DNA from: a gamma proteobacterium symbiont of Ctena orbiculata
GTDB taxonomy: Bacteria; Pseudomonadota; Gammaproteobacteria; Chromatiales; Chromatiaceae
Assembly: GCA_003094535.1 (NCBI GenBank)
Contig: NATV01000118.1
Location: forward strand, 1-64,000
DNA length: 64,000 nt
Reading direction: 5' to 3'
Each line of letters opens with the position of its first letter. Position 1 is the first letter of the stretch. The position numbers were made by a program, and so were the translations under genes. The notes below the pieces were generated by a model. That model was not told where the DNA came from. It saw nothing but the letters and a program-made list of their open reading frames with translations, and made no database searches. Positions 1-64,000 of the stretch are shown here, piece after piece.

Positions 1-44
1 AACGCCGCATTCAGCGGCTTGTCCGCTGTAGTGACTGGTTAGCT
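1..44 (-). other. attC-like recombination site remnant
   Basis: On the minus strand this 44-base stretch starts a few bases after the stop codon of the small membrane gene at 49-411, exactly where an integron cassette carries its attC. It has a TAAC box at the gene-proximal side (positions 38-42 region), an imperfect hairpin (TTCAGCGG at 11-18 against CCGCTGTAG at 23-31) and a GTT end at positions 1-3 that would continue outside the window as the second core site. The site is short and cut by the window edge, and no integrase is visible, so this is a pattern match only. Confidence 0.45.
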
Positions 45-48
45 TGCT

Positions 49-411
49 TCACGTGAAATACGCCCAAGTGACCAACCCCGACAGAAAAGGAAGCATATAT
101 AGAAACACCACTCCCATAAACATTATAACGCCGTCAGCTCCCCTTGTTTTAGCCAGGTGGTAAGGAAGAACAAGCGGCCAGAAAAGGAAAACGAAATATG
201 AATATTCGAAAGGCTCATAAAGCTTCTTTTCTTTCGCATCATTGCTTGTCCAAAGCGCGATGACCAGAGCGTACGAAACAGACCAAATAAAATTGGTTTC
301 TTCCGATGTCACTTGTTTTTTCAGGGCCGCAAAAACTTCGAGCCACGCATACGCTAAGGAGGCAAACAGTAGCCCGAGTACGATCCACTTCTGGTTATTC
401 TTTAACGTCAT
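49..411 (-). CDS. small integral membrane protein, possible integron cassette gene
   Basis: 120 residues with about four hydrophobic segments (roughly residues 8-28, 42-54, 70-84 and 95-115), so an inner-membrane protein. I recognise no family. The stop codon lies next to the attC-like hairpin at 1-44, the gene is on its own, and the upstream side is a block of inverted repeats with no neighbouring coding region: all of this fits a mobile cassette gene. Codon use is less GC-rich than in sthA next to it. The function is unknown. Confidence 0.55.
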   Translation of the reverse strand: MTLKNNQKWIVLGLLFASLAYAWLEVFAALKKQVTSEETNFIWSVSYALVIALWTSNDAKEKKLYEPFEYSYFVFLFWPLVLPYHLAKTRGADGVIMFMGVVFLYMLPFLSGLVTWAYFT

Positions 412-432
412 ATTTTCAAGCTGACTTCTAAG

Positions 433-712
433 TAGCAGGCAACTTGCCTCATAACCCGCCTATTTACACTATTAGTCGTGCAAACTGCCCGCGAATCCTC
501 TGAATTCTGCGGGATAGCAGGCACATTGCACGAAAACAAAACGTGCAATGTGCCTGCTATCTACGTACGGGAGATTAGGATTAGATTGGAACAACCTCCC
601 TGTCAGGTTCATTTTTATACCAATTTTCATTGTCTTACCAGTCATTTTCGATTGCTGTATTTGTCCTGGCAAGAAATAGAGTTGCAAGTTTTCGTGCAAT
701 TTGCCTGCTATC
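433..712. repeat. nested inverted-repeat block (four copies of a 15-20 bp unit)
   Basis: The unit GATAGCAGGCACATTGCACG occurs at 513-532 and as a perfect reverse complement at 542-561, giving a 20-bp stem with a 9-base A-rich loop. A one-mismatch copy lies at 693-712 in the same orientation as the 542 copy, and a shorter copy (TAGCAGGCAACTTGC) at 433-447 in the opposite orientation. The outer two copies share GCAA where the inner two share GCAC, so the block is arranged as nested outer and inner pairs. A further short palindrome (CCCGC...GCGGG) lies at 488-512. No believable gene lies in 424-794. It resembles a REP/BIME or a short non-autonomous element. Confidence 0.7.
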
Positions 713-794
713 ACACCGGTCGGCTCACTCGCACTCCGCTTTCTGTTAAACTCCACCTCTTTTATGCGTAAAATAAAGAGGTTATGGGTAGTCA

Positions 795-2192
795 ATGAGC
801 GCCAAAGGATACGATGTAATTGTGATCGGCAGCGGTCCCGGCGGCGAGGGTGCCGCCATGAAGCTGGTGAAATCGGGCAAGCGGGTGGCGATCATCGAGG
901 CCTTCGACAAGGTCGGCGGCGGTTGCACCCACTGGGGGACCATCCCCTCCAAGGCGCTGCGGCACAATATCCAGATGTTGCGGGACTTCCGGCGCAATCC
1001 GCTGTTTCAGCATACCCATGACCAGATTCAGGTGGAGTATTCCGACCTGATCAAGGCCGCCGGCAAGGTGATCAACGAACAGGTGCGCAGCCGCCTGCGC
1101 CACTACGCCCGCAACCGGGTGGATGTGATCCACGGGCGTGCCCGTTTCTGCGGCCCACAACAGATTGAAGTGGTACAGGAGGGGGGCGGTGTCGAGGAGC
1201 TGGAAGCAGAGCACTTCGTCATCGCCACCGGGTCCCGTCCCTACCATCCCGAGGATGTGGACTTCAGCCACCCCAATATCCTGGACAGCGATTCGGTGCT
1301 GCGCCTCGACCGAACTCCCGACTCGATCACCATCTACGGCGCCGGGGTGATCGGCTGCGAGTACGCCTCCATCTTCTGCAATCTCGATGTGAAGGTGAAC
1401 CTGGTCAACACCCGCGACCGCCTGCTCTCCTTTCTCGACGACGAGATCACCGACGCCCTCAGCTACCACCTCCGGAACCAGGGTACGGTGATCCGCCACG
1501 ACGAGGAGTATGAGCTTGTCGAGGCCCTGGACGACGGCGTCGTCCTCCATTGCAAATCGGGGAAGAAGTTCAAGACCGATGTGCTGCTCTGGGCCAACGG
1601 CCGCAGCGGCAATACCGAGGCCATGGGTTTGGAGGAGATCGGAGTCTCGATCAACCATCGCGGCCAGATCGAGGTCGACAAGCGCTACGCCACTTCACAA
1701 CCCCATATCTACGCCGTCGGCGACGTGGTCGGGCCGCCCGCCCTGGCCAGCGCCAGTTACGATCAGGGGCGCTTCGTCGGCGCCCAGATCGCCACCGGCG
1801 AGCCCGACTGGCAGTTGATCGAGGAGTTTCCCACCGGGATCTATACCCTGCCGGAGATCAGTTCACTGGGACGCACGGAGCGGGAGCTGACCGCGGAGAA
1901 GATCCCTTACGAGGTGGGGCATGCAAGTTTCCGCACCATCGCCCGAGCGCAGATCACCAACCACGAAGTGGGTATGCTGAAGCTGCTGTTCCATCGCGAG
2001 ACCCTGGAGATCCTCGGCATCCACTGTTTCGGCGAAGGGGCCTCCGAGATCGTCCACATCGGCCAGGCCATCATGGCCCAGCCGGGGGAGGCCAACAGCC
2101 TGCTCTATTTCACCGAAAACACCTTCAACTACCCGACCATGGCGGAGGCCTACCGGGTCGCGGCCCTGAATGGACTGAATCGGATCTTTTAA
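795..2192 (+). CDS. sthA: soluble NAD(P)+ transhydrogenase SthA
   Basis: 465 residues, the usual length of the soluble (Si-specific) pyridine nucleotide transhydrogenase, a cytoplasmic FAD flavoprotein that passes hydride between NADPH and NAD+. The N-terminal FAD site [10 protein letters not shown] is at about residues 12-21. The region equivalent to the disulfide of lipoamide dehydrogenases reads [17 protein letters not shown], with a single Cys followed by THWG, which is the SthA signature and separates it from true disulfide reductases. A second Rossmann motif ([11 protein letters not shown]) near residue 180 binds NAD(P), and a C-terminal dimerisation domain ends in a typical [16 protein letters not shown] segment. 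An AAGAGG Shine-Dalgarno lies about 12 bases before the ATG. It stands alone, followed by a MITE-like element. Confidence 0.95.
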
Positions 2193-2202
2193 TCAGTTGT
2201 CA

Positions 2203-2371
2203 GTCCGCAAATGAACGCAAATGTTTTCTCGTTCCCACGCTCCCGCGCGGGAATGAAGACCTTAGTGTAAATAAAGATCAGGACGTAGGGTGTGGCTTGC
2301 CGCACCCTACGTATTTTTGACATCGCGAAGCGGAAATAAACATTTGCGTTCATTCGCGTTCATTTGCGGAC
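2203..2371. repeat. MITE-like intergenic element with terminal inverted repeats
   Basis: A 169-bp element fills the gap between the convergent sthA and crotonase genes. Its ends are GTCCGCAAATGAACGCAAATG (2203-2223) and the inverted form at 2341-2371, which carries an extra internal 10-base repeat; 15 terminal bases match exactly. Inside are two further hairpins: CGTTCCCACGC...GCGGGAATG at 2230-2254, a form seen widely between genes in Chromatiales and related gammaproteobacteria, and ACGTAGGGTG (2283-2292) with CACCCTACGT (2303-2312) followed by ATTTTTG. The last hairpin could serve as a terminator for sthA. No coding capacity. Confidence 0.65.
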
Positions 2372-2377
2372 TATCTT

Positions 2378-3172
2378 TCAAACACCCTTGAACACAGGTT
2401 TACGTTTTTCAAGGAAGGCCGTCATGCCCTCTTTCTGGTCGTCCGAGGAGAAGCAGAGGCCGAAGGCCTGGCTCTCGATCTGGCAGGCACTGTCCAGCTC
2501 GAGGTCCCGGCCCCTGACGATGGCCTGCTTGCTTAAATGAACGGCCAGCGGGCCTTTTTGGCAGATCAATTCAGCCATGGAGAGGGCCTCCTGCATCAGC
2601 CTGTCCTGGGGGTAGACATGGTTGACCAGGCCCCAGGACAAGGCTTCGTCCGCCTTGACGTGGCGACCGCTGACGATCATCTCCATCGCCCTGGCGGGAC
2701 CGATGAGCCTGGAGAGGCGCTGGGTACCTCCGAAACCCGGGGTAATCCCCAGATTGACCTCCGGCTGGCCGAACACGGCATTTTCCGAGGCGATGATCCA
2801 GTCGCAGGCGAGCGCCAGTTCACAACCACCACCGAGACAGTAACCGTTGACCAGGGCGATCACCGGTATCGGCAACAGCTCGAGCTGGCGAAAAACCTTT
2901 AGCGCGGCCTGGGACAGGGCCATTGCCTCCACTGCCGTCATCATTTGCATTTCACTGATGTCCGCCCCCGCCACAAATGCCTTTTCCCCCGCCCCGGTAA
3001 TCAACAGCACCCGCGCCTCGTCATTCCCGGCCACTTGCTCCAAGGCGTGTGCAAGCTCCTTGAAGGTCTCGCTATTGAGGGCGTTCAGGCTGGCAGGTCT
3101 GTTCAGTGTCAGCAGATAGATGCCCTCAGCGATCGACTCGAAGCCCAAGGTCTGGTAAGCGGAATTGTTCAT
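2378..3172 (-). CDS. enoyl-CoA hydratase/isomerase (crotonase family)
   Basis: 264 residues, normal for a crotonase. It hydrates or isomerises short or medium enoyl-CoA thioesters in the cytoplasm. The first oxyanion-hole segment is AFVAGADISEM (about residues 66-76), the second NGYCLGGGCELALACD (about 109-124), and the catalytic Glu lies in GQPEVNLGITPGFGGTQRL (about 135-153). The motif set matches the 3-hydroxybutyryl-CoA dehydratase/enoyl-CoA hydratase subgroup. It is a single gene convergent with sthA, with no beta-oxidation partner beside it, so the pathway cannot be fixed. Confidence 0.9.
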   Translation of the reverse strand: MNNSAYQTLGFESIAEGIYLLTLNRPASLNALNSETFKELAHALEQVAGNDEARVLLITGAGEKAFVAGADISEMQMMTAVEAMALSQAALKVFRQLELLPIPVIALVNGYCLGGGCELALACDWIIASENAVFGQPEVNLGITPGFGGTQRLSRLIGPARAMEMIVSGRHVKADEALSWGLVNHVYPQDRLMQEALSMAELICQKGPLAVHLSKQAIVRGRDLELDSACQIESQAFGLCFSSDDQKEGMTAFLEKRKPVFKGV

Positions 3173-3332
3173 GATCTTTGCCTATGTTGAGCAGGGACGG
3201 CGGATAGTAAAACGGAAATATATCAGGATTCATTAAGGAAGTTCGATTTCCTGCCGCCCTGGAACAATCAGCGTTTCCGTTGATCCTATCCTGACAATGG
3301 CATGAATGGAGTGGGGCGTTGCGATATTCACG

Positions 3333-3376
3333 CAAAAAAAAGCCGCACCCGATGAATCCGGATGCGGCGCATTTTT
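3333..3376 (-). terminator. Rho-independent terminator of the chemoreceptor gene
   Basis: On the minus strand GCCGCATCC and GGGTGCGGC form a 9-bp stem (arms 3342-3350 and 3360-3368, 9-base loop) followed by a run of eight T. It lies 14 bases after the chemoreceptor stop codon. A T-rich run on the other side suggests it may also act on plus-strand transcripts. Confidence 0.85.
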
Positions 3377-3389
3377 ATAGTGACAAAAA

Positions 3390-5045
3390 TCAGACTTTAA
3401 AGCGTTCCACCAGTCCCTTGAGCTGCTCGGCCAGCCTCGCCAGATCGTCGCTGGCCTGGGCCGTCTGCTGGGCACCGGTCGCGGACTGCTCCGCCACCTC
3501 GTTGATGCTCACGATACTGCGGTTGATCTCTTCGGTGACCGAGCTCTGCTCCTCGGCAGCGCTGGCGATCTGGGTGTTCATATTGGTGATCTGCTCCACG
3601 GCGGTGTTTATGGTCTGCAGCGCCTCGCCGGCGGCAGCGGCCTGCTCCACACCGACCAGGGTCATCTCCTTGCCTTCAGCCATCACCTTTACCGCGTTGT
3701 TGGCGCCGTACTGAAGCTTGCTGATCATCTCCTCGATCTCCTGGGTCGACTCCTGGGTGCGCCCGGCCAGGGTGCGGACCTCATCCGCCACCACGGCGAA
3801 ACCGCGACCCTGCTCGCCTGCCCGGGCCGCCTCGATCGCCGCGTTGAGGGCCAGCAGGTTGGTCTGCTCGGCGATGCTCTTGATCACATCGAGCACCGAA
3901 CCGATATTCATACTCTCGGATTCGAGCTGCTGGATCACGCCGGCGGCCTCTTCCACCTCTTTGGCCAACTCACCGATGGCATCGATCACCTTGTCGATCA
4001 CCTGTTTGCCCTGGTGGAAGGTGCTGTCCGCCTCGCGGGCCGCCTCGGCCGCCTCCACTGCATTGCGTGCCACCTCCTGTACCGTGGCGCTCATCTGGTT
4101 CATCGCCGTGGCCACCTGTCCGGTCTCTGTCAACTGCTGATTGATGCCCTGTGTGGTCTGAGTGGTCACCGTGGAGGTCTCCTCTGCCGCCGCGGCAAGC
4201 TGAGTCACCGAATCCTTGACCTCGTTCATGGCATCATGGAATTTGTCCGCCATCTTGTTGAAGGCATTGGCGATATGGCCAAGTTCATCCTTGTTGCCAT
4301 ATTCCACACGCGCCCCCAGGTCGCCATCGGACAGCTGTTTCGCGGTCTGCTCAATCTGGCTGACGCCCGCCGATATCGTGGAAATCGTCAGGTAGGCCAT
4401 GGCCAGGCTGATGATCGCACCGACGATCAAACTGGCAATGACCCAGGTGATCATGGAGTGGTAGGCCTCGTCGGTCTCGATGAAAAATGCTTCGGCCTCC
4501 TCTTCCTGGAGCGCGATCAGGGATTCGATGGTCCCCTTCATCTCCTCCATGACAGGATTGACCACCCTCAATACCAGGCTTTCCGCTTTATGATAGTGTC
4601 CCGTCTTGATACCCTCCTTGATCTTCTCTATTCCCTCCTTTCCAAACTTTTCCAATTCCGCCTGAAACACGGCCGCCAAGCGTTGCTCCTCCGCATCCAG
4701 GTGGGAACTCATGAATTCCGCCCAATGTTCGTCGATATCTTTGATGTTGTGGTCGATTCGATCGATATGCACCGACACGGGATGGTCATGCATCGAGGAG
4801 AAGGAGGAACTTGGATCGTGCTGCAATGCGAGCAGAACCTGCGATCGGCTATCCTCGGCCGCCTCCAGGATTACTCCCAGTGCATGCATATGCGCCATGT
4901 CTTGGTGGAAAAGCTCATCGATGGCATGATCGGCGTTGCGCATACCGTTGAGCCCCATCAGCCCCACGAAGAGCGCCACGAACAGCACCAGGCCGACCAT
5001 GATATAGAGTTGTAGTTTTATCGGAAGATTGCGAAGAAATGACAT
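3390..5045 (-). CDS. methyl-accepting chemotaxis protein
   Basis: 551-residue transmembrane chemoreceptor. The first membrane segment is at about residues 10-32 and the second at about 197-219; between them is a helical periplasmic domain of about 165 residues rich in His and Asp (four-helix-bundle type). A HAMP domain follows and then the long methyl-accepting coiled coil with the conserved hairpin tip [20 protein letters not shown] near residue 410, which docks CheA/CheW. No chemotaxis kinase genes are nearby, so it feeds into a system elsewhere in the genome. The ligand cannot be predicted, although the His-rich sensor could bind metal. Confidence 0.93.
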
Positions 5046-5401
5046 TTTTGATCACCCAAAACGGTATAGTGAAATCTACTGTTTTTGCTCTTGACGCAGA
5101 CTTTCACTTCGCTGTGATCAAATCCCCCTACCTGGAGCCGACATTTATGTCTGATGGTGCAGAGGCAAACACACGCTACAACCTATTATTCGACTTGAAT
5201 CACAGAACCTTTAATAAAATGACCTTAATTTCACGAATATTTGGCGCGGCCTGGCCAGCCTGATCATCTACATAAACTGCGTGAATCCTACTCCCGCAAG
5301 CCAAATGATCCCGCTACGGACCTCATTCCAATCAGGTCCGACTTCAATACCATGAGCGCATGTTCATTTTCCTGTAATATCAGCTCGTTAGAGTATTGGG
5401 A
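5046..5401. other. intergenic region between divergent genes
   Basis: 356 bases separating the divergent chemoreceptor and TIM-barrel genes. It must hold both promoters. I see no clear repeat, RNA or small gene; the one open frame here (5039-5263) has no ribosome-binding site and no family features. Confidence 0.4.
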
Positions 5402-6265
5402 ATGATCAGTCCTACAATCTACACAAACTGGGGATACAAGGTGTTCGACCGCCGTCGCGACGAGGTCGAGCCTCTATTGGTGCAGGCGCTCGAGGATGGC
5501 CGCGCGTTGGAGGTGGGGCTCTACTTCCACGATCCGGCGACCCATGACTGCCTGAACAGCCTCCTGCCGGACAGCGATTGTCTGCTCAACACCCACCTGG
5601 ATCACCGCCGCCTCAACATCTTCGCCCTCGATGACAGTGACCTGGTGGCACAACTGCGCAGACAGATCGAAAACTCGCTGCAGTGGGGCGCCAGCTACGG
5701 TATCAACCACCTCTCCGCCTTTACCCTGACAAGTCGACCTGAATTCCAGCCGGCATTGGAGCAGAAGCTGCTGGAGCACCTGCAGATCCTTAACCGGCTC
5801 TGCCGCGAGTACCGCTTCCCGATCCACATCGAAAACACCTATCACGATATCGACCTCTACAGACGGATATTCCTATCGATCAAACGGCACGAACTCGATC
5901 ATCTCCACTTCTGCTTTGACTTCGGACACGCCAAGGTCTGGTCGATGCAGCCCCTGCGCGCCTGGTTCGATTTCCTCGCCGAACTCGAGGGCGGCGGAAA
6001 ACGGCTCCACTTCCACCTCCACACCAACCGCGGACTCTCGGACGAACACCTCTCCTTTGTTGAGGCGGAATGGATGGAACTCTGCGATATCGATGAGTAC
6101 ACCACCCCGTGGAACAGCTTCGAGGCCCTGTCGATTATCGAGCAACGGTTTCCTGATGCTCGCAAGGTGATGGAGGTTCCACCCGGCGAGGCGCGGGAAA
6201 ACCTGCAACGGGTTATCGAGGAGATCGACCACATCGGTCAAAGGGGGCGCAAGAAAAGTGCCTGA
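5402..6265 (+). CDS. xylose-isomerase-like TIM-barrel protein
   Basis: About 287 residues resembling the sugar-phosphate isomerase/epimerase (AP endonuclease 2) superfamily. Features are the early NTHLDH strand (near residue 48), the IHIENTYHD segment (about 143-151) with the usual metal-binding Glu, the FCFDFGHAK strand (about 171-179) with Asp and His, and LHFHLHTNRG (about 203-212). The set of His/Asp/Glu at barrel strand ends fits a divalent-metal isomerase or epimerase; the substrate is unknown. A TTG start at 5396 is possible, but ATG 5402 has a better-spaced GAG upstream. A strong hairpin follows the gene. Confidence 0.7.
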   Translation: MISPTIYTNWGYKVFDRRRDEVEPLLVQALEDGRALEVGLYFHDPATHDCLNSLLPDSDCLLNTHLDHRRLNIFALDDSDLVAQLRRQIENSLQWGASYGINHLSAFTLTSRPEFQPALEQKLLEHLQILNRLCREYRFPIHIENTYHDIDLYRRIFLSIKRHELDHLHFCFDFGHAKVWSMQPLRAWFDFLAELEGGGKRLHFHLHTNRGLSDEHLSFVEAEWMELCDIDEYTTPWNSFEALSIIEQRFPDARKVMEVPPGEARENLQRVIEEIDHIGQRGRKKSA

Positions 6266-6318
6266 GAATCTCCGCGGCATTCAGCAAAACCCCTGATTCC
6301 CATCCAACAGGAGGATTG

Positions 6319-6364
6319 TCGACCAGCGGCGGGATGCGCACTCCCGCCCGTCCCTGCTGGTCGA
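6319..6364. terminator. long hairpin between the TIM-barrel and AAA-OmpA genes
   Basis: A two-part stem: TCGACCAGC (6319-6327) pairs with GCTGGTCGA (6356-6364), and GGCGGGA (6328-6334) with TCCCGCC (6342-6348), with a 7-base bulge on the right side. No T run follows, so it is either a weak terminator or a 3-prime stabilising structure for the upstream mRNA. Confidence 0.5.
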
Positions 6365-6502
6365 TCAGGGATTAATTGTGCGGGAGGTCACACATTTGGA
6401 TCCTTTCAAGCCTCCATCTGACCCTGCGGCATTGCCGATGAATAGAATGACGTAGACTCAGGTTTTGGCAGAGTGATGGAACATTCGTGGGAATCCACTG
6501 AA

Positions 6503-8830
6503 ATGTACGAGACTTTTTTTGGATTCAAGGATACGCCCTTCAGGTTAAGCGCGGACGAGAAGTTCCGCTACGCCCATAAGAACTACCTGCGCGCTTCCGC
6601 ATACCTCGCCTACGCCCTGCAACAGAGCGAAGGATTGGTCATGATTACCGGCAAGCCTGGATCCGGTAAAACCACCCTGATCAGGGATGTCATCTCCGAG
6701 CTCGATAGTGCGCAGTACTGCACACTCCATCTCGTGACCAGCCAGCTGCATGCCGAGGAACTGTTGCGCAAGATGGCGCTGGAATACGGCTTGCCCGCGG
6801 AAACCTACAACAAGGCAACCCTGCTAACCAATATTCACAAGCATCTCAACCTGTTGCATGCACAGGGAAAACATTCGATCCTGTTCCTTGATGAAGCACA
6901 AAATCTCTCCCCCACGGGGTTGGAGGAGTTGCGTCTGTTATCCAACCTGCAAGAGGGAAAAGACTCCCTTCTGCAGATCGTACTGATCGGTCACGACGAT
7001 TTGCGCCAGCTCCTGCTGGGACCTGGCATGGAACATATCCAGCAAAGATTAGTCGCGAGTTGCCAGATTGAGCCAATGACGCCCGGGCAGACGAAGGCCT
7101 ATATTAGCCATCGCCTTGAACTTGTCGGCTGGCAGCAGGACCCGAAGATTCAGGAAGCGGTCTTTCAGCTTATCCACGAAGCCTCGCAAGGCGTGCCGAG
7201 AAACATAAACCATTTGATGAGTCACCTGCTCCTCTTTGCCTCCCTGGAGGAAAAACATACGCTCACGGACGAAGATGCATTGACCATCATCGAAGAACTG
7301 GTTGAACAGCAGCGTATCACGCTACCCGGCGAGTACGGTTTCGAGGGCTTTGTCGACAAATACAGGGCAGAAAGTGAACAACGTTTAGTACGACTCGCCG
7401 TGGCTGGCCATTCAGTCACCGCCCCACTGCCTGAGACAGCCCCTCCACCTAGTCGCGAACAAATCCTTGAGCCACCGCATACCACCGAACGCCGCGGTGC
7501 AGAGCGCCTTGCAGCGGACGATTCGCCTGGCGAAGAACGCAGGGTTGAGCTGGAACCCCCGGATACAGACTGGTTTCTTTGGCATTGTGACCCTGAACCG
7601 AGCGATGGGGAGGAGGATGACGGAAGCGACGAGGACTCGCTTCCAGCCGACGCGCCAGCGGAAGAGCCGGCTGAAGAGGAGAGGCGATCCGGACTGTTAT
7701 TGCCCAATGCCGATGAGATCTGGAATGGAGCAATGGCCTCCCTGGACATGGCATCCGTGTTCAAGGATGCAAGGTTACCAAAGCAGGTCAAAGAGAATAA
7801 AAGAGCCGCGAGCCGAACCAGGACAGAGCCGGCCGGTGCCATTGTCGTGAGTGATCGGGAGCATCGCTGGGGCGGGGTCTGGTTTATGTCCAGCGAAAAC
7901 AGCTCGGCACAAACCCATTGGCGTTCCCACAATGCCAGAGCAACGATAATCGATAGCAGGCTGACCCCTGTGCCCACGCTGAACAACCCGCATAACATCG
8001 CTGTCGACGAGAATCTGAGTATGCCGTCGGTGTGGGTCGAGCGCTGTCCGGAAATTAATCCTTCTCCCCCAGGGAACAGGTATAGCCAGCAACAGAAACA
8101 TGCCGGGAAAAGACCCTTGATACGCTCGATAAACCACATACTCGCCCTTGTCGCATTCGGTGTGGTGTTGATGCTGGTGATACGGCTGTTTCCGGACCAA
8201 TTCAGTCACCTCTGGGTGAGTATGGAGCCCCGACTTTCTGAACAGGATAACAAGCGAGCGGAAATCGCAACTCCCCCTCCCGCTGAGAGCGACCCTGAGA
8301 TCAGCCTCCCCGGTGATCCCGTTGAGGTTACCAAGGAGAGAGACAAGGGTGGGCAGCTGTCACCGCCTCCAGCTCCGCAATCGGTCGGTGTGCCGGCAGC
8401 GGAGCCGGAAACCGAAACAGGCAATGTCAGCGACGCGCATTCGCTGGAGGTGGGTGACTCTGACATCGACTCCTTTGAAAACATCGAGCTGGCCACCCGC
8501 TATATTGTCCATTTCGATTTCAATGGATCGAGGATATCCGGCGACTATCAACCCCTGCTCAAATCGATCAGAGACAAAATGCTGCTCGAAGAGAACAGCT
8601 TTTTGAGGATCACAGGCTATGCCGATTTCCAGGGAGAACGAAACTACAACTACCGCCTCTCAATGAAGCGCGCCGAAGAGGTCAAGCGATTTTTCATCAC
8701 GCGGGGTATCGCCGACGAACGGCTGCTGGTGACGGCTGTCGGTTCGGTCGGCAGAAACGAGCCTAGGCAGGAACGCGTCGATGCCAGGCGGGAGACACGA
8801 CGGGTCGAGGTTATCCTTTTTCCCAAATAG
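6503..8830 (+). CDS. ExeA-type AAA ATPase fused to an OmpA-like peptidoglycan-binding domain
   Basis: The first part is an ExeA/GspA-type AAA+ ATPase: it opens with MYETFFGFKDTPFRL, has Walker A GKPGSGKTT at about residues 50-58 and Walker B SILFLDEAQ at about 122-130. A long, acidic, Pro-rich linker follows, then one membrane segment at about residues 541-562, and a C-terminal periplasmic OmpA-like domain (about 666-775) with the NYRLSMKRAEEVKRFF motif that binds peptidoglycan. In GspA the ATPase is usually joined to a different peptidoglycan-binding domain, so the OmpA partner is unusual. I chose ATG 6503 because the family starts with MYxxFFGF; GTG 6473 and ATG 6476 are alternatives. Likely role: energy-driven work on the cell wall, for example assembly of a secretion or surface structure. 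Confidence 0.85.
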   Translation: MYETFFGFKDTPFRLSADEKFRYAHKNYLRASAYLAYALQQSEGLVMITGKPGSGKTTLIRDVISELDSAQYCTLHLVTSQLHAEELLRKMALEYGLPAETYNKATLLTNIHKHLNLLHAQGKHSILFLDEAQNLSPTGLEELRLLSNLQEGKDSLLQIVLIGHDDLRQLLLGPGMEHIQQRLVASCQIEPMTPGQTKAYISHRLELVGWQQDPKIQEAVFQLIHEASQGVPRNINHLMSHLLLFASLEEKHTLTDEDALTIIEELVEQQRITLPGEYGFEGFVDKYRAESEQRLVRLAVAGHSVTAPLPETAPPPSREQILEPPHTTERRGAERLAADDSPGEERRVELEPPDTDWFLWHCDPEPSDGEEDDGSDEDSLPADAPAEEPAEEERRSGLLLPNADEIWNGAMASLDMASVFKDARLPKQVKENKRAASRTRTEPAGAIVVSDREHRWGGVWFMSSENSSAQTHWRSHNARATIIDSRLTPVPTLNNPHNIAVDENLSMPSVWVERCPEINPSPPGNRYSQQQKHAGKRPLIRSINHILALVAFGVVLMLVIRLFPDQFSHLWVSMEPRLSEQDNKRAEIATPPPAESDPEISLPGDPVEVTKERDKGGQLSPPPAPQSVGVPAAEPETETGNVSDAHSLEVGDSDIDSFENIELATRYIVHFDFNGSRISGDYQPLLKSIRDKMLLEENSFLRITGYADFQGERNYNYRLSMKRAEEVKRFFITRGIADERLLVTAVGSVGRNEPRQERVDARRETRRVEVILFPK

Positions 8831-8878
8831 CGTGCGATCTTGACAACCGGTGCTTGATCACGCTTTCGCCGCAGGTGC

Positions 8879-10522
8879 CTATCCCAATCCCGTCTGCTGA
8901 AGATGAGCACCGAGTTTTTTGTCCGTTTTCTGAATATGTTCGATCAGCCACCCTTTGATGAAGGCCATCAGCTCGCCCAGGACCTTCTCGTCGCCCTGAT
9001 CAATCCGTTCATTGTATTTCATGACATCATCCACCAGTTTCCTGTGCAACTCTTTGTGAACTTCAGCTTCGCCGTAACGAGTCTGATCCATGAGCTGCTC
9101 TTCGTAACTGAAATGGGTGGCGGTGTAATCGATGAGGCCCTTGAGAATTCTTCGCGCCGTCTTGATACTCCGTTTTCCATCCAACTCGAACTTTAATTCA
9201 TTGGCCATATCCATCAACGCCTTGTGTTGGCGGTCTATCTCTGTGATACCGACGCTGAATTTGGCATCCCAGATGAACGCAGCGTCTTTGTCGCGATCTT
9301 GGCGGGTCAATGCAAGCTGGTCGTAATCGACCGTAAAACGATTCAACCAGGCATTGACTTCATTCGCCAAAGCAGCCACCTGAACCGTGGAGGCGGTCAA
9401 TCGACCAGAGTCTCTGGCCGAATTCTGCGACAGGCTGTCCAATTGCGCGATGTTCTCCCGAATGTTTTCCGAGACTTCAGTCTGATGGTTGGCGCCGTCA
9501 GCAATTTGTATGTTCATGGAATTGATACTGCTGACCGCTTCCTGGATTACACTCAACATCTTGCCGGCGCTTGCCGCCTGATCGACGGTTTCCGCCGTCC
9601 GTCGGTTACTGCGTTCCATCACATCCACGGCCTGGTGAGATCCCGCCTGAAGCTGATCGATCATGCTGTTTATGCGCACTGTCTCTTCCTGGGTGCGCCG
9701 TGCCAAAGATCGAACCTCATCCGCAACCACGGCAAAACCGCGTCCCTGCTCACCGGCCCTGGCTGCCTCGATGGCTGCATTCAACGCCAGGAGATTGGTT
9801 TGATCGGCAATACCGCGGATCGCCTCGAGAATGCCGCCGATATTCGCGCTGTCGTCTTCAAGCTTTTTAACCGCCGTGGCGACCTGTTCAAGCTCCCCCG
9901 CCAGGCTGTTTATCGAACTGATGGTTTTATCGACCTCATTCTGGCCATTGACCACCGCCTGATTGGCGCTCTCTGCGTGCTCCGCTGCCTGGTTGCTCTT
10001 TGCCGCGACGCCCTGAATGGAGTCCGCCAGGGTATCCACCGCTTCCACGGCCTGGGCGATCTCATCGGCCTGGCGCTGAATATCCACCGCTGTTTTGCGT
10101 CCAGTGTCCACCATCTGCGCTGTGACTGTACCAAGATGCTGGGACGATCCGACCACACCGGATACCGCGAGAGAGAATCCGTCGCTGATATCTTTAAAGG
10201 CAGTGCCAATCTGGTTGAGTTCATCGCGGGTATCGATATCGAGACGCTGGGTAAGGTCACCCTCCGACATCTGGTCCGAGGCGTTGCGCAGACGCTCCAG
10301 ATTACCGGTCAGGCTCAAATAGACACCAGTGGAAAACAGAAACAGCATTACGGATGCCGTACCCACCACGATATAGTGGCGCAGAAAGAACTGGCCGGCG
10401 GCATAGAGCTCAAAGCTGAGATAACCTATGGTGACCAGGAACAGGACGATTACCAGGGCAAACTTGACACTGTAGGAGAGCTGATTTGTCAAGGAAACGA
10501 TGGGAGCCATAAGGTTGTTCAT
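8879..10522 (-). CDS. chemoreceptor with C-terminal bacteriohemerythrin domain
   Basis: 547 residues. Two closely spaced membrane segments near residues 20-70 with almost no periplasmic loop, a HAMP domain, a methyl-accepting domain with the [20 protein letters not shown] tip, then a hemerythrin domain from about residue 410. All diiron ligands are visible in order: DRQHKAL, THFSYEE (His and Glu), the VHKELH pair, and [11 protein letters not shown] (His and Asp). Hemerythrin-linked receptors of this kind sense O2 and steer cells in oxygen gradients. The cytoplasmic position of the sensor and the very short extracellular part fit a cytoplasmic O2 or redox sensor. Alone in its transcription unit. 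Confidence 0.92.
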
Positions 10523-10661
10523 AAGTCACCCCCGTGACCGGTATGTCTATCTATAGTTAGCGTTTACCTCTGATTTTTCTTGAAATATCGGCAGGTGATC
10601 TTATCCGGCGCAAAATAAGCCAACCTCTCAGGATGCATGATTCCTTCATATAAACATGCAG

Positions 10662-11639
10662 TTAGCGTTTAATCTTGCGAAGCGTCCTTTCGGTCCAAAA
10701 GCTATTGTTAAGATCACTGTTGAAATCGACCACCTTGCGCGGAATCACCGCCAGGCTCTCCTGGCCGGTTCGCAGATCGACACCGTACCAATATTTCCAG
10801 AACAGCGCCCTTGGATCGCCCTCGCCTTCTGTGTTGACCAGCCCCCAATCCCTATCGATGATCTTTATCAGCTTGTCTTTTTTATAGTAGAGCGTTCGAT
10901 AGTCGGCAAAGCTTTCGGTGTCCACATAACTGATACGATAGTCGTACCACCAGTACTTGAACTTTGTCGTACTCTTGAGGCCGTAGACTTCTCTATCCAC
11001 TTGCCGGCAGCTGCGTTCGGGTACCCTTCCCGTGAAGCGGAACAGCTTACCCTCCAGCGCTTCCATCATGCCAAGACAGCTGCGCATCTTTTTCTTCCCC
11101 AACAGCTCATGGGTCTCATCATCCGGCTTGCGCAACGTTACGTCGCCAAAGGTGAATACGCTGCCACCCCATGCATCTTCATGCCTTGGTTGGGCAAAAC
11201 GTCTAATCTTGCGCAACCTGGGCAACCACACCATGTAGTCCTTGCTCTTTTCATCATCCTTGTACTCGGTGATCAGCATACCGGTACCGCGCAGATTGCC
11301 GGAGTGAAAGATCGCAAGGTCGCGGGAACGGATCGCGTCATCTTCCGCATACTTGTTATTCAGGTGCCTTTCCACGGCCGTGGTTATGGGACTTCCACGC
11401 CGCGGCTTGTTGACCAATACGCTGAGCGTCTTGCCACGACGCTTGACGGAGAAGTTATCAAAGGCATAGAAATGATTGGCAAAATAGACCTGTCTGGCGA
11501 TTGCAGTTGCGTCTGGCTCCGCATCCGGCGCCGGATAGGCCAGATTCCGATCAACACCTGCCTGGATATTCGTTGCCTGCACACCTGCGAGGAGCGTCAG
11601 GCATAGTCTGCTTTTCAATGAGAGATTGAACCTTGTCAT
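10662..11639 (-). CDS. outer-membrane lipoprotein-sorting (LolA-like) protein
   Basis: About 325 residues, signal peptide at the start, then a beta-rich domain of the LolA-like outer-membrane lipoprotein-sorting family: AFDNFSVKRRGK, SGNLRGTGMLITEY, DYMVWLPRLRKIRRF, and WWYDYRISYVDTESFADYR are typical blocks. The longer ORF starts nine codons earlier, but GGAGGATATAAGC sits right before ATG 11639 and decides the start. It is preceded by the small exported gene at 11671-12051 on the same strand with a 31-base gap. Such proteins are often encoded beside RND/MMPL exporters, none of which is visible here. Periplasmic, probably lipid- or lipoprotein-handling. Confidence 0.85.
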   Translation of the reverse strand: MTRFNLSLKSRLCLTLLAGVQATNIQAGVDRNLAYPAPDAEPDATAIARQVYFANHFYAFDNFSVKRRGKTLSVLVNKPRRGSPITTAVERHLNNKYAEDDAIRSRDLAIFHSGNLRGTGMLITEYKDDEKSKDYMVWLPRLRKIRRFAQPRHEDAWGGSVFTFGDVTLRKPDDETHELLGKKKMRSCLGMMEALEGKLFRFTGRVPERSCRQVDREVYGLKSTTKFKYWWYDYRISYVDTESFADYRTLYYKKDKLIKIIDRDWGLVNTEGEGDPRALFWKYWYGVDLRTGQESLAVIPRKVVDFNSDLNNSFWTERTLRKIKR

Positions 11640-11670
11640 GCTTATATCCTCCAGCTTGAGCATCATCGGC

Positions 11671-12051
11671 CTATTTTTTCATTTCACGAGTGAACTTGAA
11701 GATAGCCTGTTTGATGCGATCGAGATCGCCAGTGGCCAGATAGTCCTCGCGGAGTCTCTGTTTGAACTTCATGGATAGCTTTTCATAGAAGATGTAACTG
11801 CCCGGCGACTTTTTTTGCAGATAGGCCGAAAAACCTTCCAGGTCCATCAGCTGTGGCGACTCACTGTCCAGGCTTCCCAGCCAGTCAGAGTTGGCAGGGG
11901 GAATGAATTCATTGGCTTTGAACTCGGCAACATCGGCCTCAACGGCCTCTATGTAACCGGGATCGACAGCATAGACTGCACCGCAAACACAGATACCGAC
12001 CAACAGACAGCCAGTGAGAGACGGGCAGATCCGGGTGGACTCAGATGACAT
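11671..12051 (-). CDS. small exported protein upstream of the LolA-like gene
   Basis: 126 residues with a signal peptide (hydrophobic stretch about residues 10-27) and a mature part rich in Lys, Asp and Phe, ending in a basic tail. I do not recognise a family. A GGAGATCTTTC Shine-Dalgarno precedes the ATG. It forms an operon with the LolA-like gene, which suggests a shared periplasmic role. Confidence 0.75.
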   Translation of the reverse strand: MSSESTRICPSLTGCLLVGICVCGAVYAVDPGYIEAVEADVAEFKANEFIPPANSDWLGSLDSESPQLMDLEGFSAYLQKKSPGSYIFYEKLSMKFKQRLREDYLATGDLDRIKQAIFKFTREMKK

Positions 12052-12448
12052 GAAAGATCTCCTATATCTATCGTTACTTTATAAACGATGTTTCTTAATT
12101 ATTATTTTGCTAGCGTGATCGCGGCCCAAATCGCTAGCGTCAAATTCAATACCTTAATCTTACTGTAGCTATAGCATTGCTGGGGGTTATTAAATGATCA
12201 GTGTAATTTAAACAACCGTGCTATAAAACCAAACAGGTTCGCAAAAAAAAGATGCCACCCAGGAAATACCACAAACAGATAGCTTCGGTTAAGCCCGGGT
12301 GAGTAATCAACAAGCGGTATTTATCTAGGTCTTCACACTTTATGCAATATATTGAGTAGTGCAACATTGATCTTGTAGTGGATCATGCAGAAAACATGAT
12401 ATAAGAAGAAAAGGGAAGAAATGCAGTCGCGCGAAAGGAATCTGAATA
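12052..12448. other. AT-rich intergenic region
   Basis: 397 bases, distinctly AT-rich, between divergent genes. It should hold the promoters of the LolA-like operon and the VirK-like gene. I see no hairpin, repeat or short gene that I can support. Confidence 0.4.
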
Positions 12449-13450
12449 ATGTTCGAGAAGCTGTCTCTTATCCTGAAGTCATCGTCAAAGATCACGTTCG
12501 ATCCACTTCATCGGAATGCGAAACTCAGCCCCCTCAAGTATGGTCCTGTCAAAGGACGTTTCTTCTATTTCTTGATGGCGCTCCTCAATACCAAAGACAT
12601 CATTCAAATGAAGCGCCTTACAGTGTCTCATTTCCGTGAATTGATAGAGGCGCACCCTGAAGCAATTCCAAACATCTTCTGGCCCTATCAATGCAGGAGT
12701 TGGAACTCATCGACGCGGATTGATTTTCTCTATAACCACTTCTTAACGCTGCCGGATCTCAAATATCATGTCGAATGCCACACTAGTCATCAACGCATCA
12801 TTGCGGATGCGGATGATATCTACCCGGGACTTCGAATAGTGGTTGATCAGAATAGCCTGTTCATGAGGGAAGGAATGATCACCCTCAATATTTATGTGGG
12901 GTATGAACGTATCTTTACCCTTGCCTTTTCACTCTGCAGGAACGACAGGGGAAGGATCTGCGCCATTGCCGGCGCGATCCAGGGTCGGAGAATGGCAAAT
13001 GTCACAGACCTCTATCGCGATATGACAAAAAAGACCTACGGCATCAGACCCCGCGATCTGATGGTTGAGGTGTTTCAGATTGTATGTAGACTGGCTGGTG
13101 TTGAACAAATCTATGCTGTCTCTGAATCCCATCGGCAACACAAGCACCACTTCTACCAGTTGAAAAACAAACAGAGCAGGCTGAATCTCAATTATGATGA
13201 GGTCTGGTCGGAGCGCAGTGGCATCCGATGCAGTGACGCCTTTTATGAACTACCTGTCAGGCCGGCGAGAAAGCCTATGAGCCGTATCATCGCAAAAAAG
13301 CGCTCTATGTATCGCAATCGCTATGCCTTGCTTGAGAGACTGGAACAAGAGATCGAGCAAGGTCTTTCATCCTATGGATCCTGGGTGCTTCATGAGTCTC
13401 GCTTCTGCAACTCGGATATTAGGTTTGCAGGAGATGGATGGGGAATATAA
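12449..13450 (+). CDS. VirK/YbjX (DUF535) family protein
   Basis: 333 residues with the blocks of the DUF535/VirK family: RIDFLYNHF, the ILNIYVGYERIFTLAFS-like segment TLNIYVGYERIFTLAFSL, AIAGAIQGRR, a central RPRDLMVEVFQ and a late YRRR/LLERL-like tail. Members in Shigella and Salmonella affect virulence factor export or peptide resistance, but their biochemistry is not settled. AAAGGA lies at a normal distance before the ATG. Single gene, upstream AT-rich region. Confidence 0.8.
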   Translation: MFEKLSLILKSSSKITFDPLHRNAKLSPLKYGPVKGRFFYFLMALLNTKDIIQMKRLTVSHFRELIEAHPEAIPNIFWPYQCRSWNSSTRIDFLYNHFLTLPDLKYHVECHTSHQRIIADADDIYPGLRIVVDQNSLFMREGMITLNIYVGYERIFTLAFSLCRNDRGRICAIAGAIQGRRMANVTDLYRDMTKKTYGIRPRDLMVEVFQIVCRLAGVEQIYAVSESHRQHKHHFYQLKNKQSRLNLNYDEVWSERSGIRCSDAFYELPVRPARKPMSRIIAKKRSMYRNRYALLERLEQEIEQGLSSYGSWVLHESRFCNSDIRFAGDGWGI

Positions 13451-13750
13451 AAAGCCCACCCCGGTAATGCGACAGAGGGCTATTTAACAACCGTTGTGGC
13501 GCCAACAGAGCCCGGTGCCAATTGTCAACTGCAGTGGTAATAATACCAATTTCACCTTTTCGCTCTTGTCAGGAATTAAACTCCTGCTATTAGTTAGTAG
13601 GTAACCTTGTCAATGCAGATGCCGGTCCGACGGCGAAAAGCCCCCAGGTTACCATTTAGGTATTCAACGCCGCGGACCGGCACCTGCACCCTTACGTTGA
13701 TCCGGAAGCGGGAGAACCGGAGGCAGTTTCCGATTCTCTCCTCGGGCCAG
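13451..13750. other. convergent intergenic region
   Basis: 300 bases between the convergent VirK-like gene and the SRPBCC-like gene. It contains short GC-rich inverted segments around 13610-13690 but no clear terminator with a T run and no gene I can support. Confidence 0.35.
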
Positions 13751-14344
13751 CTATTGCTCTATCACCAGAACGGCAATCAACAGCAGTATGAGTGTCATCT
13801 CGACGAGAGTGATCAAGACGATCCAACGGGTGATACGTCGTGCCGATGGCTTCATCGGCTGCCAGATCTTCTGCATATACCAGCGCCAGGGCGGCAACCA
13901 GGACCAGCGGTGCCACGACTGCAGATAGCTGTGCATGTCCCGTCCCCACTGGATGAGGCTGCGATCAACCTCATCCAATCGCTGCCGACGTTGCGACTCT
14001 TCGGTACCGGAATAGTCATCCCTAATAGTAAGGCTGCTGCCACTGCCGGTTGCTTGCACGACCTCGAACCTGGTGGAGCTTTTGAGTAGATGCTGGTAGA
14101 TGACCCGTATGCCATTGTCGATTCGTTCCACGCTGAGCTCAGACTTCTCATGCTTGCCGTTGCTGAGATTGAGGGCTTCGAAGCTGAAACGATCCTTGCC
14201 CACGGACTCCCATCGCACTATCTCGAGCAGCGAGTTGATGCGATAGAGGCGCTCCAAGTCCTCAATGAAACTCTGCAGCTGGACCGGTGAGAGCGGTGTT
14301 TCGACGCTGATCCAGGCCGCGTCTTCCGTTGGAACGGCAGTCAT
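13751..14344 (-). CDS. SRPBCC-like protein with C-terminal membrane anchor
   Basis: About 197 residues. The first 130 residues look like a polyketide-cyclase/START-type (SRPBCC) beta-sandwich with a long C-terminal helix, though the match is by overall pattern only. A basic, Trp-rich stretch (about 140-165) leads into one membrane helix at about residues 174-194. The start is ATG 14344, which overlaps the stop of the universal stress gene (ATGA); the longer open frame upstream lies inside that gene and is a shadow. It is translationally coupled as the last gene of the exporter/stress operon. Confidence 0.7.
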   Translation of the reverse strand: MTAVPTEDAAWISVETPLSPVQLQSFIEDLERLYRINSLLEIVRWESVGKDRFSFEALNLSNGKHEKSELSVERIDNGIRVIYQHLLKSSTRFEVVQATGSGSSLTIRDDYSGTEESQRRQRLDEVDRSLIQWGRDMHSYLQSWHRWSWLPPWRWYMQKIWQPMKPSARRITRWIVLITLVEMTLILLLIAVLVIEQ

Positions 14345-14805
14345 GACCCGGGATGGGGAACAACCAGTAGCGGGACTTGGAGTGCTTGTACCAGCGTCCC
14401 AAGATCCATCCGGGAACGCAACCCATCCACACCCTTGGGCCGTGGTGAGCCGATGATAACCAGGTCGAACGCCGCACCCCTGCTGGCATCGAGCAGACAT
14501 TCTGCCGGCTTGCCAAACCGGGACTCATAGCTGAAACCGGCACCGGTCTCCCGGGTGGCTCGACCCAGTCGTTCCACCACCTCGGCGACCTCGCCGTCAA
14601 GCCGGCCCTCAAGATAGCTACCGAAGCGGTCACGGGTCACCGCATTGTTGAGCCAGTCGTCGCCCATCATCCCCTTCCATAACTCGGGAACCACAATCAG
14701 GTGGTGCAGCGCAACCTCGCTGTGACAAAAGCGCAAGGCCTGCTCTTCCGCCGCACGGGCCCCGTCGGTGCCGTGGCTGGCACAGAGTATTCGCTTGGGA
14801 TTCAT
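14341..14805 (-). CDS. universal stress protein (UspA family)
   Basis: 154 residues. The N-terminal strand KRILCASHGTDG and the C-terminal nucleotide loop (GSPRPKGVDGL... then GTLVQALQVPLLVV) are those of the UspA fold; the last glycine-rich loop is the ATP-binding G-x2-G-x9-G type in a modified form. Cytoplasmic stress protein. It lies downstream of the YeiH-type exporter and small membrane gene and overlaps the next gene by ATGA. UspA domains are often partnered with sulfate or anion transporters, which fits the neighbourhood. Confidence 0.85.
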   Translation of the reverse strand: MNPKRILCASHGTDGARAAEEQALRFCHSEVALHHLIVVPELWKGMMGDDWLNNAVTRDRFGSYLEGRLDGEVAEVVERLGRATRETGAGFSYESRFGKPAECLLDASRGAAFDLVIIGSPRPKGVDGLRSRMDLGTLVQALQVPLLVVPHPGS

Positions 14806-14850
14806 CGATGCCTGTACAGCCCGGCAGGCTCGCTGCCGGGCCTCATGCGC

Positions 14851-15012
14851 TCAACTGAAGAAGTAGACACCCAGGGCGATCAGCAGCGCCAGAACAAGGG
14901 CGATAAAGTCCTCGTGCCGGTCGCTGGCAAAGATCGAGAGTGCAGAGCCACGATGGAACTTGGCACCCGCCTCTTCCTGTAGATCGATATCTTGGCTATG
15001 TTGATCGGTCAT
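14851..15012 (-). CDS. 53-residue single-span membrane protein next to the exporter
   Basis: A short gene of 53 codons buried in a longer frame. ATG 15012 is preceded by GGAGGAGAAATTAC, a near-perfect ribosome-binding site, and lies 17 bases after the exporter stop. The protein has a polar N-terminus and a C-terminal membrane helix (about residues 36-52, IALVLALLIALGVYFF). Similar short membrane proteins accompany long YeiH-type exporters in sulfur bacteria, so I infer an accessory subunit. Confidence 0.7.
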   Translation of the reverse strand: MTDQHSQDIDLQEEAGAKFHRGSALSIFASDRHEDFIALVLALLIALGVYFFS

Positions 15013-15029
15013 GTAATTTCTCCTCCGGA

Positions 15030-16586
15030 TTAGATGGTTTCCTGCACAAACAGCATGATCACAAGCAGCGAAAGCAGCGCCTTGGCGGTACCCACCACGC
15101 CACCGATCACCAGCGGCTGCCCCCCCGCCTGCTTGATCGAGGCCACGGTTATCTGCATGCCCAGTCCGGTGAGTCCGAAGGCGAACAGCAGGGTGATCCA
15201 CTGCCTGAATTTCTTGATCTTCTTCGCTGTATGCCGCACCGCCTTGTGCGCACCCTTGAGGATCTTGTTGGCATCCTTGGAGAGTATCTTGGCATTCACC
15301 AGTCCCCGTAGCGTGGCATCGTCATCGATGCTCATCACCTTGCGGTTCTCGATCAAGCGTGTCAGCGCCGCCTGGCGGTCGACGCGCTGAACCACGGGTA
15401 GCTCCTGCTGCAGACTCGCGATCTGGGCCGGCTTCAGCAGCTTCTCATCGGCAATGTCATTGTCGAAATATTTACCCTTGTAATGGTTGGCGGGTGCGAA
15501 GATGCCGGTGGATGAGAGAGCGAACATGAGAATGAAGCCGATCACGAAGACGGGAAATTTCTCGAATATCACCCGTCCCGTGTTGACCGTTTCCGCACCC
15601 TCTTCCCGCCGCACGTACCAGAGCGCCAGCCAGAGCACGATGATGGGGAGGAACAACACCCTGGTGATATTGAAGATCTCCGCCACTTTAAGCGTTTCGA
15701 TGCCGTCCGGCTGGTAGGCCAGTGCCGCGCCGGCCACCTGGGCCGAGTTGAGAATGCCGGTGCCGGCCCAGGCACCGAACTGGATATGACCCAGGCTCAA
15801 CAGCTGTCCGATCACCGGAAAGAGAAACATACAACCGACGCCCCAGAGCAGGATGGTGCCGATGGTATAGGCGATCTCCACCGATTTTGCCTGCACAACC
15901 GGTGCCGCGGCGACGGTCGCCGATACCCCGCATACCCCCATACCGGCGGAAAGCACGCCGCCCATGGAGTTGGGTATGTTGCGCCGGCGTGCGAACCAGA
16001 GCACCAGGCCGACGGAGCCGAGTACGAAAAAGCCGATCAGCACCACAGAGAGACGGCCGAGGTGGGCCAGTTCGGCAAGGCTGTAGAGCGTGCCCAGCAG
16101 AATCACACCGGTCTTCAAACCCAGTCTCGACATGCGGATGCCGTTCTCGGCCCATTCGGGAATCTTGAATACATTCACGATCAGGATGCCGGCGAGAATG
16201 CCCAGCACCACATAGTTCAGTCCCAGTACCTGGTGCAGATACTTCGCCCCCATAACCGGGCCCAGGCCCTTGCTCAGCACGGCCACGAAGGGTGCGAGAT
16301 ACCAACGCACGAACATCGCGACCAAGAGAATGAAAATAACCCCCGCCACGGTGGAGAGGTAGTAGTCCAGGTTCCCCTCTTCATGGGTTCCGAAATAGTG
16401 CCAAAGACCCACCACGACAGCGATCACCCCTGCTGTGTAGGCAAGGCCGGTCATCTCACCCAGGTATTTAGCGTTCTTAAGATAGCCAATCAGCCCCTCC
16501 TGGAGGCCGAATTGCGCGGTTGCGCCGATAATCAGGAAAATGACGCCCATGATCAACAGCGCCGGATGCTTATGGGTATATACCAT
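15030..16586 (-). CDS. YeiH-type putative sulfate exporter (UPF0324 family)
   Basis: 518 residues with about 11-12 membrane helices. Conserved blocks include GLNYVVLGILAGILI, RLGLKTGVILLGTLY, GGVLSAGMGVCGVSATVAA, GTGILNSAQVAGAALAYQP, and the terminal FGLTGLGMQITV and GGVVGTAKALLSLLVI. It is longer than E. coli YeiH by an N-terminal extension and a soluble insert near residues 375-450. This long form occurs in sulfur oxidisers, where export of sulfate made during oxidation is the suspected job; experimental proof is lacking. First gene of an operon with the 53-residue membrane protein, UspA and the SRPBCC-like gene. Confidence 0.87.
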   Translation of the reverse strand: MVYTHKHPALLIMGVIFLIIGATAQFGLQEGLIGYLKNAKYLGEMTGLAYTAGVIAVVVGLWHYFGTHEEGNLDYYLSTVAGVIFILLVAMFVRWYLAPFVAVLSKGLGPVMGAKYLHQVLGLNYVVLGILAGILIVNVFKIPEWAENGIRMSRLGLKTGVILLGTLYSLAELAHLGRLSVVLIGFFVLGSVGLVLWFARRRNIPNSMGGVLSAGMGVCGVSATVAAAPVVQAKSVEIAYTIGTILLWGVGCMFLFPVIGQLLSLGHIQFGAWAGTGILNSAQVAGAALAYQPDGIETLKVAEIFNITRVLFLPIIVLWLALWYVRREEGAETVNTGRVIFEKFPVFVIGFILMFALSSTGIFAPANHYKGKYFDNDIADEKLLKPAQIASLQQELPVVQRVDRQAALTRLIENRKVMSIDDDATLRGLVNAKILSKDANKILKGAHKAVRHTAKKIKKFRQWITLLFAFGLTGLGMQITVASIKQAGGQPLVIGGVVGTAKALLSLLVIMLFVQETI

Positions 16587-16867
16587 CGACTGCCCCTCCT
16601 TTTGCGTATGGTTCCTTGAGATGCAGCTGAACCAATTGTTGTTTTCAGAAAACCATAGATACAGCGTGGTAAACTATATTCCGTTTCAATCCCTCATTTC
16701 AACCGGTCCCAGGCACTGGGCCATAACCGCCAGGCAATGGCGGCCGTCGCTGACGCTTAACTTTTTCAGCTTGGCAGCCTGCTGAAAACACAATCGATCC
16801 TGCCGCAAACCGTCTTCAAGACAGCGACATCCAGCAGGCAATTCGATGATCAGTGTGGACTGTCTGG

Positions 16868-17356
16868 CTACAGCTCTCGCAAGACACCAACCGCATTGCG
16901 CAGCTTGCCATGCAAGGCTTTGATCTCTTTGTCACTTAGGTCATGCAACATCTGTCGCTCTATCTGAGCGATCACCTTGTCACTACGGGAGAGCAGTCGT
17001 TTTCCTTCCGTGGTCAGGCTGATATGGATAATTCGCCCATGGTTGGGATCGGGTTTGCGTACTATCCAACCCTTCTTCTCCATCCCCTTGATCAGCTCGT
17101 TGGCGGCTTGGGGGGAAACCATCGTGCGTTCGGCCAACTTGGCATTGGAGAGTTTTCCACTGCTGTAAAAGACGGAGAGTGCGGTGTATTGCCCTAAGGT
17201 CAGCCCCAGGGGATCGAGTACCCGGCGAAAACTCCTTCTCAATGCCCGATCCAGGCGCCCGACCATATAGGCCACACCTGCTGGTTTGTCCGATTGGTAT
17301 TGTAGATTATCATTACCCAATGAATCAGCGGATGGTTGACTCATATTGCTGGTCAT
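16868..17356 (-). CDS. MarR family transcriptional regulator
   Basis: 162 residues. The winged helix-turn-helix spans about residues 57-125: LTLGQYTALSVF, LAERTMVSPQAANELIKGMEKKGWI and the wing RIIHISLTTEGKRLL. AGGAAAAGAGAAAA precedes the ATG. It binds DNA as a dimer and usually represses a neighbouring transporter or detoxifying gene; the closest candidates are the YeiH operon downstream on the same strand and YbhB on the opposite strand. The ligand is unknown. Confidence 0.9.
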   Translation of the reverse strand: MTSNMSQPSADSLGNDNLQYQSDKPAGVAYMVGRLDRALRRSFRRVLDPLGLTLGQYTALSVFYSSGKLSNAKLAERTMVSPQAANELIKGMEKKGWIVRKPDPNHGRIIHISLTTEGKRLLSRSDKVIAQIERQMLHDLSDKEIKALHGKLRNAVGVLREL

Positions 17357-17657
17357 TTTTCTCTTTTCCTCAACTCTAATCCGAGAAATAGTATTTTTTC
17401 GTTATTTTTTTAGATTATGAAAGGCTGAGCATAGAGTATCTCACCCTATCAATCCACTTAATATAATTTTACCCGCCGAGAATTCGCTACCAGTAGTATA
17501 TCTGTATCAATCAACATAACGTCGCTGGCGGGGGTGTCATTACGGCAACCGGTGAGCGAAACCGATGGCGAAGCGTTCCGGCTAACCCGGGTGCATCCAT
17601 TATCAGAGAGATTGGCTACACTTACTTCCAATCACATGACGACAGAAGGTGATGACA

Positions 17658-18134
17658 ATGCCGATGACTCTGATCTCCAACGCGTTCTCAGACGGCGGTG
17701 GTATCCCCATGGAATATACCTGCCAGGGCGCCGACATATCGCCCCAGTTGGCATGGGACGGTGTACCGGAGAACACCCGAAGTCTGGTACTGATCGTTGA
17801 CGATCCTGACGCCCCCGATCCCCTGGCACCCAAGATGGTCTGGGTCCATTGGGTGCTCTTCAACCTGCCGCCGGAGACGCGCGAACTGCCCAAGGCCATC
17901 TCACCCGCCGACCTTCCCGGGGCAACAGGCGAAGGGATCAATGACTGGAATCGAACCGGTTATGGCGGCCCTTGTCCGCCGATCGGCCGGCACCGCTACT
18001 TCCACAAGCTCTATGCCCTGGACACCCTGCTGGAGGGTCTTGATAACCCCACCAAGGCGGAGGTGGAACAGGCTATGGAGGGACATGTCATTACTGAGGC
18101 GGTATTGATGGGAACCTATCTCAAATCTTCCTGA
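17658..18134 (+). CDS. YbhB/YbcL-type PEBP protein
   Basis: About 158 residues, the usual length of bacterial phosphatidylethanolamine-binding-like proteins. Conserved blocks are the DDPDAPDP ligand-pocket loop, HWVLFNLP, GINDWNRTGYGGPCPPIG and RHRYFHKLYALD. No signal peptide, so cytoplasmic. Three closely spaced start codons exist (GTG 17649, ATG 17652, ATG 17658); AGAAGG at 17644-17649 is best placed for ATG 17658. The role of bacterial members is not established. Confidence 0.88.
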   Translation: MPMTLISNAFSDGGGIPMEYTCQGADISPQLAWDGVPENTRSLVLIVDDPDAPDPLAPKMVWVHWVLFNLPPETRELPKAISPADLPGATGEGINDWNRTGYGGPCPPIGRHRYFHKLYALDTLLEGLDNPTKAEVEQAMEGHVITEAVLMGTYLKSS

Positions 18135-18365
18135 TTAGATATTTTCAAACAAAACCCGCGCTCGCGTCATCATGCCTCGCGCATCGGTGTGCGGGATAGT
18201 TGGCGGGAATCCGCTCTCTCTTGCAAGCTGCAGGCGATAGCGAAGCGAGAGGGATAGAGGAATGATTTCACACACCAACCTTCTCAACGGCCGGGCAGAT
18301 AAAAGCAAAACCCGGTGTCGATCTGGTCAAGTGGATTGGAGTCAGATTTAGCGAAGCGCCTTAGA

Positions 18366-18620
18366 TCAGGGTTTGCGATCAATGAAATCCGCTTTGGGAA
18401 AAGCGATCCGAAGCGAAGCCTCGCTTAGTTCTTGACTCCACCCATGGCGCTTTAGAAGCTGCAGCTGTGCAATGACCGGATTCCATTCCGAATCGAGCAC
18501 CTCTTCGGGATATGTTTCGCGCACTTCCATTACAGCGTCCAAGGGAAAGTCAATCTCATCTGATTTCAACATGGCCGTTTCCTCTTGTTCATCTGAAGAC
18601 TGAATCAAGATCGCATGCAT
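18366..18620 (-). CDS. small acidic hypothetical protein
   Basis: 84 residues, acidic, no membrane segment or signal peptide. AAGGAACAAGAAG lies before the ATG, which supports translation. I see no family. It stands between YbhB and the photoreceptor operon on its own. Confidence 0.55.
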   Translation of the reverse strand: MHAILIQSSDEQEETAMLKSDEIDFPLDAVMEVRETYPEEVLDSEWNPVIAQLQLLKRHGWSQELSEASLRIAFPKADFIDRKP

Positions 18621-18863
18621 ACTTCTTGTTCCTTATTTCTGTAGCAAACAGATCTCTGAATAGTCACAATCTAGATTGATGCAAGATTAAAGCCATAAAA
18701 GAATGTACCGCATCATCAGGAAATTACGCCAAGCCAAGAGAGTGTACCTGTCGGCTTTTGTAAAACTATTCGACAGATTTTGCTTCCTCGATCACGGACC
18801 GTGAGCAAACGGGAAAGCAACAAAATAGTGCGGGTTGCGAGACCGGTCACACAGGCCACTCAG

Positions 18864-19754
18864 TCAGACTGACGGTTGGTTGATGCGCCCGTTCCAACGC
18901 GCCAAGGCGTGCTCCACACCATGCAGGCCATGGAGCAGGTCCACCCCCTCGGGCAACTCCGCGGCATGATTGAAAGCCGCTCCGCCGACCCAGATTTCCG
19001 TTTTTGCATCGATCATCTGACGCAAGCCGCTCAACATGACGATGGCGTCGTCAAGTTTAAAATTGCCGCTGAAGGAGAGACCGATCACATCCACCCTGTG
19101 GTGCAGTGCCGCCTCCCTGATGTCGCGGAACGGCATTTCGATACCGAACGAGATGACATCCGCGCCCCCCAGCCTCAACAATGCCTCCACCATCAACAGC
19201 CCAAGACTGTGCATCTCGCCGGGCAGCGTTGTCAACATCACTCGCGGTCCGGAACCCAGGTGACTGCTCTCCGCCAGGGATTGGCGCACCAGGTTCTTGA
19301 TCAGTTCCGTGTAGAGATGTTCTTCGTATATCGCCAGATCACCATCACTCCAGGCCTCCCCCACCTTATGGTTGGCCGGAACCATGACGCTGTGGATGAA
19401 GGCTCTAAGACCCAGGGCCTGTAGCTGTTGATTGAGCCATTGGTGCAGATCGATGGCATCGCCTGCCTTGAGAAGATCGATCAAGCGCTCGAAATCGAAT
19501 TCAACCTTCGGCCTTTTCAACAGGTCTGTCAGCTCGTTGATATCGAGGGCCATCAGCTTTCCTGGCCTGCGTCCCTGATCCACCAGCTGCCGGATCAGCA
19601 CAAGCTTGTTGAGCTCCTCGTCGCTATAGATTCGATCGCCATTTTCGTCACGCGCCGGCATGGGATATTTGTAGCGTCTCTCCCACATCCGCAGCAGATC
19701 CTTCGGAATACCCGAAATGCGGGATACATCGCTGATGGTGTGATTACCGTTCAT
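18864..19754 (-). CDS. CarH/LitR-type MerR regulator with B12-binding domain
   Basis: 296 residues: MerR helix-turn-helix (about 5-75, with GIPKDLLRMWERRY), a four-helix cap (about 85-165) and a cobalamin-binding domain (about 168-290). The adenosylcobalamin photoreceptor pattern is present with nearly the CarH spacing: W135, E145, H146 and the lower cobalt ligand H182 in GEMHSLG (known CarH: W131, E141, H142, H177). The residue equivalent to CarH H132, which ligates cobalt after light exposure, is Ser here. Known relatives bind DNA in the dark and release it in light. It is the last gene of the coupled operon, four bases after the NTF2-like gene, so it probably controls its own operon through the sites at 26469-26595. 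Confidence 0.9.
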   Translation of the reverse strand: MNGNHTISDVSRISGIPKDLLRMWERRYKYPMPARDENGDRIYSDEELNKLVLIRQLVDQGRRPGKLMALDINELTDLLKRPKVEFDFERLIDLLKAGDAIDLHQWLNQQLQALGLRAFIHSVMVPANHKVGEAWSDGDLAIYEEHLYTELIKNLVRQSLAESSHLGSGPRVMLTTLPGEMHSLGLLMVEALLRLGGADVISFGIEMPFRDIREAALHHRVDVIGLSFSGNFKLDDAIVMLSGLRQMIDAKTEIWVGGAAFNHAAELPEGVDLLHGLHGVEHALARWNGRINQPSV

Positions 19755-19758
19755 CTGA

Positions 19759-20193
19759 TCATTTCCCTGGCACAGGGTATCCGGTCGGCACCGTGAATCT
19801 TCGTTTCAACATGCGCACCATTGTACCCAGCAACGGCAGTTGTTGGTAAAGATCGGCGGCATCCCAGTAGTCACGATGCCGGACGACCCGTCCATCTTTT
19901 GAAAACTTCAGTTGCGAAACCCCCTCGATGGAGATCTTCCTGCCCCGCAGGGCACAGCTGAAGATCCAGCTGATCCAGGCGACATCACCATCGATCTGAA
20001 TCTGTTCCACGGTGAAAGCGGGATTTTTCGTGGTGTCGAACATATGCTGAAAGACCGCGGCAATCTGCGCCGGGCCCTGTACATGATTGAATGGATCCTG
20101 AAAGCTTGCCGACTCGTGATAGAACTCGCCGATGCCGATCAAAGACGAGGCTGAGAGGTTCTGGTACCAATCCACCAGCATCTCGATCTTCAT
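19759..20193 (-). CDS. NTF2/SnoaL-like protein
   Basis: 144 residues of the nuclear transport factor 2 fold: helix MKIEMLVDWYQNL, the SASFQDPFNHVQGPAQI strand-turn, the central IQIDGDVAWISWIF strands, and RVVRHRDYWDAADL near the end. Such cone-shaped proteins bind or isomerise small hydrophobic ligands. Start ATG 20193 overlaps the SDR stop (TGATG); the longer open frame upstream is inside that gene. Part of the light-responsive operon, where NTF2-like proteins are a standard member. Confidence 0.85.
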   Translation of the reverse strand: MKIEMLVDWYQNLSASSLIGIGEFYHESASFQDPFNHVQGPAQIAAVFQHMFDTTKNPAFTVEQIQIDGDVAWISWIFSCALRGRKISIEGVSQLKFSKDGRVVRHRDYWDAADLYQQLPLLGTMVRMLKRRFTVPTGYPVPGK

Positions 20194-20957
20194 CACTCCG
20201 CCGCCTTCTTCAACAACAGGAATCTGAGGCTGTCGGGCAGCCGGCTCAGCAGCTTCATCCAGTATGTGAAGCGCCGCGGAAAGTGGATTTCGAAGTGCCC
20301 CTGCCCGATCCCTTTCACTATCTCCGCAGCGGCCTGTTCGGCGCTTAACAGGGAAGGCATATGAAAGTCGTTCTGCTCGGTGAGGCGGGTATCCACAAAA
20401 CCGGGATTGACCAGGTAGACACCGATCCCCTTTGCGGAAAGGTCGGTATAGAGAATCTGCGCCAGGTTTATCAAGGCTGCCTTGCCGGGCCCGTAGGCGA
20501 GCGCCTTTGGCAGGCCTGCATAACCAGCAACGCTCGCCAATAGGCAGATCCCGCCATTCGCCTGGTTGAGATAGCAGGGCAGGATGGCATCCAGCAGATT
20601 GTAAGCACCCTGCAAATTGGTTTCGAGACCCTCTCTGACAACTGATAAATCGAAGGTCCAGCTTCGCATAGGCGTATAGACACCCGCGCAATAGACAACC
20701 ATGTCGATTCTCCCCCACTGGATCAGCAGTTCATCCCGTATCCATTTCAGGGAATCCGCATGGGTGACATCGAGGGGCATGATAAGCGCATCCTCCCCCG
20801 CGACCTTATGCAGATCCGCTTCTCTTCTCGCGCTGACGGCCAAGCGTGCACCTTCTTGCTTCAATTGAGTTGCCAAGGCAGCACCGATTCCGCTGCTGGC
20901 CCCGATGATCCAGACCCGTTTTTCGTGCCAATCGGTTATCCGTGGATTCAGGCTCAT
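20193..20957 (-). CDS. short-chain dehydrogenase/reductase
   Basis: 254 residues. NAD(P)-binding GASSGIG (about residues 19-25), the CAG motif (YCAGVY, about 88-93), Ser in LLASVAGYAG and the catalytic pair YGPGK (about 153-157) are complete, so it should be an active oxidoreductase. The C-terminus is basic and hydrophobic (LLSRLPDSLRFLLLKK), suggesting membrane association. It overlaps DUF3833 by ATGA and the NTF2 gene by TGATG. Substrate unknown; the context points to a lipid. Confidence 0.88.
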   Translation of the reverse strand: MSLNPRITDWHEKRVWIIGASSGIGAALATQLKQEGARLAVSARREADLHKVAGEDALIMPLDVTHADSLKWIRDELLIQWGRIDMVVYCAGVYTPMRSWTFDLSVVREGLETNLQGAYNLLDAILPCYLNQANGGICLLASVAGYAGLPKALAYGPGKAALINLAQILYTDLSAKGIGVYLVNPGFVDTRLTEQNDFHMPSLLSAEQAAAEIVKGIGQGHFEIHFPRRFTYWMKLLSRLPDSLRFLLLKKAAE

Positions 20958-21484
20958 GAGCCGCGTCTCTTGAAAAAAAGCAGGACTTCACCGAGGCGAA
21001 ACCCGAACTTCTTCATCACCGAACGGTTAAGCAGAACACCCTCTTCCTGCAGGTACATCCAGTCATCGAAAGTGACCTCATACACCTTCTCGCCCACTGG
21101 CAATCTCAGGCTGTAAGCCCATTGCAGTGCATTGCCTGATATACGTCCCTGGGCACGACCTACCACATCGTCCGCGGTGCCCGTGTACTCATCCTCACCG
21201 GTCTTGGTCAAGCGCCAGATGCGCTGCTGTTTAGTGCCGTCACTGTAGGTGAACTGTTCATCCAACACGCCATGGTCGCCCTCCCAACTGGCTTCGACGA
21301 CGACCTTGAAGCGCTTGACCACGGTACCATCCCGTTTCTGGAACATGCCCCAGCCGTCTATGGTGCCGTTGAAGTACTCCTCCAGCTTCAATACCGGGCG
21401 TTCACCCTGATAGGTGGAGAGATCCACCCCGGCACAGCCGGTCAAGGTTATCGCGGTCAGCAGTGCCATTGGTTTAAACAGCAT
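20954..21484 (-). CDS. DUF3833 family lipoprotein
   Basis: 176 residues. A lipoprotein signal with lipobox LTGC near residue 16 leads into the DUF3833 domain: LEEYFNGTIDGWGMFQKRDG, SDGTKQQRIWRLTK, YTGTADDVVGRAQG, and WAYSLRLPVGEKVYEVTFDDWMY blocks. It is a periplasmic-face lipoprotein of unknown biochemistry that travels with SDR, DUF1365 and CFA-like genes. It overlaps the MFS gene by 11 bases and the SDR by ATGA. Confidence 0.87.
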   Translation of the reverse strand: MLFKPMALLTAITLTGCAGVDLSTYQGERPVLKLEEYFNGTIDGWGMFQKRDGTVVKRFKVVVEASWEGDHGVLDEQFTYSDGTKQQRIWRLTKTGEDEYTGTADDVVGRAQGRISGNALQWAYSLRLPVGEKVYEVTFDDWMYLQEEGVLLNRSVMKKFGFRLGEVLLFFKRRGS

Positions 21485-22727
21485 AATGAACCTCCAGGGA
21501 TCTGCGCCAGCGAATCAAGAGTGCGGCGGAGAGTAGTTTGATCAGACAGGGAATACCGGCATAGATGACGGCAAGGGCAGTCAAACCGCCATCGCCGCCC
21601 GGTTGATATCCCAGTCCTGCGAGCAGCGGCAAACCCAATCCGGCCGCCAAGGCCAGTACACCCTTGTTGATCAGACTCCAGATGCCGAAGTAACTGCCGG
21701 TACTGCCACGATCCTCCTCGGGAATGATATCGGCGGCGATGGCAGCAGGCAGCGCCAGATCGGCCCCAAGGGCTGCACCGGACATCAGGCAGATCAGCAG
21801 ATAGGGTATAAGATCATTCGCACCAAGCTGTACCGCCCAGATAAATCCAACCACGGCAACCAGGGTGCCGACAGCCCATGTCAGGCTCTTGCCGAAACGG
21901 CGCGAGAGTCTCAGCCAGATGGGTAGCGAGAGGGCACCGCTGACAAAATAGGTGGCGAGAAAGAGACCGCTGTAGGCCTCCAGCTTGAGTACATCCGCAA
22001 TATAGAAGAGCGCAAGGGTTGCGGCGATCGCGACCGCAAGGCCGTTGAGCAGAAACAGTGTCGCCAGGCGGCGAAATGGTGATTGCCGCAGGGGGCGCAA
22101 CAGGCCCCTGGTATGCAATGGGTGGCTGGTTGGCAGCGGAAATTGTCGCAGCAACAGCCAGACCGCGAGCAACAAAAAGAGCGCGAAGACCAGACTGTAG
22201 GGCAACCAGCGGCTGACACCTTGAAACCAGTATGCGAACAGCATGGGCAGGAGGCTGGCGAGGATCACCCCCAGCAGTCCAAAACCCTCGCGAAAGGCCA
22301 CCAGCCGGGTACGCTCATGGCTGTCCCGGCTTGCATTCGCTCCCCAGGCGAGATAGGTGATATTGAGCGCACTGTGAGCGGTATAGACCAGGACCAGTGC
22401 GGCACCGAACCAAACGGCAAGCTGCCACTGCAGCATCTCCGGCGGATTGAAGAGCGCCGCATAGGCAAGCACCAGGATAGCCGCCGCCGCGGCTGCCAGC
22501 AGTGCCCAGCCCCTGCGCTGCCGCTGCATCAAGTCGGCCAACCTGCCCAACCAGGGATCCTGCAGTGTATCCAATGCCCGCGATGCCAGCAGGATAGCCC
22601 CGGTCAACGCCAATCCAAGTCCCAGTTCATCCCCATACAGCTTGGGCGTATGGATATAGACAGGCAGAGCCGCCATCGCCATAGGCGCGCCCAGCAGGCC
22701 ATAGGCGAGTCGTTGCATCGGAGTCAT
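21474..22727 (-). CDS. GPH-type MFS transporter
   Basis: 417 residues with about 12 membrane helices. The arrangement (early ALPVYIHTPKLYGD, SRALDTLQDPWLGRLADL after helix 2, and RTRLVAFREGFGLLGV) is that of the glycoside-pentoside-hexuronide/cation symporter branch of the MFS, not of a drug exporter. A relative is part of the singlet-oxygen regulon of Rhodobacter. Substrate unknown; a lipid or a precursor is plausible from context. ATGA overlap with the upstream chalcone-isomerase-like gene. Confidence 0.85.
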   Translation of the reverse strand: MTPMQRLAYGLLGAPMAMAALPVYIHTPKLYGDELGLGLALTGAILLASRALDTLQDPWLGRLADLMQRQRRGWALLAAAAAAILVLAYAALFNPPEMLQWQLAVWFGAALVLVYTAHSALNITYLAWGANASRDSHERTRLVAFREGFGLLGVILASLLPMLFAYWFQGVSRWLPYSLVFALFLLLAVWLLLRQFPLPTSHPLHTRGLLRPLRQSPFRRLATLFLLNGLAVAIAATLALFYIADVLKLEAYSGLFLATYFVSGALSLPIWLRLSRRFGKSLTWAVGTLVAVVGFIWAVQLGANDLIPYLLICLMSGAALGADLALPAAIAADIIPEEDRGSTGSYFGIWSLINKGVLALAAGLGLPLLAGLGYQPGGDGGLTALAVIYAGIPCLIKLLSAALLIRWRRSLEVHYAV

Positions 22728-23251
22728 TGGGCTTGCCCCAAGAGTTCGCTGCGCAACCCGGGCTTACGGCTGGCAGGACTGAGCCATATGCCGAAAAATG
22801 CGGCCGCCAGTTCCGGGTCGTCGATCCGGCCAAGATAGTCTGTCCCGGTGTAGAAACGCGCGCCCTCACCGGGAAGATGTAGTCCGACAATTGCATCCCC
22901 GGCGGAAACATCGCGGAAAACCGATTCCAATTGATCCAATACTCCCTCCCTATCCGTTAACGCACGGCCGCGGATCTTTTCGATCTCCTTGAGGGAGGTC
23001 TTCGCCAGTTGCTCCCGACTGATAGCCATGCGATAGACGATCTCGAGGGCGTGGGGACTATTCGGGCCATATCGCCCAAGCGGTGCATAGAGGGTCGCCC
23101 GGTAGATCCTGATACCCCACCAGGTGAGGTCGCCACTACCCACTGTCTGAAATGAAGGGTAATCATCCAGCGGACTTACCCTGGCACTAACACTCACAGT
23201 CGCCAGGCAGAGCAAGAGGAACAGACCGAAGATGACGGGTAAGGATTTCAT
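22724..23251 (-). CDS. exported chalcone-isomerase-like protein
   Basis: About 175 residues with a signal peptide (residues 1-24) and a chalcone-isomerase-like beta-alpha domain: VGSGDLTWWGIRIYRATLYAP, ALEIVYRMAISREQLAKTS, and VGLHLPGEGARFYTG. Bacterial members of this fold bind fatty acids or act in the periplasm; enzymatic activity is unproven. ATG 23251 is preceded by AAGGGAAGC and overlaps the CFA stop by ATGA; the longer frame starting at 23278 is less likely. Confidence 0.82.
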   Translation of the reverse strand: MKSLPVIFGLFLLLCLATVSVSARVSPLDDYPSFQTVGSGDLTWWGIRIYRATLYAPLGRYGPNSPHALEIVYRMAISREQLAKTSLKEIEKIRGRALTDREGVLDQLESVFRDVSAGDAIVGLHLPGEGARFYTGTDYLGRIDDPELAAAFFGIWLSPASRKPGLRSELLGQAQ

Positions 23252-24461
23252 GCTTCCCTTACCTTCACCAGGGCACACTGCATGACATCGATTCTTCCCT
23301 CATCGAAGCCGACTTCGCAATAGGTGAGATAGAATTCCCATAGGCGCGCAAATGCCATATCGAACCCCAATGCGAGGAGCTGTTCCCGCCTGGCAAGGAA
23401 TGTCGATCGCCAGCGGCGCAGGGTCTCGGCATAGTCGGCAGCGAAGGATTCTGTCGTCTCGATCTCAAATCCGTTGCTGCTAGCAAGATCATCCAGGCGC
23501 TCAGGGGATGGCAGCATGCCGCCGGGGAAAATGTACTGTTGGATGAAGTCGCTGCGACGACGATAAGCCTCGAACAGATCGTTGCGTATGACGATAGTCT
23601 GTATCGCGGCCCTGCCACCCATGTTCAGCAGTTCATTCAGTTTGCCGAAATAGCACACCCAATAGGCCTCTCCCACGGCCTCCAACATCTCGATGGAGAC
23701 GATGTGATCGTATTTGCCACTGAGTGCGCGATAGTCCTTCAAATGCAGACTCACCCCCCCTCCAGACCTGCGTCGACAATCCGATCCCTGGCATAATCCA
23801 ACTGGCTGGGTGAAAGGGTCACACCCTCTATCTCAATGCCCTCCCTGGCCGCATGCTCTGCAAAACCGCCCCAGCCGCAGCCTATTTCCAATACGGAATC
23901 CCCCCGTTTGGCGCCTGTCATCTCGATCATGCGCCGGTACTTGTGCCCCTGGGCCTGGGCCAGGTCGCCATCAATACCATCCTGGAAACGGGCACTGGAG
24001 TAGGTCATGGTGTCATCCAGCCATGCCCCATAGAAGTCATTGCCCAGATCGTAGTGGGCCTCGATATTGCGCGAACTTCCCCGCCGGCTGTTGGGCCGCA
24101 ACAGATGACGCATACGGTAGAAGATGTTCAACAGGCGATTACGCTTAAAGGCCTTCTCCAAGGCTGTCTTGTTCCGCAATGCGATACGCAACAGTGCGCT
24201 CAGATCACTGCAACTCACCTCCCCATCCCGATAGCATTCGGCCAATCCCACATCGCCGCCACGAAAAATCCTTTTCAGGGCAGACCAGGTGTGGAACTGG
24301 ATATCGGCATGGGGTGTACTGCCGTCACCGAAACTGAGTTGATAACCCTCTGGCGTGGTCAGTGTCAGCGTGCCTTCACGGATCTTGCTCAACACAGCGA
24401 TAAGGGGTCTGATCCGCCAGGGTAGCACCTGGGGATCGAGGACGGTGGTCAAACTATTCAC
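23248..24461 (-). pseudogene. cyclopropane-fatty-acyl-phospholipid synthase, frameshifted
   Basis: Two adjacent frames together make one CFA-family SAM-dependent methyltransferase of about 404 residues. The first (24461 to 23751, GTG start overlapping the DUF1365 stop as GTGA) holds the lipid-binding part and the SAM site VLEIGCGWGGFAEHAAREG, and stops right after DAGLEGG. The second frame resumes with VSLHLKDYRALSGKYDHIVS and runs to 23248. The break is at a run of seven G on the minus strand (23754-23760). Eight G would restore an uninterrupted GLEGGVSLHLKDYR, the usual sequence here. So it is a one-base loss in a homopolymer: real mutation, phase-variable tract or sequencing error. Enzyme role: methylene or methyl transfer to membrane unsaturated fatty acids. 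Confidence 0.87.
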
Positions 24462-25213
24462 TTCGCGGTCTCCTCCATCGATGACGATGATCGAGTAGTC
24501 AATGACACCCCCTTGAGCCATAAACGCAGGGCCTGCCAGTGGATGCGCACGATGACGCCCAGGGTCAACAATGGCTGTTTCAAGAGAGTGGCTAATAGGG
24601 TTCTGTTGTTCAGCGGTTGCGACCTGCCCCAGATGGCGGTATTCAACTGCAGCTTCCCTTTGTCGTAGTAGTCGATTTGCACCCTGGGCGCATCACGGTC
24701 GATCCTGATATGGAACTTGTAGCCGCCACTGACTGGAAAGAAAGGGGAGACATAAAGCCGCTTTTCCGACTCGATCCCGGCGAACGATCCGTCCGCACGG
24801 GGTTGCAAAACATAACAGTGGCGCTCACCAAAGGTATTGTTGACCTCCGCGACAACCGCGCCGATCCTTCCGTCCACCCGACGGCAGTACCAGAAACTCA
24901 CCGGGTTAAAGAGATAGCCGAATATCCTAGGAAAGGTCTGTAACCAGAGTCCACCGGTGCAATCATGGATACCCGCCTCGGCAAGACGTTCGCCTACCCA
25001 GTGGCAGGGATCCCGACCGTCGCCATAATCCTTATAGTGAAAAGCCAGAGGCCGCCAGCGATTGATACCGAACAGCCAGGAACCATGTCGCTCAAGCCCA
25101 TCCAGGTTGATCAGCAGAAAAAAGACCGAATAGACAAACCGGTTTTCCACCGGCAAACGGCGCCGATGCATCACCCGGCCAATAACAACCCGGCTCAGAT
25201 CACAGCTTTCCAT
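24458..25213 (-). CDS. DUF1365 family protein
   Basis: 251 residues with the DUF1365 blocks: GRVMHRRRLPVENRFVYSVFF at the start, HWVGERLAEAGI, FPRIFGYLFNPVSFWYC, VVAEVNNTFGERHCYVL and KRLYVSPFF. The family has no settled enzymatic function but is nearly always found between an FAD amine oxidase and a CFA-like gene, as here. It overlaps the amine-oxidase gene by 19 bases and the CFA gene by GTGA, so the three are translationally coupled. Confidence 0.9.
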   Translation of the reverse strand: MESCDLSRVVIGRVMHRRRLPVENRFVYSVFFLLINLDGLERHGSWLFGINRWRPLAFHYKDYGDGRDPCHWVGERLAEAGIHDCTGGLWLQTFPRIFGYLFNPVSFWYCRRVDGRIGAVVAEVNNTFGERHCYVLQPRADGSFAGIESEKRLYVSPFFPVSGGYKFHIRIDRDAPRVQIDYYDKGKLQLNTAIWGRSQPLNNRTLLATLLKQPLLTLGVIVRIHWQALRLWLKGVSLTTRSSSSMEETAK

Positions 25214-26451
25214 GGTGCCTCCACGTTGAAATCGCCGATGATTCGCAAGGCTGACTTGAGACCATCCTCATGGAATCCGTAACCGCACCAGGCACCGCAA
25301 AACCAGGCATGGTTGCGGCCCTGTATGCTGTTCAGCATCGCCTGAGCATCGATGGCGGACTGGTTGAAAACCGGGTGGTCGTATTGGTAGGTGGCGATCG
25401 GGTCCCTGGGCATCTGCTGCGGATCGGGATTCAGGGTGACCATGAGCGGTGTCTCGAAGGGCAGCCGCTGCAGCCGGTTGAGGAGATAGGAGACACAGAC
25501 CGTTTGCCCCGTTTCACCCAGGGACCGGTAGTTCCACGCCGACCATAGCGACTCACGGTCCGGTAAAAAGCGACGGTCTGTATGCAGTACCGCGGTGTTG
25601 GGTTGATAGTCGAACGCACCCAGCAGCGCCCTCTCCCGGGGATCGGCATCCCTGAGCATCCGCAGGGTGTCGGGTGCGTGGGTGGCAAAGATCACCGCAT
25701 CGTAGCGGGTATGCGACTGACTCGACTCCACCACCACCCTGTCTTCCTGCCGGGTCACGCGATTCACCGGTGCATTGAGCCGTATATCCAGTGGTTGTGC
25801 CAACTTCTCCACATAACTTCGTCCGCCACCGATCAAGCTGCGCCATTGCGGCCGCCCCTTGATCTGCAGCAGGCGGTGATTGATACAGAACCTGAGAAAG
25901 GTGGCGGCGGGAAAGCCGAGGATCTCATCAGGCGATGAGGACCAGATCGCCGCCGCCATCGGCAGCAGGTACCAGGTGCGAAACCACGCCGAATAGCCCT
26001 GCCGATCCAACAGGCCTCCCAGGGTCACCCGACGTTGCTCGGACCAGGCCAGCAGTCCCTGCGCCCGGCTGTTGAAGTGGACAATCTCCTGCAACATGCG
26101 CCAATAGTTGAGACGGATCAGATTGCGCCGCTGGGCGAACAGGGTCCCCAGGTTGGCCCCGGCCCATTCCAGGTCGGCCTCGGGAACAGAGACGCTGAAC
26201 GACATTTCAGTCTCGTGGGTAGCGATACCCAGATGATCGAACAGTTTGATCAGGTTGGGATAGGTCAGATCGTTGTAGACGAGAAAACCCGTATCAACCG
26301 GATGGGTCGTGCCGTCCAGGGTCACATCAACGGTGTGGGTATGCCCCCCCGGATAATCCGCTGCCTCGTAGAGGGTGACCTGATGCTTCTCATGCAGTAA
26401 CCAGGCAGCCGATAAGCCACTGATTCCGCTTCCGATTACCGCTATTTTCAT
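25195..26451 (-). CDS. FAD-dependent amine oxidase-like (NAD/FAD-binding) protein
   Basis: 418 residues. N-terminal FAD motif GSGISGLSAAWLL (about residues 7-19) with the Glu that holds the ribose (TLYEAADYPGGHTHT), mid-protein RSLIGGGRSYVEKLA, the VIFATHAPDTLRML segment and the C-terminal FAD contact FCGAWCGYGFHEDGLKSA. It is the amine-oxidase-like family that accompanies DUF1365 and CFA in light- and singlet-oxygen-induced clusters; a role in fatty-acid desaturation or oxidation is inferred. First gene of the nine-gene operon, reading away from the operator region. Confidence 0.9.
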   Translation of the reverse strand: MKIAVIGSGISGLSAAWLLHEKHQVTLYEAADYPGGHTHTVDVTLDGTTHPVDTGFLVYNDLTYPNLIKLFDHLGIATHETEMSFSVSVPEADLEWAGANLGTLFAQRRNLIRLNYWRMLQEIVHFNSRAQGLLAWSEQRRVTLGGLLDRQGYSAWFRTWYLLPMAAAIWSSSPDEILGFPAATFLRFCINHRLLQIKGRPQWRSLIGGGRSYVEKLAQPLDIRLNAPVNRVTRQEDRVVVESSQSHTRYDAVIFATHAPDTLRMLRDADPRERALLGAFDYQPNTAVLHTDRRFLPDRESLWSAWNYRSLGETGQTVCVSYLLNRLQRLPFETPLMVTLNPDPQQMPRDPIATYQYDHPVFNQSAIDAQAMLNSIQGRNHAWFCGAWCGYGFHEDGLKSALRIIGDFNVEAPWKAVI

Positions 26452-26468
26452 AGGATCTCACCAATATT

Positions 26469-26479
26469 TGTACTATACA
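26469..26479. promoter_or_regulatory. predicted operator site 1 (TGTA-CTA-TACA)
   Basis: A perfect TGTA/TACA dyad with a 3-base spacer. It lies between the predicted -10 of the minus-strand operon and the amine-oxidase start codon, where a bound repressor would block transcription. One of three matching sites in 130 bases. Confidence 0.6.
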
Positions 26480-26488
26480 TGATCACGA

Positions 26489-26516
26489 AATATAGCGGAT
26501 ATGAAGAAAAAATCAA
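26489..26516 (-). promoter_or_regulatory. predicted promoter of the nine-gene operon
   Basis: On the minus strand TTGATT (26511-26516) and TATATT (26489-26494) are separated by 16 bases, a reasonable sigma70 promoter for the amine-oxidase operon. Operator sites lie directly on both sides. Confidence 0.5.
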
Positions 26517-26521
26517 TAAAA

Positions 26522-26532
26522 TGTACTAGACA
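26522..26532. promoter_or_regulatory. predicted operator site 2 (TGTA-CTA-GACA)
   Basis: Same pattern as site 1 with one mismatch in the right half. It overlaps the -35 box of the plus-strand promoter and sits just upstream of the minus-strand -35, so it could act on both. Confidence 0.55.
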
Positions 26533-26554
26533 ATTTTTATTTATTGCCTAGAAT
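26527..26554 (+). promoter_or_regulatory. predicted promoter of the plus-strand arm
   Basis: TAGACA (26527-26532), 16-base spacer, TAGAAT (26549-26554): a fair sigma70 promoter reading towards the small protein and glutathione peroxidase. Its -35 is part of operator site 2. Confidence 0.45.
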
Positions 26555-26584
26555 TGAGAGCACTGAGGCCATTCCGGTCCAGCT

Positions 26585-26595
26585 TGTACAGTACA
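26585..26595. promoter_or_regulatory. predicted operator site 3 (TGTA-CAG-TACA)
   Basis: A perfect TGTA/TACA dyad with a 3-base spacer in the 5-prime leader of the plus-strand arm, 12 bases before the start codon at 26608. Confidence 0.55.
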
Positions 26596-26607
26596 GAGGA
26601 GAGAAAG

Positions 26608-26772
26608 ATGTCAGCTTACGAATTACAGATTCTTGAAACCGAACGCCGCTACGACCAACTGATGCAACAGATCGAAAAGGAGGATCCGAATGTGCTCCAC
26701 TCCGTGGTACCAGGCAGCCGTCTACACGAACTCATTCACAACCCGGTCACTGAAGGGATAGACGAGGGGTAA
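26608..26772 (+). CDS. 54-residue small protein of the light-responsive cluster
   Basis: 54 codons from ATG 26608, preceded by GGAGAGAAAG; the longer frame upstream runs through the promoter and is not credible. The protein is acidic and helical with no membrane segment. It is the first gene of the divergent arm and its TAA overlaps the next start (TAATG). Function unknown. Confidence 0.65.
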   Translation: MSAYELQILETERRYDQLMQQIEKEDPNVLHSVVPGSRLHELIHNPVTEGIDEG

Positions 26773-27419
26773 TGGATAGAAAACGGCGGTTAGGCAGGTG
26801 CCTGCCGCCGATCTTTAGGTCACAGGTCATGACTACACAAATATCGAATCAAAGATCAGTTGGCTATTTAACCCTGGTCACTCTAGCCTTTTTCCTGCTG
26901 ACCCCAACCCCAGGCCAGGCAGAGAGAGATAAGAGTTCCATCTGCAATGAAGAGAGCGACTATTCAAAACGGCAACTCAACAGCGATCAGGTTGATTATC
27001 TGTGCGAGACACATCGGGGAAAGGTCATACTGGTGGTCAATACCGCCAGCCGATGCGCCTTTACTGATCAATATGAGGGATTGGAGATGCTCTATTCCCG
27101 TTACCGGGAACGCGGACTGGTGGTCCTCGGCTTTCCATCCAACGACTTTGGAAACCAGGAGCCGGGCAGCGAGGGGAGTATCAAGACGTTCTGCCGGCTC
27201 ACCTACGGGGTACAGTTCCCCATGTATGCCAAGTCCCGGGTCACAGGAGACAATGCGGACCCGTTCTATCGTGCATTGTCAGAAGCCGCCGGCACCCCAC
27301 CCCGCTGGAACTTCCACAAGTACCTGATCGACCGTGACGGCAGACTTGCCGGCAGTTACAACAGTTTTGTGGCACCGGAAAGCAATACGTTGATCCAGGC
27401 GATAGAAGGTCTGCTGTGA
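26772..27419 (+). CDS. exported glutathione peroxidase-like protein
   Basis: 215 residues. After a hydrophobic export signal (about residues 31-50) comes the GPx thioredoxin fold: VNTASRCAFTDQYEGLEML with the peroxidatic Cys, LGFPSNDFGNQEPGS with the conserved Gln/Asn, and PRWNFHKYLIDRDG with the conserved Trp and Asn. It reduces hydrogen or lipid peroxides in the periplasm. ATG 26772 overlaps the previous stop; ATG 26829 would give a more compact signal peptide and is a fair alternative. Its place in the cluster fits defence against photo-oxidised lipids. Confidence 0.88.
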   Translation: MDRKRRLGRCLPPIFRSQVMTTQISNQRSVGYLTLVTLAFFLLTPTPGQAERDKSSICNEESDYSKRQLNSDQVDYLCETHRGKVILVVNTASRCAFTDQYEGLEMLYSRYRERGLVVLGFPSNDFGNQEPGSEGSIKTFCRLTYGVQFPMYAKSRVTGDNADPFYRALSEAAGTPPRWNFHKYLIDRDGRLAGSYNSFVAPESNTLIQAIEGLL

Positions 27420-27426
27420 GCCTGTA

Positions 27427-27846
27427 GTGAACCAACCGTCAGCAAGATTACTCGAGCGCGCCCAATGGCTGGGCTACCTGGGCCTGGCCCCTTTTATCAT
27501 CGGCATGGCACTGATGGTTTTGCTCGATGAGACGCGGTTTGTTGCCCAGGCAATTCATAACTATGCCGCAATCATCCTTACCTTTGTCGGTGCCATTCAC
27601 TGGGGACGAGCGCTAAGCAACGGCGATACCAAGCTGATGAGTTTTTCGGTAATTCCATCACTCATCGCCTGGTGCAGCCTCTTCCTAGAGCCGTACCAGG
27701 GGCTTCCAATAACAGCCGTTGCCTTTGTCATGCTGCTGTTATTCGATCGGACTCTCTACCTTGAGATGGGCTGGTTTAAACAGCTGAGAACGAGGCTGAG
27801 TATCGTGGTATGCACGCTGTTATTTGTTAGTTGGTTATATATTTGA
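27427..27846 (+). CDS. DUF3429 family membrane protein
   Basis: 139 residues with about four or five membrane helices and the DUF3429 signature YAAIILTFVGAIHWGRAL near residues 45-62, followed by SVIPSLIAWCSLFL. Begins at GTG 27427 seven bases after the GPx stop. Function unknown; family members recur in the same CFA/DUF1365/GPx neighbourhoods. Confidence 0.85.
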   Translation: MNQPSARLLERAQWLGYLGLAPFIIGMALMVLLDETRFVAQAIHNYAAIILTFVGAIHWGRALSNGDTKLMSFSVIPSLIAWCSLFLEPYQGLPITAVAFVMLLLFDRTLYLEMGWFKQLRTRLSIVVCTLLFVSWLYI

Positions 27847-27856
27847 GGAGAACGAG

Positions 27857-28762
27857 ATGAAAATCGCCATCAGTGGCCCGACCGGTTTTATCGGCACACA
27901 GCTTGTCCGTGCCCTTTCCAACAAAGGCCATGCCGTGGTGCCCATTGGACGTCGTGAATTCAACCGCGGCACCCGCCATCTGTCAATGCTTCTCAAAGGA
28001 TGCGATGCCGTCATCAACCTGGCGGGTGCGCCCATCAACCGCCGTTGGACACGAGCCTATAAACGCACCATCGTCTCAAGCCGTGTCGAAACCACTCGCA
28101 TGCTGGTTTCGGCCGTTTCACAAATGCGCAAATCACCGAAGACATTCATCTCCACCTCGGGCATGGGCGCTTTCGATACCAAGGGTCGCTATACGGAGAA
28201 TGATGTCGCCAACGCCGCTGACTTCCTGGGCGAACTGACATTCGACTGGGAATCGGCTGCCTGGGAGGGTGAAACACTGGGCATGCGCGTTGTTGTATTC
28301 AGACTCTCCCTGGTACTCGGCCAGCAGGGCGGTTTGATGGGGCAGGTTCTGACACCCTTCCGCCTGGGCTTGGGCGGCCCGATCGCAAGCGGCAAACAGC
28401 ACTTTTCATGGATCCATATCGACGACCTGATCAACGCCTATCTGCTGGCACTGGACAATCCACGCTGCAGAGGCATCTATCACCTTGCCGCACCCAATCC
28501 CGTGAACAACCTGGAGTTCACCCGCACCCTGGGCAAGGCATTGAATCGGCCAACCCTGTTTCGCGTCCCAGCCACACTGTTGAAACTGGCATATGGCGAA
28601 GGCGCGGAGGTGATGACATCGGGACAGTGTATCGTTTCCGAGCGCCTTGAGGAGGCAGGCTTCAAGTTTCGCCATGTGGAGTTGGAGAGCGCCATACAAG
28701 CGATCGTAAAGTCATCCACGGGCAGCTTTTCTTTCAACGATTTTGTGGACTCGAGGGGTTAG
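27857..28762 (+). CDS. TIGR01777 family epimerase
   Basis: 301 residues. N-terminal nucleotide-binding SGPTGFIGTQLVRAL, the family mark VINLAGAPINRRW, STSGMGAFDT and a DUF1731-type C-terminal segment (ATLLKLAYGEGAEVMTSGQ) identify the TIGR01777 (YfcH-like) extended SDR family. GAGGAGAACGAG precedes ATG 27857, which decides the start over the upstream frame. Substrate unknown. It is followed without a gap by the next SDR gene. Confidence 0.9.
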   Translation: MKIAISGPTGFIGTQLVRALSNKGHAVVPIGRREFNRGTRHLSMLLKGCDAVINLAGAPINRRWTRAYKRTIVSSRVETTRMLVSAVSQMRKSPKTFISTSGMGAFDTKGRYTENDVANAADFLGELTFDWESAAWEGETLGMRVVVFRLSLVLGQQGGLMGQVLTPFRLGLGGPIASGKQHFSWIHIDDLINAYLLALDNPRCRGIYHLAAPNPVNNLEFTRTLGKALNRPTLFRVPATLLKLAYGEGAEVMTSGQCIVSERLEEAGFKFRHVELESAIQAIVKSSTGSFSFNDFVDSRG

Positions 28763-29455
28763 ATGCCAAACACGCTAATTGTCGGTGCCGGCAGCGGTGT
28801 GGGCCTGAGCCTGGCTGAATCCCTGATCGCGGATGGCCATGAACTATGGACCACATCACGAAGTCCTCAGCACCCATTGCAGACCCACCATCAGTGCTGG
28901 GAGGCCGAAACCGAATTTCCTGCTGATACCCTGCCGGACACCCTGGCGTGCATGGTCTATTGTCCTGGGACCCTATCCCTACAACCATTCAGCAGAACCG
29001 ACCTCACTACATTCGTAGAGGATATGGAGATCAATCTGTTCGGCGCCGTGCGTGCGCTTCAGGCAGCCCTGCCGGCGCTACAGCGTAGCGAGCAGGCTTC
29101 GGTTGTGCTCTTCTCAAGTGTCGCGGCAACCGCTGGCATGCCGATGCACGCATCCATTGCCGCGGCCAAGGGCGGCATCGAAGGGATTACCCGTGCCCTG
29201 GCAGCTGAACTGGCCCCGGGGATCCGGGTGAATGCGGTGGCACCCTCATTGACCGACACACCGCTCGCTTCCAGTCTGTTGCGTAGCGACAGACAACGGG
29301 AAAATGCAGCAGCACGCCACCCGCTTGGCCGGATCGGCCAGCCACACAATATTGTTTCAGCGGTGAAGTTTCTGCTGTCGGTAGATGCCGCCTGGATTAC
29401 CGGTCAGATCCTGGCCGTGGATGGTGGCATTGGTGCGGTGCGGCGTTTCGCCTGA
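28763..29455 (+). CDS. short-chain dehydrogenase lacking the catalytic Tyr
   Basis: 230 residues of the classical SDR fold: GAGSGVG (about residues 7-13), VLFSSVAATAG with the Ser, LAPGIRVNAVAPSLTDTPL and a C-terminal GQILAVDGGIG. The YxxxK motif reads IAAAK (within HASIAAAKGGIEG), so the catalytic Tyr is replaced and the nearest polar residue is a His five places earlier. It may be non-catalytic or use another base. The ATG follows directly on the epimerase stop, so it is the last gene of the plus-strand arm. Confidence 0.83.
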   Translation: MPNTLIVGAGSGVGLSLAESLIADGHELWTTSRSPQHPLQTHHQCWEAETEFPADTLPDTLACMVYCPGTLSLQPFSRTDLTTFVEDMEINLFGAVRALQAALPALQRSEQASVVLFSSVAATAGMPMHASIAAAKGGIEGITRALAAELAPGIRVNAVAPSLTDTPLASSLLRSDRQRENAAARHPLGRIGQPHNIVSAVKFLLSVDAAWITGQILAVDGGIGAVRRFA

Positions 29456-29681
29456 TGTTCTGCAAGTTGGCAAACTGCAGGTAGCATATCATCAACGTAA
29501 GCATGGATTGCTTGATGGTCTTGCAACTAGAACAACAACAAGGTTCCGAAAGAAGGATTGTTTTAGATGACGTATTCTTGCGATGTAGATGCAAATAGTT
29601 GCGCTGATAAGCCAAATTATCGCAGATATTTATGCGCTCATTGCATTCCTCCACACTTTGTTATATTCACGATCTACAACA

Positions 29682-30053
29682 CTAAACGAAGGCATAAACG
29701 ATAAATGCTCCAAATAATGACGCCAGAGCACCCCCAACACGACCGTATGGCTTGAATAATGAAAGCGCCCATGACATTAGTCGCTTGAAGTTATTGCGTC
29801 CGATCACTGCTAGTACGACAGCAGCAATCATTGACAACCAACCGAGAATCTCGATTATGACCGGATATCTGGACGCTTCAGATTCGGACACCAACAAGAT
29901 ACCAAGAATTAATCGCACGGCAACCGCAACAATATGCAGAAAAAGCGTATCAGAATTATCCCGAAGCAGTCCGAATAGGGCTTCCGGTTTGATCAAGATA
30001 ACCAGACCGGCCGCTACTATCAGCAAACCAAATATTATGATTAGGTAGGTCAT
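29682..30053 (-). CDS. four-helix integral membrane protein
   Basis: 123 residues with hydrophobic segments at about 4-22, 42-56, 66-84 and 103-121. No family recognised and no clear ribosome-binding site. It lies in an AT-richer islet with the rhodanese and looks like accessory DNA. Confidence 0.55.
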   Translation of the reverse strand: MTYLIIIFGLLIVAAGLVILIKPEALFGLLRDNSDTLFLHIVAVAVRLILGILLVSESEASRYPVIIEILGWLSMIAAVVLAVIGRNNFKRLMSWALSLFKPYGRVGGALASLFGAFIVYAFV

Positions 30054-30202
30054 GCTTTGTTACACGTAAACATATGGTTTAGCAATGCGATGACTGCTGC
30101 GAAGTGGCATTTGCAAAACAATGGCGAAGCTCTTCGCGAATGCCGCGGAGCACCCGACGTCCGAATGAGCGTAACTGAACGACTTGAGCGCCATGCTATG
30201 CG

Positions 30203-30595
30203 CTAGCAACCGCATGACACTACACGCCCTTCGCTACCATCCGCACCCTCTGTTGCATAGCCATCACGCTTCCACCAGTCAATGCCACCAAGTAGCTCTT
30301 TGACCGCGAAACCAAGCTTAGCCATAGCAAGCGCACCTTTCGTTGAAGCATTGCACCCAATGCCATCGCAGTATGTTACGTACATCAAGGCTTTGTCGAG
30401 ATGCAAAGTTGTTGCTTCGGACATGAGGCGGTGAGGGATATTCAGCGCCGAAGGAATGTGCTCACGCTCGTACGCTTCCCTCGAACGCGCGTCGATGACC
30501 ATCACCTTCCCTGATTTCTCCAGCGCTTCGAACAAATCCCATGAATCGATTTCGAATTGAAGCTTCGCTTCATAGAAGCTGATTTGATCATCCAT
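30203..30595 (-). CDS. rhodanese-like sulfurtransferase
   Basis: 130 residues from ATG 30595 (AGGATCG upstream); the longer frame begins 25 codons earlier without support. One rhodanese domain: VMVIDARSREAYEREHIPSA, LNIPHR and the active-site loop YCDGIGCN with Cys76. It ends in CGC, an extra cysteine pair. Single-domain rhodaneses move sulfane sulfur or act in stress responses; cytoplasmic. Confidence 0.85.
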   Translation of the reverse strand: MDDQISFYEAKLQFEIDSWDLFEALEKSGKVMVIDARSREAYEREHIPSALNIPHRLMSEATTLHLDKALMYVTYCDGIGCNASTKGALAMAKLGFAVKELLGGIDWWKRDGYATEGADGSEGRVVSCGC

Positions 30596-30697
30596 TGGTA
30601 CGATCCTGATTATGCATAACTTATATTCAAAGGCACATTGCCTTAATTCCTGCCAATTTACCCATTTCAACGCGCAACCTTCCCACCATCCGGCATA

Positions 30698-30970
30698 TTA
30701 CGCAGCATAACGGTCGATTTGCGACTGCATAAACGGGCAAGCTGCCTTATATCTACAAACTGAGAGGAGGTGATTGAGATATGACGTAACCTCCCTGTCG
30801 CACATATTTATAACAAAATTCATCATTTTTTCCAGCCGTCCACATCTGTCGATTCCTATAGCCACTGAACCGATTTCTGATAAATCGGTTATCTGTCCTA
30901 TATTTACCCCGTATGCAGTCAATTGAACAGACAAACAAACCCACAAGTTATCGATATCCATACTAAACAA
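30698..30970 (-). CDS. doubtful small hypothetical protein
   Basis: 90-codon frame in the AT-rich islet, Cys-containing, no family, no good ribosome-binding site. It may be chance; I list it because nothing else occupies the stretch. Confidence 0.25.
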   Translation of the reverse strand: MFSMDIDNLWVCLSVQLTAYGVNIGQITDLSEIGSVAIGIDRCGRLEKMMNFVINMCDREVTSYLNHLLSVCRYKAACPFMQSQIDRYAA

Positions 30971-31112
30971 TGATGTTTGGTTGGATTTTACCCTATGGCA
31001 TTAGGATTGTATCGATTGAACCTGTAAGGCTGGGTGTCTCGGAATCGAGTTATGAACATTGGAGGATCAATGTTCGACAGGGTAAGTGTGGTACGAAAAG
31101 GGTGGTGACCCT

Positions 31113-31142
31113 CACCCCTCTCCCTCCAAGGGGAGAGAGGTG
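31113..31142. repeat. REP-like hairpin downstream of the choice-of-anchor gene
   Basis: CACCCCTCTCCC (31113-31124) and GGGAGAGAGGTG (31131-31142) form a 12-bp stem with one mismatch and a 6-base loop. CCTCACCCCTCTCCC-type hairpins are a widespread intergenic repeat in proteobacteria. It lies 45 bases after the minus-strand gene and may end its transcript. Confidence 0.6.
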
Positions 31143-31186
31143 AAAAGACCACTCAGACACAAGGACTGGTGGAACCCTATCCTCTT

Positions 31187-32836
31187 CTATTTATCATCCT
31201 CCTTCTCATCCTCTTCTTCATCTTTATCTTTATCTTTATCTTCCTCTTCGATGACATCGATGGAATAGATAGTCGTTGTGCCGCTGACCTCGTTGCCGAC
31301 CACCAGCAAGGGGGATTCAACCGGACTGTCATCCTCGTCGATAAAGGTAATCCCTTCGGGACCAAGGTCGCCAACCAGGGGATTGGTACTACCGTCAGGC
31401 AGCTCCGCATCCACACTGAAGTCCCGGTTGTTGAGGTATTCGATGAAGCTGACCCGGTGAGGATTGGTGATGTCGTAGACCATGATGCCGCCGACCCGCT
31501 CGAGACCGACAAAGGCGAAAGTGCGATCCTCGATCTTGCCGAGAGCGACACCCTCCGGCTCAGGCCCCTTGTCGTCGGAACGGCTGTCAAACGAGTCGTT
31601 TTCGTCATTGTTGCTGTTGAAATCATCGGGCAGCTGCTCGGCGGTGATGCGCTCGAAATCGTCCGCGGAGTCGTAGACCAGCTTGCCGCGGGCATTGCGG
31701 ATGGAGAAAGAGCGGGCGCCGTAGCTGTAGATCTCGTCGTAATCCCCGTCGCCGTCGCTATCGCCATTGACGGTGGTGATCTTGAGTCGACCCAGGTTTT
31801 CGTTTTCCTGAAGCGTTGCGGCATCGGGAAAGGCGGTTTCATCGAGCGGAAGATCCCCTACCCTCTCCTCCTCGCTGAAACCGTCGTAGTCGCGGCTGTC
31901 ACCTTCATTGGCGGTGACGATGAAGGTGCGGCCGCGGAATTTGTAGCTGGCGATGGCATCCGGCTGGTACATACCCTTGATCGGCCAGTTGGCGATATTG
32001 ATCATGTCGTCCCTGTTGCTCACATCCAGGGCGTTTTCCGGCAGACTGTGGTCCTTGGTTCCCAGAGGCAGCAGTTTCAGCACCTTGGCACGGCGGATAT
32101 CGACCAGGGCCAGGGCATTGGCTTCCTGCAGGCTGACCCAGGCGCGTTTTGAGTTTTTGGAGATCGTGATGTATTCCGGCTCCAGATCCTGGGCCACGGT
32201 GGCGCCGGGACCAAAGATCCGGATGCCTCTCTTCTTCAGTTTGTCCGCATGATCGTTGAATCGAGTGAAATCGGCGGTCCTCACCTTGGCATGGGAAGCG
32301 CCATGCTTGAGCTCGATGATACTGATCGAACCCTCAGGATCGACTGTATAGTCGTCATTGGGTTCACCCTCGTTGGCCACGAGAAGGTACTTTCCGTTGG
32401 GAGTGAAGGTCACCATATCGGGGAGCGCCCCTACCTGAACACTGTTGATCAGGCTCAGGTCGACGGCATCGTAGAAGGCGACAACGCCCGGGGCCTGCTT
32501 GTCGTCCGCCTCGATGGCGACCGCGACCACGCCTTTATGTACCGCGACACTGTTGGCCCCGGCACCCAGATCGGTGGCATCGATGGTACCAATCAGCTGG
32601 GGATTGGTCGGATCGTTGATATCAAGAACATCCACACTGTTCTTGCTGGCATTGATCGCAAACAGGCGTTGGCTGCGTGGATCGTGAGCGACGATCTCAG
32701 CGGCACTATCGTCAAAGATGCCGGTCTGGTATTGGCCGATGACGCTGAGATTGAGGTCGATCGCTTTTTGGTCGCCGGCAACAACCGCCCCGCTAAAGGC
32801 AAGACAGAGGGAGGCGGCAAGAACAGATAACTTCAT
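31187..32836 (-). CDS. choice-of-anchor I family secreted protein
   Basis: 549 residues: signal peptide (1-20), then a beta-propeller-like domain of the choice-of-anchor I family: RLFAINASKNSVDVLDINDP, ANSVAVHKGVVAVAIEAD, GKYLLVANEGEPNDDY, and repeated FIVTANEGDSRDYDG and FAFVGLERVGGIMVYDI blocks. Family members are often mislabelled alkaline phosphatases. The last 20 residues are a Glu/Asp/Lys tail, encoded by a run of TCTTTA hexamers (31221-31243), in place of a defined anchor. AGGAGAATCCC precedes the ATG. Probably extracellular or periplasmic, calcium-binding by its Asp-rich loops. Confidence 0.85.
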   Translation of the reverse strand: MKLSVLAASLCLAFSGAVVAGDQKAIDLNLSVIGQYQTGIFDDSAAEIVAHDPRSQRLFAINASKNSVDVLDINDPTNPQLIGTIDATDLGAGANSVAVHKGVVAVAIEADDKQAPGVVAFYDAVDLSLINSVQVGALPDMVTFTPNGKYLLVANEGEPNDDYTVDPEGSISIIELKHGASHAKVRTADFTRFNDHADKLKKRGIRIFGPGATVAQDLEPEYITISKNSKRAWVSLQEANALALVDIRRAKVLKLLPLGTKDHSLPENALDVSNRDDMINIANWPIKGMYQPDAIASYKFRGRTFIVTANEGDSRDYDGFSEEERVGDLPLDETAFPDAATLQENENLGRLKITTVNGDSDGDGDYDEIYSYGARSFSIRNARGKLVYDSADDFERITAEQLPDDFNSNNDENDSFDSRSDDKGPEPEGVALGKIEDRTFAFVGLERVGGIMVYDITNPHRVSFIEYLNNRDFSVDAELPDGSTNPLVGDLGPEGITFIDEDDSPVESPLLVVGNEVSGTTTIYSIDVIEEEDKDKDKDEEEDEKEDDK

Positions 32837-33009
32837 GGGATTCTCCTAAGGTTGTTTTTTTTTGCAACCATTGGAGCTTATCGGGATAGTATGACAAAAA
32901 TATTTCTCTTTTATGCATTATCCGCTGCTCCTTGACCTGTCACCTTGGCGACTTCCAGGTTCGTGAGTAGAGTGTTACCCAGCCTCACACCGTCACCGGA
33001 GCAGAGAGA

Positions 33010-34104
33010 ATGAGCCGACTTTTCACCCCCTTCGCCCTTGGCCGGCAAGACCTGGAAAACCGCATTGTCATCGCCCCGATGTGCCAATATTCGGCCCTCG
33101 AGGGAAAGGCGACCGACTGGCACCTGATCCACCTCGGCCATCTGGCCCTATCCGGTGCCGCCCTGCTCTATATCGAAGCCACGGCGGTGACGCCCCAGGG
33201 GCGCATCTCCCCGAACGATCTCGGTCTCTGGTCGGATGAGACCGAGGACGCCCTGGGACGCGTAATCAAAGGAATACGTGGTTACTCCGACATGCCCATC
33301 GCCATCCAGCTGGCGCATGCCGGACGCAAGGCCTCCACCGCCGTGCCCTGGAAGGCTGGCGGCCAGTTGCTCCTGGGGCAAGACGGTTGGCAGACCTGTG
33401 CACCTTCCCCGCTGCCATGGAGCGAGGAGGAACGCCCGCCTGCGGCGCTGGATCCGCAAAGCATGGGCGAGATACGTCGGACCTTCGTCACGGCCGCCGC
33501 TCGCGCCCACAGGCTGGGTATCGAGGTGATAGAGATCCATGCCGCCCACGGCTATCTGCTGCATCAGTTCCTTTCACCCCTCGCCAACCGTCGCGACGAC
33601 AGCTATGGGGGTTCCCTGGAGAACCGTCTGCGCTTTCCCCTGGAGGTATTCGAAGCGGTGCGGGAAGCGCTTCCACCGGAGGTGCCGCTGGGCATACGCA
33701 TCTCGGCAACGGACTGGGTTGAGGGTGGCTGGGATATGGAGCAGAGTCTGGCCTTGGCCCAGGCTTTGAAACAGCGCGACTGCGCCTTCATCCATGTCTC
33801 CAGCGGCGGTCTCTCACCCCTACAGCAGATTCCGGCCGCACCCGGCTTTCAGGTCCCCTTCGCGGCGCGCATCCGCCGTGAGTGCGGTCTGCCGACCATC
33901 GCGGTGGGCCTGATCACCGAGCCGGCGCAGGCGGAAGAGATCGTCGCTAGTGAACAGGCCGATCTGGTTGCGTTGGCTCGCGGTATTCTCTACAACCCCC
34001 GCTGGCCCTGGCATGCGGCGGCGGCCCTCGGCGACCAGGTTACGGCACCCCCGCAATACTGGCGGTCGCCTCCCCATGGCTCCGACTCGCTGTTCAAATC
34101 CTGA
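33010..34104 (+). CDS. YqjM-like NADH:flavin oxidoreductase (old yellow enzyme family)
   Basis: 364 residues, (beta/alpha)8 FMN protein. The N-terminus LFTPFALGRQDLENRIVIAPMCQYSA holds the Cys of the YqjM (thermophilic-like) branch of the old yellow enzymes; IEIHAAHGYLLHQFLSPLANRRDD carries the HxxH substrate-binding pair, and SYGGSLENRLRFPLEV and LARGILYNPRW are family blocks. It reduces activated C=C bonds with NAD(P)H. Single gene, divergent from the choice-of-anchor gene and convergent with ferredoxin-NADP reductase. Confidence 0.92.
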   Translation: MSRLFTPFALGRQDLENRIVIAPMCQYSALEGKATDWHLIHLGHLALSGAALLYIEATAVTPQGRISPNDLGLWSDETEDALGRVIKGIRGYSDMPIAIQLAHAGRKASTAVPWKAGGQLLLGQDGWQTCAPSPLPWSEEERPPAALDPQSMGEIRRTFVTAAARAHRLGIEVIEIHAAHGYLLHQFLSPLANRRDDSYGGSLENRLRFPLEVFEAVREALPPEVPLGIRISATDWVEGGWDMEQSLALAQALKQRDCAFIHVSSGGLSPLQQIPAAPGFQVPFAARIRRECGLPTIAVGLITEPAQAEEIVASEQADLVALARGILYNPRWPWHAAAALGDQVTAPPQYWRSPPHGSDSLFKS

Positions 34105-34179
34105 GGCGGGATCAGCGGACGCATTGATCAGCCGGGATGGGCCATGGAATTATTTCGTCAGAGCCCTGGCGATCCGGAT

Positions 34180-34923
34180 TCAGTGGTATTTCTCCGTGGT
34201 ATAGTGCCCCGGCTCTTTCTTGCGGTGTTTGCGCATGCCACGGGCATCCAGGGCCGCTGAGACCTCCCGGATCATGTCCATGTTCCCGCAGAGCATGACG
34301 TGGGACTTCTCCGGGCTAAGCACAACCTCAGCCTGTTTTTCCAGACGACCATCCTCGAGGGCGGCGAGTATGCGCCCCTGGAGGGCGCCATCCACCGGTT
34401 CCCGGCTGGTGATCGGCAGATAGCGGAAGCGTGCGCCGTACCGCTGTTTCAGATCGACGATCTCCTCGCCATAGCTGAGTTGATCCCTGTAGCGAACATT
34501 GTGCACCAGGACGATCTGCCGGAACCGCTGCCATGAGCGTTCGGTACGCAGAATGGAGAGATAGACACCCAACGCCGTTCCCGTGGCGATCATCCAGAGG
34601 TTTTCGCTCTGCGGCAGTTGATCGAGGGTGAAGAAGCCGTTGGCTCTGGCCGAGACCCAGACCCGATCGCCTGGTTCCAACGCAGCCAACCGAGGACTCA
34701 GTGGGCCGTTCTCCACTTCGTTGAAATGGACTTCGAGCATATCATCCTGGGGCGGATTGACGAATGAGTAGGGTCTCGCCACACGTTCGCCGTCGATTTC
34801 GAGGGCGAGACGGGTGAACTGCCCCGCAGTGAACGCGTCCACCGGGGCCCTGAGCCGCAGCGAGTAGAGTTTGTCGCTCCAGTGGCGCTTTTCCACCACC
34901 GTGCCTTCCAACCATTTTTCCAT
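34180..34923 (-). CDS. fpr: ferredoxin-NADP reductase
   Basis: 247 residues, the length of bacterial Fpr. FAD site RPYSFVN (about residues 50-56), the second flavin segment NGPLSPRLAAL, NADP site MIATGTALGVYLSILR (about 111-126) and the C-terminal HVMLCGNMDMIREV followed by an RKHRKKEPGHY tail, close to E. coli-type Fpr. It passes electrons between NADPH and ferredoxin or flavodoxin. Single gene. Confidence 0.9.
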   Translation of the reverse strand: MEKWLEGTVVEKRHWSDKLYSLRLRAPVDAFTAGQFTRLALEIDGERVARPYSFVNPPQDDMLEVHFNEVENGPLSPRLAALEPGDRVWVSARANGFFTLDQLPQSENLWMIATGTALGVYLSILRTERSWQRFRQIVLVHNVRYRDQLSYGEEIVDLKQRYGARFRYLPITSREPVDGALQGRILAALEDGRLEKQAEVVLSPEKSHVMLCGNMDMIREVSAALDARGMRKHRKKEPGHYTTEKYH

Positions 34924-35292
34924 TAGCTAAGACTCCAGCCATCTGTGCTGCAGGAGCGGTGGGCTTCTGTCAGCGGTTTGCCTCTCTATTGGCATGTATA
35001 ACCCCAAACTCGAGTTCCTTCATCGTGGTAATTATTGTGGTTTATTAGCACCTTGGCTGCCATGCCACTCAGTTCCAGCCGCCGCTACTCGTCGCTGAAT
35101 GCAGTAGTCAGCAACTGCCCGGGAGGCGCGATGATGCCAAGGAACAGTCATCACTATCGCCTATAGGGGCCCACTTAATCAATAATCATGATACAAAATC
35201 TATATTTATCATTTTTCCTAAAATCAAAATGGGATCCATACTAGATGTATTCAAAATCTATCACTGAAAAAATCCAACAGGAGGTCAAGGCC
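34924..35292. other. intergenic region upstream of the DsrC-like gene
   Basis: 369 bases between divergent genes. The right third (35180-35245) is AT-rich and probably holds the DsrC-like promoter. No repeat or RNA is evident. Confidence 0.35.
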
Positions 35293-35634
35293 ATGCCCGA
35301 GACTGCCACACAGCAAACCAACACCGCGACAGCGCCATCACTCTTTGATGGCGGAGGTTTTCTCATCGATCACCAGACATGGAGCGAACAACTCGCCCGC
35401 GATCTTGCTCTGCAGGAGGGAGTGGGCGAACTGGGTGAAAACCACTGGCAGCTACTGCACCACATCCGAGAGCGCTATCTGAGCCTGGGCACTTTACCAA
35501 ACATGCGCCTGGTATGCCGCGCCACCGGCATACCGCGCTGGAAGGTTCACAGCCTGTTCGGGAGCTGCCTGAGCATCTGGCGCATCGCCGGACTTCCAGA
35601 CCCGGGAGAGGAAGCAAAGGCCTATCTGGGGTGA
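35293..35634 (+). CDS. DsrC/TusE-like protein without the redox cysteines
   Basis: 113 residues from ATG 35293, preceded by AGGAGG eight bases upstream (the longer frame from 35245 is not needed). The family pattern is clear: GGFLIDHQTWSEQLARDLALQEGV, ENHWQLLHHIRERYL and the end SIWRIAGLPDP. But the penultimate conserved Cys is Trp (SIWR where DsrC has ACK) and the C-terminal GC of the swinging arm is gone, the chain ending EEAKAYLG. Two other Cys occur at non-conserved places. DsrC carries sulfur to and from dissimilatory sulfite reductase; a form without the arm cysteines cannot do this and is more likely regulatory. Confidence 0.82.
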   Translation: MPETATQQTNTATAPSLFDGGGFLIDHQTWSEQLARDLALQEGVGELGENHWQLLHHIRERYLSLGTLPNMRLVCRATGIPRWKVHSLFGSCLSIWRIAGLPDPGEEAKAYLG

Positions 35635-35907
35635 CAAACCTTCTCGCTCGGCATTCACACCAGAGACGACTCACCCCGCAACATCCGCATTAACTCGCAA
35701 AACCATGCGGTCCGGTGTTCGCGACGCCGAAGCCGGACCTGCATTCCCCCCTTGATCTGGAATTCATTATCCACGAACAGCGGTAAAGGAACCGTCACTA
35801 ACCGCGCATCCCAGTGTCATCCAGGGATGTAAGAATCGAAGCTTATCAATTACATCCATAGTGCCTTGCGCTGGATGGCAACGACGTAATCGTGAGGAAA
35901 ATTACAC

Positions 35908-36105
35908 ATGAAGAAAAGTGCCCTGGTAGCCCTTTCGGCTCTGATCTCCCTTACCGCTCTCTCCGGGTGTGCCAGCAATGAAGAGATGGCCAAGATAAAC
36001 GCCCGCCTTGACTCCATGGAAGAGAAGACCAACAAGGCACTGCGCCAGTCCGCCACCGCCAAGGTGGATGCCGCCACTGCTCTACACATCTCACAAGATA
36101 AGTAA
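35908..36105 (+). CDS. Lpp-like small outer-membrane lipoprotein
   Basis: 65 residues: lipoprotein signal with lipobox LSGC (Cys21) and a short Ala-rich amphipathic helix (NARLDSMEEKTNKALRQSATAK) like the trimeric coiled coil of Braun lipoprotein. The C-terminus ends in QDK, so a Lys is near the end as in Lpp. GAGGAAAATTACAC precedes the ATG and a strong terminator follows, the pattern of a highly expressed short gene. Confidence 0.85.
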   Translation: MKKSALVALSALISLTALSGCASNEEMAKINARLDSMEEKTNKALRQSATAKVDAATALHISQDK

Positions 36106-36117
36106 ATCGAGTTGACC

Positions 36118-36179
36118 TGGCCGGGTTCGTGACCCGCAAGCTTCACCCGCTATACCTCCCGGCGAACCCGGCCATTTTT
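36118..36179 (+). terminator. Rho-independent terminator of the Lpp-like gene
   Basis: TGGCCGGGTTCG (36118-36129) and CGAACCCGGCCA (36163-36174) form a perfect 12-bp stem with a 33-base loop, followed by TTTTT. Confidence 0.8.
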
Positions 36180-36471
36180 CCGCCACCCCATGCTCCCCTG
36201 GAACGCCAACATTACTGCCGACGCAGTCTAACGCTCTATCGACGACCCGGCTGATTTGAGAACCCTGTGTTAACCACTGTTTGTTGGTACCGTCTCCCAG
36301 CGATACGGTCAGCCGCGAAATAATTCTGACAACCATAACTACAACTTCAATGCCACGGCATTGACCGCTGCTATTGCATCGCCAACGGCTGGAAGTTTGT
36401 ACGGGAGTTGATCAAACACTTTATTTTATCGAGAATAAGCTGATATATCGATCAAATACACTTCACCACCA
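36180..36471. other. intergenic region before the sensor kinase
   Basis: 292 bases with no gene or repeat that I can support. An AT-rich stretch at 36415-36465 is the likely promoter area of the two-component operon. Confidence 0.35.
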
Positions 36472-38268
36472 ATGCCTGAGACGCCCAAAAACCCCTACCT
36501 GACGAGCATTGGAATCATCATCTTACTCATCCTTACGTTTTGGATAACGCACACGGTCAGTTGGAGAAACGGATTACAGCAGCTGAGCTTCAGCAACCGG
36601 CAGCAACTCGACCAGTTTATAGATCATCTCGATTCCCAGCTCTCCCGCTATAATTTCATTCCCCAGTTGGTGGCGAAGAACTCTCTCTTGGTTGAGTTGC
36701 TGAAGGATCCAAACAATGATTCCCTGGTCGATGTGGTTAACCTGTTTCTACTCGAGATCAACGAAATCACCAGTGCCTCCGATACCTACCTGATGGACAA
36801 CACCGGCCTCACACTGGCCTCCAGCAACTGGCGTGGTGAAAACCCTTTTATCGGCCAAAATTTCAGTTTTCGCCCCTATTTCACCGAGGCCATGGAGGGA
36901 AAAGTCGGCCGCTACTATGCGCTAGGGACAACTTCGAAAAAACGCGGCTACTACTTTTCCTATCCTGTCATATACAACGCAGAGAAAAGAGGCGTCATCG
37001 CTGTCAAGATGGACCTTTCGAAGATAGAAAGATATTGGTCGGAGAGGCAATCCCAATTCATTGTCAGCGATCCGGACGGAATCATTTTCATCAGCACCAA
37101 CCCGGACTGGTTGTACCAAAGCATCGTTCCCCTGTCTGCCGAATCCCTGGCGCGCATAAAGACAAGCCGTCGTTATGCTGAGACGAACATCCAGGCGTTG
37201 GAACTGACGAGCAAGGTAGCGGTCACTGACAGCAGCCTTATTCTTAAGATCGCCGCCGACAACTCATCCAACGAGTATCTTTCAAACGATCATGACATGC
37301 AGGTGGCGGGCTGGTCGGTGCGCATCCTTACTCCCCTGGAAGATCTGCGGCAGAAAAGCTTGATCAGTGCCTTTACCATGCTGCTGCTGGCGCTCTCCAC
37401 GCTGCTGGTTGGCCTGCTCGCCTGGCAGCGACACAAACGCCGCCGGGAGCAGGAGCGCTTTAATCATGAAGCGCAGAAGCAGCTTGAAAAGGAGGTCTCC
37501 CTGAGAACCGCCGATCTGCAGAACGAAATCGAAGGACACAAACAGACGGAAAAAACCCTGCGCGACACCCAGGGAGAATTGATCCAGACGGCAAAGCTTG
37601 CGGTTCTCGGTCAGATGTCCGCGAGCATCAGCCATGAGCTTAACAATCCCTTGGCGGCAATCCGCAGCTATGCCGATAATGCGCGCAAATTCCTCTCCAT
37701 CGATAAAGATGAGAAGGCCGACGACAACCTGCAGCGGATTGCCGAACTGACTGATCGCATGTCCAGAATCAGCTCCCAGCTTAAGTTCTTCTCTCGCAGG
37801 TCGAGCGGTCAGCTCGAAGCGGCAAATATCGCACCCATCATTCAAACCGCGATCGAGATCTCCCGGCCACAATTCAAACAGCTGGCAATCAGCATCAAAA
37901 CAGACAGGGTAGACGACAGCATCACCGCACTTGTCGATATTATCCAGCTGGAACAAGTGTTGATCAATCTCATCAACAATGCCATTCAGGCAATCGGTGA
38001 TCAGACACCAGGCACAATCAGGATCACAACGGAGAAGGAGAATAAAGAGATAAGGGTTCATGTCGACGATAGCGGACCAGGCATCGATGAACAGAAACTC
38101 GACCTGATCTTCGAACCCTTTTTCACCACCCGAAAATCGGGACTTGGGCTTGGACTGTCGATATCAGCCAGAATCATCGATAGCATGAATGGCAAATTAT
38201 CCGCGGAAAATCTAAACTCGGGCGGTGCGCGCTTGACCATAACCCTGCCTGAGCCGGAACTGCAATAA
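36472..38268 (+). CDS. DctB-type membrane sensor histidine kinase
   Basis: 598 residues. Membrane helices at about 11-30 and 303-322 enclose a periplasmic double-PAS (dCache-like) sensor with the DctB-type segments SSNWRGENPFIGQNFSFRPYF and YALGTTSKKRGYYFS. A coiled coil follows, then the kinase: His388 in SHELNNPLAAI, N box near INNAIQAIG, G1 DSGPGI and G2 GLGLGLS. DctB proteins sense C4-dicarboxylates; the ligand here should match the TAXI receptor encoded downstream. The stop overlaps the regulator start (TAATG), so the pair is coupled. Confidence 0.9.
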   Translation: MPETPKNPYLTSIGIIILLILTFWITHTVSWRNGLQQLSFSNRQQLDQFIDHLDSQLSRYNFIPQLVAKNSLLVELLKDPNNDSLVDVVNLFLLEINEITSASDTYLMDNTGLTLASSNWRGENPFIGQNFSFRPYFTEAMEGKVGRYYALGTTSKKRGYYFSYPVIYNAEKRGVIAVKMDLSKIERYWSERQSQFIVSDPDGIIFISTNPDWLYQSIVPLSAESLARIKTSRRYAETNIQALELTSKVAVTDSSLILKIAADNSSNEYLSNDHDMQVAGWSVRILTPLEDLRQKSLISAFTMLLLALSTLLVGLLAWQRHKRRREQERFNHEAQKQLEKEVSLRTADLQNEIEGHKQTEKTLRDTQGELIQTAKLAVLGQMSASISHELNNPLAAIRSYADNARKFLSIDKDEKADDNLQRIAELTDRMSRISSQLKFFSRRSSGQLEAANIAPIIQTAIEISRPQFKQLAISIKTDRVDDSITALVDIIQLEQVLINLINNAIQAIGDQTPGTIRITTEKENKEIRVHVDDSGPGIDEQKLDLIFEPFFTTRKSGLGLGLSISARIIDSMNGKLSAENLNSGGARLTITLPEPELQ

Positions 38269-39620
38269 TGAATACCAATCCCGACGTCTATTTTATCGAT
38301 GATGAAATCGACCTTCGCATAGCCAACGAGCAGACCCTGGAGCTGGCCGGATTCCAAGTCAAAGTATTTGAAAAAGCCGAAGAGGTCCTGAAACTGGTGA
38401 ATGACCAGACAAGCGGCATCGTTGTCAGCGATATACGCCTGCCCGGTATCGACGGACTCGCGCTTTTGCAGCGCTTGCAACAGATGGACGCCACGCTGCC
38501 GATTATCCTGATCACCGGTCATGGTGATATATCCATGGCGGTGGATGCCATGCAGAAAGGCGCCTATGACTTTATCGAAAAGCCTTTCTCCGCCGAACGA
38601 CTGGTGGATACGGTGCGCAGGGCCCTGGAAAAGCGCAGGCTTATTCTCGAGAACCGGACATTGAAAAGTGAACTCGACGCGGAAAATACCCTGGGCCCCA
38701 GGATCATCGGTAAAACACCGGCCATCAAGACCCTGAAAAAAACCATCAATCAACTTGCGGATACCGCTGCTGACATCTTGCTGTTGGGTGAAACCGGCAC
38801 CGGGAAGGAACTGATGGCGCGTTCGCTCCATGAGCACAGTCAACGGAGGGATAAGAATTTTGTCGCCGTAAACTGCGGCGCCATCCCGGAAAATCTGATT
38901 GAAAGCGAACTTTTTGGGCATGAAAAGGGAGCCTTCACCGGAGCCCAGGCTTTGCGTATCGGCAAGTTCGAATATGCCAATCACGGAACGGTATTTCTGG
39001 ATGAAGTGGAATCCATGCCCCTGCCCGCCCAGGTCCGGCTCCTGCGGGTCTTGCAGGAGCGCTCTCTCGAGCGCATCGGATCCAACGAGAGCATCGAATT
39101 GGATATCCGTATCATCGCCGCCACCAAGGTCGACCTCAAGACGGCCGCGGAACGCGGAGAGTTCAGGGAGGACCTCTACTATCGGTTAAATGTCGTAACC
39201 CTGGATCTTCCGCCCCTGCGTGAACGACGTGAAGATATTCCTCTGTTGTTCCAACATTTTCTTCTGGTTGCGGCCGCTCGTTACGGCAAGGTTGCTCCGG
39301 CGATGCCCGACAACATCAACCAGAAGCTGATGGCCTTCAACTGGCCGGGCAATGTGAGGGAACTGCGCAATGTCGCAGAGCGTTTCGTACTGCTTGGCGA
39401 TGAGTGCGGTCTGCAACTGGATGAGAACTCCACTATCTCACCCTGTATCCCAATGACCCTGCCTGAGCATGTCGAAGCCTTTGAACGGGCAATGATCGAA
39501 CAGGCCCTTTCCGAATCCGGCGGGGTGATCAAGAAGACCATGGATCTGCTCGGCTTACCGAGAAAAACCCTCTATGACAAGATGCAGAAATATGGTCTGG
39601 ACAAACGCCTCTACAAATAG
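38268..39620 (+). CDS. DctD-type sigma54-dependent response regulator
   Basis: 450 residues: receiver domain with Asp55 (VVSDIRLPG), sigma54-interacting AAA+ domain with Walker A GETGTGKE (about 174-181), GAFTGA loop at about 221 that contacts sigma54, and a Fis-type helix-turn-helix at the end (MDLLGLPRKTLYDKMQKYGL). Activated by the upstream kinase, it should drive the sigma54 promoter at 39779-39794 from the palindrome at 39668-39693. Confidence 0.93.
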   Translation: MNTNPDVYFIDDEIDLRIANEQTLELAGFQVKVFEKAEEVLKLVNDQTSGIVVSDIRLPGIDGLALLQRLQQMDATLPIILITGHGDISMAVDAMQKGAYDFIEKPFSAERLVDTVRRALEKRRLILENRTLKSELDAENTLGPRIIGKTPAIKTLKKTINQLADTAADILLLGETGTGKELMARSLHEHSQRRDKNFVAVNCGAIPENLIESELFGHEKGAFTGAQALRIGKFEYANHGTVFLDEVESMPLPAQVRLLRVLQERSLERIGSNESIELDIRIIAATKVDLKTAAERGEFREDLYYRLNVVTLDLPPLRERREDIPLLFQHFLLVAAARYGKVAPAMPDNINQKLMAFNWPGNVRELRNVAERFVLLGDECGLQLDENSTISPCIPMTLPEHVEAFERAMIEQALSESGGVIKKTMDLLGLPRKTLYDKMQKYGLDKRLYK

Positions 39621-39667
39621 CGGGAGATAGGGCGAATCTCGGCAGATTGCCACACTCGATCGCATCG

Positions 39668-39693
39668 CAAATGGGTGGACCTCCACCCATTTG
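39668..39693. promoter_or_regulatory. putative upstream activator site (26-bp palindrome)
   Basis: CAAATGGGTGGA (39668-39679) and TCCACCCATTTG (39682-39693) form a perfect 12-bp dyad with a CC spacer, about 85 bases upstream of the sigma54 promoter. No T run follows it, so I read it as a DctD-type binding site and not a terminator. Confidence 0.6.
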
Positions 39694-39778
39694 GAAGCAA
39701 TGCCCCCAGCCATGCATTGTTGGATTTTTGTTCATCCAATCATTATCTTAGCTTGATTGAGTTCGGCAGAATTCTCGT

Positions 39779-39794
39779 TGGCCTGAGATTTGCT
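39779..39794 (+). promoter_or_regulatory. sigma54 (-24/-12) promoter of the TAXI receptor gene
   Basis: TGGCCT-GAGAT-TTGCT, with GG and GC exactly 10 bases apart, matches the sigma54 consensus TGGCAC-N5-TTGC. Transcription would start near 39805, about 50 bases before the TAXI start codon. Confidence 0.7.
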
Positions 39795-39855
39795 GCCATC
39801 AGAAAGTCTCTTTGATAGAACATTTTTTCACTCAATAAAAAACGGAGGATACCGA

Positions 39856-40827
39856 ATGAATATCACACGCAGATCTGTTCTCGCCGCCGCAACGGCCATG
39901 TTGACAGCCAGCCTGATGATACCCGTAACCGCGTCAGCCAAGGAGAGAGTGGTCTTTAGCGGTGGCCCAGCTGGCGGCACATTCCAGGTTGTCGCCAACG
40001 CAGTCCAGGTTTACAAACCCATCAAGAGCGCCAAGGACTTTCGTGTTAAGGCGCAATCCTCGGCGGGTTCTGTCGAGAACCTGCGCAAGGTGAACTCGGG
40101 CAAGGCGCAGATGGGCGTAGTCTATTCCGGCCACGTCTACCTCGGCCGCAATGGCCAGATGAAGAACGACACCAAAAAGTATGAGGATGTAATGGCCGTC
40201 GCCTGGCTCTACGGCGCACCCGCGCAGCTGGTGACACGCAAGGGTTCGGGAATCAAGAGTACCAAGGATCTGGTCGGTAAAAAGGTCGGTGTCGGCAATG
40301 CCGGTTCCGGTGCCTTCGCCAACTGTGAACTCTTTTTCACCCACATGGGCGTCTGGGACAAGATCGAACGCAATGCCATGGGTTACAACGACGCTGCCCA
40401 GGCCTTCGGCAACAACCAATTGGATGCCTTCTGGCTGTTTACCGCCTTCCCCAGCGGCGCTGTAATCATGGCCGCGCAAACCAATGACATAGAATTAGTC
40501 AACGTGGGTAAGGACGCGAAGGATAGCGGTTTTTTTGACAAATACCCCTATTTCTCCCAGTTGGCCGTACCGGCCGGCACCTATCGCGGCGTGGAAAGCG
40601 ACAGCCCGTCTTTCCAGGACTCAGCTTTGTGGGTCGCCAACTCCAAGGTCTCTGACGACACTGTCTACAAGATGCTTTCGATAATCTACACCGATGAAGG
40701 CCTGGCCCATATGAAGACGCAGAAAAAGACCTTCAAGAACATGAGCCTCGACACAGGAACCCAGGGTGTTGTAACCCCCTGGCACCCGGGCGCCATCAAG
40801 TTCTGGAAAGAGAAAGGCATGATGTAA
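39856..40827 (+). CDS. TAXI-family TRAP transporter solute receptor
   Basis: About 323 residues from ATG 39856, which has GGAGG at the right distance; the longer frame overlaps the promoter. Signal peptide (1-28), then the TAXI receptor domain: VFSGGPAGGTFQVVANAVQ (about 33-51), AGSVENLRKVNSGKAQMGVV, KVGVGNAGSGAFANCE, and GVVTPWHPGAIKFWKEKG at the end. It is a periplasmic solute-binding protein. No TRAP membrane subunit is encoded in the window, so it is an orphan receptor that must work with a permease elsewhere or signal to the DctB-like kinase. Confidence 0.92.
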   Translation: MNITRRSVLAAATAMLTASLMIPVTASAKERVVFSGGPAGGTFQVVANAVQVYKPIKSAKDFRVKAQSSAGSVENLRKVNSGKAQMGVVYSGHVYLGRNGQMKNDTKKYEDVMAVAWLYGAPAQLVTRKGSGIKSTKDLVGKKVGVGNAGSGAFANCELFFTHMGVWDKIERNAMGYNDAAQAFGNNQLDAFWLFTAFPSGAVIMAAQTNDIELVNVGKDAKDSGFFDKYPYFSQLAVPAGTYRGVESDSPSFQDSALWVANSKVSDDTVYKMLSIIYTDEGLAHMKTQKKTFKNMSLDTGTQGVVTPWHPGAIKFWKEKGMM

Positions 40828-40864
40828 ACAGCCCTTCCTGAGCCCAACGGCTCATTGATGCGAC

Positions 40865-40898
40865 AACAGGCCAACCAGCCCATGGAGGTTGGCCTGTT
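40865..40898 (+). terminator. hairpin downstream of the TAXI gene
   Basis: AACAGGCCAACC (40865-40876) and GGTTGGCCTGTT (40887-40898) form a perfect 12-bp stem with a 10-base loop, 37 bases after the stop. Only a short T stretch follows. Confidence 0.65.
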
Positions 40899-41103
40899 CG
40901 TTGCAGATCCCGCTTAGCTTCACAGCTGCTGAAGCAGCAATCATTGAAGTGGAATCCCTGCTTGGATTTCCCGGTTATTCGTACTCAGCCGCCCCTTGCG
41001 ATCCATGTGCAATCCGCAAAAACCCCGGTGTTTTATGTGACACGTCATCATCTACAGTCTCAATAACAGAGCCATTCTGGCCACAAACGGCAGGAGGTGG
41101 ACA

Positions 41104-41487
41104 ATGGAATTGAAACAACGCAAAGATGATGAGACCTATAGCGACCAGGAGGTTGAGGCGCGACTGAAGGATGAACTGCCCCACTGGTGTCTGGAAAAGG
41201 GCTGGATCAGGCGAAAGTACAAAACCAGTGGCTGGAAAAGCACCTTGATGGTGGTGAATACGGTTGGCCACCTGGCGGAAGCGGCATTCCACCATCCGGA
41301 TCTGACTGTTTCGTACGCCTTTGTCATCGTCAAGCTGGTGACCCACTCCGCCAAAGGCATCACCAACAAGGATTTTGAGCTGGCACGCAAGATCGAGGCG
41401 GTGGTCGGCTGGCAGCCCGGACTTGAAGCGGGCGCCCTCGAGGGCACCCCCGATGATCCACGATTCAAATACATCAAATACGATTAA
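41104..41487 (+). CDS. pterin-4a-carbinolamine dehydratase-like protein
   Basis: 127 residues. The central HHPDLTVSYAFVIVKLVTH with His63, His64 and His81 and the following KGITNKDFELARKIE are the dehydratase (DCoH/PhhB) motif, with the three catalytic His present. The N-terminus is longer than in PhhB. In bacteria without phenylalanine hydroxylase nearby, such proteins may have other roles, including in autotrophic gene sets. AGGAGGTGGACA precedes the ATG. Confidence 0.82.
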   Translation: MELKQRKDDETYSDQEVEARLKDELPHWCLEKGWIRRKYKTSGWKSTLMVVNTVGHLAEAAFHHPDLTVSYAFVIVKLVTHSAKGITNKDFELARKIEAVVGWQPGLEAGALEGTPDDPRFKYIKYD

Positions 41488-41706
41488 TTAGGGTTATATT
41501 TTTCTTAATTTCAATAATATAGATCTTGACGACCAACTCGCTTCAGAGCAGATGCGTGGATCTGCTCGAATGCCTGTTTAGCCAGCCACATCGCCCAATG
41601 AGACCTATTGCCCTTTTCTATATTTCCAGCTGAGGTAGTCTTTCAGATACACCCTGTGCCACAAGCACGAAATCCATGCTCAGATAACACTATAAGGAAC
41701 TCGGAT

Positions 41707-42285
41707 ATGTTTGACAGAAACAAACGCGAGACCCAGGACGACAGCGGCGACCTGACACCCAGCGAAACGAGGAGATCCCCGGAGAGCTTCGAATCCAAGA
41801 CCCGAGTTCGTGAGGCGGCGGTCATCGGCCCATCGATCCAGATCAATGGCGACCTCAGCGGCGAGGAGGACCTGATCATTCAGGGTAAGGTCTCCGGCAC
41901 CATACAGCTGAGGGAGAAAAGCCTCACCGTGGGCAAACAGGGTCAGGTTGACGCCAACGTACTCGCCCACAGCATCATCATTGAAGGTAAGGTGAATGGT
42001 GATCTCTACGGCTCTGAACGTGTCTCGATCCGCAATACCGGCAATGTCAACGGTAACATCGTTTCCCCCAAGGTGAGCCTTGACGAGGGGTGCCGCTTCA
42101 AGGGCAGCATCGATATGGATCAGGAAATGGTCAACAAGGCCTTCGGCAAATCGGGCGCACCCTCAGCTATCCCCAAGCCGGACGCCACGGCATCCAAGCC
42201 GAAGAAAGATGAGATCGGCAAGCCGGGAAAAACCGAAAAATCGACGCCGACCGACAAAGAGATAAACAGTGGCTCCATGGGTTGA
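41707..42285 (+). CDS. bactofilin
   Basis: About 192 residues from ATG 41707 (AAGGAACTCGG upstream). The bactofilin core (about 42-140) is a right-handed beta-helix with the regular repeats IQINGDLSGEEDLIIQGKVSG, HSIIIEGKVNGDLYGSERV and GNVNGNIVSPKVSLDEGC. Disordered termini rich in Lys and Pro flank it. Bactofilins polymerise at the membrane and organise cell-wall enzymes or polar structures. The next gene may be functionally linked. Confidence 0.92.
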   Translation: MFDRNKRETQDDSGDLTPSETRRSPESFESKTRVREAAVIGPSIQINGDLSGEEDLIIQGKVSGTIQLREKSLTVGKQGQVDANVLAHSIIIEGKVNGDLYGSERVSIRNTGNVNGNIVSPKVSLDEGCRFKGSIDMDQEMVNKAFGKSGAPSAIPKPDATASKPKKDEIGKPGKTEKSTPTDKEINSGSMG

Positions 42286-42401
42286 GTCAATCGGTTCCCA
42301 TGGAAGTATGAATCCAGGAAAAGCCTGCTCTGTGCGACAGGGCCGCGCTGAAGACTAATGAAGCATAATCGTTGATCGCTTTGGCTTCACCCGACCATTC
42401 A

Positions 42402-43019
42402 ATGCCACGTGGCGACGACGAACCATTCACTTCTCCGCTGTTTCGTGAAGCGATGGCACGGTTCGACCACACCAGACGTCATGTGATTCTTGAACCAGGT
42501 CCCATCAGCCCTGGTATCTTGACGCTGCTGCAGGGAAAACGCTGCCGCCTTGTGGTCGCCGATGCGGCGGCGGCACTGAGTGAGCTCAGCGGGAAATCAT
42601 CCGAGAGGGAAACGCTGCTTCACCAGATGGGACCGCTTATCAACGATAACGATAACGAAAAGATTGATACCGTACTCTGCTGGGACCTGCTCAACTATCT
42701 TAGCCTGCCTCTGATTGAAGTCTTCACTGCGCGCCTGGCTGCCCTCATGTCGCCTGCAGGCATGGTACATACCTATATCCATTCAGCGCACTCCTCCATG
42801 CCTCACTACCCTCAGCGCTATGCCGTGTTGGGTGAAGATCGGGTGGCGTGCATGAATCAGGATCCGGCCGGGCGTAAAACACCGCGTTACAGCTATGGCG
42901 ACCTGGATAAACATGCAACGGGTTTGCAAGTCGCACGTTCGATGTTGCTGCGCAATGGTATTCAGGAGTATCTACTCCGCGTGCATCGGGCCAAGACAGC
43001 GCAAGGGAGCCGTCGCTAA
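42402..43019 (+). CDS. class I methyltransferase-like protein next to bactofilin
   Basis: About 205 residues from ATG 42402; TTG 42372 is an alternative. The strand order HVILEPGPISPGIL, RLVVADAA, DTVLCWDLLNYLSLP (in the position of motif IV) and a later GMVHTYIH resemble a SAM-dependent methyltransferase fold, but the glycine-rich SAM loop is degenerate (LEPGPISPG), so binding is uncertain. It follows bactofilin on the same strand, 116 bases away. Confidence 0.6.
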   Translation: MPRGDDEPFTSPLFREAMARFDHTRRHVILEPGPISPGILTLLQGKRCRLVVADAAAALSELSGKSSERETLLHQMGPLINDNDNEKIDTVLCWDLLNYLSLPLIEVFTARLAALMSPAGMVHTYIHSAHSSMPHYPQRYAVLGEDRVACMNQDPAGRKTPRYSYGDLDKHATGLQVARSMLLRNGIQEYLLRVHRAKTAQGSRR

Positions 43020-43329
43020 TCGGTCAGAAATCCAACCTCCGGCTCCAGTCTCACATGGGATAAGCCATTTGATATCAATAAGATAAGTTTCTTGTTCTTA
43101 ATCGCTCTGATTCTGATCGGTTGGGCTGTGTCAAACGCCGACTGATTTAGCCTCGAAGCAGTTTAAAAAACCTTAAGACATCTATGTATTTGCCGTTATC
43201 CTATTTCATTAACGGGTGATATGCCGTGCAACAGGCACTGACGAGATATGGGGTGGTGTTGGACCAAGGGCGTCACCTGGGATCTCATCTGCAGTGATCA
43301 ATGGCTAGCCACAATCAGACGGACGATTT

Positions 43330-45405
43330 ATGAAACGGAGATTTAAGTTCAATAACAAAAACTTAAGTCTTTGGGCTTTGCTCGCTGCTCTGCTCTGGAG
43401 CGCGGTATTCATCTTTTCGCTGGAGTGGAACCTGCGACAAAACCAGCGCATGGTACCCGAACAGGCCACCGCCCAAGCCCGCGCCGCCATCGAGAAGGAC
43501 ATGATCTACCGCAGCGTCGTCTCCCGCGTCGGTGGCATCTATATGCCCATAGATCAGGGCATCGCACCCAATCCCTACCTTGCCCACCTGCCCAACAGGG
43601 ATGTCACCACCACCGATGGCCGTAAACTGACACTGGTGAACTCCTCCTATTTCACCCGCCTGGTTCACGACCAGGAGGCGAAGCTGTCGCCGCATGGGAT
43701 TCGCGGACACACCACCAAGGAGCACCCGCTGAGACCACTCAATGTACCGGACCACTGGGAACTGAAGGGCTTGAAAAAGTTACGCAGCGGCGAACCGGAG
43801 TGGAGCGAGGAGACCTTGATCGGCGGTAAACCCTACCTGCGCATGATAAAACCCAGACTGGCAAGGGCCTCGTGCATGGCGTGTCACCCGGAGGAGAGTG
43901 CCGAGCCCGGTGAGATCATGGGCGGAATCAGCGTACGGATACCGCTGGATGAACTGCAGGCCGACGCCGATGCCCGCGTCCTCAGTATTGTCGGTTGGCA
44001 TGGTGGTTTGTGGGTGCTCGGCATGATAGGTCTATTCCTGGGGAATCGACTGCTGCGCATTCAGTCCGATGAAATGCACTATTCCGCATTGCATGACGTT
44101 CTTACAGATCTGCCAAACCGGGCACTCTTCATGGACCGCCTTGAGCAGCGCCTGGAGAGTGCCAAACGACACGACAAAACCGGCGCCATACTCTTTCTCG
44201 ATCTGGACCGCTTTAAAAACATCAACGACTCCCTGGGCCACAGCATCGGCGACGAACTGCTGAAACGGGTTGCGGAGCGTCAGCGCTTCCTGCTACGCGC
44301 CGAAGATACGGTCGCCCGCCTTGGCGGGGACGAGTTTGTCATCCTCCTGGCCGACCTGCACGACGATCCGGAGGTGGCGGCCATCGAGGCGCGGAACGTG
44401 GCGGAGAAGGTATTGGAGGCCCTCTCCCAGCCCTACCACATCGACAACCACACCCTACACTCAACGCCCAGTATCGGTATAGCCCTTATCTCACCGGAAT
44501 CGGGTGATAGCAGCGAGATCCTGAGACAGGCCGATGCGGCCATGTACCAGGCCAAGGAGTATGGCCGCAACAATTTCCGTTTCTTTCTGCCCAGCATGCA
44601 GATGCTTGCCGCGGAAAGACTTGAGCTGGAAAACGCCCTTCACAGCGCCATCACGCAGAACCAGCTGGTGCTCCACTATCAACCCAAGGTGACCATTGCA
44701 AGGAGAGCGGAGATCCTGGGGGCCGAGGCCCTGATCCGTTGGCAGCACCCAACTCAGGGGCTTTTGCTGCCGGGCGAGTTCATCGCCATCGCGGAAGAGA
44801 GCGGATTGATTCTACAGCTGGGTGAATGGGTGCTGCGGGAGGCCTGCTTGCAGATCAAGGCCTGGGAGCGGCTTTTCAAGGGAGAATCCTTCGGCAGGAT
44901 CTCGGTAAACATCAGTCCAAAACAGTTTCAACAGAAGGATTTCGTTCAACGGGTCGTTTCAACGATAACCGATACTGAGGTGGATCCAACGAGACTGGAA
45001 CTGGAGTTGACCGAGAGTTCGTTGGTAGAGGACATCCATGATGTCAGGTACAAAATGGAGGAGTTGAAAAAACTCGGCATTCAACTCTCCATCGACGATT
45101 TCGGTACCGGTTACTCCTCACTCGCCTACCTGAAGATGTTGCCCGTGGATGTACTGAAGATTGATCGATCCTTCATAAGAGACATCGGCATAGATCCGAA
45201 TGACGATGCAATCGTCGAAACCATTCTCGCCATGTCATGGCGTCTCGGTTTCAGTGCCATCGCCGAAGGTGTCGAGACGGATGAGCAGCTGAAATTCCTC
45301 AAGGCAAGACAATGCGATGGTTATCAAGGTTATCTCTTCAGCCTGCCGCTGGTTGCCGACGAGTTCGAGGCCATCCTATTCGAATCAGCGGATACTAGGG
45401 CATAG
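43330..45405 (+). CDS. heme-sensing (DUF3365) GGDEF-EAL protein
   Basis: 691 residues. Membrane helices at about 12-31 and 222-240 enclose a periplasmic Tll0287-like (DUF3365) domain with a CMACH heme c motif (Cys182, Cys185, His186). Cytoplasmic GGDEF follows with the active LGGDEF (about 330) and then an EAL domain with GAEALIRW (EAL at 466-468), DDFGTGYSSL and AEGVET, also complete. It can in principle make and degrade c-di-GMP, with redox or gas state of the heme as the input. Single gene. Confidence 0.9.
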   Translation: MKRRFKFNNKNLSLWALLAALLWSAVFIFSLEWNLRQNQRMVPEQATAQARAAIEKDMIYRSVVSRVGGIYMPIDQGIAPNPYLAHLPNRDVTTTDGRKLTLVNSSYFTRLVHDQEAKLSPHGIRGHTTKEHPLRPLNVPDHWELKGLKKLRSGEPEWSEETLIGGKPYLRMIKPRLARASCMACHPEESAEPGEIMGGISVRIPLDELQADADARVLSIVGWHGGLWVLGMIGLFLGNRLLRIQSDEMHYSALHDVLTDLPNRALFMDRLEQRLESAKRHDKTGAILFLDLDRFKNINDSLGHSIGDELLKRVAERQRFLLRAEDTVARLGGDEFVILLADLHDDPEVAAIEARNVAEKVLEALSQPYHIDNHTLHSTPSIGIALISPESGDSSEILRQADAAMYQAKEYGRNNFRFFLPSMQMLAAERLELENALHSAITQNQLVLHYQPKVTIARRAEILGAEALIRWQHPTQGLLLPGEFIAIAEESGLILQLGEWVLREACLQIKAWERLFKGESFGRISVNISPKQFQQKDFVQRVVSTITDTEVDPTRLELELTESSLVEDIHDVRYKMEELKKLGIQLSIDDFGTGYSSLAYLKMLPVDVLKIDRSFIRDIGIDPNDDAIVETILAMSWRLGFSAIAEGVETDEQLKFLKARQCDGYQGYLFSLPLVADEFEAILFESADTRA

Positions 45406-45904
45406 TGCGCATATTCTGTATACCGCAGATCGCGGAATTCGTTTTAGGATCATAACCCCCGCCGCTGCCATGGAGAGAAGATAACTGCACTAGCAGATCC
45501 GGATCGATCTTTGGTTGCAGACTATTTTTCCAGTTAAAAAAGGAAATTTAAACTATTGAAATATTAGTTTTATACCTTAACCATGTCGAATTGGACAAAA
45601 ATACCTTTGCTATTTTTTGGCTTGTCATCCACATGTAACGAACCCGCATACAAGAGACTGGGGGAAAACCCTACTTTTCCCTCTGCTGTATTGACGCAAA
45701 TTGGAATCATCAGTATTTTTTAACCTGAATCTTATAAGCTGTGTAGGAATTTTAATCTAATCATACAGTTATAAGAAAAATACTGTTTGAATTTAGTTAG
45801 TTGTATTTCATTCTACTGGTTGTTTCAAATCGACTGGCTTTGTCATGAACTTGGACTAAGAGGCATGTATTTATAAAACCGCATCCGGTTTTATGGAGAA
45901 ACTT
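45406..45904. other. AT-rich leader with hairpin before the orphan regulator
   Basis: 499 bases, strongly AT-rich, no gene. At its end a perfect 9-bp hairpin, ATAAAACCG (45873-45881) with CGGTTTTAT (45886-45894) and a 4-base loop, ends directly before the GGAGAAACTT ribosome-binding site of the regulator at 45905. It could act as a translational or transcriptional switch. Confidence 0.55.
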
Positions 45905-46591
45905 ATGGATACCATTAGGATACTGATTGTCGAGGACCACACCATAGTCCGTTCCAGCCTCAAAGCGCTCCTCTCGAAGATGAAATATATCGATGTAGTG
46001 GGTGAAGCAGAGGACGGCTTGGAGGGTATAAAAAAAGCGAGCGCGCTGGTACCCGATATCGTTTTAATGGATATCCGCATGCCCAGAATGAACGGAACCG
46101 ATGCGATCAAAAAAATCGTACGCCAGAATCCTTCGATCAATATTATTACCCTGACCCTGCACAAGGATGAAGAATATGTGCATATGGCATTAAGTTCCGG
46201 TGCAATGGGATACGTGTTAAAGGATGATCCAGAAGATGTCCTTCTGTTTGCGATCAAGTGTGTTAATTCCGGTCACTTCTTCCTGAGCCCCTCAATCTGC
46301 GACTGCATCATCAGGGGTTACCTGGCAAGGCCGGAAAAATCCGAATCAGTGACACTGCTCGAGGAACTCACGGAAAGAGAACGACAGATCATTAAACTGA
46401 TTGCTGAAGGCTATAAGAACAGGGAAATCGCCGATTATCTCTCGGTGAGCAATAAAACAGTGGAAAAGCATCGGGCGAATCTAATGCGCAAGCTGGACGT
46501 ACATAGCGCATCGCAAATTACCGCTTTCGCTATCGCGCATGGGATTGCCGGCGATGCGAATAACACCAATGGCCACAGCTTGATCAATTAA
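45905..46591 (+). CDS. NarL/FixJ-family response regulator (orphan)
   Basis: 228 residues from ATG 45905 (GGAGAAACTT upstream; the in-frame ATG 45893 lies inside the hairpin). Receiver domain with Asp56 in VLMDIRMP and the conserved Lys in YVLKDD, then a LuxR-type helix-turn-helix: LTERERQIIKLIAEGYKNREIADYLSVSNKTVEKHRANLMRKL-like region at about 160-205. No histidine kinase is adjacent. It is followed, 30 bases later, by the SCO1 gene, and could control copper-related genes such as the operon at 47.5-63.8 kb; this is inference. Confidence 0.9.
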   Translation: MDTIRILIVEDHTIVRSSLKALLSKMKYIDVVGEAEDGLEGIKKASALVPDIVLMDIRMPRMNGTDAIKKIVRQNPSINIITLTLHKDEEYVHMALSSGAMGYVLKDDPEDVLLFAIKCVNSGHFFLSPSICDCIIRGYLARPEKSESVTLLEELTERERQIIKLIAEGYKNREIADYLSVSNKTVEKHRANLMRKLDVHSASQITAFAIAHGIAGDANNTNGHSLIN

Positions 46592-46621
46592 CCGAAACTC
46601 AACTGAATTACGCATTTCGTA

Positions 46622-47254
46622 ATGAAACAGTGGCGTCTTAGCGTACTATCGCTAACCATTCTCTCACTCGGCATCTTCGCTCCCTCCGCGTCGCTGATCA
46701 ACAGCGCGCATGCGGAGAACGCGCCTGCGCAGATCTTGCGGCTCTACGTGAAGGGCTTTGGCGGTGATTTCACATTGACAGATCACCACGGCAATTCATT
46801 TTCGTTGCAGGAGATGCGCGGAAAAGTGGTCATCTTGTACTTTGGTTATACAGCCTGTGCCGATATCTGCCCAACAACGCTTTTCGATGTGGGCAGTGCG
46901 ATGCGCGCCCTGGGCCCCAAGGCGGCGCAGGTACAGCCATTGATGATCACGATAGATCCGAAACGGGACACGAAAGATCGTCTCAAGGCTGTCCTGCCCT
47001 ACTACCACCCGTCAATTATCGGTCTAACGGGCAGTGAAGCCGAAATTGAGGCGGTGGAGAAGCAGTATCGAGCCTCCAGTTATATCCGCCCACCCGACAA
47101 GAATGGATTCTATGCGGTTGACCACACCTCACATCTGTACATCATCGATTCCGAGGGGAGGTTGGGTTATTTAATTCCCTTCGGTACGCCTCCTGAGAAA
47201 ATCACTCAGGTGCTGCAGGAATTACTGAGCCAAATCAATACCGCACAAAAATAG
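46622..47254 (+). CDS. SCO1/SenC family copper-binding protein
   Basis: 210 residues: signal peptide (1-31) and a thioredoxin-fold SCO domain with VVILYFGYTACADICPTT (the CxxxC pair) and the third copper ligand His in DHTSHLYIID. SCO proteins load copper onto oxidases in the periplasm. It lies after the orphan regulator and converges with the copper-oxidase operon. A second SCO domain is encoded in that operon (49676-51661). Confidence 0.92.
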   Translation: MKQWRLSVLSLTILSLGIFAPSASLINSAHAENAPAQILRLYVKGFGGDFTLTDHHGNSFSLQEMRGKVVILYFGYTACADICPTTLFDVGSAMRALGPKAAQVQPLMITIDPKRDTKDRLKAVLPYYHPSIIGLTGSEAEIEAVEKQYRASSYIRPPDKNGFYAVDHTSHLYIIDSEGRLGYLIPFGTPPEKITQVLQELLSQINTAQK

Positions 47255-47430
47255 TGTTCGATTCATAGCGTGAACGGCACTGCTGATATTCGAGTAGGCG
47301 GATTCAGCAATTTTCTCAGCCTCGGTATCCGCTCACAGAAGACAAGCGTTACTCACTTGAACAGTGACGCAGCCGAATAAACATCCCTGTTATATCCACC
47401 AACATCTCTGTAGATGGGTAGAACAGCCGC

Positions 47431-47464
47431 CCTGATCGATCGATAGCTAGAATCGATGATCAGG
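47431..47464. terminator. hairpin between convergent SCO1 and subtilisin genes
   Basis: CCTGATC-G-ATCGAT (47431-47444) pairs with ATCGAT-GATCAGG (47452-47464). It lies in the 252-base convergent gap; no long T run, so it is a probable but not certain terminator for either side. Confidence 0.5.
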
Positions 47465-47506
47465 CAGCCACTGGTTGTATGAAAAAATCACCGCGACAGA
47501 CTGTCG

Positions 47507-49612
47507 CTATTGCTGCTCAACAGCGATGGACTCCTGACCTTCCACGCCGTATACAGTTATCGCGACAGGTGCGGAACCGAATTTAACGGTAAAATTGCTG
47601 AAGTATTTCTGCCAACGATTTTTTGAGCCAACCCATCTCATCGATCGATCAAGCCCATTTCCACCTGCCGCACGATAGATGATCAATCGCAGATCGGCAG
47701 CGTCAGCCAATCCCGACGTCGTCCAGACAATCAGTTTATCGCTGCTGCTGATATAACGGGCACGGGTTATTTCCAACGTCAGATCGTAGCCGTTGCAATC
47801 CTGATCGATACCATCATGCTTTATTTCCATGGCCCCGGGAAAGACAGTCGGATCCGCATCATTACAGTCCACGTTGATGGTGAAGCCATCACCGTCAGCA
47901 TCTGCTGGATCATCCTCGATTATGGTCAAGCCAGCGGCACTTTGGGCTCCCAGGCTTGCCCCGCCTGTGGCATTGCTGAGTGTCAGATCGAGGGTTTCAT
48001 CACCCTCAAAGACGGTGTCGTCCAGAATAGTAACCGTAAACGATTGACTGGTCTCGCCATCGAGGAATGTCAGTGTCCCGCTGGCCTGCTGATAATCTTC
48101 ACCCGCCAGCGCGGTGCCGTCGGAAGTGGCGTAATCAACCGTAATATCGCCTGCACTGCCCCCGCTACGGTTGACATTGACGGTAATGGTGCCGGCGTTT
48201 TCATCCACACTGTAACTCGCGTTTTCAAAGTCAAGCTGGCCTGGTTGACTGTTCAATACCAGCCAATTATAGGCTGCTTGCAGATCGATCATGCCATAGC
48301 CGGAGTCGTTGTCCGGTCCAGCCGCGCCAAGATCAACCGCACTCTGCCGCAGCGCCTCTTCCAGCAGTGACACCTCCACGTTGGGAAAGGCTTGTTTGAG
48401 CAGCGCCATGCCACCGGCCACATGGGGCGCGGCAAATGAAGTACCGGTTACCTGAGTCGTCCAGGCCACGGGTAAACCGGAGGTGTGGGCTGACGTAGTG
48501 ATATTCTGCCCAGGTGCCACGACATCGGGAAAGGTCCCGCCGCCACAGGCTGAACTGCCACGCGCACTCATATCGATGACCGCCAGGTTACTATCCACCG
48601 CGCCTACCGAAAACGCCCCGGGATTGTTGGCCGGGCTGACACTGGAGTTGGGATTGGGACCGGTATTGCCCGCCGCGAACACCAGGGCGATACCCGCTGT
48701 CTTCATCACGGCGATGTCGTTTGCAAATTCTGTATTGCAGCTATTCTGCGTACCTTGGAGGTACCATGAGTTATTCACAATGTCAGGTGCATCATCGGTA
48801 TTCGGATCGCCATCAGGATCCAGCAGCCACTGGAAACCGGCGTGGATCGCACTTAATGACGCCGAACCCTGGTCATTGAAAATCTTTGCCGCAATCCACT
48901 GTGCGCCGGGCGCCATGCCGATGGAATTACCGCTGGCGTTGCCGCCGACTAGCACCCCCATTACATGGGTGCCGTGCCCGGTGGATGCACTGGCACTGTC
49001 GTATGGGCTGGTGGAGTTTACATCATAGGGATTGAACCAGCTATTGCTGCCCCCACGGTATCTTGTACTCAAGTCGAGATGGCTGGGCTCGACACCGGTA
49101 TCCATGCTGGCAACAACCATCCCGGTTCCGTCGTAGCCGGCCGCCCAAAGATTTTCTGCACCGACGGCCTGAAGATTCTGTTCCGGCAACCAGTCCGACG
49201 CAGGCACGACCACGTCTGCATCCAAGCTGATGCTCTCGACATAACTGCGTCTTGCGAGCCATGCAATCCTATCGACGCGAAGACTCAGGCTGATACCGTT
49301 GGTAATCCAGAGATCCATTATGCTTTGCGCGCCCTGGGTCCTGAGCTCCCTCTTCAGATTGACGACGTCCTGGCTGGCCATCTTCCCTTTCAACGCGGAG
49401 ATCATCCGCCTCGTGCGCTGATTTCTGTCGCTGTCATTGAAGCTGTTTGGATTGACCTTGTCATTGAATCTGACGATCACGTCGATATAGCTATCTTCCG
49501 GAACGCTCGCTATCCTGTCGAGCAATGCCTGATCCAGGGTGGCGGCTTGAAGCGGTATCGACAGGAGAAAAATGACTAACGCTGACATAGTCAATTGCAT
49601 AGATTGTTTCAT
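47507..49612 (-). CDS. secreted subtilisin with Calx-beta and MopE-type metal-binding motif
   Basis: 701 residues from ATG 49612 (AGGGGTAATTAGT upstream). Signal peptide (1-23), I9-like prodomain (about 24-135), S8 peptidase with a full triad: Asp171 (SMDTG), His213 (GHGTH), Ser392 (GTSFAAP) and oxyanion Asn315. A Calx-beta calcium-binding domain (about 456-565) follows, then a MopE-type motif DADGDGFTINVDCNDADP with PGAMEIKHDGIDQDCNG (about 570-610) known to bind metal, and a C-terminal beta domain of about 90 residues. Last gene of the oxidase operon, 63 bases after the SCO fusion. It may process the giant protein or the oxidases. Confidence 0.92.
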   Translation of the reverse strand: MKQSMQLTMSALVIFLLSIPLQAATLDQALLDRIASVPEDSYIDVIVRFNDKVNPNSFNDSDRNQRTRRMISALKGKMASQDVVNLKRELRTQGAQSIMDLWITNGISLSLRVDRIAWLARRSYVESISLDADVVVPASDWLPEQNLQAVGAENLWAAGYDGTGMVVASMDTGVEPSHLDLSTRYRGGSNSWFNPYDVNSTSPYDSASASTGHGTHVMGVLVGGNASGNSIGMAPGAQWIAAKIFNDQGSASLSAIHAGFQWLLDPDGDPNTDDAPDIVNNSWYLQGTQNSCNTEFANDIAVMKTAGIALVFAAGNTGPNPNSSVSPANNPGAFSVGAVDSNLAVIDMSARGSSACGGGTFPDVVAPGQNITTSAHTSGLPVAWTTQVTGTSFAAPHVAGGMALLKQAFPNVEVSLLEEALRQSAVDLGAAGPDNDSGYGMIDLQAAYNWLVLNSQPGQLDFENASYSVDENAGTITVNVNRSGGSAGDITVDYATSDGTALAGEDYQQASGTLTFLDGETSQSFTVTILDDTVFEGDETLDLTLSNATGGASLGAQSAAGLTIIEDDPADADGDGFTINVDCNDADPTVFPGAMEIKHDGIDQDCNGYDLTLEITRARYISSSDKLIVWTTSGLADAADLRLIIYRAAGGNGLDRSMRWVGSKNRWQKYFSNFTVKFGSAPVAITVYGVEGQESIAVEQQ

Positions 49613-49675
49613 ACTAATTACCCCTATCGACTTCACTTCTTTGAGATATCAGGATTATCGGACATATCACACCAC

Positions 49676-51661
49676 TCAGTTGTCCGCCTGAAACGCGTGC
49701 CTTTGCCCTTCGAGCAAAACCTGCTCGATTTGAGTTGCCATCTCCCGGGGGTCTATTCCATGATCAAAGTAGTTGATGGGGCGACCATCCGGACCCACAA
49801 AATAGGTCCATGCGGTATGGTCCACTACGTACTCCCCATCCACATCACCCGCAAAATATTGCGCTTGATAGGCTTTGGCCGCCCTGCGTATTTGCTGCGC
49901 CGTGCCCGTCATTCCCACTATCTGCGGATGAAAATAGTTGACATAGGTTGCCAGTTTTTCAGGTGAATCGCGTTTTGCATCCACACTGATGAATATCGGT
50001 TGCACACTTTCGCTCAGCTCACCCAGGATCTCCAGCACATTGGCGATGGTGACCATATTCGTTGGGCAGATATCCGGGCAGAAGGTGTAGCCGAAAAATA
50101 CCAGCAGGTGTTTACCGTAAAAATCCTCTTCCGTGACCGTCTCACCATGGTGATTCACCAGCTCAAACGGGCCGCCGAATTTCTTCGGCGGTTCAAGTTC
50201 GTAACCTTTGTAGAGATAACGATCACCATACCGGTTGATGCTGCAATGGAATCGAATCAGCTGCAGTTGATACAGATGGCGGTTCAGATCGTTCTCACTG
50301 AGATCGAGTTGGTCAAGATCTCCGACATGAGATGCGGTTTTCTGCAGATGATCAAGAAAAGAGGTGCGTTGGGAGTTCTCTGCACTGATCAGATGATCGG
50401 CAAAGGTCAGCCAAAGGCTTCTGGCATCGGCACTCTGTTGAATAGCCTGGGGAATGTCCTCTTCCATATAGCCAAGCGTTCGCAGTACCTGCTCCCAGTC
50501 AGGCCTGAGTGTCGACTCATGCACAGCCTTGGTAAAATCATCGACATTACCCAAACAGTACTCGGAAGTGAAACCATAGCCATCCAATTTATCCTCTTGG
50601 ACCGGCCGGACTCCGCTGCACAGTTCGCGGTCCTTCGTTTTGGCCGCGAGCGCTGTCAGGCACGCCGAACGCACAGGTATCATCAAGAATCCGGGATCAA
50701 TCGACCATCCTATACCGATCACGTTGTCCGGGATCTTGCGACATAGATCAGGGTTATTGAATCTCACCGCCATGTCATAGTAAGCGCGCTCCAGGTCGCT
50801 GACCTTGCGATAGCCGCTGGATATGCGCTGGTTGTCCGCTTCAGCCGTCACCGATGAGCTGCTCCCCTTTTTCAACCCAAGCGCAATCATGGCTTCATTG
50901 TCTACTTCACCCGGGCTGTACCTGAACTGTGCGAATCTCTCACCGCAATCCTTACTGATGCGCCCCTGGACACAAAGCCGCATAGCTCGGCTCATAACCC
51001 AATCCTGCTCTCGCTCCTTCTCTTCCTCGGTGTAGTAGTGCAGTTGGTCCTCGGCTCGTTCCATATTGCTGAAATCGGGAAGTTTCTGCAGACGCTCGAC
51101 AAAGCTTGCGCGCTGCTTTTCCCGGGTGATCGCTTGATAAAAACGCTTCCACGCCAGCCTGTCATTTTCGACATTGTTCGCTGTTAAGTCAGACTCGGAA
51201 AAACCCAGCTCTCTCAACAGGGCTTGATGGTCAAAATCGAAGGGGAATGGTTTTTTCAGCTGGATCAGACGACCGGCCTGATAACGGCATCGCTCGGGAT
51301 CGAGCCAATTCATGACACCGGCGCCGTACGGGATCGGCTCTACCTTGTCGCACCAGCTCAGATCGGCACTGTTGACGGCGAGATAGTAGTAGCAGTGTGA
51401 ACGCGCCAGATTGGGTTTGCGCACCCGATGCAGGGCATTGGGTGAGATCTTTTCGCACATTTCGGGTAATTGCAGATCCGCGGCAATACCGATATAGGCA
51501 AACTCCAATGTATTGGGTTTTCTGAAACTGGTCAGATCCTTGGCGTATAGCGAAGTCACCGATAGCAGAGATGACGCGCCCAGAACAAAGACAGCGGCTG
51601 ATCGTATTGCGTTTCTTAGTACTACGTTAAGATCTACTGCCTGTCGCTGTATTGAAGCCAT
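49676..51661 (-). CDS. SCO1 domain fused to a duplicated four-cysteine module
   Basis: 661 residues. Membrane or signal segment at about 18-40. Residues about 54-200 and 294-445 are two copies of an unrecognised module. Each has four Cys: 69, 90, 104, 125 and 307, 334, 348, 369, with the last three spaced 14 and 21 in both, and each continues into a helical part (LLRELGFSESDL / VLRTLGYMEEDI, then FVERLQKLPDFS / FLDHLQKTASH). The C-terminal 165 residues are a SCO1 domain with GYTFCPDICPTN (CxxxC) and His in VVDHTAWTYFV. Probably a periplasmic, membrane-bound copper loader dedicated to the oxidases of this operon. Confidence 0.85.
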   Translation of the reverse strand: MASIQRQAVDLNVVLRNAIRSAAVFVLGASSLLSVTSLYAKDLTSFRKPNTLEFAYIGIAADLQLPEMCEKISPNALHRVRKPNLARSHCYYYLAVNSADLSWCDKVEPIPYGAGVMNWLDPERCRYQAGRLIQLKKPFPFDFDHQALLRELGFSESDLTANNVENDRLAWKRFYQAITREKQRASFVERLQKLPDFSNMERAEDQLHYYTEEEKEREQDWVMSRAMRLCVQGRISKDCGERFAQFRYSPGEVDNEAMIALGLKKGSSSSVTAEADNQRISSGYRKVSDLERAYYDMAVRFNNPDLCRKIPDNVIGIGWSIDPGFLMIPVRSACLTALAAKTKDRELCSGVRPVQEDKLDGYGFTSEYCLGNVDDFTKAVHESTLRPDWEQVLRTLGYMEEDIPQAIQQSADARSLWLTFADHLISAENSQRTSFLDHLQKTASHVGDLDQLDLSENDLNRHLYQLQLIRFHCSINRYGDRYLYKGYELEPPKKFGGPFELVNHHGETVTEEDFYGKHLLVFFGYTFCPDICPTNMVTIANVLEILGELSESVQPIFISVDAKRDSPEKLATYVNYFHPQIVGMTGTAQQIRRAAKAYQAQYFAGDVDGEYVVDHTAWTYFVGPDGRPINYFDHGIDPREMATQIEQVLLEGQRHAFQADN

Positions 51662-51676
51662 GATAATCTTGCTCCA

Positions 51677-52189
51677 TCATGGCTGATAGCCGCAGTGGCG
51701 GCTATAGGTATAGTAGGATCGCAAAGACAGACACTTTTTGTAATTGTCCTCATCCAGGTGGATTTCACACTGCGCCCTTGCCTGTTCGGCCAAATCACAA
51801 TAGTACTGTTCCTTGAATGCCATGTGTTCCGCGATTGTGTATTCGCCGACAATTTTTTCACTTGGCAATGGCTGGGAAGGTGCAACCTGGAAGCGCCCCT
51901 TCCAAGCGGTTTCCGCACTCTCTTCTCTTTGGTATTGGCCTTGCATTACTGTTGACTTGGAGCTTGACAACCTGTCAGTAGTGGCGGTCACAGCGGATTT
52001 CTGACTGGTCACTTGCTCCGTTTGATGCTCAATTTTCGCTGCCTGTCTCGAACTGTCAGGCGTCAAATCGTCACTCTGATGTTCGGTAAGCCAGAGGAGC
52101 AGCAACGTCACTGCAAATATAAACGCAAAAAGAAGCAGCAGTTTATCCAAACCTGCTTTCTCTTCCATATCTATATGGCTTTTGATCAT
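51677..52189 (-). CDS. single-span membrane protein with a four-cysteine periplasmic end
   Basis: 170 residues: short cytoplasmic N-terminus, membrane helix at about 16-34, a Ser/Thr/Gln-rich linker and a C-terminal domain with Cys131, 141, 153 and 166. The Cys spacing and the Tyr-rich context (EQYYCDLA, LRSYYTYSRHC) recall the modules of the neighbouring SCO fusion. GGAGATTGATAC precedes the ATG and the gene lies four bases after the prodomain gene. No family recognised; I infer a partner of the SCO fusion. Confidence 0.72.
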   Translation of the reverse strand: MIKSHIDMEEKAGLDKLLLLFAFIFAVTLLLLWLTEHQSDDLTPDSSRQAAKIEHQTEQVTSQKSAVTATTDRLSSSKSTVMQGQYQREESAETAWKGRFQVAPSQPLPSEKIVGEYTIAEHMAFKEQYYCDLAEQARAQCEIHLDEDNYKKCLSLRSYYTYSRHCGYQP

Positions 52190-52192
52190 GTA

Positions 52193-52654
52193 TCAATCTC
52201 CTTGAACGACAGGAGCCGAGTCAATCGACTTGGGAGAGGAAACAAAAGGCACCTCTTTATCGAGGCGGATAGCCGACACATCCGTTCGTTCAGCAATCAT
52301 TGGAATGAGCTCGGAACGGACAGTCACGGCCAGCAGGTTGGTAACCCAAATAGAGCGGAGATTTTTACCGCCCTTGGTCTTCAGGTAGTCAATCAGATCC
52401 GCCTGGCTGGCTTCCGCATGTGACCGCAGCAGATGCGGCAGTGCCCGTCGACGCTCAGGCGTGGAAAGTTTTTTGATCTTGTTGAGATCCGCCTTCTCGG
52501 CCATGGTGATGATGATCGCGATTTCCTCTTCAGGCTCGGATACCGCCAGTCTCGATTCCAAATCCTGACTTAAGGTATTGCCGAATACTGTTGTGGCGAC
52601 TAGCGAGGCAGCAACGATAAGAACTGCCGGCATTTTCACGATCATTCTTGACAT
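52193..52654 (-). CDS. free-standing subtilisin prodomain-like protein
   Basis: 153 residues: signal peptide (1-25) and one domain that follows the prodomain of the subtilisin at 47507-49612: compare SIWVTNLLAVTVRSELI and DVSAIRLDKEV here with DLWITNGISLSLRVDRI and VESISLDADV there, after a similar PEEEIAIIITM / PEDSYIDVIVRF strand. No peptidase domain follows. Such I9-type domains fold and inhibit their protease, so this is probably a separately secreted inhibitor or folding helper. It sits 20 bases after the 52675-53190 gene. Confidence 0.75.
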   Translation of the reverse strand: MSRMIVKMPAVLIVAASLVATTVFGNTLSQDLESRLAVSEPEEEIAIIITMAEKADLNKIKKLSTPERRRALPHLLRSHAEASQADLIDYLKTKGGKNLRSIWVTNLLAVTVRSELIPMIAERTDVSAIRLDKEVPFVSSPKSIDSAPVVQGD

Positions 52655-52674
52655 CGATTAACCTTCGCCGCGTA

Positions 52675-53190
52675 TTACTCGATCTTCATGTCTTCAATTA
52701 CCAGGTCTCCGATGACCAAAGTCACCTTGTCACCCCGCTTGAAGCGGCGGCCGGGATTGGCAAACATGGTGGTATAGATATTACCTTCGCGGGCGTTATC
52801 CTTACCCTGTCGTAGCGTGCCTACCTTGGTGCTGGGAGGCACAACGGAGACATTGTCATTAGGATCCCAGACATAGGGCTTGATCTTGTAGCTGTGGAGA
52901 TAGGCGGCCTTTTTTGCATCCACCACCTTGTGCCTGAAATCCAACATATAACCAACTGCCGTAAGGCGCAGGCTTTTTATCTCGACCCCGAACTTATCGA
53001 CGATACTCTTTAGATGCTCCACATTTTCCGCGGAGTATCGAATCTCCGGAAGTGCGGGCTGTGGAGCCGTCGCGTTCGCGGAGAGAACGGCCGAATTGAA
53101 CAGCACAAATCCAAGCAGCAAAAGCAACAGATAGCTCTTAGCCAAATTCGTTATGACCCCAGGCCGGTTTTTGAGATTAGCGGGTGACAT
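52675..53190 (-). CDS. exported conserved protein of the oxidase operon
   Basis: About 171 residues from ATG 53190 (AGGAGTGGTCGT upstream). Export signal (about 15-40), then a compact domain with GVEIKSLRLTAVGYMLDFRHKVVDAKKAAYLH and a C-terminal MFANPGRRFKRGDKVTLVIGDLVIEDM. I remember similar hypothetical proteins near copper and respiratory genes in other bacteria but cannot name a family. The two-part beta-rich pattern suggests a small periplasmic beta-sandwich. Confidence 0.75.
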   Translation of the reverse strand: MSPANLKNRPGVITNLAKSYLLLLLLGFVLFNSAVLSANATAPQPALPEIRYSAENVEHLKSIVDKFGVEIKSLRLTAVGYMLDFRHKVVDAKKAAYLHSYKIKPYVWDPNDNVSVVPPSTKVGTLRQGKDNAREGNIYTTMFANPGRRFKRGDKVTLVIGDLVIEDMKIE

Positions 53191-53270
53191 ACGACCACTC
53201 CTGTAATTCATTCATATTCGCATTACATCGGCGAGAATAATGCAACTCAGATCGATTCTTAAGATGACTA

Positions 53271-53305
53271 ACTCCGCCAGTGGGACCTTGACCCACTGGC
53301 GGAGT
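53271..53305. other. strong hairpin inside the oxidase operon
   Basis: ACTCCGCCAGTGGG (53271-53284) and CCCACTGGCGGAGT (53292-53305) form a perfect 14-bp stem with a 7-base loop, in the 140-base gap between the third oxidase gene and the next gene. No T run on the minus strand. It may cut the operon's expression into a high upstream part (secreted proteins) and a lower downstream part. Confidence 0.7.
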
Positions 53306-53329
53306 CCTTGCTATCTGCCTTCCGAGTTA

Positions 53330-54595
53330 TCAGGGTCCTACTGCAACAGCCGGAGTAACCCCAGCAACTGGAGGGATCTCACCGAAGCGATCGAGCTCCA
53401 GCATCAGCTGATACCCCAGAGGGCCTCCGTCATCAGGATCAACATTGTTCACATAGATATCCCTGGTCTGCAGCGGCGATACGAGAAACACCTCCTGCAT
53501 TTTTTCGTAGACGGTACCGGTATCGTCCTTTAAATCGGCTCCGTCGAGTGAGAACCTGTAGAGATAGCCATCCTCGGCAATCGCACGCGCACCAAAACCG
53601 CGCGGTTCATCGGCGCAGAACTTACAGGCAATAGAGTGATAGCGGTTGCCTGCGCTGCGTACCCTGAGCAGAATCTTGCGATTGGCATTGGGAAGTCCAA
53701 TATCCGCCTGCAGATCCAGCTTCGATCCGTCGAAGGGTTCGCCGTTGATCAATATGTACTTCGGTGCATACTTGATGGTACTGGTCGTACGCAGCCCCTG
53801 GTTCGCGGGAGAACAAGCACCCGCATCCTCATCGGGTCCGTAACAACCACGATCCACCGCGTAATGGATAGCGGGATCGATCTCGCTGTAGAAGAGGGAT
53901 GCTTCACGAAAATAACCGGTACGCGCCCCCGCGTAGGGCCTGTTGCCGCCACCGACGCATCTTCCCTGCGTTGCATTGTAGGGAGAAGAGGAAGGACAGA
54001 CCGTCAGCGGACCATGCAGACCCATCTGCACCTGTACCTGCATATGGGTCCCGCTGTGGTAGATGAAGGTCCCCTCGCGAACATTGCTGAAGGTATAGGT
54101 CACCGCCTGCGGACGACCGCTGGTAAGCCGCCGTGTCTCTTTGACCTGCGACCGCATCCGGCCCGCGAAATTGGGATTGCCGCCGCCGTAGTATCTTGGA
54201 CCGTCAGCTGCATTGTTACCTGGATTTGGATCAACCACCGCCGGCATGGGCTGGCCGGGTATCATGACCGACGTCCTGTTGTCGGCCACCCGGTTATCGG
54301 CACCCGGGATACAGTTCAGCAGATGCACGACCACGTCGTCGCCGGCGTTGGTCACGATCTCAGGTCCCGGCGCCTGCAGGGCGGCGTTATTGTTGACCTG
54401 GCCGCAAGCCGTCGGCGGTGAGCCGGGATCGTAGTTCATGTATCCCCACATGGGGATTGCTTCCCCGTTGATCGTCTGCAAAAACCGTCCGGCAGCCAGG
54501 TAGACATCTACCGCGCTGGCCATTCCCGACCAGAGCATGCCGAAGGCGCCGACCAAGGCTGTCGCTTTCAAACTGTTCTTAACTAAGGATTTCAT
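53330..54595 (-). CDS. multicopper-oxidase-like protein C (degenerate copper sites)
   Basis: 421 residues: signal peptide (1-28) and two cupredoxin-like domains. The first ends with GTFIYHSGTHMQVQVQMGLHGPL, in which His180 and His184 replace the usual HxH pair; a second His occurs in RYHSIACKFCADEP. No HCH..M type 1 copper site is present, so on its own it is unlikely to be a full oxidase. AGGAGATTAAAGC precedes the ATG. Third of three oxidase-like genes, 29 bases after protein B. Likely a structural or copper-handling subunit of the complex. Confidence 0.82.
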   Translation of the reverse strand: MKSLVKNSLKATALVGAFGMLWSGMASAVDVYLAAGRFLQTINGEAIPMWGYMNYDPGSPPTACGQVNNNAALQAPGPEIVTNAGDDVVVHLLNCIPGADNRVADNRTSVMIPGQPMPAVVDPNPGNNAADGPRYYGGGNPNFAGRMRSQVKETRRLTSGRPQAVTYTFSNVREGTFIYHSGTHMQVQVQMGLHGPLTVCPSSSPYNATQGRCVGGGNRPYAGARTGYFREASLFYSEIDPAIHYAVDRGCYGPDEDAGACSPANQGLRTTSTIKYAPKYILINGEPFDGSKLDLQADIGLPNANRKILLRVRSAGNRYHSIACKFCADEPRGFGARAIAEDGYLYRFSLDGADLKDDTGTVYEKMQEVFLVSPLQTRDIYVNNVDPDDGGPLGYQLMLELDRFGEIPPVAGVTPAVAVGP

Positions 54596-54623
54596 TGCTT
54601 TAATCTCCTTTTACCTTGACCGC

Positions 54624-56195
54624 TCAGCAGCCGGAACCATTATTGCTGTCGAAACAACTGCCCCTGGGAATCGTAACAGTGTTACCGTCGGGATCCTCAA
54701 AGGGCTCAACCATCATGATGCTGAGATAGCCGCCGGGAAATACATCTTTGTTGATCAACTCTTTTTCCCGGTGGGAGTGCCAGATCATGGCCAGTCCGCC
54801 GTTGGCATTCAGGCCGCCCTCACCCGGAGGCAGGGTGCCAAACTTGCCGAGGAAGGGACTGCCGCTCCAGAAACCGCCGAAGGCGAGGTCGGAGAGAGGT
54901 GGCTGGGATGTCGGCAGGGGCACACCGCGATCGGCTGCATCGACGATACAGAGGGGATCGTCCACGAAAGGCTGAAATACATCATCAGGCTCTCCCGGTG
55001 TGCAGACCACGCTCGCATAATCGGCTGCAGCGTTACCGTAGACATCGAATCCCATCCCCTTGGGCATCCAGTTCCAGGTGACGTCCACCGTCTGTCCGGG
55101 GATCTGGTCAATGGTGTATTCACGCCATTGCAGATTGGGAGCGGCGCCCCCAGGATTCGTCACAGCGTTAGTGTTGCTGGCGTGGGCTATGCGTCCATCC
55201 ACGGCCACAATCGCAGACTCATCGCCATGGGGGTGGAAGGGATGAACCTGCCGTCCCCCGGCAACGTAGCGCACCAATGAGGTCTGTCCAGGGTGGGTCT
55301 GACTGATGCCGGAATAAGGCTGGGTCGGCAGCCAGGGCAGATTGTTGCCCTGGAAGTTATCGAACGCAGCGCGGCCGTTGATAAACCAGTACTCGGGAAA
55401 AAAGCCCTCGATAAAGCGTCCGCCAGGGGTGGTCTGCGTGATGTTACGGAGCGCTTCAGTGAGCGCCACGATCTTCTCTTCCTGGGAAGCGCAGGAGGTC
55501 TGGCCGAGATTGAGGCATGTCTCCCAATCCTGTTCACCCGTGCCGCGGACGATCTGATGGTAATCCGCATCCAGATCGGTGGCGAAGACCAGATACTCGT
55601 GATCGTATACGGTCTGGTTTGACGGGTATGCCTTTTGCGTGGCGCCTGACATCGGTACCGGGGCGTTGGGATTATCGATATGGGCGAAGCCGTCGGGACG
55701 AATGACGATAGCCCCCGTCAGTCCCATCGCCACACCAAGATCGGTGCGGTAATCACTGTAGTAAGTGTATGTGCCCGGACGTTTGATAATGAACTGGTAA
55801 GTCTGTGTGGCACCCGGTGCCACCGAACCGGCGGGGCCATCAGGACAGTCAGTACAGTAGACATTGAGTCCCGGTGCCGTGAACGAGATGGGCATCTCCC
55901 CTGGCTCACCGCTGAGGTTGTTGGTCAGGGTCACAGTAATCACCGTATCGTTCCCTGCCGGTCCCTCCTGAAGGATCAGGGTCGGTCCGGGATATTGTGG
56001 GACGGGTTGGCCCACCACGCCATACATCCACATATAGCTGACGCCACCATCCGGCGTGGATATGAAGTTGGCCTTCGCCTCCAGATTGAAGCTGGTACCA
56101 CTAATACCCGGGATAGCGGCTTGAAGGCTGAATGGGGCAGACATCAGCCCCGACAGCATGAGGGCGGCCGCACCGCTCTTTATGATCTTATTCAT
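54624..56195 (-). CDS. multicopper-oxidase-like protein B (trinuclear-site half)
   Basis: About 523 residues from ATG 56195 (AGGAGCAGGACG upstream; the longer frame adds 15 codons). Signal peptide (1-27). An N-terminal cupredoxin domain has lost its copper ligands (TYTYYSDYRTDLG). The C-terminal part has HPFHPHG (His318, 321, 323) and IWHSHREKE (His473, 475), the two His motifs that normally occur in the last domain of a multicopper oxidase, but without the Cys of a type 1 site. A CTDC pair lies at about 114-117. It would complete a trinuclear centre together with protein A. Confidence 0.87.
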   Translation of the reverse strand: MNKIIKSGAAALMLSGLMSAPFSLQAAIPGISGTSFNLEAKANFISTPDGGVSYMWMYGVVGQPVPQYPGPTLILQEGPAGNDTVITVTLTNNLSGEPGEMPISFTAPGLNVYCTDCPDGPAGSVAPGATQTYQFIIKRPGTYTYYSDYRTDLGVAMGLTGAIVIRPDGFAHIDNPNAPVPMSGATQKAYPSNQTVYDHEYLVFATDLDADYHQIVRGTGEQDWETCLNLGQTSCASQEEKIVALTEALRNITQTTPGGRFIEGFFPEYWFINGRAAFDNFQGNNLPWLPTQPYSGISQTHPGQTSLVRYVAGGRQVHPFHPHGDESAIVAVDGRIAHASNTNAVTNPGGAAPNLQWREYTIDQIPGQTVDVTWNWMPKGMGFDVYGNAAADYASVVCTPGEPDDVFQPFVDDPLCIVDAADRGVPLPTSQPPLSDLAFGGFWSGSPFLGKFGTLPPGEGGLNANGGLAMIWHSHREKELINKDVFPGGYLSIMMVEPFEDPDGNTVTIPRGSCFDSNNGSGC

Positions 56196-56259
56196 CGTCC
56201 TGCTCCTAGGAGATTCGTTGGATATGTGATCGTAAGTCATGTTTCTCTCCTCCGCGGCC

Positions 56260-57633
56260 TTAATTGATCCGGATCTCGGTCATGCCGCCACCGATATCCT
56301 GTTCGTTGTTGGAGAGGAACTCCAGATTGGAGACATAGAGGAAATAGGTCCCCGCCGGGACACCGGCCGTGTCCAGGAGAATATCCCAGGTCCTGCCACC
56401 ACCCAGAGTGGCCGAATGGGTCTTGAAGTGACGCTTCAGCCCACTGTCCAGACCGTTGGGACTGGCTCCCTCATCCATCAACTCGCGCGCGCCGGTACCG
56501 ACGATCCGCATCGGCACTGCCGGTGACTGCAAGGTCAGTATATCCGTGGTCGACAGGTTGGAGAGTCGTATCAGGAAGGTCTCGCCGGCAGCGATATCGA
56601 TGATAGAGGGCAGTTTCTGCGCCGCAGAACTCTGTCCGTCATTGGCGACGTCGGCGGCTCTGGGATTACCCTGGTTGGTCCGGGCGGCGAACTCGGTATC
56701 GCCATTGGGTAGCTGGGTGTCAGGGTTCACCGTGTCGGGATAACCACGGCCGTTGAACATCAGGTAGTCATCCTTCATGCCGAGAAAGTCCAGTGGCTGC
56801 ACATTCTCGGAGGCATCGTGAAAAATGCCATCGTAGGTGATCATCATCAATGGTATCTCACCGTCGTAGGCGGTAGAACCGTCGCCGTCGTTGAAGACAT
56901 AGCTCCCCGGCGGCGTGGCAGCATCAAAACCGCCGCTGCAATCGACGGGGCCGAAGCCGGTTGCACAGGCACCCTGGTTCTGCCGCGGCTCCACCCAGAG
57001 GTTGGCGAACATGCCCATTTGCATATGTTCGGTCGCCTCTACGTGGCAGTGATAGAAATAGGTGCCCGGGTCCACCAGGTTGTAGAAGTAGGCCAGGCTC
57101 GCCAGGGGGTTGGGCGACAACGACATCTCCGGCACCCCGTCATAGAAATTGTTGGCGTTGGGGAAGCCGTGATAGTGAATGGTGTGGGCGTCGAACAGGT
57201 CCGGACGCGGGGTGAAGGGGAAGTTGGACAGGGTGATGAACCAACGCTGTCCCTCACGCTGGACCACGGTCGGCGCCGGCTGATCGCCGCCCAGCTGCAT
57301 CTCCTTCATGAAGTCATCAGGTGGGACACCGGTCAACTCTCTCGGCGTATCGCCTTGGGCCGGAGCTGTCGGTGTGACGTTTTCAAAGCCGAAGGTATAG
57401 AGCCTGCGGCCGTCCGCCATCATATTGTAGCCGTCGGTGCCAACAACATGGATACAGGCGTAGTCGTTGTCAATAATGCCGTCGGAATCCAGGTCGCCTT
57501 CAACGCCCGGGTTCGCCACATCGGGATCCTCCGGGCACTGCACGTAGAACTGCGAGGCGGATACCGATCCCGCAGCAAAAAGCAGTGTTAACGAGGCCGC
57601 CACGGTTGTGAGTGGGAATCGTGTAAGTTTCAT
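56260..57633 (-). CDS. multicopper-oxidase-like protein A (type 1 copper half)
   Basis: 457 residues: signal peptide (1-27), then an N-terminal cupredoxin domain with HTIHYHG (His150, 153, 155) and YHCHVEATEHMQMGM (His195, Cys196, His197, His203, Met208). These are the first two His motifs of a multicopper oxidase plus a complete type 1 copper set, with two extra residues between the HCH and the next His compared with laccases. The second half is a cupredoxin-like domain without copper ligands. GGAGAGAAAATC precedes the ATG. It has the electron-entry site; protein B has the remaining His motifs. Confidence 0.88.
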   Translation of the reverse strand: MKLTRFPLTTVAASLTLLFAAGSVSASQFYVQCPEDPDVANPGVEGDLDSDGIIDNDYACIHVVGTDGYNMMADGRRLYTFGFENVTPTAPAQGDTPRELTGVPPDDFMKEMQLGGDQPAPTVVQREGQRWFITLSNFPFTPRPDLFDAHTIHYHGFPNANNFYDGVPEMSLSPNPLASLAYFYNLVDPGTYFYHCHVEATEHMQMGMFANLWVEPRQNQGACATGFGPVDCSGGFDAATPPGSYVFNDGDGSTAYDGEIPLMMITYDGIFHDASENVQPLDFLGMKDDYLMFNGRGYPDTVNPDTQLPNGDTEFAARTNQGNPRAADVANDGQSSAAQKLPSIIDIAAGETFLIRLSNLSTTDILTLQSPAVPMRIVGTGARELMDEGASPNGLDSGLKRHFKTHSATLGGGRTWDILLDTAGVPAGTYFLYVSNLEFLSNNEQDIGGGMTEIRIN

Positions 57634-57663
57634 GATTTTCTCTCCATCTATTTCGCCTAGCGG

Positions 57664-57693
57664 AAACGCCGCCGGGATTGCCCGACGGCGTTT
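57664..57693. other. hairpin between the giant protein and oxidase A genes
   Basis: AAACGCCGCCGGG (57664-57676) and CCCGACGGCGTTT (57681-57693) form a 13-bp stem with one mismatch and a 4-base loop in the 67-base gap. On the minus strand only a TTT follows, so it is more likely an attenuator or processing site than a full terminator. Confidence 0.6.
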
Positions 57694-57700
57694 TTCCTCA

Positions 57701-60700
57701 TCAGTTCAGAGTGACGATGCCATCAGCGGTTTGATCATTGGGCACCGACCGTATGACGATGTGGTCACCGGCCTGGGGTACGGCTGCCGGGTCGGCAGGC
57801 GCCACCTCACCGGTATTCCAGATACCATCGCCATTGACGGTGACACCGGTTGCGATCAATGCCCCGTTTCTGTGGAGCCTGATCTCCATGGTACCGCCAC
57901 CGACCTGCAGATCGGTGGTACCCTCAACCTGCCAGATACCGGACTCCTGCTTGAACTGCGCCGTGGTAACGGTGATCGTCTCCGGCAGTGCCGCCGTGGG
58001 ATCGACCCGTACACGAACCCGTGCTGTGTCGGTCAGGCCGCCGCTGTCCTCGATCTCGTAGAAGAACTCATCACGATTGACACCGCTGCCCGTGAAGCCG
58101 CCGAAGGGCCGGTACAGGATGGTGCCGTCGCCCTGGATCTCCGCGGTACCGTTGGCCGGCTGCGTCGTGATCTGGGAGACAGAGATGATATCTCCAAAAT
58201 CCGGATCCGAGTCATTGAGCAGGACGTTGATGACTGTCGGCACACCCTCATTGGTACGCGCACCAACCCCCGCTCCCGCATCATTCACGGCATTCGGCGG
58301 ATTGTTGACCGGAGCGGTGCCGCCCGACACCTGATCGGCACCGGCATCCTGCAGGCCATTGCCGCTCGGGCGGGTCTCAGCATCCACGTCCACGGACAGC
58401 GGAGTGCCGAGGGAACCGTAGCGACCGGTCAGATCCTGACCGACACCCACCGCGTTCGAGAACTGAGTGATGTGGTAGTCGTACCTCGATACCGGATCCT
58501 CAACCTCGACCAGCGTCAGCGGGGTGAACAGCAACTGGGTATCGTTGCCGCCTTCGTCCGCCGCGGTCGATGCCAACAGGTCGTTGACAACCGGATTGAC
58601 GAAGCCCGCATTCAACGCGATATCGTTATTGAGGTTGGTGCCGTCGTAGGCACAGCTGTCTGGCGTATCCGCTCCGGTGCGCGCGAGCAGCGAGTAGCGG
58701 GGTGTCAGGCACTCGCCCGGCACACCGACCACACCCAGATCCCAATCGTCGTTACCTATGCCTGTGTAGGCAGGATGCTGGCTCAGCGGACGAATGGTCT
58801 CTGCCACACTCTTATCCAGCCAGAAGGAGCGGTTGCCGTTGAAGATGTTGTTCTTCAACACCGCCGGATGGGCATAGGTCACCCGATCGTTGCCGCCGCC
58901 GATCGCGGTCTGCGCGGCCATCGCGGCAGCGAGACCGGTGCTGTGCGCTTGCGCGACCAGACCCGCAGGCTGCGGATCGGAGAGGTTGCCGCTGGGATCG
59001 CGGACGTCCTGGGCCACGGAGGCGTTGTCATTGTTGGCAACGGTGTTGTGGATCACGTCCACCCGTACCGCGTCGGACAGGTTGATGCCGGCGCCCCACT
59101 GACCCGAGACGTTGTTCTGAACCAGGTTGTTGAGCACCAGGATCCGGTGCCAGCGGCCCTGGCTGGTCAGGCCATCGTTGAGGGCAGTGACGTCCTCACC
59201 GTTGATGCCCTTGAGCGAGATGGCGCCGCCGGGTGCCGAACCGCCCAGGTTGCCGTGGAACAGGTTGCGGTCGATGGTGATCGAGCCGGTACCTTCGGTC
59301 AGGCCGGAGCCGGGGATGTTGCCGAGCGCGGCCGGGGATTCACCGGCAAGCTCGATGCCGCCGCCGCCACCGCCGATCTCGTTACCCTGGAACACCTCGT
59401 TGAAGATGATCCGGTTGTCGCGAATCACACCGTCCTCGGCGTTACCGTCACCGGCTGTACCGATACCCAGGCCACCGACACGACCGACCTGCGAGATACC
59501 GCCGCCACCGGTGCGGCTGAAGTTGCCGCAGACCAGGTTGTTGGAGACCTCGTAGTTGTCCGCGCCGGTGTAGAGGGCGATACCGCCGCCGTTGAAGAAA
59601 CCCTTGTTCTGGATCACTTCGTTGTAGGCGATAGTGATATCCGGATTGGTCCCCTCAAGGTCGGCGGGATCGAGGTCCTGCTCCCCTCCTGCACCGCGGG
59701 CGTTAAGATTAGCCTGCAGCGGGTTGCCGATCCGGATGCCGCCGCCATATTGCCCCAGGTTGCCGATGGTCTTGTTGTTGCTGATGTTCAGCCCGTCGGC
59801 ATAGGCGTTGACGAAGATGCCGCCACCCAGGTTCGAGCCCTGGATATGAAAGCCGTCAATTCGCGCGGTGCCGGCGTTGTTGGCAAACCGGTTCGCAGAC
59901 GGCATGACCAGGAAGCCGGGGGCGTCCTGAGCCGGCAGGGTCTCAAGCTGACCCGGGAGCACGCCGACGTCGCCACTGGCAACAAGTGCGGCCAGATTGT
60001 TCTTCCAGCGCACGAGCTTGTCGCTCTCGCCCGGCAACTGCGGGGTGCCCGCACCGAGGGAGAGCGGCGAGGCGAAGAGCTGGGTGGACGGCGCGCCGGC
60101 CCCCTGAACCACAACCTCCTTATAGACAATGACGTTCTCGTCGTAGTTACCGGCGGTGACCAGAATCAGGTCGCCGTCATTCGCCGCATCGACTGCGTCT
60201 TGGATCGGCAGGCCTGGATCACTATCTGTAACGACTGTGACCGTCCCGGCGTCGACACCGACATGCAGGGTCACACCAGTGTTGGTCGACTCGCCGTTGT
60301 CACCGCGGGTAACGATGAGCTGACCGGTCTGCAGGGCTGCTGGAGCCGGGCTTGGTACGGTAGCGACCACTTGGCCGTTCATCCATCCCAGATTTGCGGG
60401 CGGGAAGGTGTATTGACCACCTTCATAGACCACACTGACCGAGCCGACGGTGTTACCGAAGCCGTGGTCACGCAGTATCCGGTCTGTCAGATTGCCACTG
60501 CTGGGATCGGGCACCAACTCGTCGCCCTGGGAAACAATGGTGATCGTCTTACCGGCAGCGTCGCCGGAGAGCACCGGACCCGCATAGTCGCTGGTCGTCA
60601 CATTGTTGATCACCGGCTCACCAAATGCCGCCGAGCAGTCGGTCTGCGCCTGCAGCGGGCCGACGAATGCGGCGAGGCGAATGATTGGCGTATCGAGATA

Positions 60701-63700
60701 GGTCGCCTTACCCGGTTCGAAGTTGAAGGTATAGCAGGTGGTGCTGTACCGCGGATCATAGAAGGGATCCGGGAAGGTACCGTCCGCGAGCGGACCCGGG
60801 TGGTTGTTACAGAAACGCACCATCATCGGCGAGATGCCGGATGGAATCGGCAGACTCTGCGAGACCGTGGCAGGCAGCAGCGTGTTATAGGATGAGAATT
60901 CACTGCTATAGATACGGGTGATCTCCCTGCCTGTGTAGTCGAAGAACGAGATCGGCAGGAATGGAGGCGCGAACTTCTCGGTCGAAGTCGGTTTACCGGC
61001 GGCGGTCTCGTTTGCCAGGTCGTCGGTGATCCGTCCAATCGCCTTGGCCGCGATTGGCACTTCAGTATGCAGATAGAAGTTCACCGCGGAGTTCTGGGCT
61101 AGACCGGCCTCACCGGAATCCGCCAGAAACTGGAAGCGCTGATTACAATGACGCAGGGTCTCTCCGGCCAATGGCGCATCAACCCCGGGAAACAGGGCGA
61201 GTTCCGCCGGTACGGTATAGGATCCACCCGTGCATCGGCCCAAACCTTCAGGCAGGGCTGCCGTGCTCGGGGTGAATTCAGGACCGAAATCGACATTCTT
61301 GTCCTGGGAACGCGAGACCTTGTAGACAGGCTGCGGTATACCGTTCGCATTTTGGAACCTGGATGTCGGCGGATAGACCTGGACGATGTACCCGGCGGAT
61401 CCGCCCGGCAGATGACCAGGTGCGGCTGGAGTGAAGTTGTTTGTGATAAAACCGGGCAAACCGACGAGGTCCGACGGAAAGTTGCCGGTGGGATTTTCAT
61501 AACCGCCGGCGCCGAATGCGTAACCGCCGTCGAACACACCGTCCTTGATCTGGTTCCAGTTGGAAAGACCGTCAAGACAGACATCCTGTGGTACACCCTG
61601 CGCGGTCTTCAGCGCAGGATCGAGGGTGTCTACACAACCGGTCGGTTTACTATCATCCCAGCTGTCGGTCCAAGTGATGTCGACGGCATCGCCAAAATCG
61701 AAACCGTTGGTGTAACCGACACCGGGCTGCACGTGCGTACAATTGGGAGCCGCCACGTCGCAACGGTTGATATCCTCGGGACCGGGGAAGTTATCCAACG
61801 GCCAGTTATCCTGGTCGGGTTGTTGAAGACCGCCAATACCGTTGATATTGACTATGTTCTCATTCTCATAGGCAGTACCGGCATTGATGATGCGTCCCGC
61901 GAACAGGGCCACCTGGACATGGGGAATACCCGGCTCCCAAGGCTCCGGGCCATAGATCTCAGGATCGTCTTCTGCGCGGGTGGCGGCATAGTGGACGATA
62001 CCGGACACACCGCCGTTCTCACCTGGCCCCCAGAGCGCCTTACCCCAGTCGATGCGCAGGCTCTGACCGGCGAAGCCCTGTATGGCCTGGGTCAGGATGG
62101 GACCGCCGGCGTCGGCGGAAAGCTTGATCTCCACATCGGGATTGCGAACGCCTTCGCCAAAACCGCCATCCACTACTGCTCCGCCCAGATCGTTGACGAC
62201 GGTTACGCCGGTCGCCTTGAAGCGGGCGAAATCGACCTCGGTCACCAGCCAATGGAACCAGGGGAAGATCGACTCATAGGGTGCGGAGCCCGCACCGTCG
62301 GTCGGGAAGGCCTGGTACTCGGTACCGTCGCGGAAGCGCAGCAGCGTCGCCTGCTCGAGCAGAGGCAACTCTCCTGCATCCCAGACCGCGTTCTCGTTGC
62401 TGTCGAAGTAGACATTCTGGGTCAGCTCGTTGAACCACATCTTGCCCTGGACACCGCCGTCAGGCAGTGCGCCCAGGTCAATATTGGCATCCACAATCTC
62501 CACTGTCTGGAAACCGATGATGACGTGCAGGAACTTGTCCCAGACCACCAGTTGATAGAGGCCGGGGGCAAAACCACCGATGGAGAAGTTGCCGTCGGCA
62601 TCGCACTCGGTCACCCCGGCGCCCTCGTTGCTCACCCCGCCGATGGTGTTGACGGCGATCAGGCAGACACCGTTCTGGCCGACCAGAAAGGGCGCGCCGT
62701 TAAAACCGTCGCGGCCGGGAGGTGCCGACAAATGGCTCTTGTTGACCTGACCGCTGATGGAGAAAGCGCCATCAACGCCAAGCGCGGTGCGCTGATCATG
62801 GTCAGCCGGCGTCCAGCCGTGAAAGATATGCGGGAAGGAGGGGCCGAATTCCACCAGGCGCTGACCGTTGCCCGGCGCCACCCAGGCGTCGACAACCTTG
62901 GTGCCCTCGATGGTGGTATTCTGATACCAGCCGGGTGCGCACTGCGGATTGGATGCGATCTCTTCGATGGTCTGCGTGTTGGGATCGCAGGCGGGATCGT
63001 TGAGATTGGTCGTCGGCGGTACGGTGATGATGCCGTACTTGCCGGGGGCAAGAAACTTGATCACCAGCTCACCGTCACCTGGAGCGGAACAGTCCGGAAC
63101 GGAGCAACTGGTGACGATCTCACCGGTACCGAGCACATCGACCACCGGCATGCCGCCTACCAGGACAAAGGTACCGTCCGGATTCTGCTGATAGGTGGTG
63201 CCGAGGGGGTTGCCAAAGGCATCCTGCTGCACCTGACCTCCGGCATCCTCAACCAACACCGAAAAACCGGCAATGCCGGGTTCGCCTACGTCGGGTGAAT
63301 TGTTCAGCGGTCCGCCGAAACCGTCATAAAAAACCTTGACGGATATCTGAGAGGTCTGAAACGGTTCGCCGTTGGGGACAACCACGGTGGTGTTGGTGTT
63401 ACAACCGGGCACCTTCGCGGCGCCTGTCTGCACCCCAGGATTCGGATTGTTCGGGATGACCGAGACAAAACAGTCGTTAATCCCCGTGCCCGTCAGGTCG
63501 CCAAGATCGATAACCGATGCAGAGCCATTATTGACCCGGCCCTGCTTGATGGCATGGCAGTGACTGCGGTGGAAATTAAAAGACTGATCCCCCTCAGGCG
63601 TCGGATCGGCGTCCTGTGGATTGACAGGGAACATGCAGTCCTCCTGCACGAGATAACGGAAACCGTTATATGGATTGCCGTCGCCATCTACAATGCTGAG

Positions 63701-63802
63701 GTTGAATGTTTCAGCTTGAGCATCAGGAGATGTGGCTAAACCTGTAAATATAAATCCGCCCAATAGTGCGGCAGCGATCCTAATTCGTTTAGTCTGTTTC
63801 AT
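57701..63802 (-). CDS. giant secreted multidomain protein with parallel beta-helix
   Basis: 2033 residues. Signal peptide (1-30), a His/Cys cluster FHRSHCHAIKQ (His78, His81, Cys82, His83), several SdrD/CNA-B-like beta-sandwich modules (one at about 337-420 with TECDADGNFSIGGFAPGLYQLVVWD-type sequence), an IPT/TIG-like domain (about 1060-1180), a right-handed parallel beta-helix (about 1185-1800) with Asn-rich turns such as ISNNKTIGNLGQYGGGIRI, an Ig-like domain with VLLNDSDPDFGD (about 1844-1930) and a final beta domain. AGAGG lies about 10 bases before the ATG. First gene of the operon; probably a surface or matrix scaffold, possibly a copper-binding partner or substrate-binding platform for the oxidases. 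Confidence 0.88.
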   Translation of the reverse strand: MKQTKRIRIAAALLGGFIFTGLATSPDAQAETFNLSIVDGDGNPYNGFRYLVQEDCMFPVNPQDADPTPEGDQSFNFHRSHCHAIKQGRVNNGSASVIDLGDLTGTGINDCFVSVIPNNPNPGVQTGAAKVPGCNTNTTVVVPNGEPFQTSQISVKVFYDGFGGPLNNSPDVGEPGIAGFSVLVEDAGGQVQQDAFGNPLGTTYQQNPDGTFVLVGGMPVVDVLGTGEIVTSCSVPDCSAPGDGELVIKFLAPGKYGIITVPPTTNLNDPACDPNTQTIEEIASNPQCAPGWYQNTTIEGTKVVDAWVAPGNGQRLVEFGPSFPHIFHGWTPADHDQRTALGVDGAFSISGQVNKSHLSAPPGRDGFNGAPFLVGQNGVCLIAVNTIGGVSNEGAGVTECDADGNFSIGGFAPGLYQLVVWDKFLHVIIGFQTVEIVDANIDLGALPDGGVQGKMWFNELTQNVYFDSNENAVWDAGELPLLEQATLLRFRDGTEYQAFPTDGAGSAPYESIFPWFHWLVTEVDFARFKATGVTVVNDLGGAVVDGGFGEGVRNPDVEIKLSADAGGPILTQAIQGFAGQSLRIDWGKALWGPGENGGVSGIVHYAATRAEDDPEIYGPEPWEPGIPHVQVALFAGRIINAGTAYENENIVNINGIGGLQQPDQDNWPLDNFPGPEDINRCDVAAPNCTHVQPGVGYTNGFDFGDAVDITWTDSWDDSKPTGCVDTLDPALKTAQGVPQDVCLDGLSNWNQIKDGVFDGGYAFGAGGYENPTGNFPSDLVGLPGFITNNFTPAAPGHLPGGSAGYIVQVYPPTSRFQNANGIPQPVYKVSRSQDKNVDFGPEFTPSTAALPEGLGRCTGGSYTVPAELALFPGVDAPLAGETLRHCNQRFQFLADSGEAGLAQNSAVNFYLHTEVPIAAKAIGRITDDLANETAAGKPTSTEKFAPPFLPISFFDYTGREITRIYSSEFSSYNTLLPATVSQSLPIPSGISPMMVRFCNNHPGPLADGTFPDPFYDPRYSTTCYTFNFEPGKATYLDTPIIRLAAFVGPLQAQTDCSAAFGEPVINNVTTSDYAGPVLSGDAAGKTITIVSQGDELVPDPSSGNLTDRILRDHGFGNTVGSVSVVYEGGQYTFPPANLGWMNGQVVATVPSPAPAALQTGQLIVTRGDNGESTNTGVTLHVGVDAGTVTVVTDSDPGLPIQDAVDAANDGDLILVTAGNYDENVIVYKEVVVQGAGAPSTQLFASPLSLGAGTPQLPGESDKLVRWKNNLAALVASGDVGVLPGQLETLPAQDAPGFLVMPSANRFANNAGTARIDGFHIQGSNLGGGIFVNAYADGLNISNNKTIGNLGQYGGGIRIGNPLQANLNARGAGGEQDLDPADLEGTNPDITIAYNEVIQNKGFFNGGGIALYTGADNYEVSNNLVCGNFSRTGGGGISQVGRVGGLGIGTAGDGNAEDGVIRDNRIIFNEVFQGNEIGGGGGGIELAGESPAALGNIPGSGLTEGTGSITIDRNLFHGNLGGSAPGGAISLKGINGEDVTALNDGLTSQGRWHRILVLNNLVQNNVSGQWGAGINLSDAVRVDVIHNTVANNDNASVAQDVRDPSGNLSDPQPAGLVAQAHSTGLAAAMAAQTAIGGGNDRVTYAHPAVLKNNIFNGNRSFWLDKSVAETIRPLSQHPAYTGIGNDDWDLGVVGVPGECLTPRYSLLARTGADTPDSCAYDGTNLNNDIALNAGFVNPVVNDLLASTAADEGGNDTQLLFTPLTLVEVEDPVSRYDYHITQFSNAVGVGQDLTGRYGSLGTPLSVDVDAETRPSGNGLQDAGADQVSGGTAPVNNPPNAVNDAGAGVGARTNEGVPTVINVLLNDSDPDFGDIISVSQITTQPANGTAEIQGDGTILYRPFGGFTGSGVNRDEFFYEIEDSGGLTDTARVRVRVDPTAALPETITVTTAQFKQESGIWQVEGTTDLQVGGGTMEIRLHRNGALIATGVTVNGDGIWNTGEVAPADPAAVPQAGDHIVIRSVPNDQTADGIVTLN

Positions 63803-64000
63803 TGGACTTTATTCCTCTGCCAGTTTCTTTGATCGATTGATCCATTCACTGTCTGCTTGCGTTGGATGTCGCCCCCAGGCGATCAATCTCTACTCCACCG
63901 ATACTCACTGACGCAGCGAGACTGGGACTAACCCCATAGATATGCATCCGTAATTAAATTTACATTCTTCGGCTTTCCGGCAATGGTGGGAAAAGACAGT
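63803..64000 (-). promoter_or_regulatory. upstream region of the oxidase operon
   Basis: 198 bases up to the window edge. The AT-rich part at 63935-63970 is the likely promoter area of the giant-protein operon, but I see no convincing -35/-10 pair and no operator that I can name. Confidence 0.3.

Follow-up and report, generated by a model that had tools for sequence, protein, structure and literature searches.

A putative exported copper-oxidase operon in a clam symbiont, with copper ligands divided between two of three paralogous chains

Ceruloplasmin and MnxG are single chains in which six cupredoxin domains share one trinuclear copper site, and two-domain multicopper oxidases form rings of three. 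In the two-domain oxidases 3g5w (blue copper oxidase of Nitrosomonas europaea) and 2zwn (a metagenome laccase), both halves of the site reside in one kind of chain. OmpB of Geobacter and MofA of Leptothrix are single-chain surface multicopper proteins; a MofC-like cytochrome is encoded in their gene clusters, sometimes together with SCO1 (PMC5566968). The closest described gene cluster is Slit_1812-1818 of Sideroxydans lithotrophicus ES-1, which has similar counterparts in Paraburkholderia, Ralstonia, and Anaeromyxobacter (PMC12016527). In this cluster, three genes for exported cupredoxins follow one another; two of the products have oxidase motifs and one has none, and the third is larger and carries adhesin- and polysaccharide-lyase-like domains, with SCO1 and a cytochrome encoded nearby (PMC5566968, PMC12016527). 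Relative to Fe(II)-citrate, its cupredoxins were raised on magnetite, a result of differential expression only (PMC12016527). This kind of cluster is already on record but uncharacterised. In the open-licence literature, Slit_1816/1817/1818 are named only in PMC12016527, and we found no paper there describing a split copper site.

The locus presented here lies in a window of 64 kb, by which we mean the whole stretch of DNA analysed, and its host is probably Ca. Thiodiazotropha, a symbiont of lucinid clams. The ORF list of the window contains nine consecutive minus-strand ORFs at 47507-63802, in agreement with a preliminary description of this DNA. That description had given gaps of 3 to 140 bases; the spacing is indeed short, but the intergenic distances by coordinate (39, 15, 3, 20, 118, 28, 19, and 67 bases) span 3-118. 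It had also considered all products to be exported or membrane-anchored, and a hydrophobic N-terminal stretch is present in 9/9 proteins (over the first 60 residues, the best 15-residue mean lies between 1.37 and 3.11), export being called here by a simple hydropathy scan and not by a signal-peptide predictor. In the same scan, chains B and C contain no 19-residue segment above the 1.6 cut. A regulator and a second SCO1 gene, previously placed just beyond the operon end, are instead part of the module, since in the sister species G019 they share one extra block of ~20 kb with the nine genes. Promoter-like sites occur at shuffle level (9 vs 8.9), and terminator-like sites number 17, compared to 12.4 +/- 3.2 in shuffles. 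The features are as follows; locus counts here and below refer to the best 80 of 277 loci retrieved with, and chosen by, chain A, and sequence counts for ligands include close relatives, so that the rows are not independent.

45893..46591, plus strand: LuxR-type response regulator, same module (G019 comparison)
46622..47254, plus strand: second SCO1/SenC protein, same module (Pfam, G019 comparison)
47507..49636, minus strand: exported subtilisin with Calx-beta domain and MopE-type metal-binding motif (Pfam; subtilase in 40/80 loci)
49676..51661, minus strand: 661-aa protein with C-terminal SCO1/SenC copper-loading domain (Pfam)
51677..52189, minus strand: 170-aa membrane-anchored protein, four Cys in its C-terminal part (ORF, hydropathy)
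52193..52654, minus strand: free subtilisin-type prodomain, 153 aa (sister-species cross-matches)
52675..53211, minus strand: conserved exported protein, 178 aa (homologue in 58/80 loci)
53330..54595, minus strand: chain C, 421 aa, A/B paralogue (Pfam, profile alignment)
54624..56240, minus strand: chain B, 538 aa, two cupredoxin domains (Pfam, model, profile alignments)
54771..54779, minus strand: chain B motif HSH (H488, H490), both His in 81/81 sequences extending there
55227..55244, minus strand: chain B motif HPFHPH (H333, H336, H338), three His invariant in 84/84 sequences
56260..57633, minus strand: chain A, 457 aa, two cupredoxin domains (Pfam, model, profile alignments)
57010..57051, minus strand: chain A motif HCHVEATEHMQMGM (H195, C196, H197, H203, M208), ligands invariant in 87/87 sequences
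57169..57186, minus strand: chain A motif HTIHYH (H150, H153, H155), invariant in 87/87 sequences
57701..63802, minus strand: giant exported protein, 2033 aa (homologue adjoining chain A in 77/80 loci)

Taken together, these genes support the earlier view of a putative exported copper-oxidase operon with a structural partner as well as copper-loading and protease genes. The same description could not name the system; its core, however, can be matched to the published Slit_1812-1818 type. Two chains with motifs and one without stand in tandem, as in ES-1, and SCO1/SenC genes belong to the cluster, the homology being drawn via Paraburkholderia rather than from the ES-1 sequence itself. The Paraburkholderia locus (L117) carries A, B, a fusion of C with the giant part, and the exported protein, and together with the magnetite expression of Slit_1812-1818 it suggests a link of the system to metals. 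There are also differences. The giant part is fused to C in L117 and, by description, in ES-1, whereas it is a separate first gene here; the window adds the subtilisin, the prodomain, the four-Cys protein, and the SCO1 fusion; and the cytochrome of the ES-1 cluster has no counterpart among the window module genes. From OmpB and MofA the system differs in having separate chains in place of a single one; MofC-like genes of the same make-up (a haem motif plus a periplasmic-binding domain) accompany both. An OmpB-like candidate (L164; 1966 aa, fn3 domains, MofC match in the same stretch), which served for this comparison and is not itself a named OmpB or MofA, was matched by none of the three chain profiles (A, B, C) at E <= 1e-3.

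Profile comparison shows chains A, B, and C to be paralogues with a predicted multicopper-oxidase fold (A vs B: E 4e-32 over 311 columns; B vs C: E 8e-40 over 303 columns), and Cu-oxidase_3 scores above the Pfam cut-off in each, which bears out the earlier statement that the operon encodes three multicopper-oxidase-like chains. AlphaFold single-chain models of A and B, of middling confidence (pLDDT 76 and 78), contain two cupredoxin domains each with the fold of 3g5w, a likeness that pertains to the models of these two chains; Foldseek ranks 3g5w first by E-value for both (TM by target 0.74 and 0.68). Domain 1 of chain A aligns strongly with domain 1 of 3g5w (i-E 8e-20), ligand-motif places included. 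Domain 1 of chain B matches the same 3g5w domain (i-E 5e-12) but lacks its His. For domain 2 of chain B the agreement in motif places is weak but in line. The full-length B profile places ascorbate oxidase first and 3g5w second, the 3g5w alignment ending before HSH and the 2zwn piece that spans HSH reaching only 3.4 bits. When domain 2 of B is searched alone, 2zwn comes first and 3g5w third (whole-chain E 0.0055 and 0.022), and in both alignments HPxHxH and HSH fall on the two domain-2 HxH pairs, the HSH-spanning pieces scoring 7.1 bits (3g5w) and 3.8 bits (2zwn). On these weaker alignments, the two pairs of B are likely those of domain 2 of two-domain oxidases.

The copper ligands are divided among the chains, which sets the system apart from 3g5w and 2zwn. 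Domain 1 of A carries the type-1 copper motif and two HxH pairs, that is, one trinuclear half, while domain 2 of B carries the remaining two HxH pairs and is devoid of the type-1 cysteine. The second pair of B reads HSH in 80 sequences and HDH in 1, the remaining 3/84 ending before the site. In chain C, neither HCH nor HxHG is found (0/78 sequences, close relatives again included). No single chain therefore has the full ligand complement of a type-1 Cys/His/Met set and four HxH pairs; only A and B together provide it. Because the halves are divided in this way and C has neither, a single working site would probably form only between A and B. The operon thus probably does not encode three oxidases; the split of the ligands also argues against a homotrimer with three active sites, and we propose that C is a structural subunit. 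Three independent oxidases had been entertained as a candidate and were rejected, given that ligand conservation is complementary between A and B and lacking in C. A dimer of A and B without C would also fit the ligand complementarity.

The giant protein is made up of beta-sandwich repeats, a beta-helix region, and a Big_9/cadherin tail, and we propose that it serves as a surface scaffold. Its earlier designation as a beta-helix protein holds for the domains of its relatives, with PF13229 Beta_helix in 5/20, NosD_copper_fam in 13/20, SdrD_B in 16/20, and polysaccharide-lyase fn3_3 in 13/20 giant proteins scanned, but not at the level of a Pfam beta-helix call in the window protein itself, where only a weak NosD-type match appeared (E 1.8e-4). 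Among solved structures, it produced one match at E <= 0.01, to a stretch of cyclodextrin glucanotransferase. Co-occurrence of the giant protein with A and B, proposed earlier as a check, is retained in the best 80 of 277 loci: all 80 carry B, 77 the giant, and 75 C, and the five loci without C (L049, L060, L096, L103, and L111) end in or soon after B. These loci comprise about ten phyla by record titles, 74/80 being MAGs, and since the giant-A-B-C association recurs across such distant genomes, it is more than chance; the scattering that would have spoken against an operon is not seen for the core genes in these chain-A-chosen loci. Gene fusions of C with the giant (L075, L112, L116, L117, and L138) and of the giant with A (L103 and L110) support one complex of the chains and the giant. 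C is also fused to the exported protein (L084), and no A-B fusion occurs among the 80 loci.

On balance, we favour a reading in which the product of the operon is a multicopper oxidase, secreted and mounted on the cell surface, that consists of three different two-domain subunits and has its site at A/B. A, B, and C would stand where a homotrimeric two-domain oxidase has three copies of one subunit, their six cupredoxin domains closing into a ring in which only the A/B interface holds a working site. Such a ring would correspond, in split form, to the six-domain oxidases made of one chain, sharing with ceruloplasmin and MnxG the six domains and the one site, yet built from separate chains. The type-1 copper of A would take up the electrons and O2 would be reduced at the A/B cluster, with C joining the enzyme to the giant protein and the latter holding it at the cell surface. 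The SCO1 proteins would load copper, the subtilisin and the free prodomain may mature or release the enzyme, and the MofC-like cytochrome of many relatives, lost in this host, may serve the oxidase as an electron donor or acceptor. Our best guess for the substrate, and the most likely one, is an extracellular reduced metal (Fe or Mn); the sequence does not fix this choice and, as already noted in the preliminary description, does not decide among metal, sulfur, and phenolic substrates.

Several other readings deserve consideration. A and B might form a simple heterodimer with one site, leaving C outside any ring as a separate adhesin-like protein of common ancestry. The lack of ligand motifs in C would suit this arrangement, as would the long cadherin, DUF11, or beta-helix tails that C bears in some genomes, like a surface adhesin; yet C is kept beside A and B in all surveyed loci save the truncated ones, and it supplies the third unit known from the rings of two-domain oxidases, so we rate the heterodimer as rather unlikely. 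We give a comparably low chance to a complex that is no oxidase at all and instead binds copper at the surface or conducts electrons, its cupredoxins passing them between a mineral or partner and the MofC-like cytochrome without O2. An O2-reducing enzyme does look odd in Desulfosarcina, Desulforhopalus, and Geothermobacter, which are among the carriers by title and are known from anoxic places, and the MofC-like cytochrome lies beside the system in 28/80 loci. The invariance of all four HxH pairs across A and B, however, suggests that O2 chemistry has been kept, and in the window species nothing matches MofC at E <= 1e-20, the genome retaining just a remnant of 54 residues at C75. Within the genus, the gene is near full length in 13/16 genomes searched. 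Nor is MofC a marker of this system alone, since in L162 and L163 SCO1 and MofC-like genes accompany a 616-aa protein, which has no Pfam match at E <= 0.001, and a 759-aa single-chain oxidase.

Two further alternatives concern the substrate. A sulfur substrate in reduced form, or an organic (phenolic) one, taken from the sediment or from the gill of the clam, appears distinctly improbable to us: the host and the carriers Thiobacillus, Sulfuricella, Sedimenticola, and Thioploca, named by title, belong to genera of sulfur oxidisers, but Nitrospira, Methylocaldum, Planctomycetota, and Acidobacteria records also carry the system by title and have no common sulfur lifestyle. Extracellular copper defence or Cu(I) oxidation in the manner of CueO or PcoA would agree with the SCO1 proteins, the MopE-type metal-binding motif, and the homologue in Cupriavidus metallidurans CH34 (L116), a strain known for its metal tolerance. 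Copper defence would hardly call for a giant scaffold and long adhesin tails, and the other, single-chain multicopper oxidase of the genome (L001, its sole PF00394 match) may fill that role; we regard this reading as very unlikely.

The ligand split is the mechanism that we add here to a cluster type noted in print but unexplained; it makes the mechanism concrete and would explain why the three chains are found together. More tentatively, and with some doubt, one may envisage a widespread class of three-subunit six-domain rings with one A/B copper site, mounted on giant beta-helix adhesins and drawing electrons from solid or dissolved metals in redox-boundary bacteria from iron oxidisers to clam symbionts. 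If true, this would offer a molecular handle on extracellular metal and mineral oxidation in many poorly known lineages, and would imply that active sites can disappear from an oligomeric enzyme until a single one remains, while every subunit is kept.

The divergent module of the window occupies another site than the operon usual in the genus, which was lost, leaving a scar, in the window species and one neighbour species. Trees built from A and B together and from either chain alone (each with 84 sequences and rooted on L116/L117; 3/87 dropped with B shorter than 300 aa) place the window copy on a very long branch of 1.0-1.2 substitutions per site. In the concatenated tree, the window pair, the genus-type copies, and L048 form one clade (support 0.96), and this speaks against acquisition from a distant donor. 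The A-only tree joins it to L082, L094, L097, and L109 (0.87-0.97) and the B-only tree to L068 and L093 (0.23-0.76), so that no stable sister, and hence no donor, emerges across the three trees. A mobile-element boundary was not found either: the window lacks tRNA genes, and none of the three edges examined shows long repeats. Given the long branch and the missing MofC, the use of the window copy may differ from that of its relatives. We know of no metal oxidation by Ca. Thiodiazotropha. In the open-licence literature, no paper was found pairing 'Thiodiazotropha' with 'multicopper oxidase', and a term search of the main text of the Ctena symbiont paper (PMC6712303) returned one match, in the reference list. 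What a clam symbiont that oxidises sulfur might be oxidising extracellularly is a question that follows from this locus.

The remaining genes are less uniformly shared. The 178-aa exported protein has no confident domain or solved relative, its sole match at E <= 5 being a nanobody (0.89), and Pfam and further domain searches assigned no confident family to the four-Cys protein. The latter, the prodomain, and the N-terminal extension of the 661-aa SCO1 protein (found in 1/80 loci, the sister species) are local extras outside the common core. Pfam agrees with the earlier assignments of a subtilisin with a metal-binding motif (subtilase, Calx-beta, and MopE-type motif) and of a SCO1 fusion, SCO1/SenC being detected in the second SCO1 gene as well. 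The free prodomain, likewise proposed before, is supported by reciprocal matches with the sister species, whose subtilisin resembles the 153-aa protein of the window (29%, E 7e-8) and whose own 153-aa protein resembles the window subtilisin (25%, E 2e-11).

The preliminary description reported nine consecutive minus-strand genes, and all nine were recovered at their place among the window's open reading frames, separated by gaps of 3-118 bases. The second SCO1 gene and the regulator said to lie past the operon end were likewise found, as a second SCO1 protein and a LuxR-type regulator encoded on the plus strand. The nine genes encode:

57701-63802, minus strand: giant exported protein
56260-57633, minus strand: chain A
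54624-56240, minus strand: chain B
53330-54595, minus strand: chain C
minus strand: exported 178-residue protein
minus strand: free prodomain
minus strand: four-Cys membrane protein
minus strand: SCO1 fusion
minus strand: subtilisin

Chains A, B, and C each match Cu-oxidase_3 above the Pfam cut-off, none of the three reached an NCBIfam model at its cut-off, and profile comparison identifies them as paralogues of one another. In the SCO1 fusion (49676-51661), a Cys-containing region of about 450 residues precedes the SCO1 domain; this N-terminal region was seen in one of 80 related loci, that of the sister species.

The copper-ligand motifs are divided between chains A and B. In chain A, HxxHxH and HCH...H...M lie in domain 1, for which the alignment to domain 1 of the two-domain multicopper oxidase 3g5w is strong (i-E 8e-20); domain 2 of A lacks the His residues of 3g5w domain 2 in a weak alignment (i-E 3.7). 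Conversely, domain 1 of chain B aligns with 3g5w domain 1 (i-E 5e-12) and lacks its His residues, and domain 2 carries HPxHxH and HSH. The full B profile placed HPxHxH alone with support, on domain 2 of 3g5w (i-E 0.028) and of the laccase 2zwn (i-E 0.011); for HSH, the piece aligned to 2zwn reached 3.4 bits, and the match to 3g5w ended ahead of the motif. A query with domain 2 of B by itself placed 2zwn at the top (E 0.0055), with 3g5w in third place (E 0.022). In each structure HPxHxH and HSH aligned to the two HxH pairs that domain 2 carries, with low scores for the second motif (3.8 bits in 2zwn, 7.1 bits in 3g5w), which supports the same predicted assignment. The A ligands were kept in 87/87 sequences (80 loci, four genus copies, Cupriavidus metallidurans CH34, Paraburkholderia, and the window). 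In the B set, drawn from the same sources with three short chains left out, H333/H336/H338 were kept in 84/84 and H488/H490 in all 81 sequences reaching that far (the remaining three end earlier); the second motif reads HxH in 81 and exactly HSH in 80. The A half of the predicted split site is thus firm, and support for the putative B half comes from alignments that are weak but agree with each other, together with this invariance. Chain C showed HCH or HxHG in 0 of 78 sequences (75 loci, CH34, Paraburkholderia, and the window); three His at window positions 184, 244, and 320, all outside these motifs, occur in 65, 66, and 50 of the 78 rows. Single-chain models of A and B adopt the two-domain oxidase fold with middling confidence (pLDDT 76 and 78). 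On the simplest reading, an ancestral ring of three identical subunits would have diverged, leaving one copper site between A and B.

Gene fusions suggest that A, B, C, the giant, and the exported protein may form one complex. C is fused to the giant in five loci (L075, L112, L116, L117, and L138), the giant to A in L110 and in L103, whose frame runs off the start of the contig, and C is joined with the exported protein in L084; A and B shared a single frame in none of the 80 loci. By inspection, several relatives show a lipobox-like 'GC' close to the N-terminus of the exported protein.

The host is probably Ca. Thiodiazotropha, a sulfur-oxidising symbiont of lucinid clams. Its chain A shares 94% identity with the one encoded on QBVC01000014.1 (L036), from a MAG of a gill symbiont of Ctena orbiculata. 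Chain B was matched in 19 of 22 genomes of the host genus and in 1 of the 13 remaining genomes of the family. Class-wide, strong chain-B matches (E <= 1e-90, by inspection of the hits) occur in 7 of 274 genomes; the looser count of 153 at E <= 0.001 takes in ordinary oxidases. A chain-A scan yielded 277 relatives, the best 80 of which were used for gene-content counts; these were picked by chain-A motifs, so that A is present by selection. The suggested check for co-occurrence of the beta-helix giant with A and B bore out the association in this A-selected set (giant 77/80, B 80/80), which also holds C (75/80), the exported protein (58/80), subtilase (40/80), SCO1 (30/80), and a MofC-like cytochrome (28/80). 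The five loci without C each stop in B or shortly past it. Two of the three without the giant (L051 and L090) start within the A frame; in the third, L065, roughly 1 kb of sequence precedes that frame, with no match there. By record title (74/80 labelled MAG), the best 80 of 277 span Pseudomonadota, Desulfobacterota-type bacteria, Myxococcota, Bdellovibrionales, Nitrospirae, Acidobacteria, Planctomycetota, Verrucomicrobia, Dehalococcoidia, and one candidate division. Given these counts and phyla, the distribution of the system is broad but patchy.

A published account of Slit_1812-1818 of Sideroxydans lithotrophicus describes two cupredoxins bearing oxidase motifs and a larger one that lacks them, with adhesin- and polysaccharide-lyase-like domains, reports levels raised on magnetite relative to Fe(II)-citrate, and names resembling clusters in Paraburkholderia (PMC12016527). 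In both Paraburkholderia (L117) and CH34 (L116), profile searches recovered the parts in the same order: A, B, C and giant joined as a single chain, and the exported protein. This ties the window to the same kind of cluster, the link running by way of Paraburkholderia. OmpB, MofA, and the Slit proteins were set beside the window chains by description. The MofC-like protein combines a haem motif with a periplasmic-binding domain (Pfam match under cut-off), the make-up given for MofC in PMC5566968. One locus (L164:11573-17473) encodes a 1966-residue single-chain oxidase with fn3 domains, probably an OmpB-like protein, and a MofC match lies within the stretch taken for that locus. Elsewhere, SCO1 and MofC-like genes adjoin a 759-residue single-chain oxidase (L163:8850-13685) or a 616-residue protein without a Pfam match (L162:10056-14393), and these varied neighbours mark SCO1 and MofC as a module travelling with differing partners.

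The window's module lies at a site other than the genus-type operon. In G015, a genome that has the genus-type operon, a response regulator gene borders this operon on one side and a histidine kinase gene on the other; the window's genome keeps both neighbours (93% and 75% identical), and between them about 18.8 kb of G015 has shrunk to about 0.55 kb plus a 54-residue MofC-like remnant. The sister species (G019) shows the same loss, with a longer but decayed remnant (135 residues, 39%). Another genome without a chain-B match, G008, was left out of the loss claim, its contig ending within the MofC-like gene. The genes flanking the divergent module adjoin each other in G015 and G004 (11 and 64 bases apart) and lie about 20 kb apart in the sister species, where the stretch between them holds the regulator, the second SCO1, and all nine genes. 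The window's contig stops short of the right flank, and a right-flank gene opens another contig (C30), consistent with the sister's arrangement. The divergent copy could have been acquired by transfer, or both copies could be ancestral, one since lost; trees disagree on its origin. In G015, the right-flank homologue (C1:3316086-3318224) has one internal TAA within the aligned stretch.

The kinase and regulator frames of the lost operon are still open around the 54-residue remnant (contig C75 of the window's genome, L118:8407-11245), and may now control something else. At E <= 1e-20, the window's genome yields nothing that matches MofC, and electrons would therefore pass straight to O2 or to some other carrier. 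A chemotaxis receptor in the window (8879-10522) carries a C-terminal hemerythrin domain and is a possible O2 sensor.
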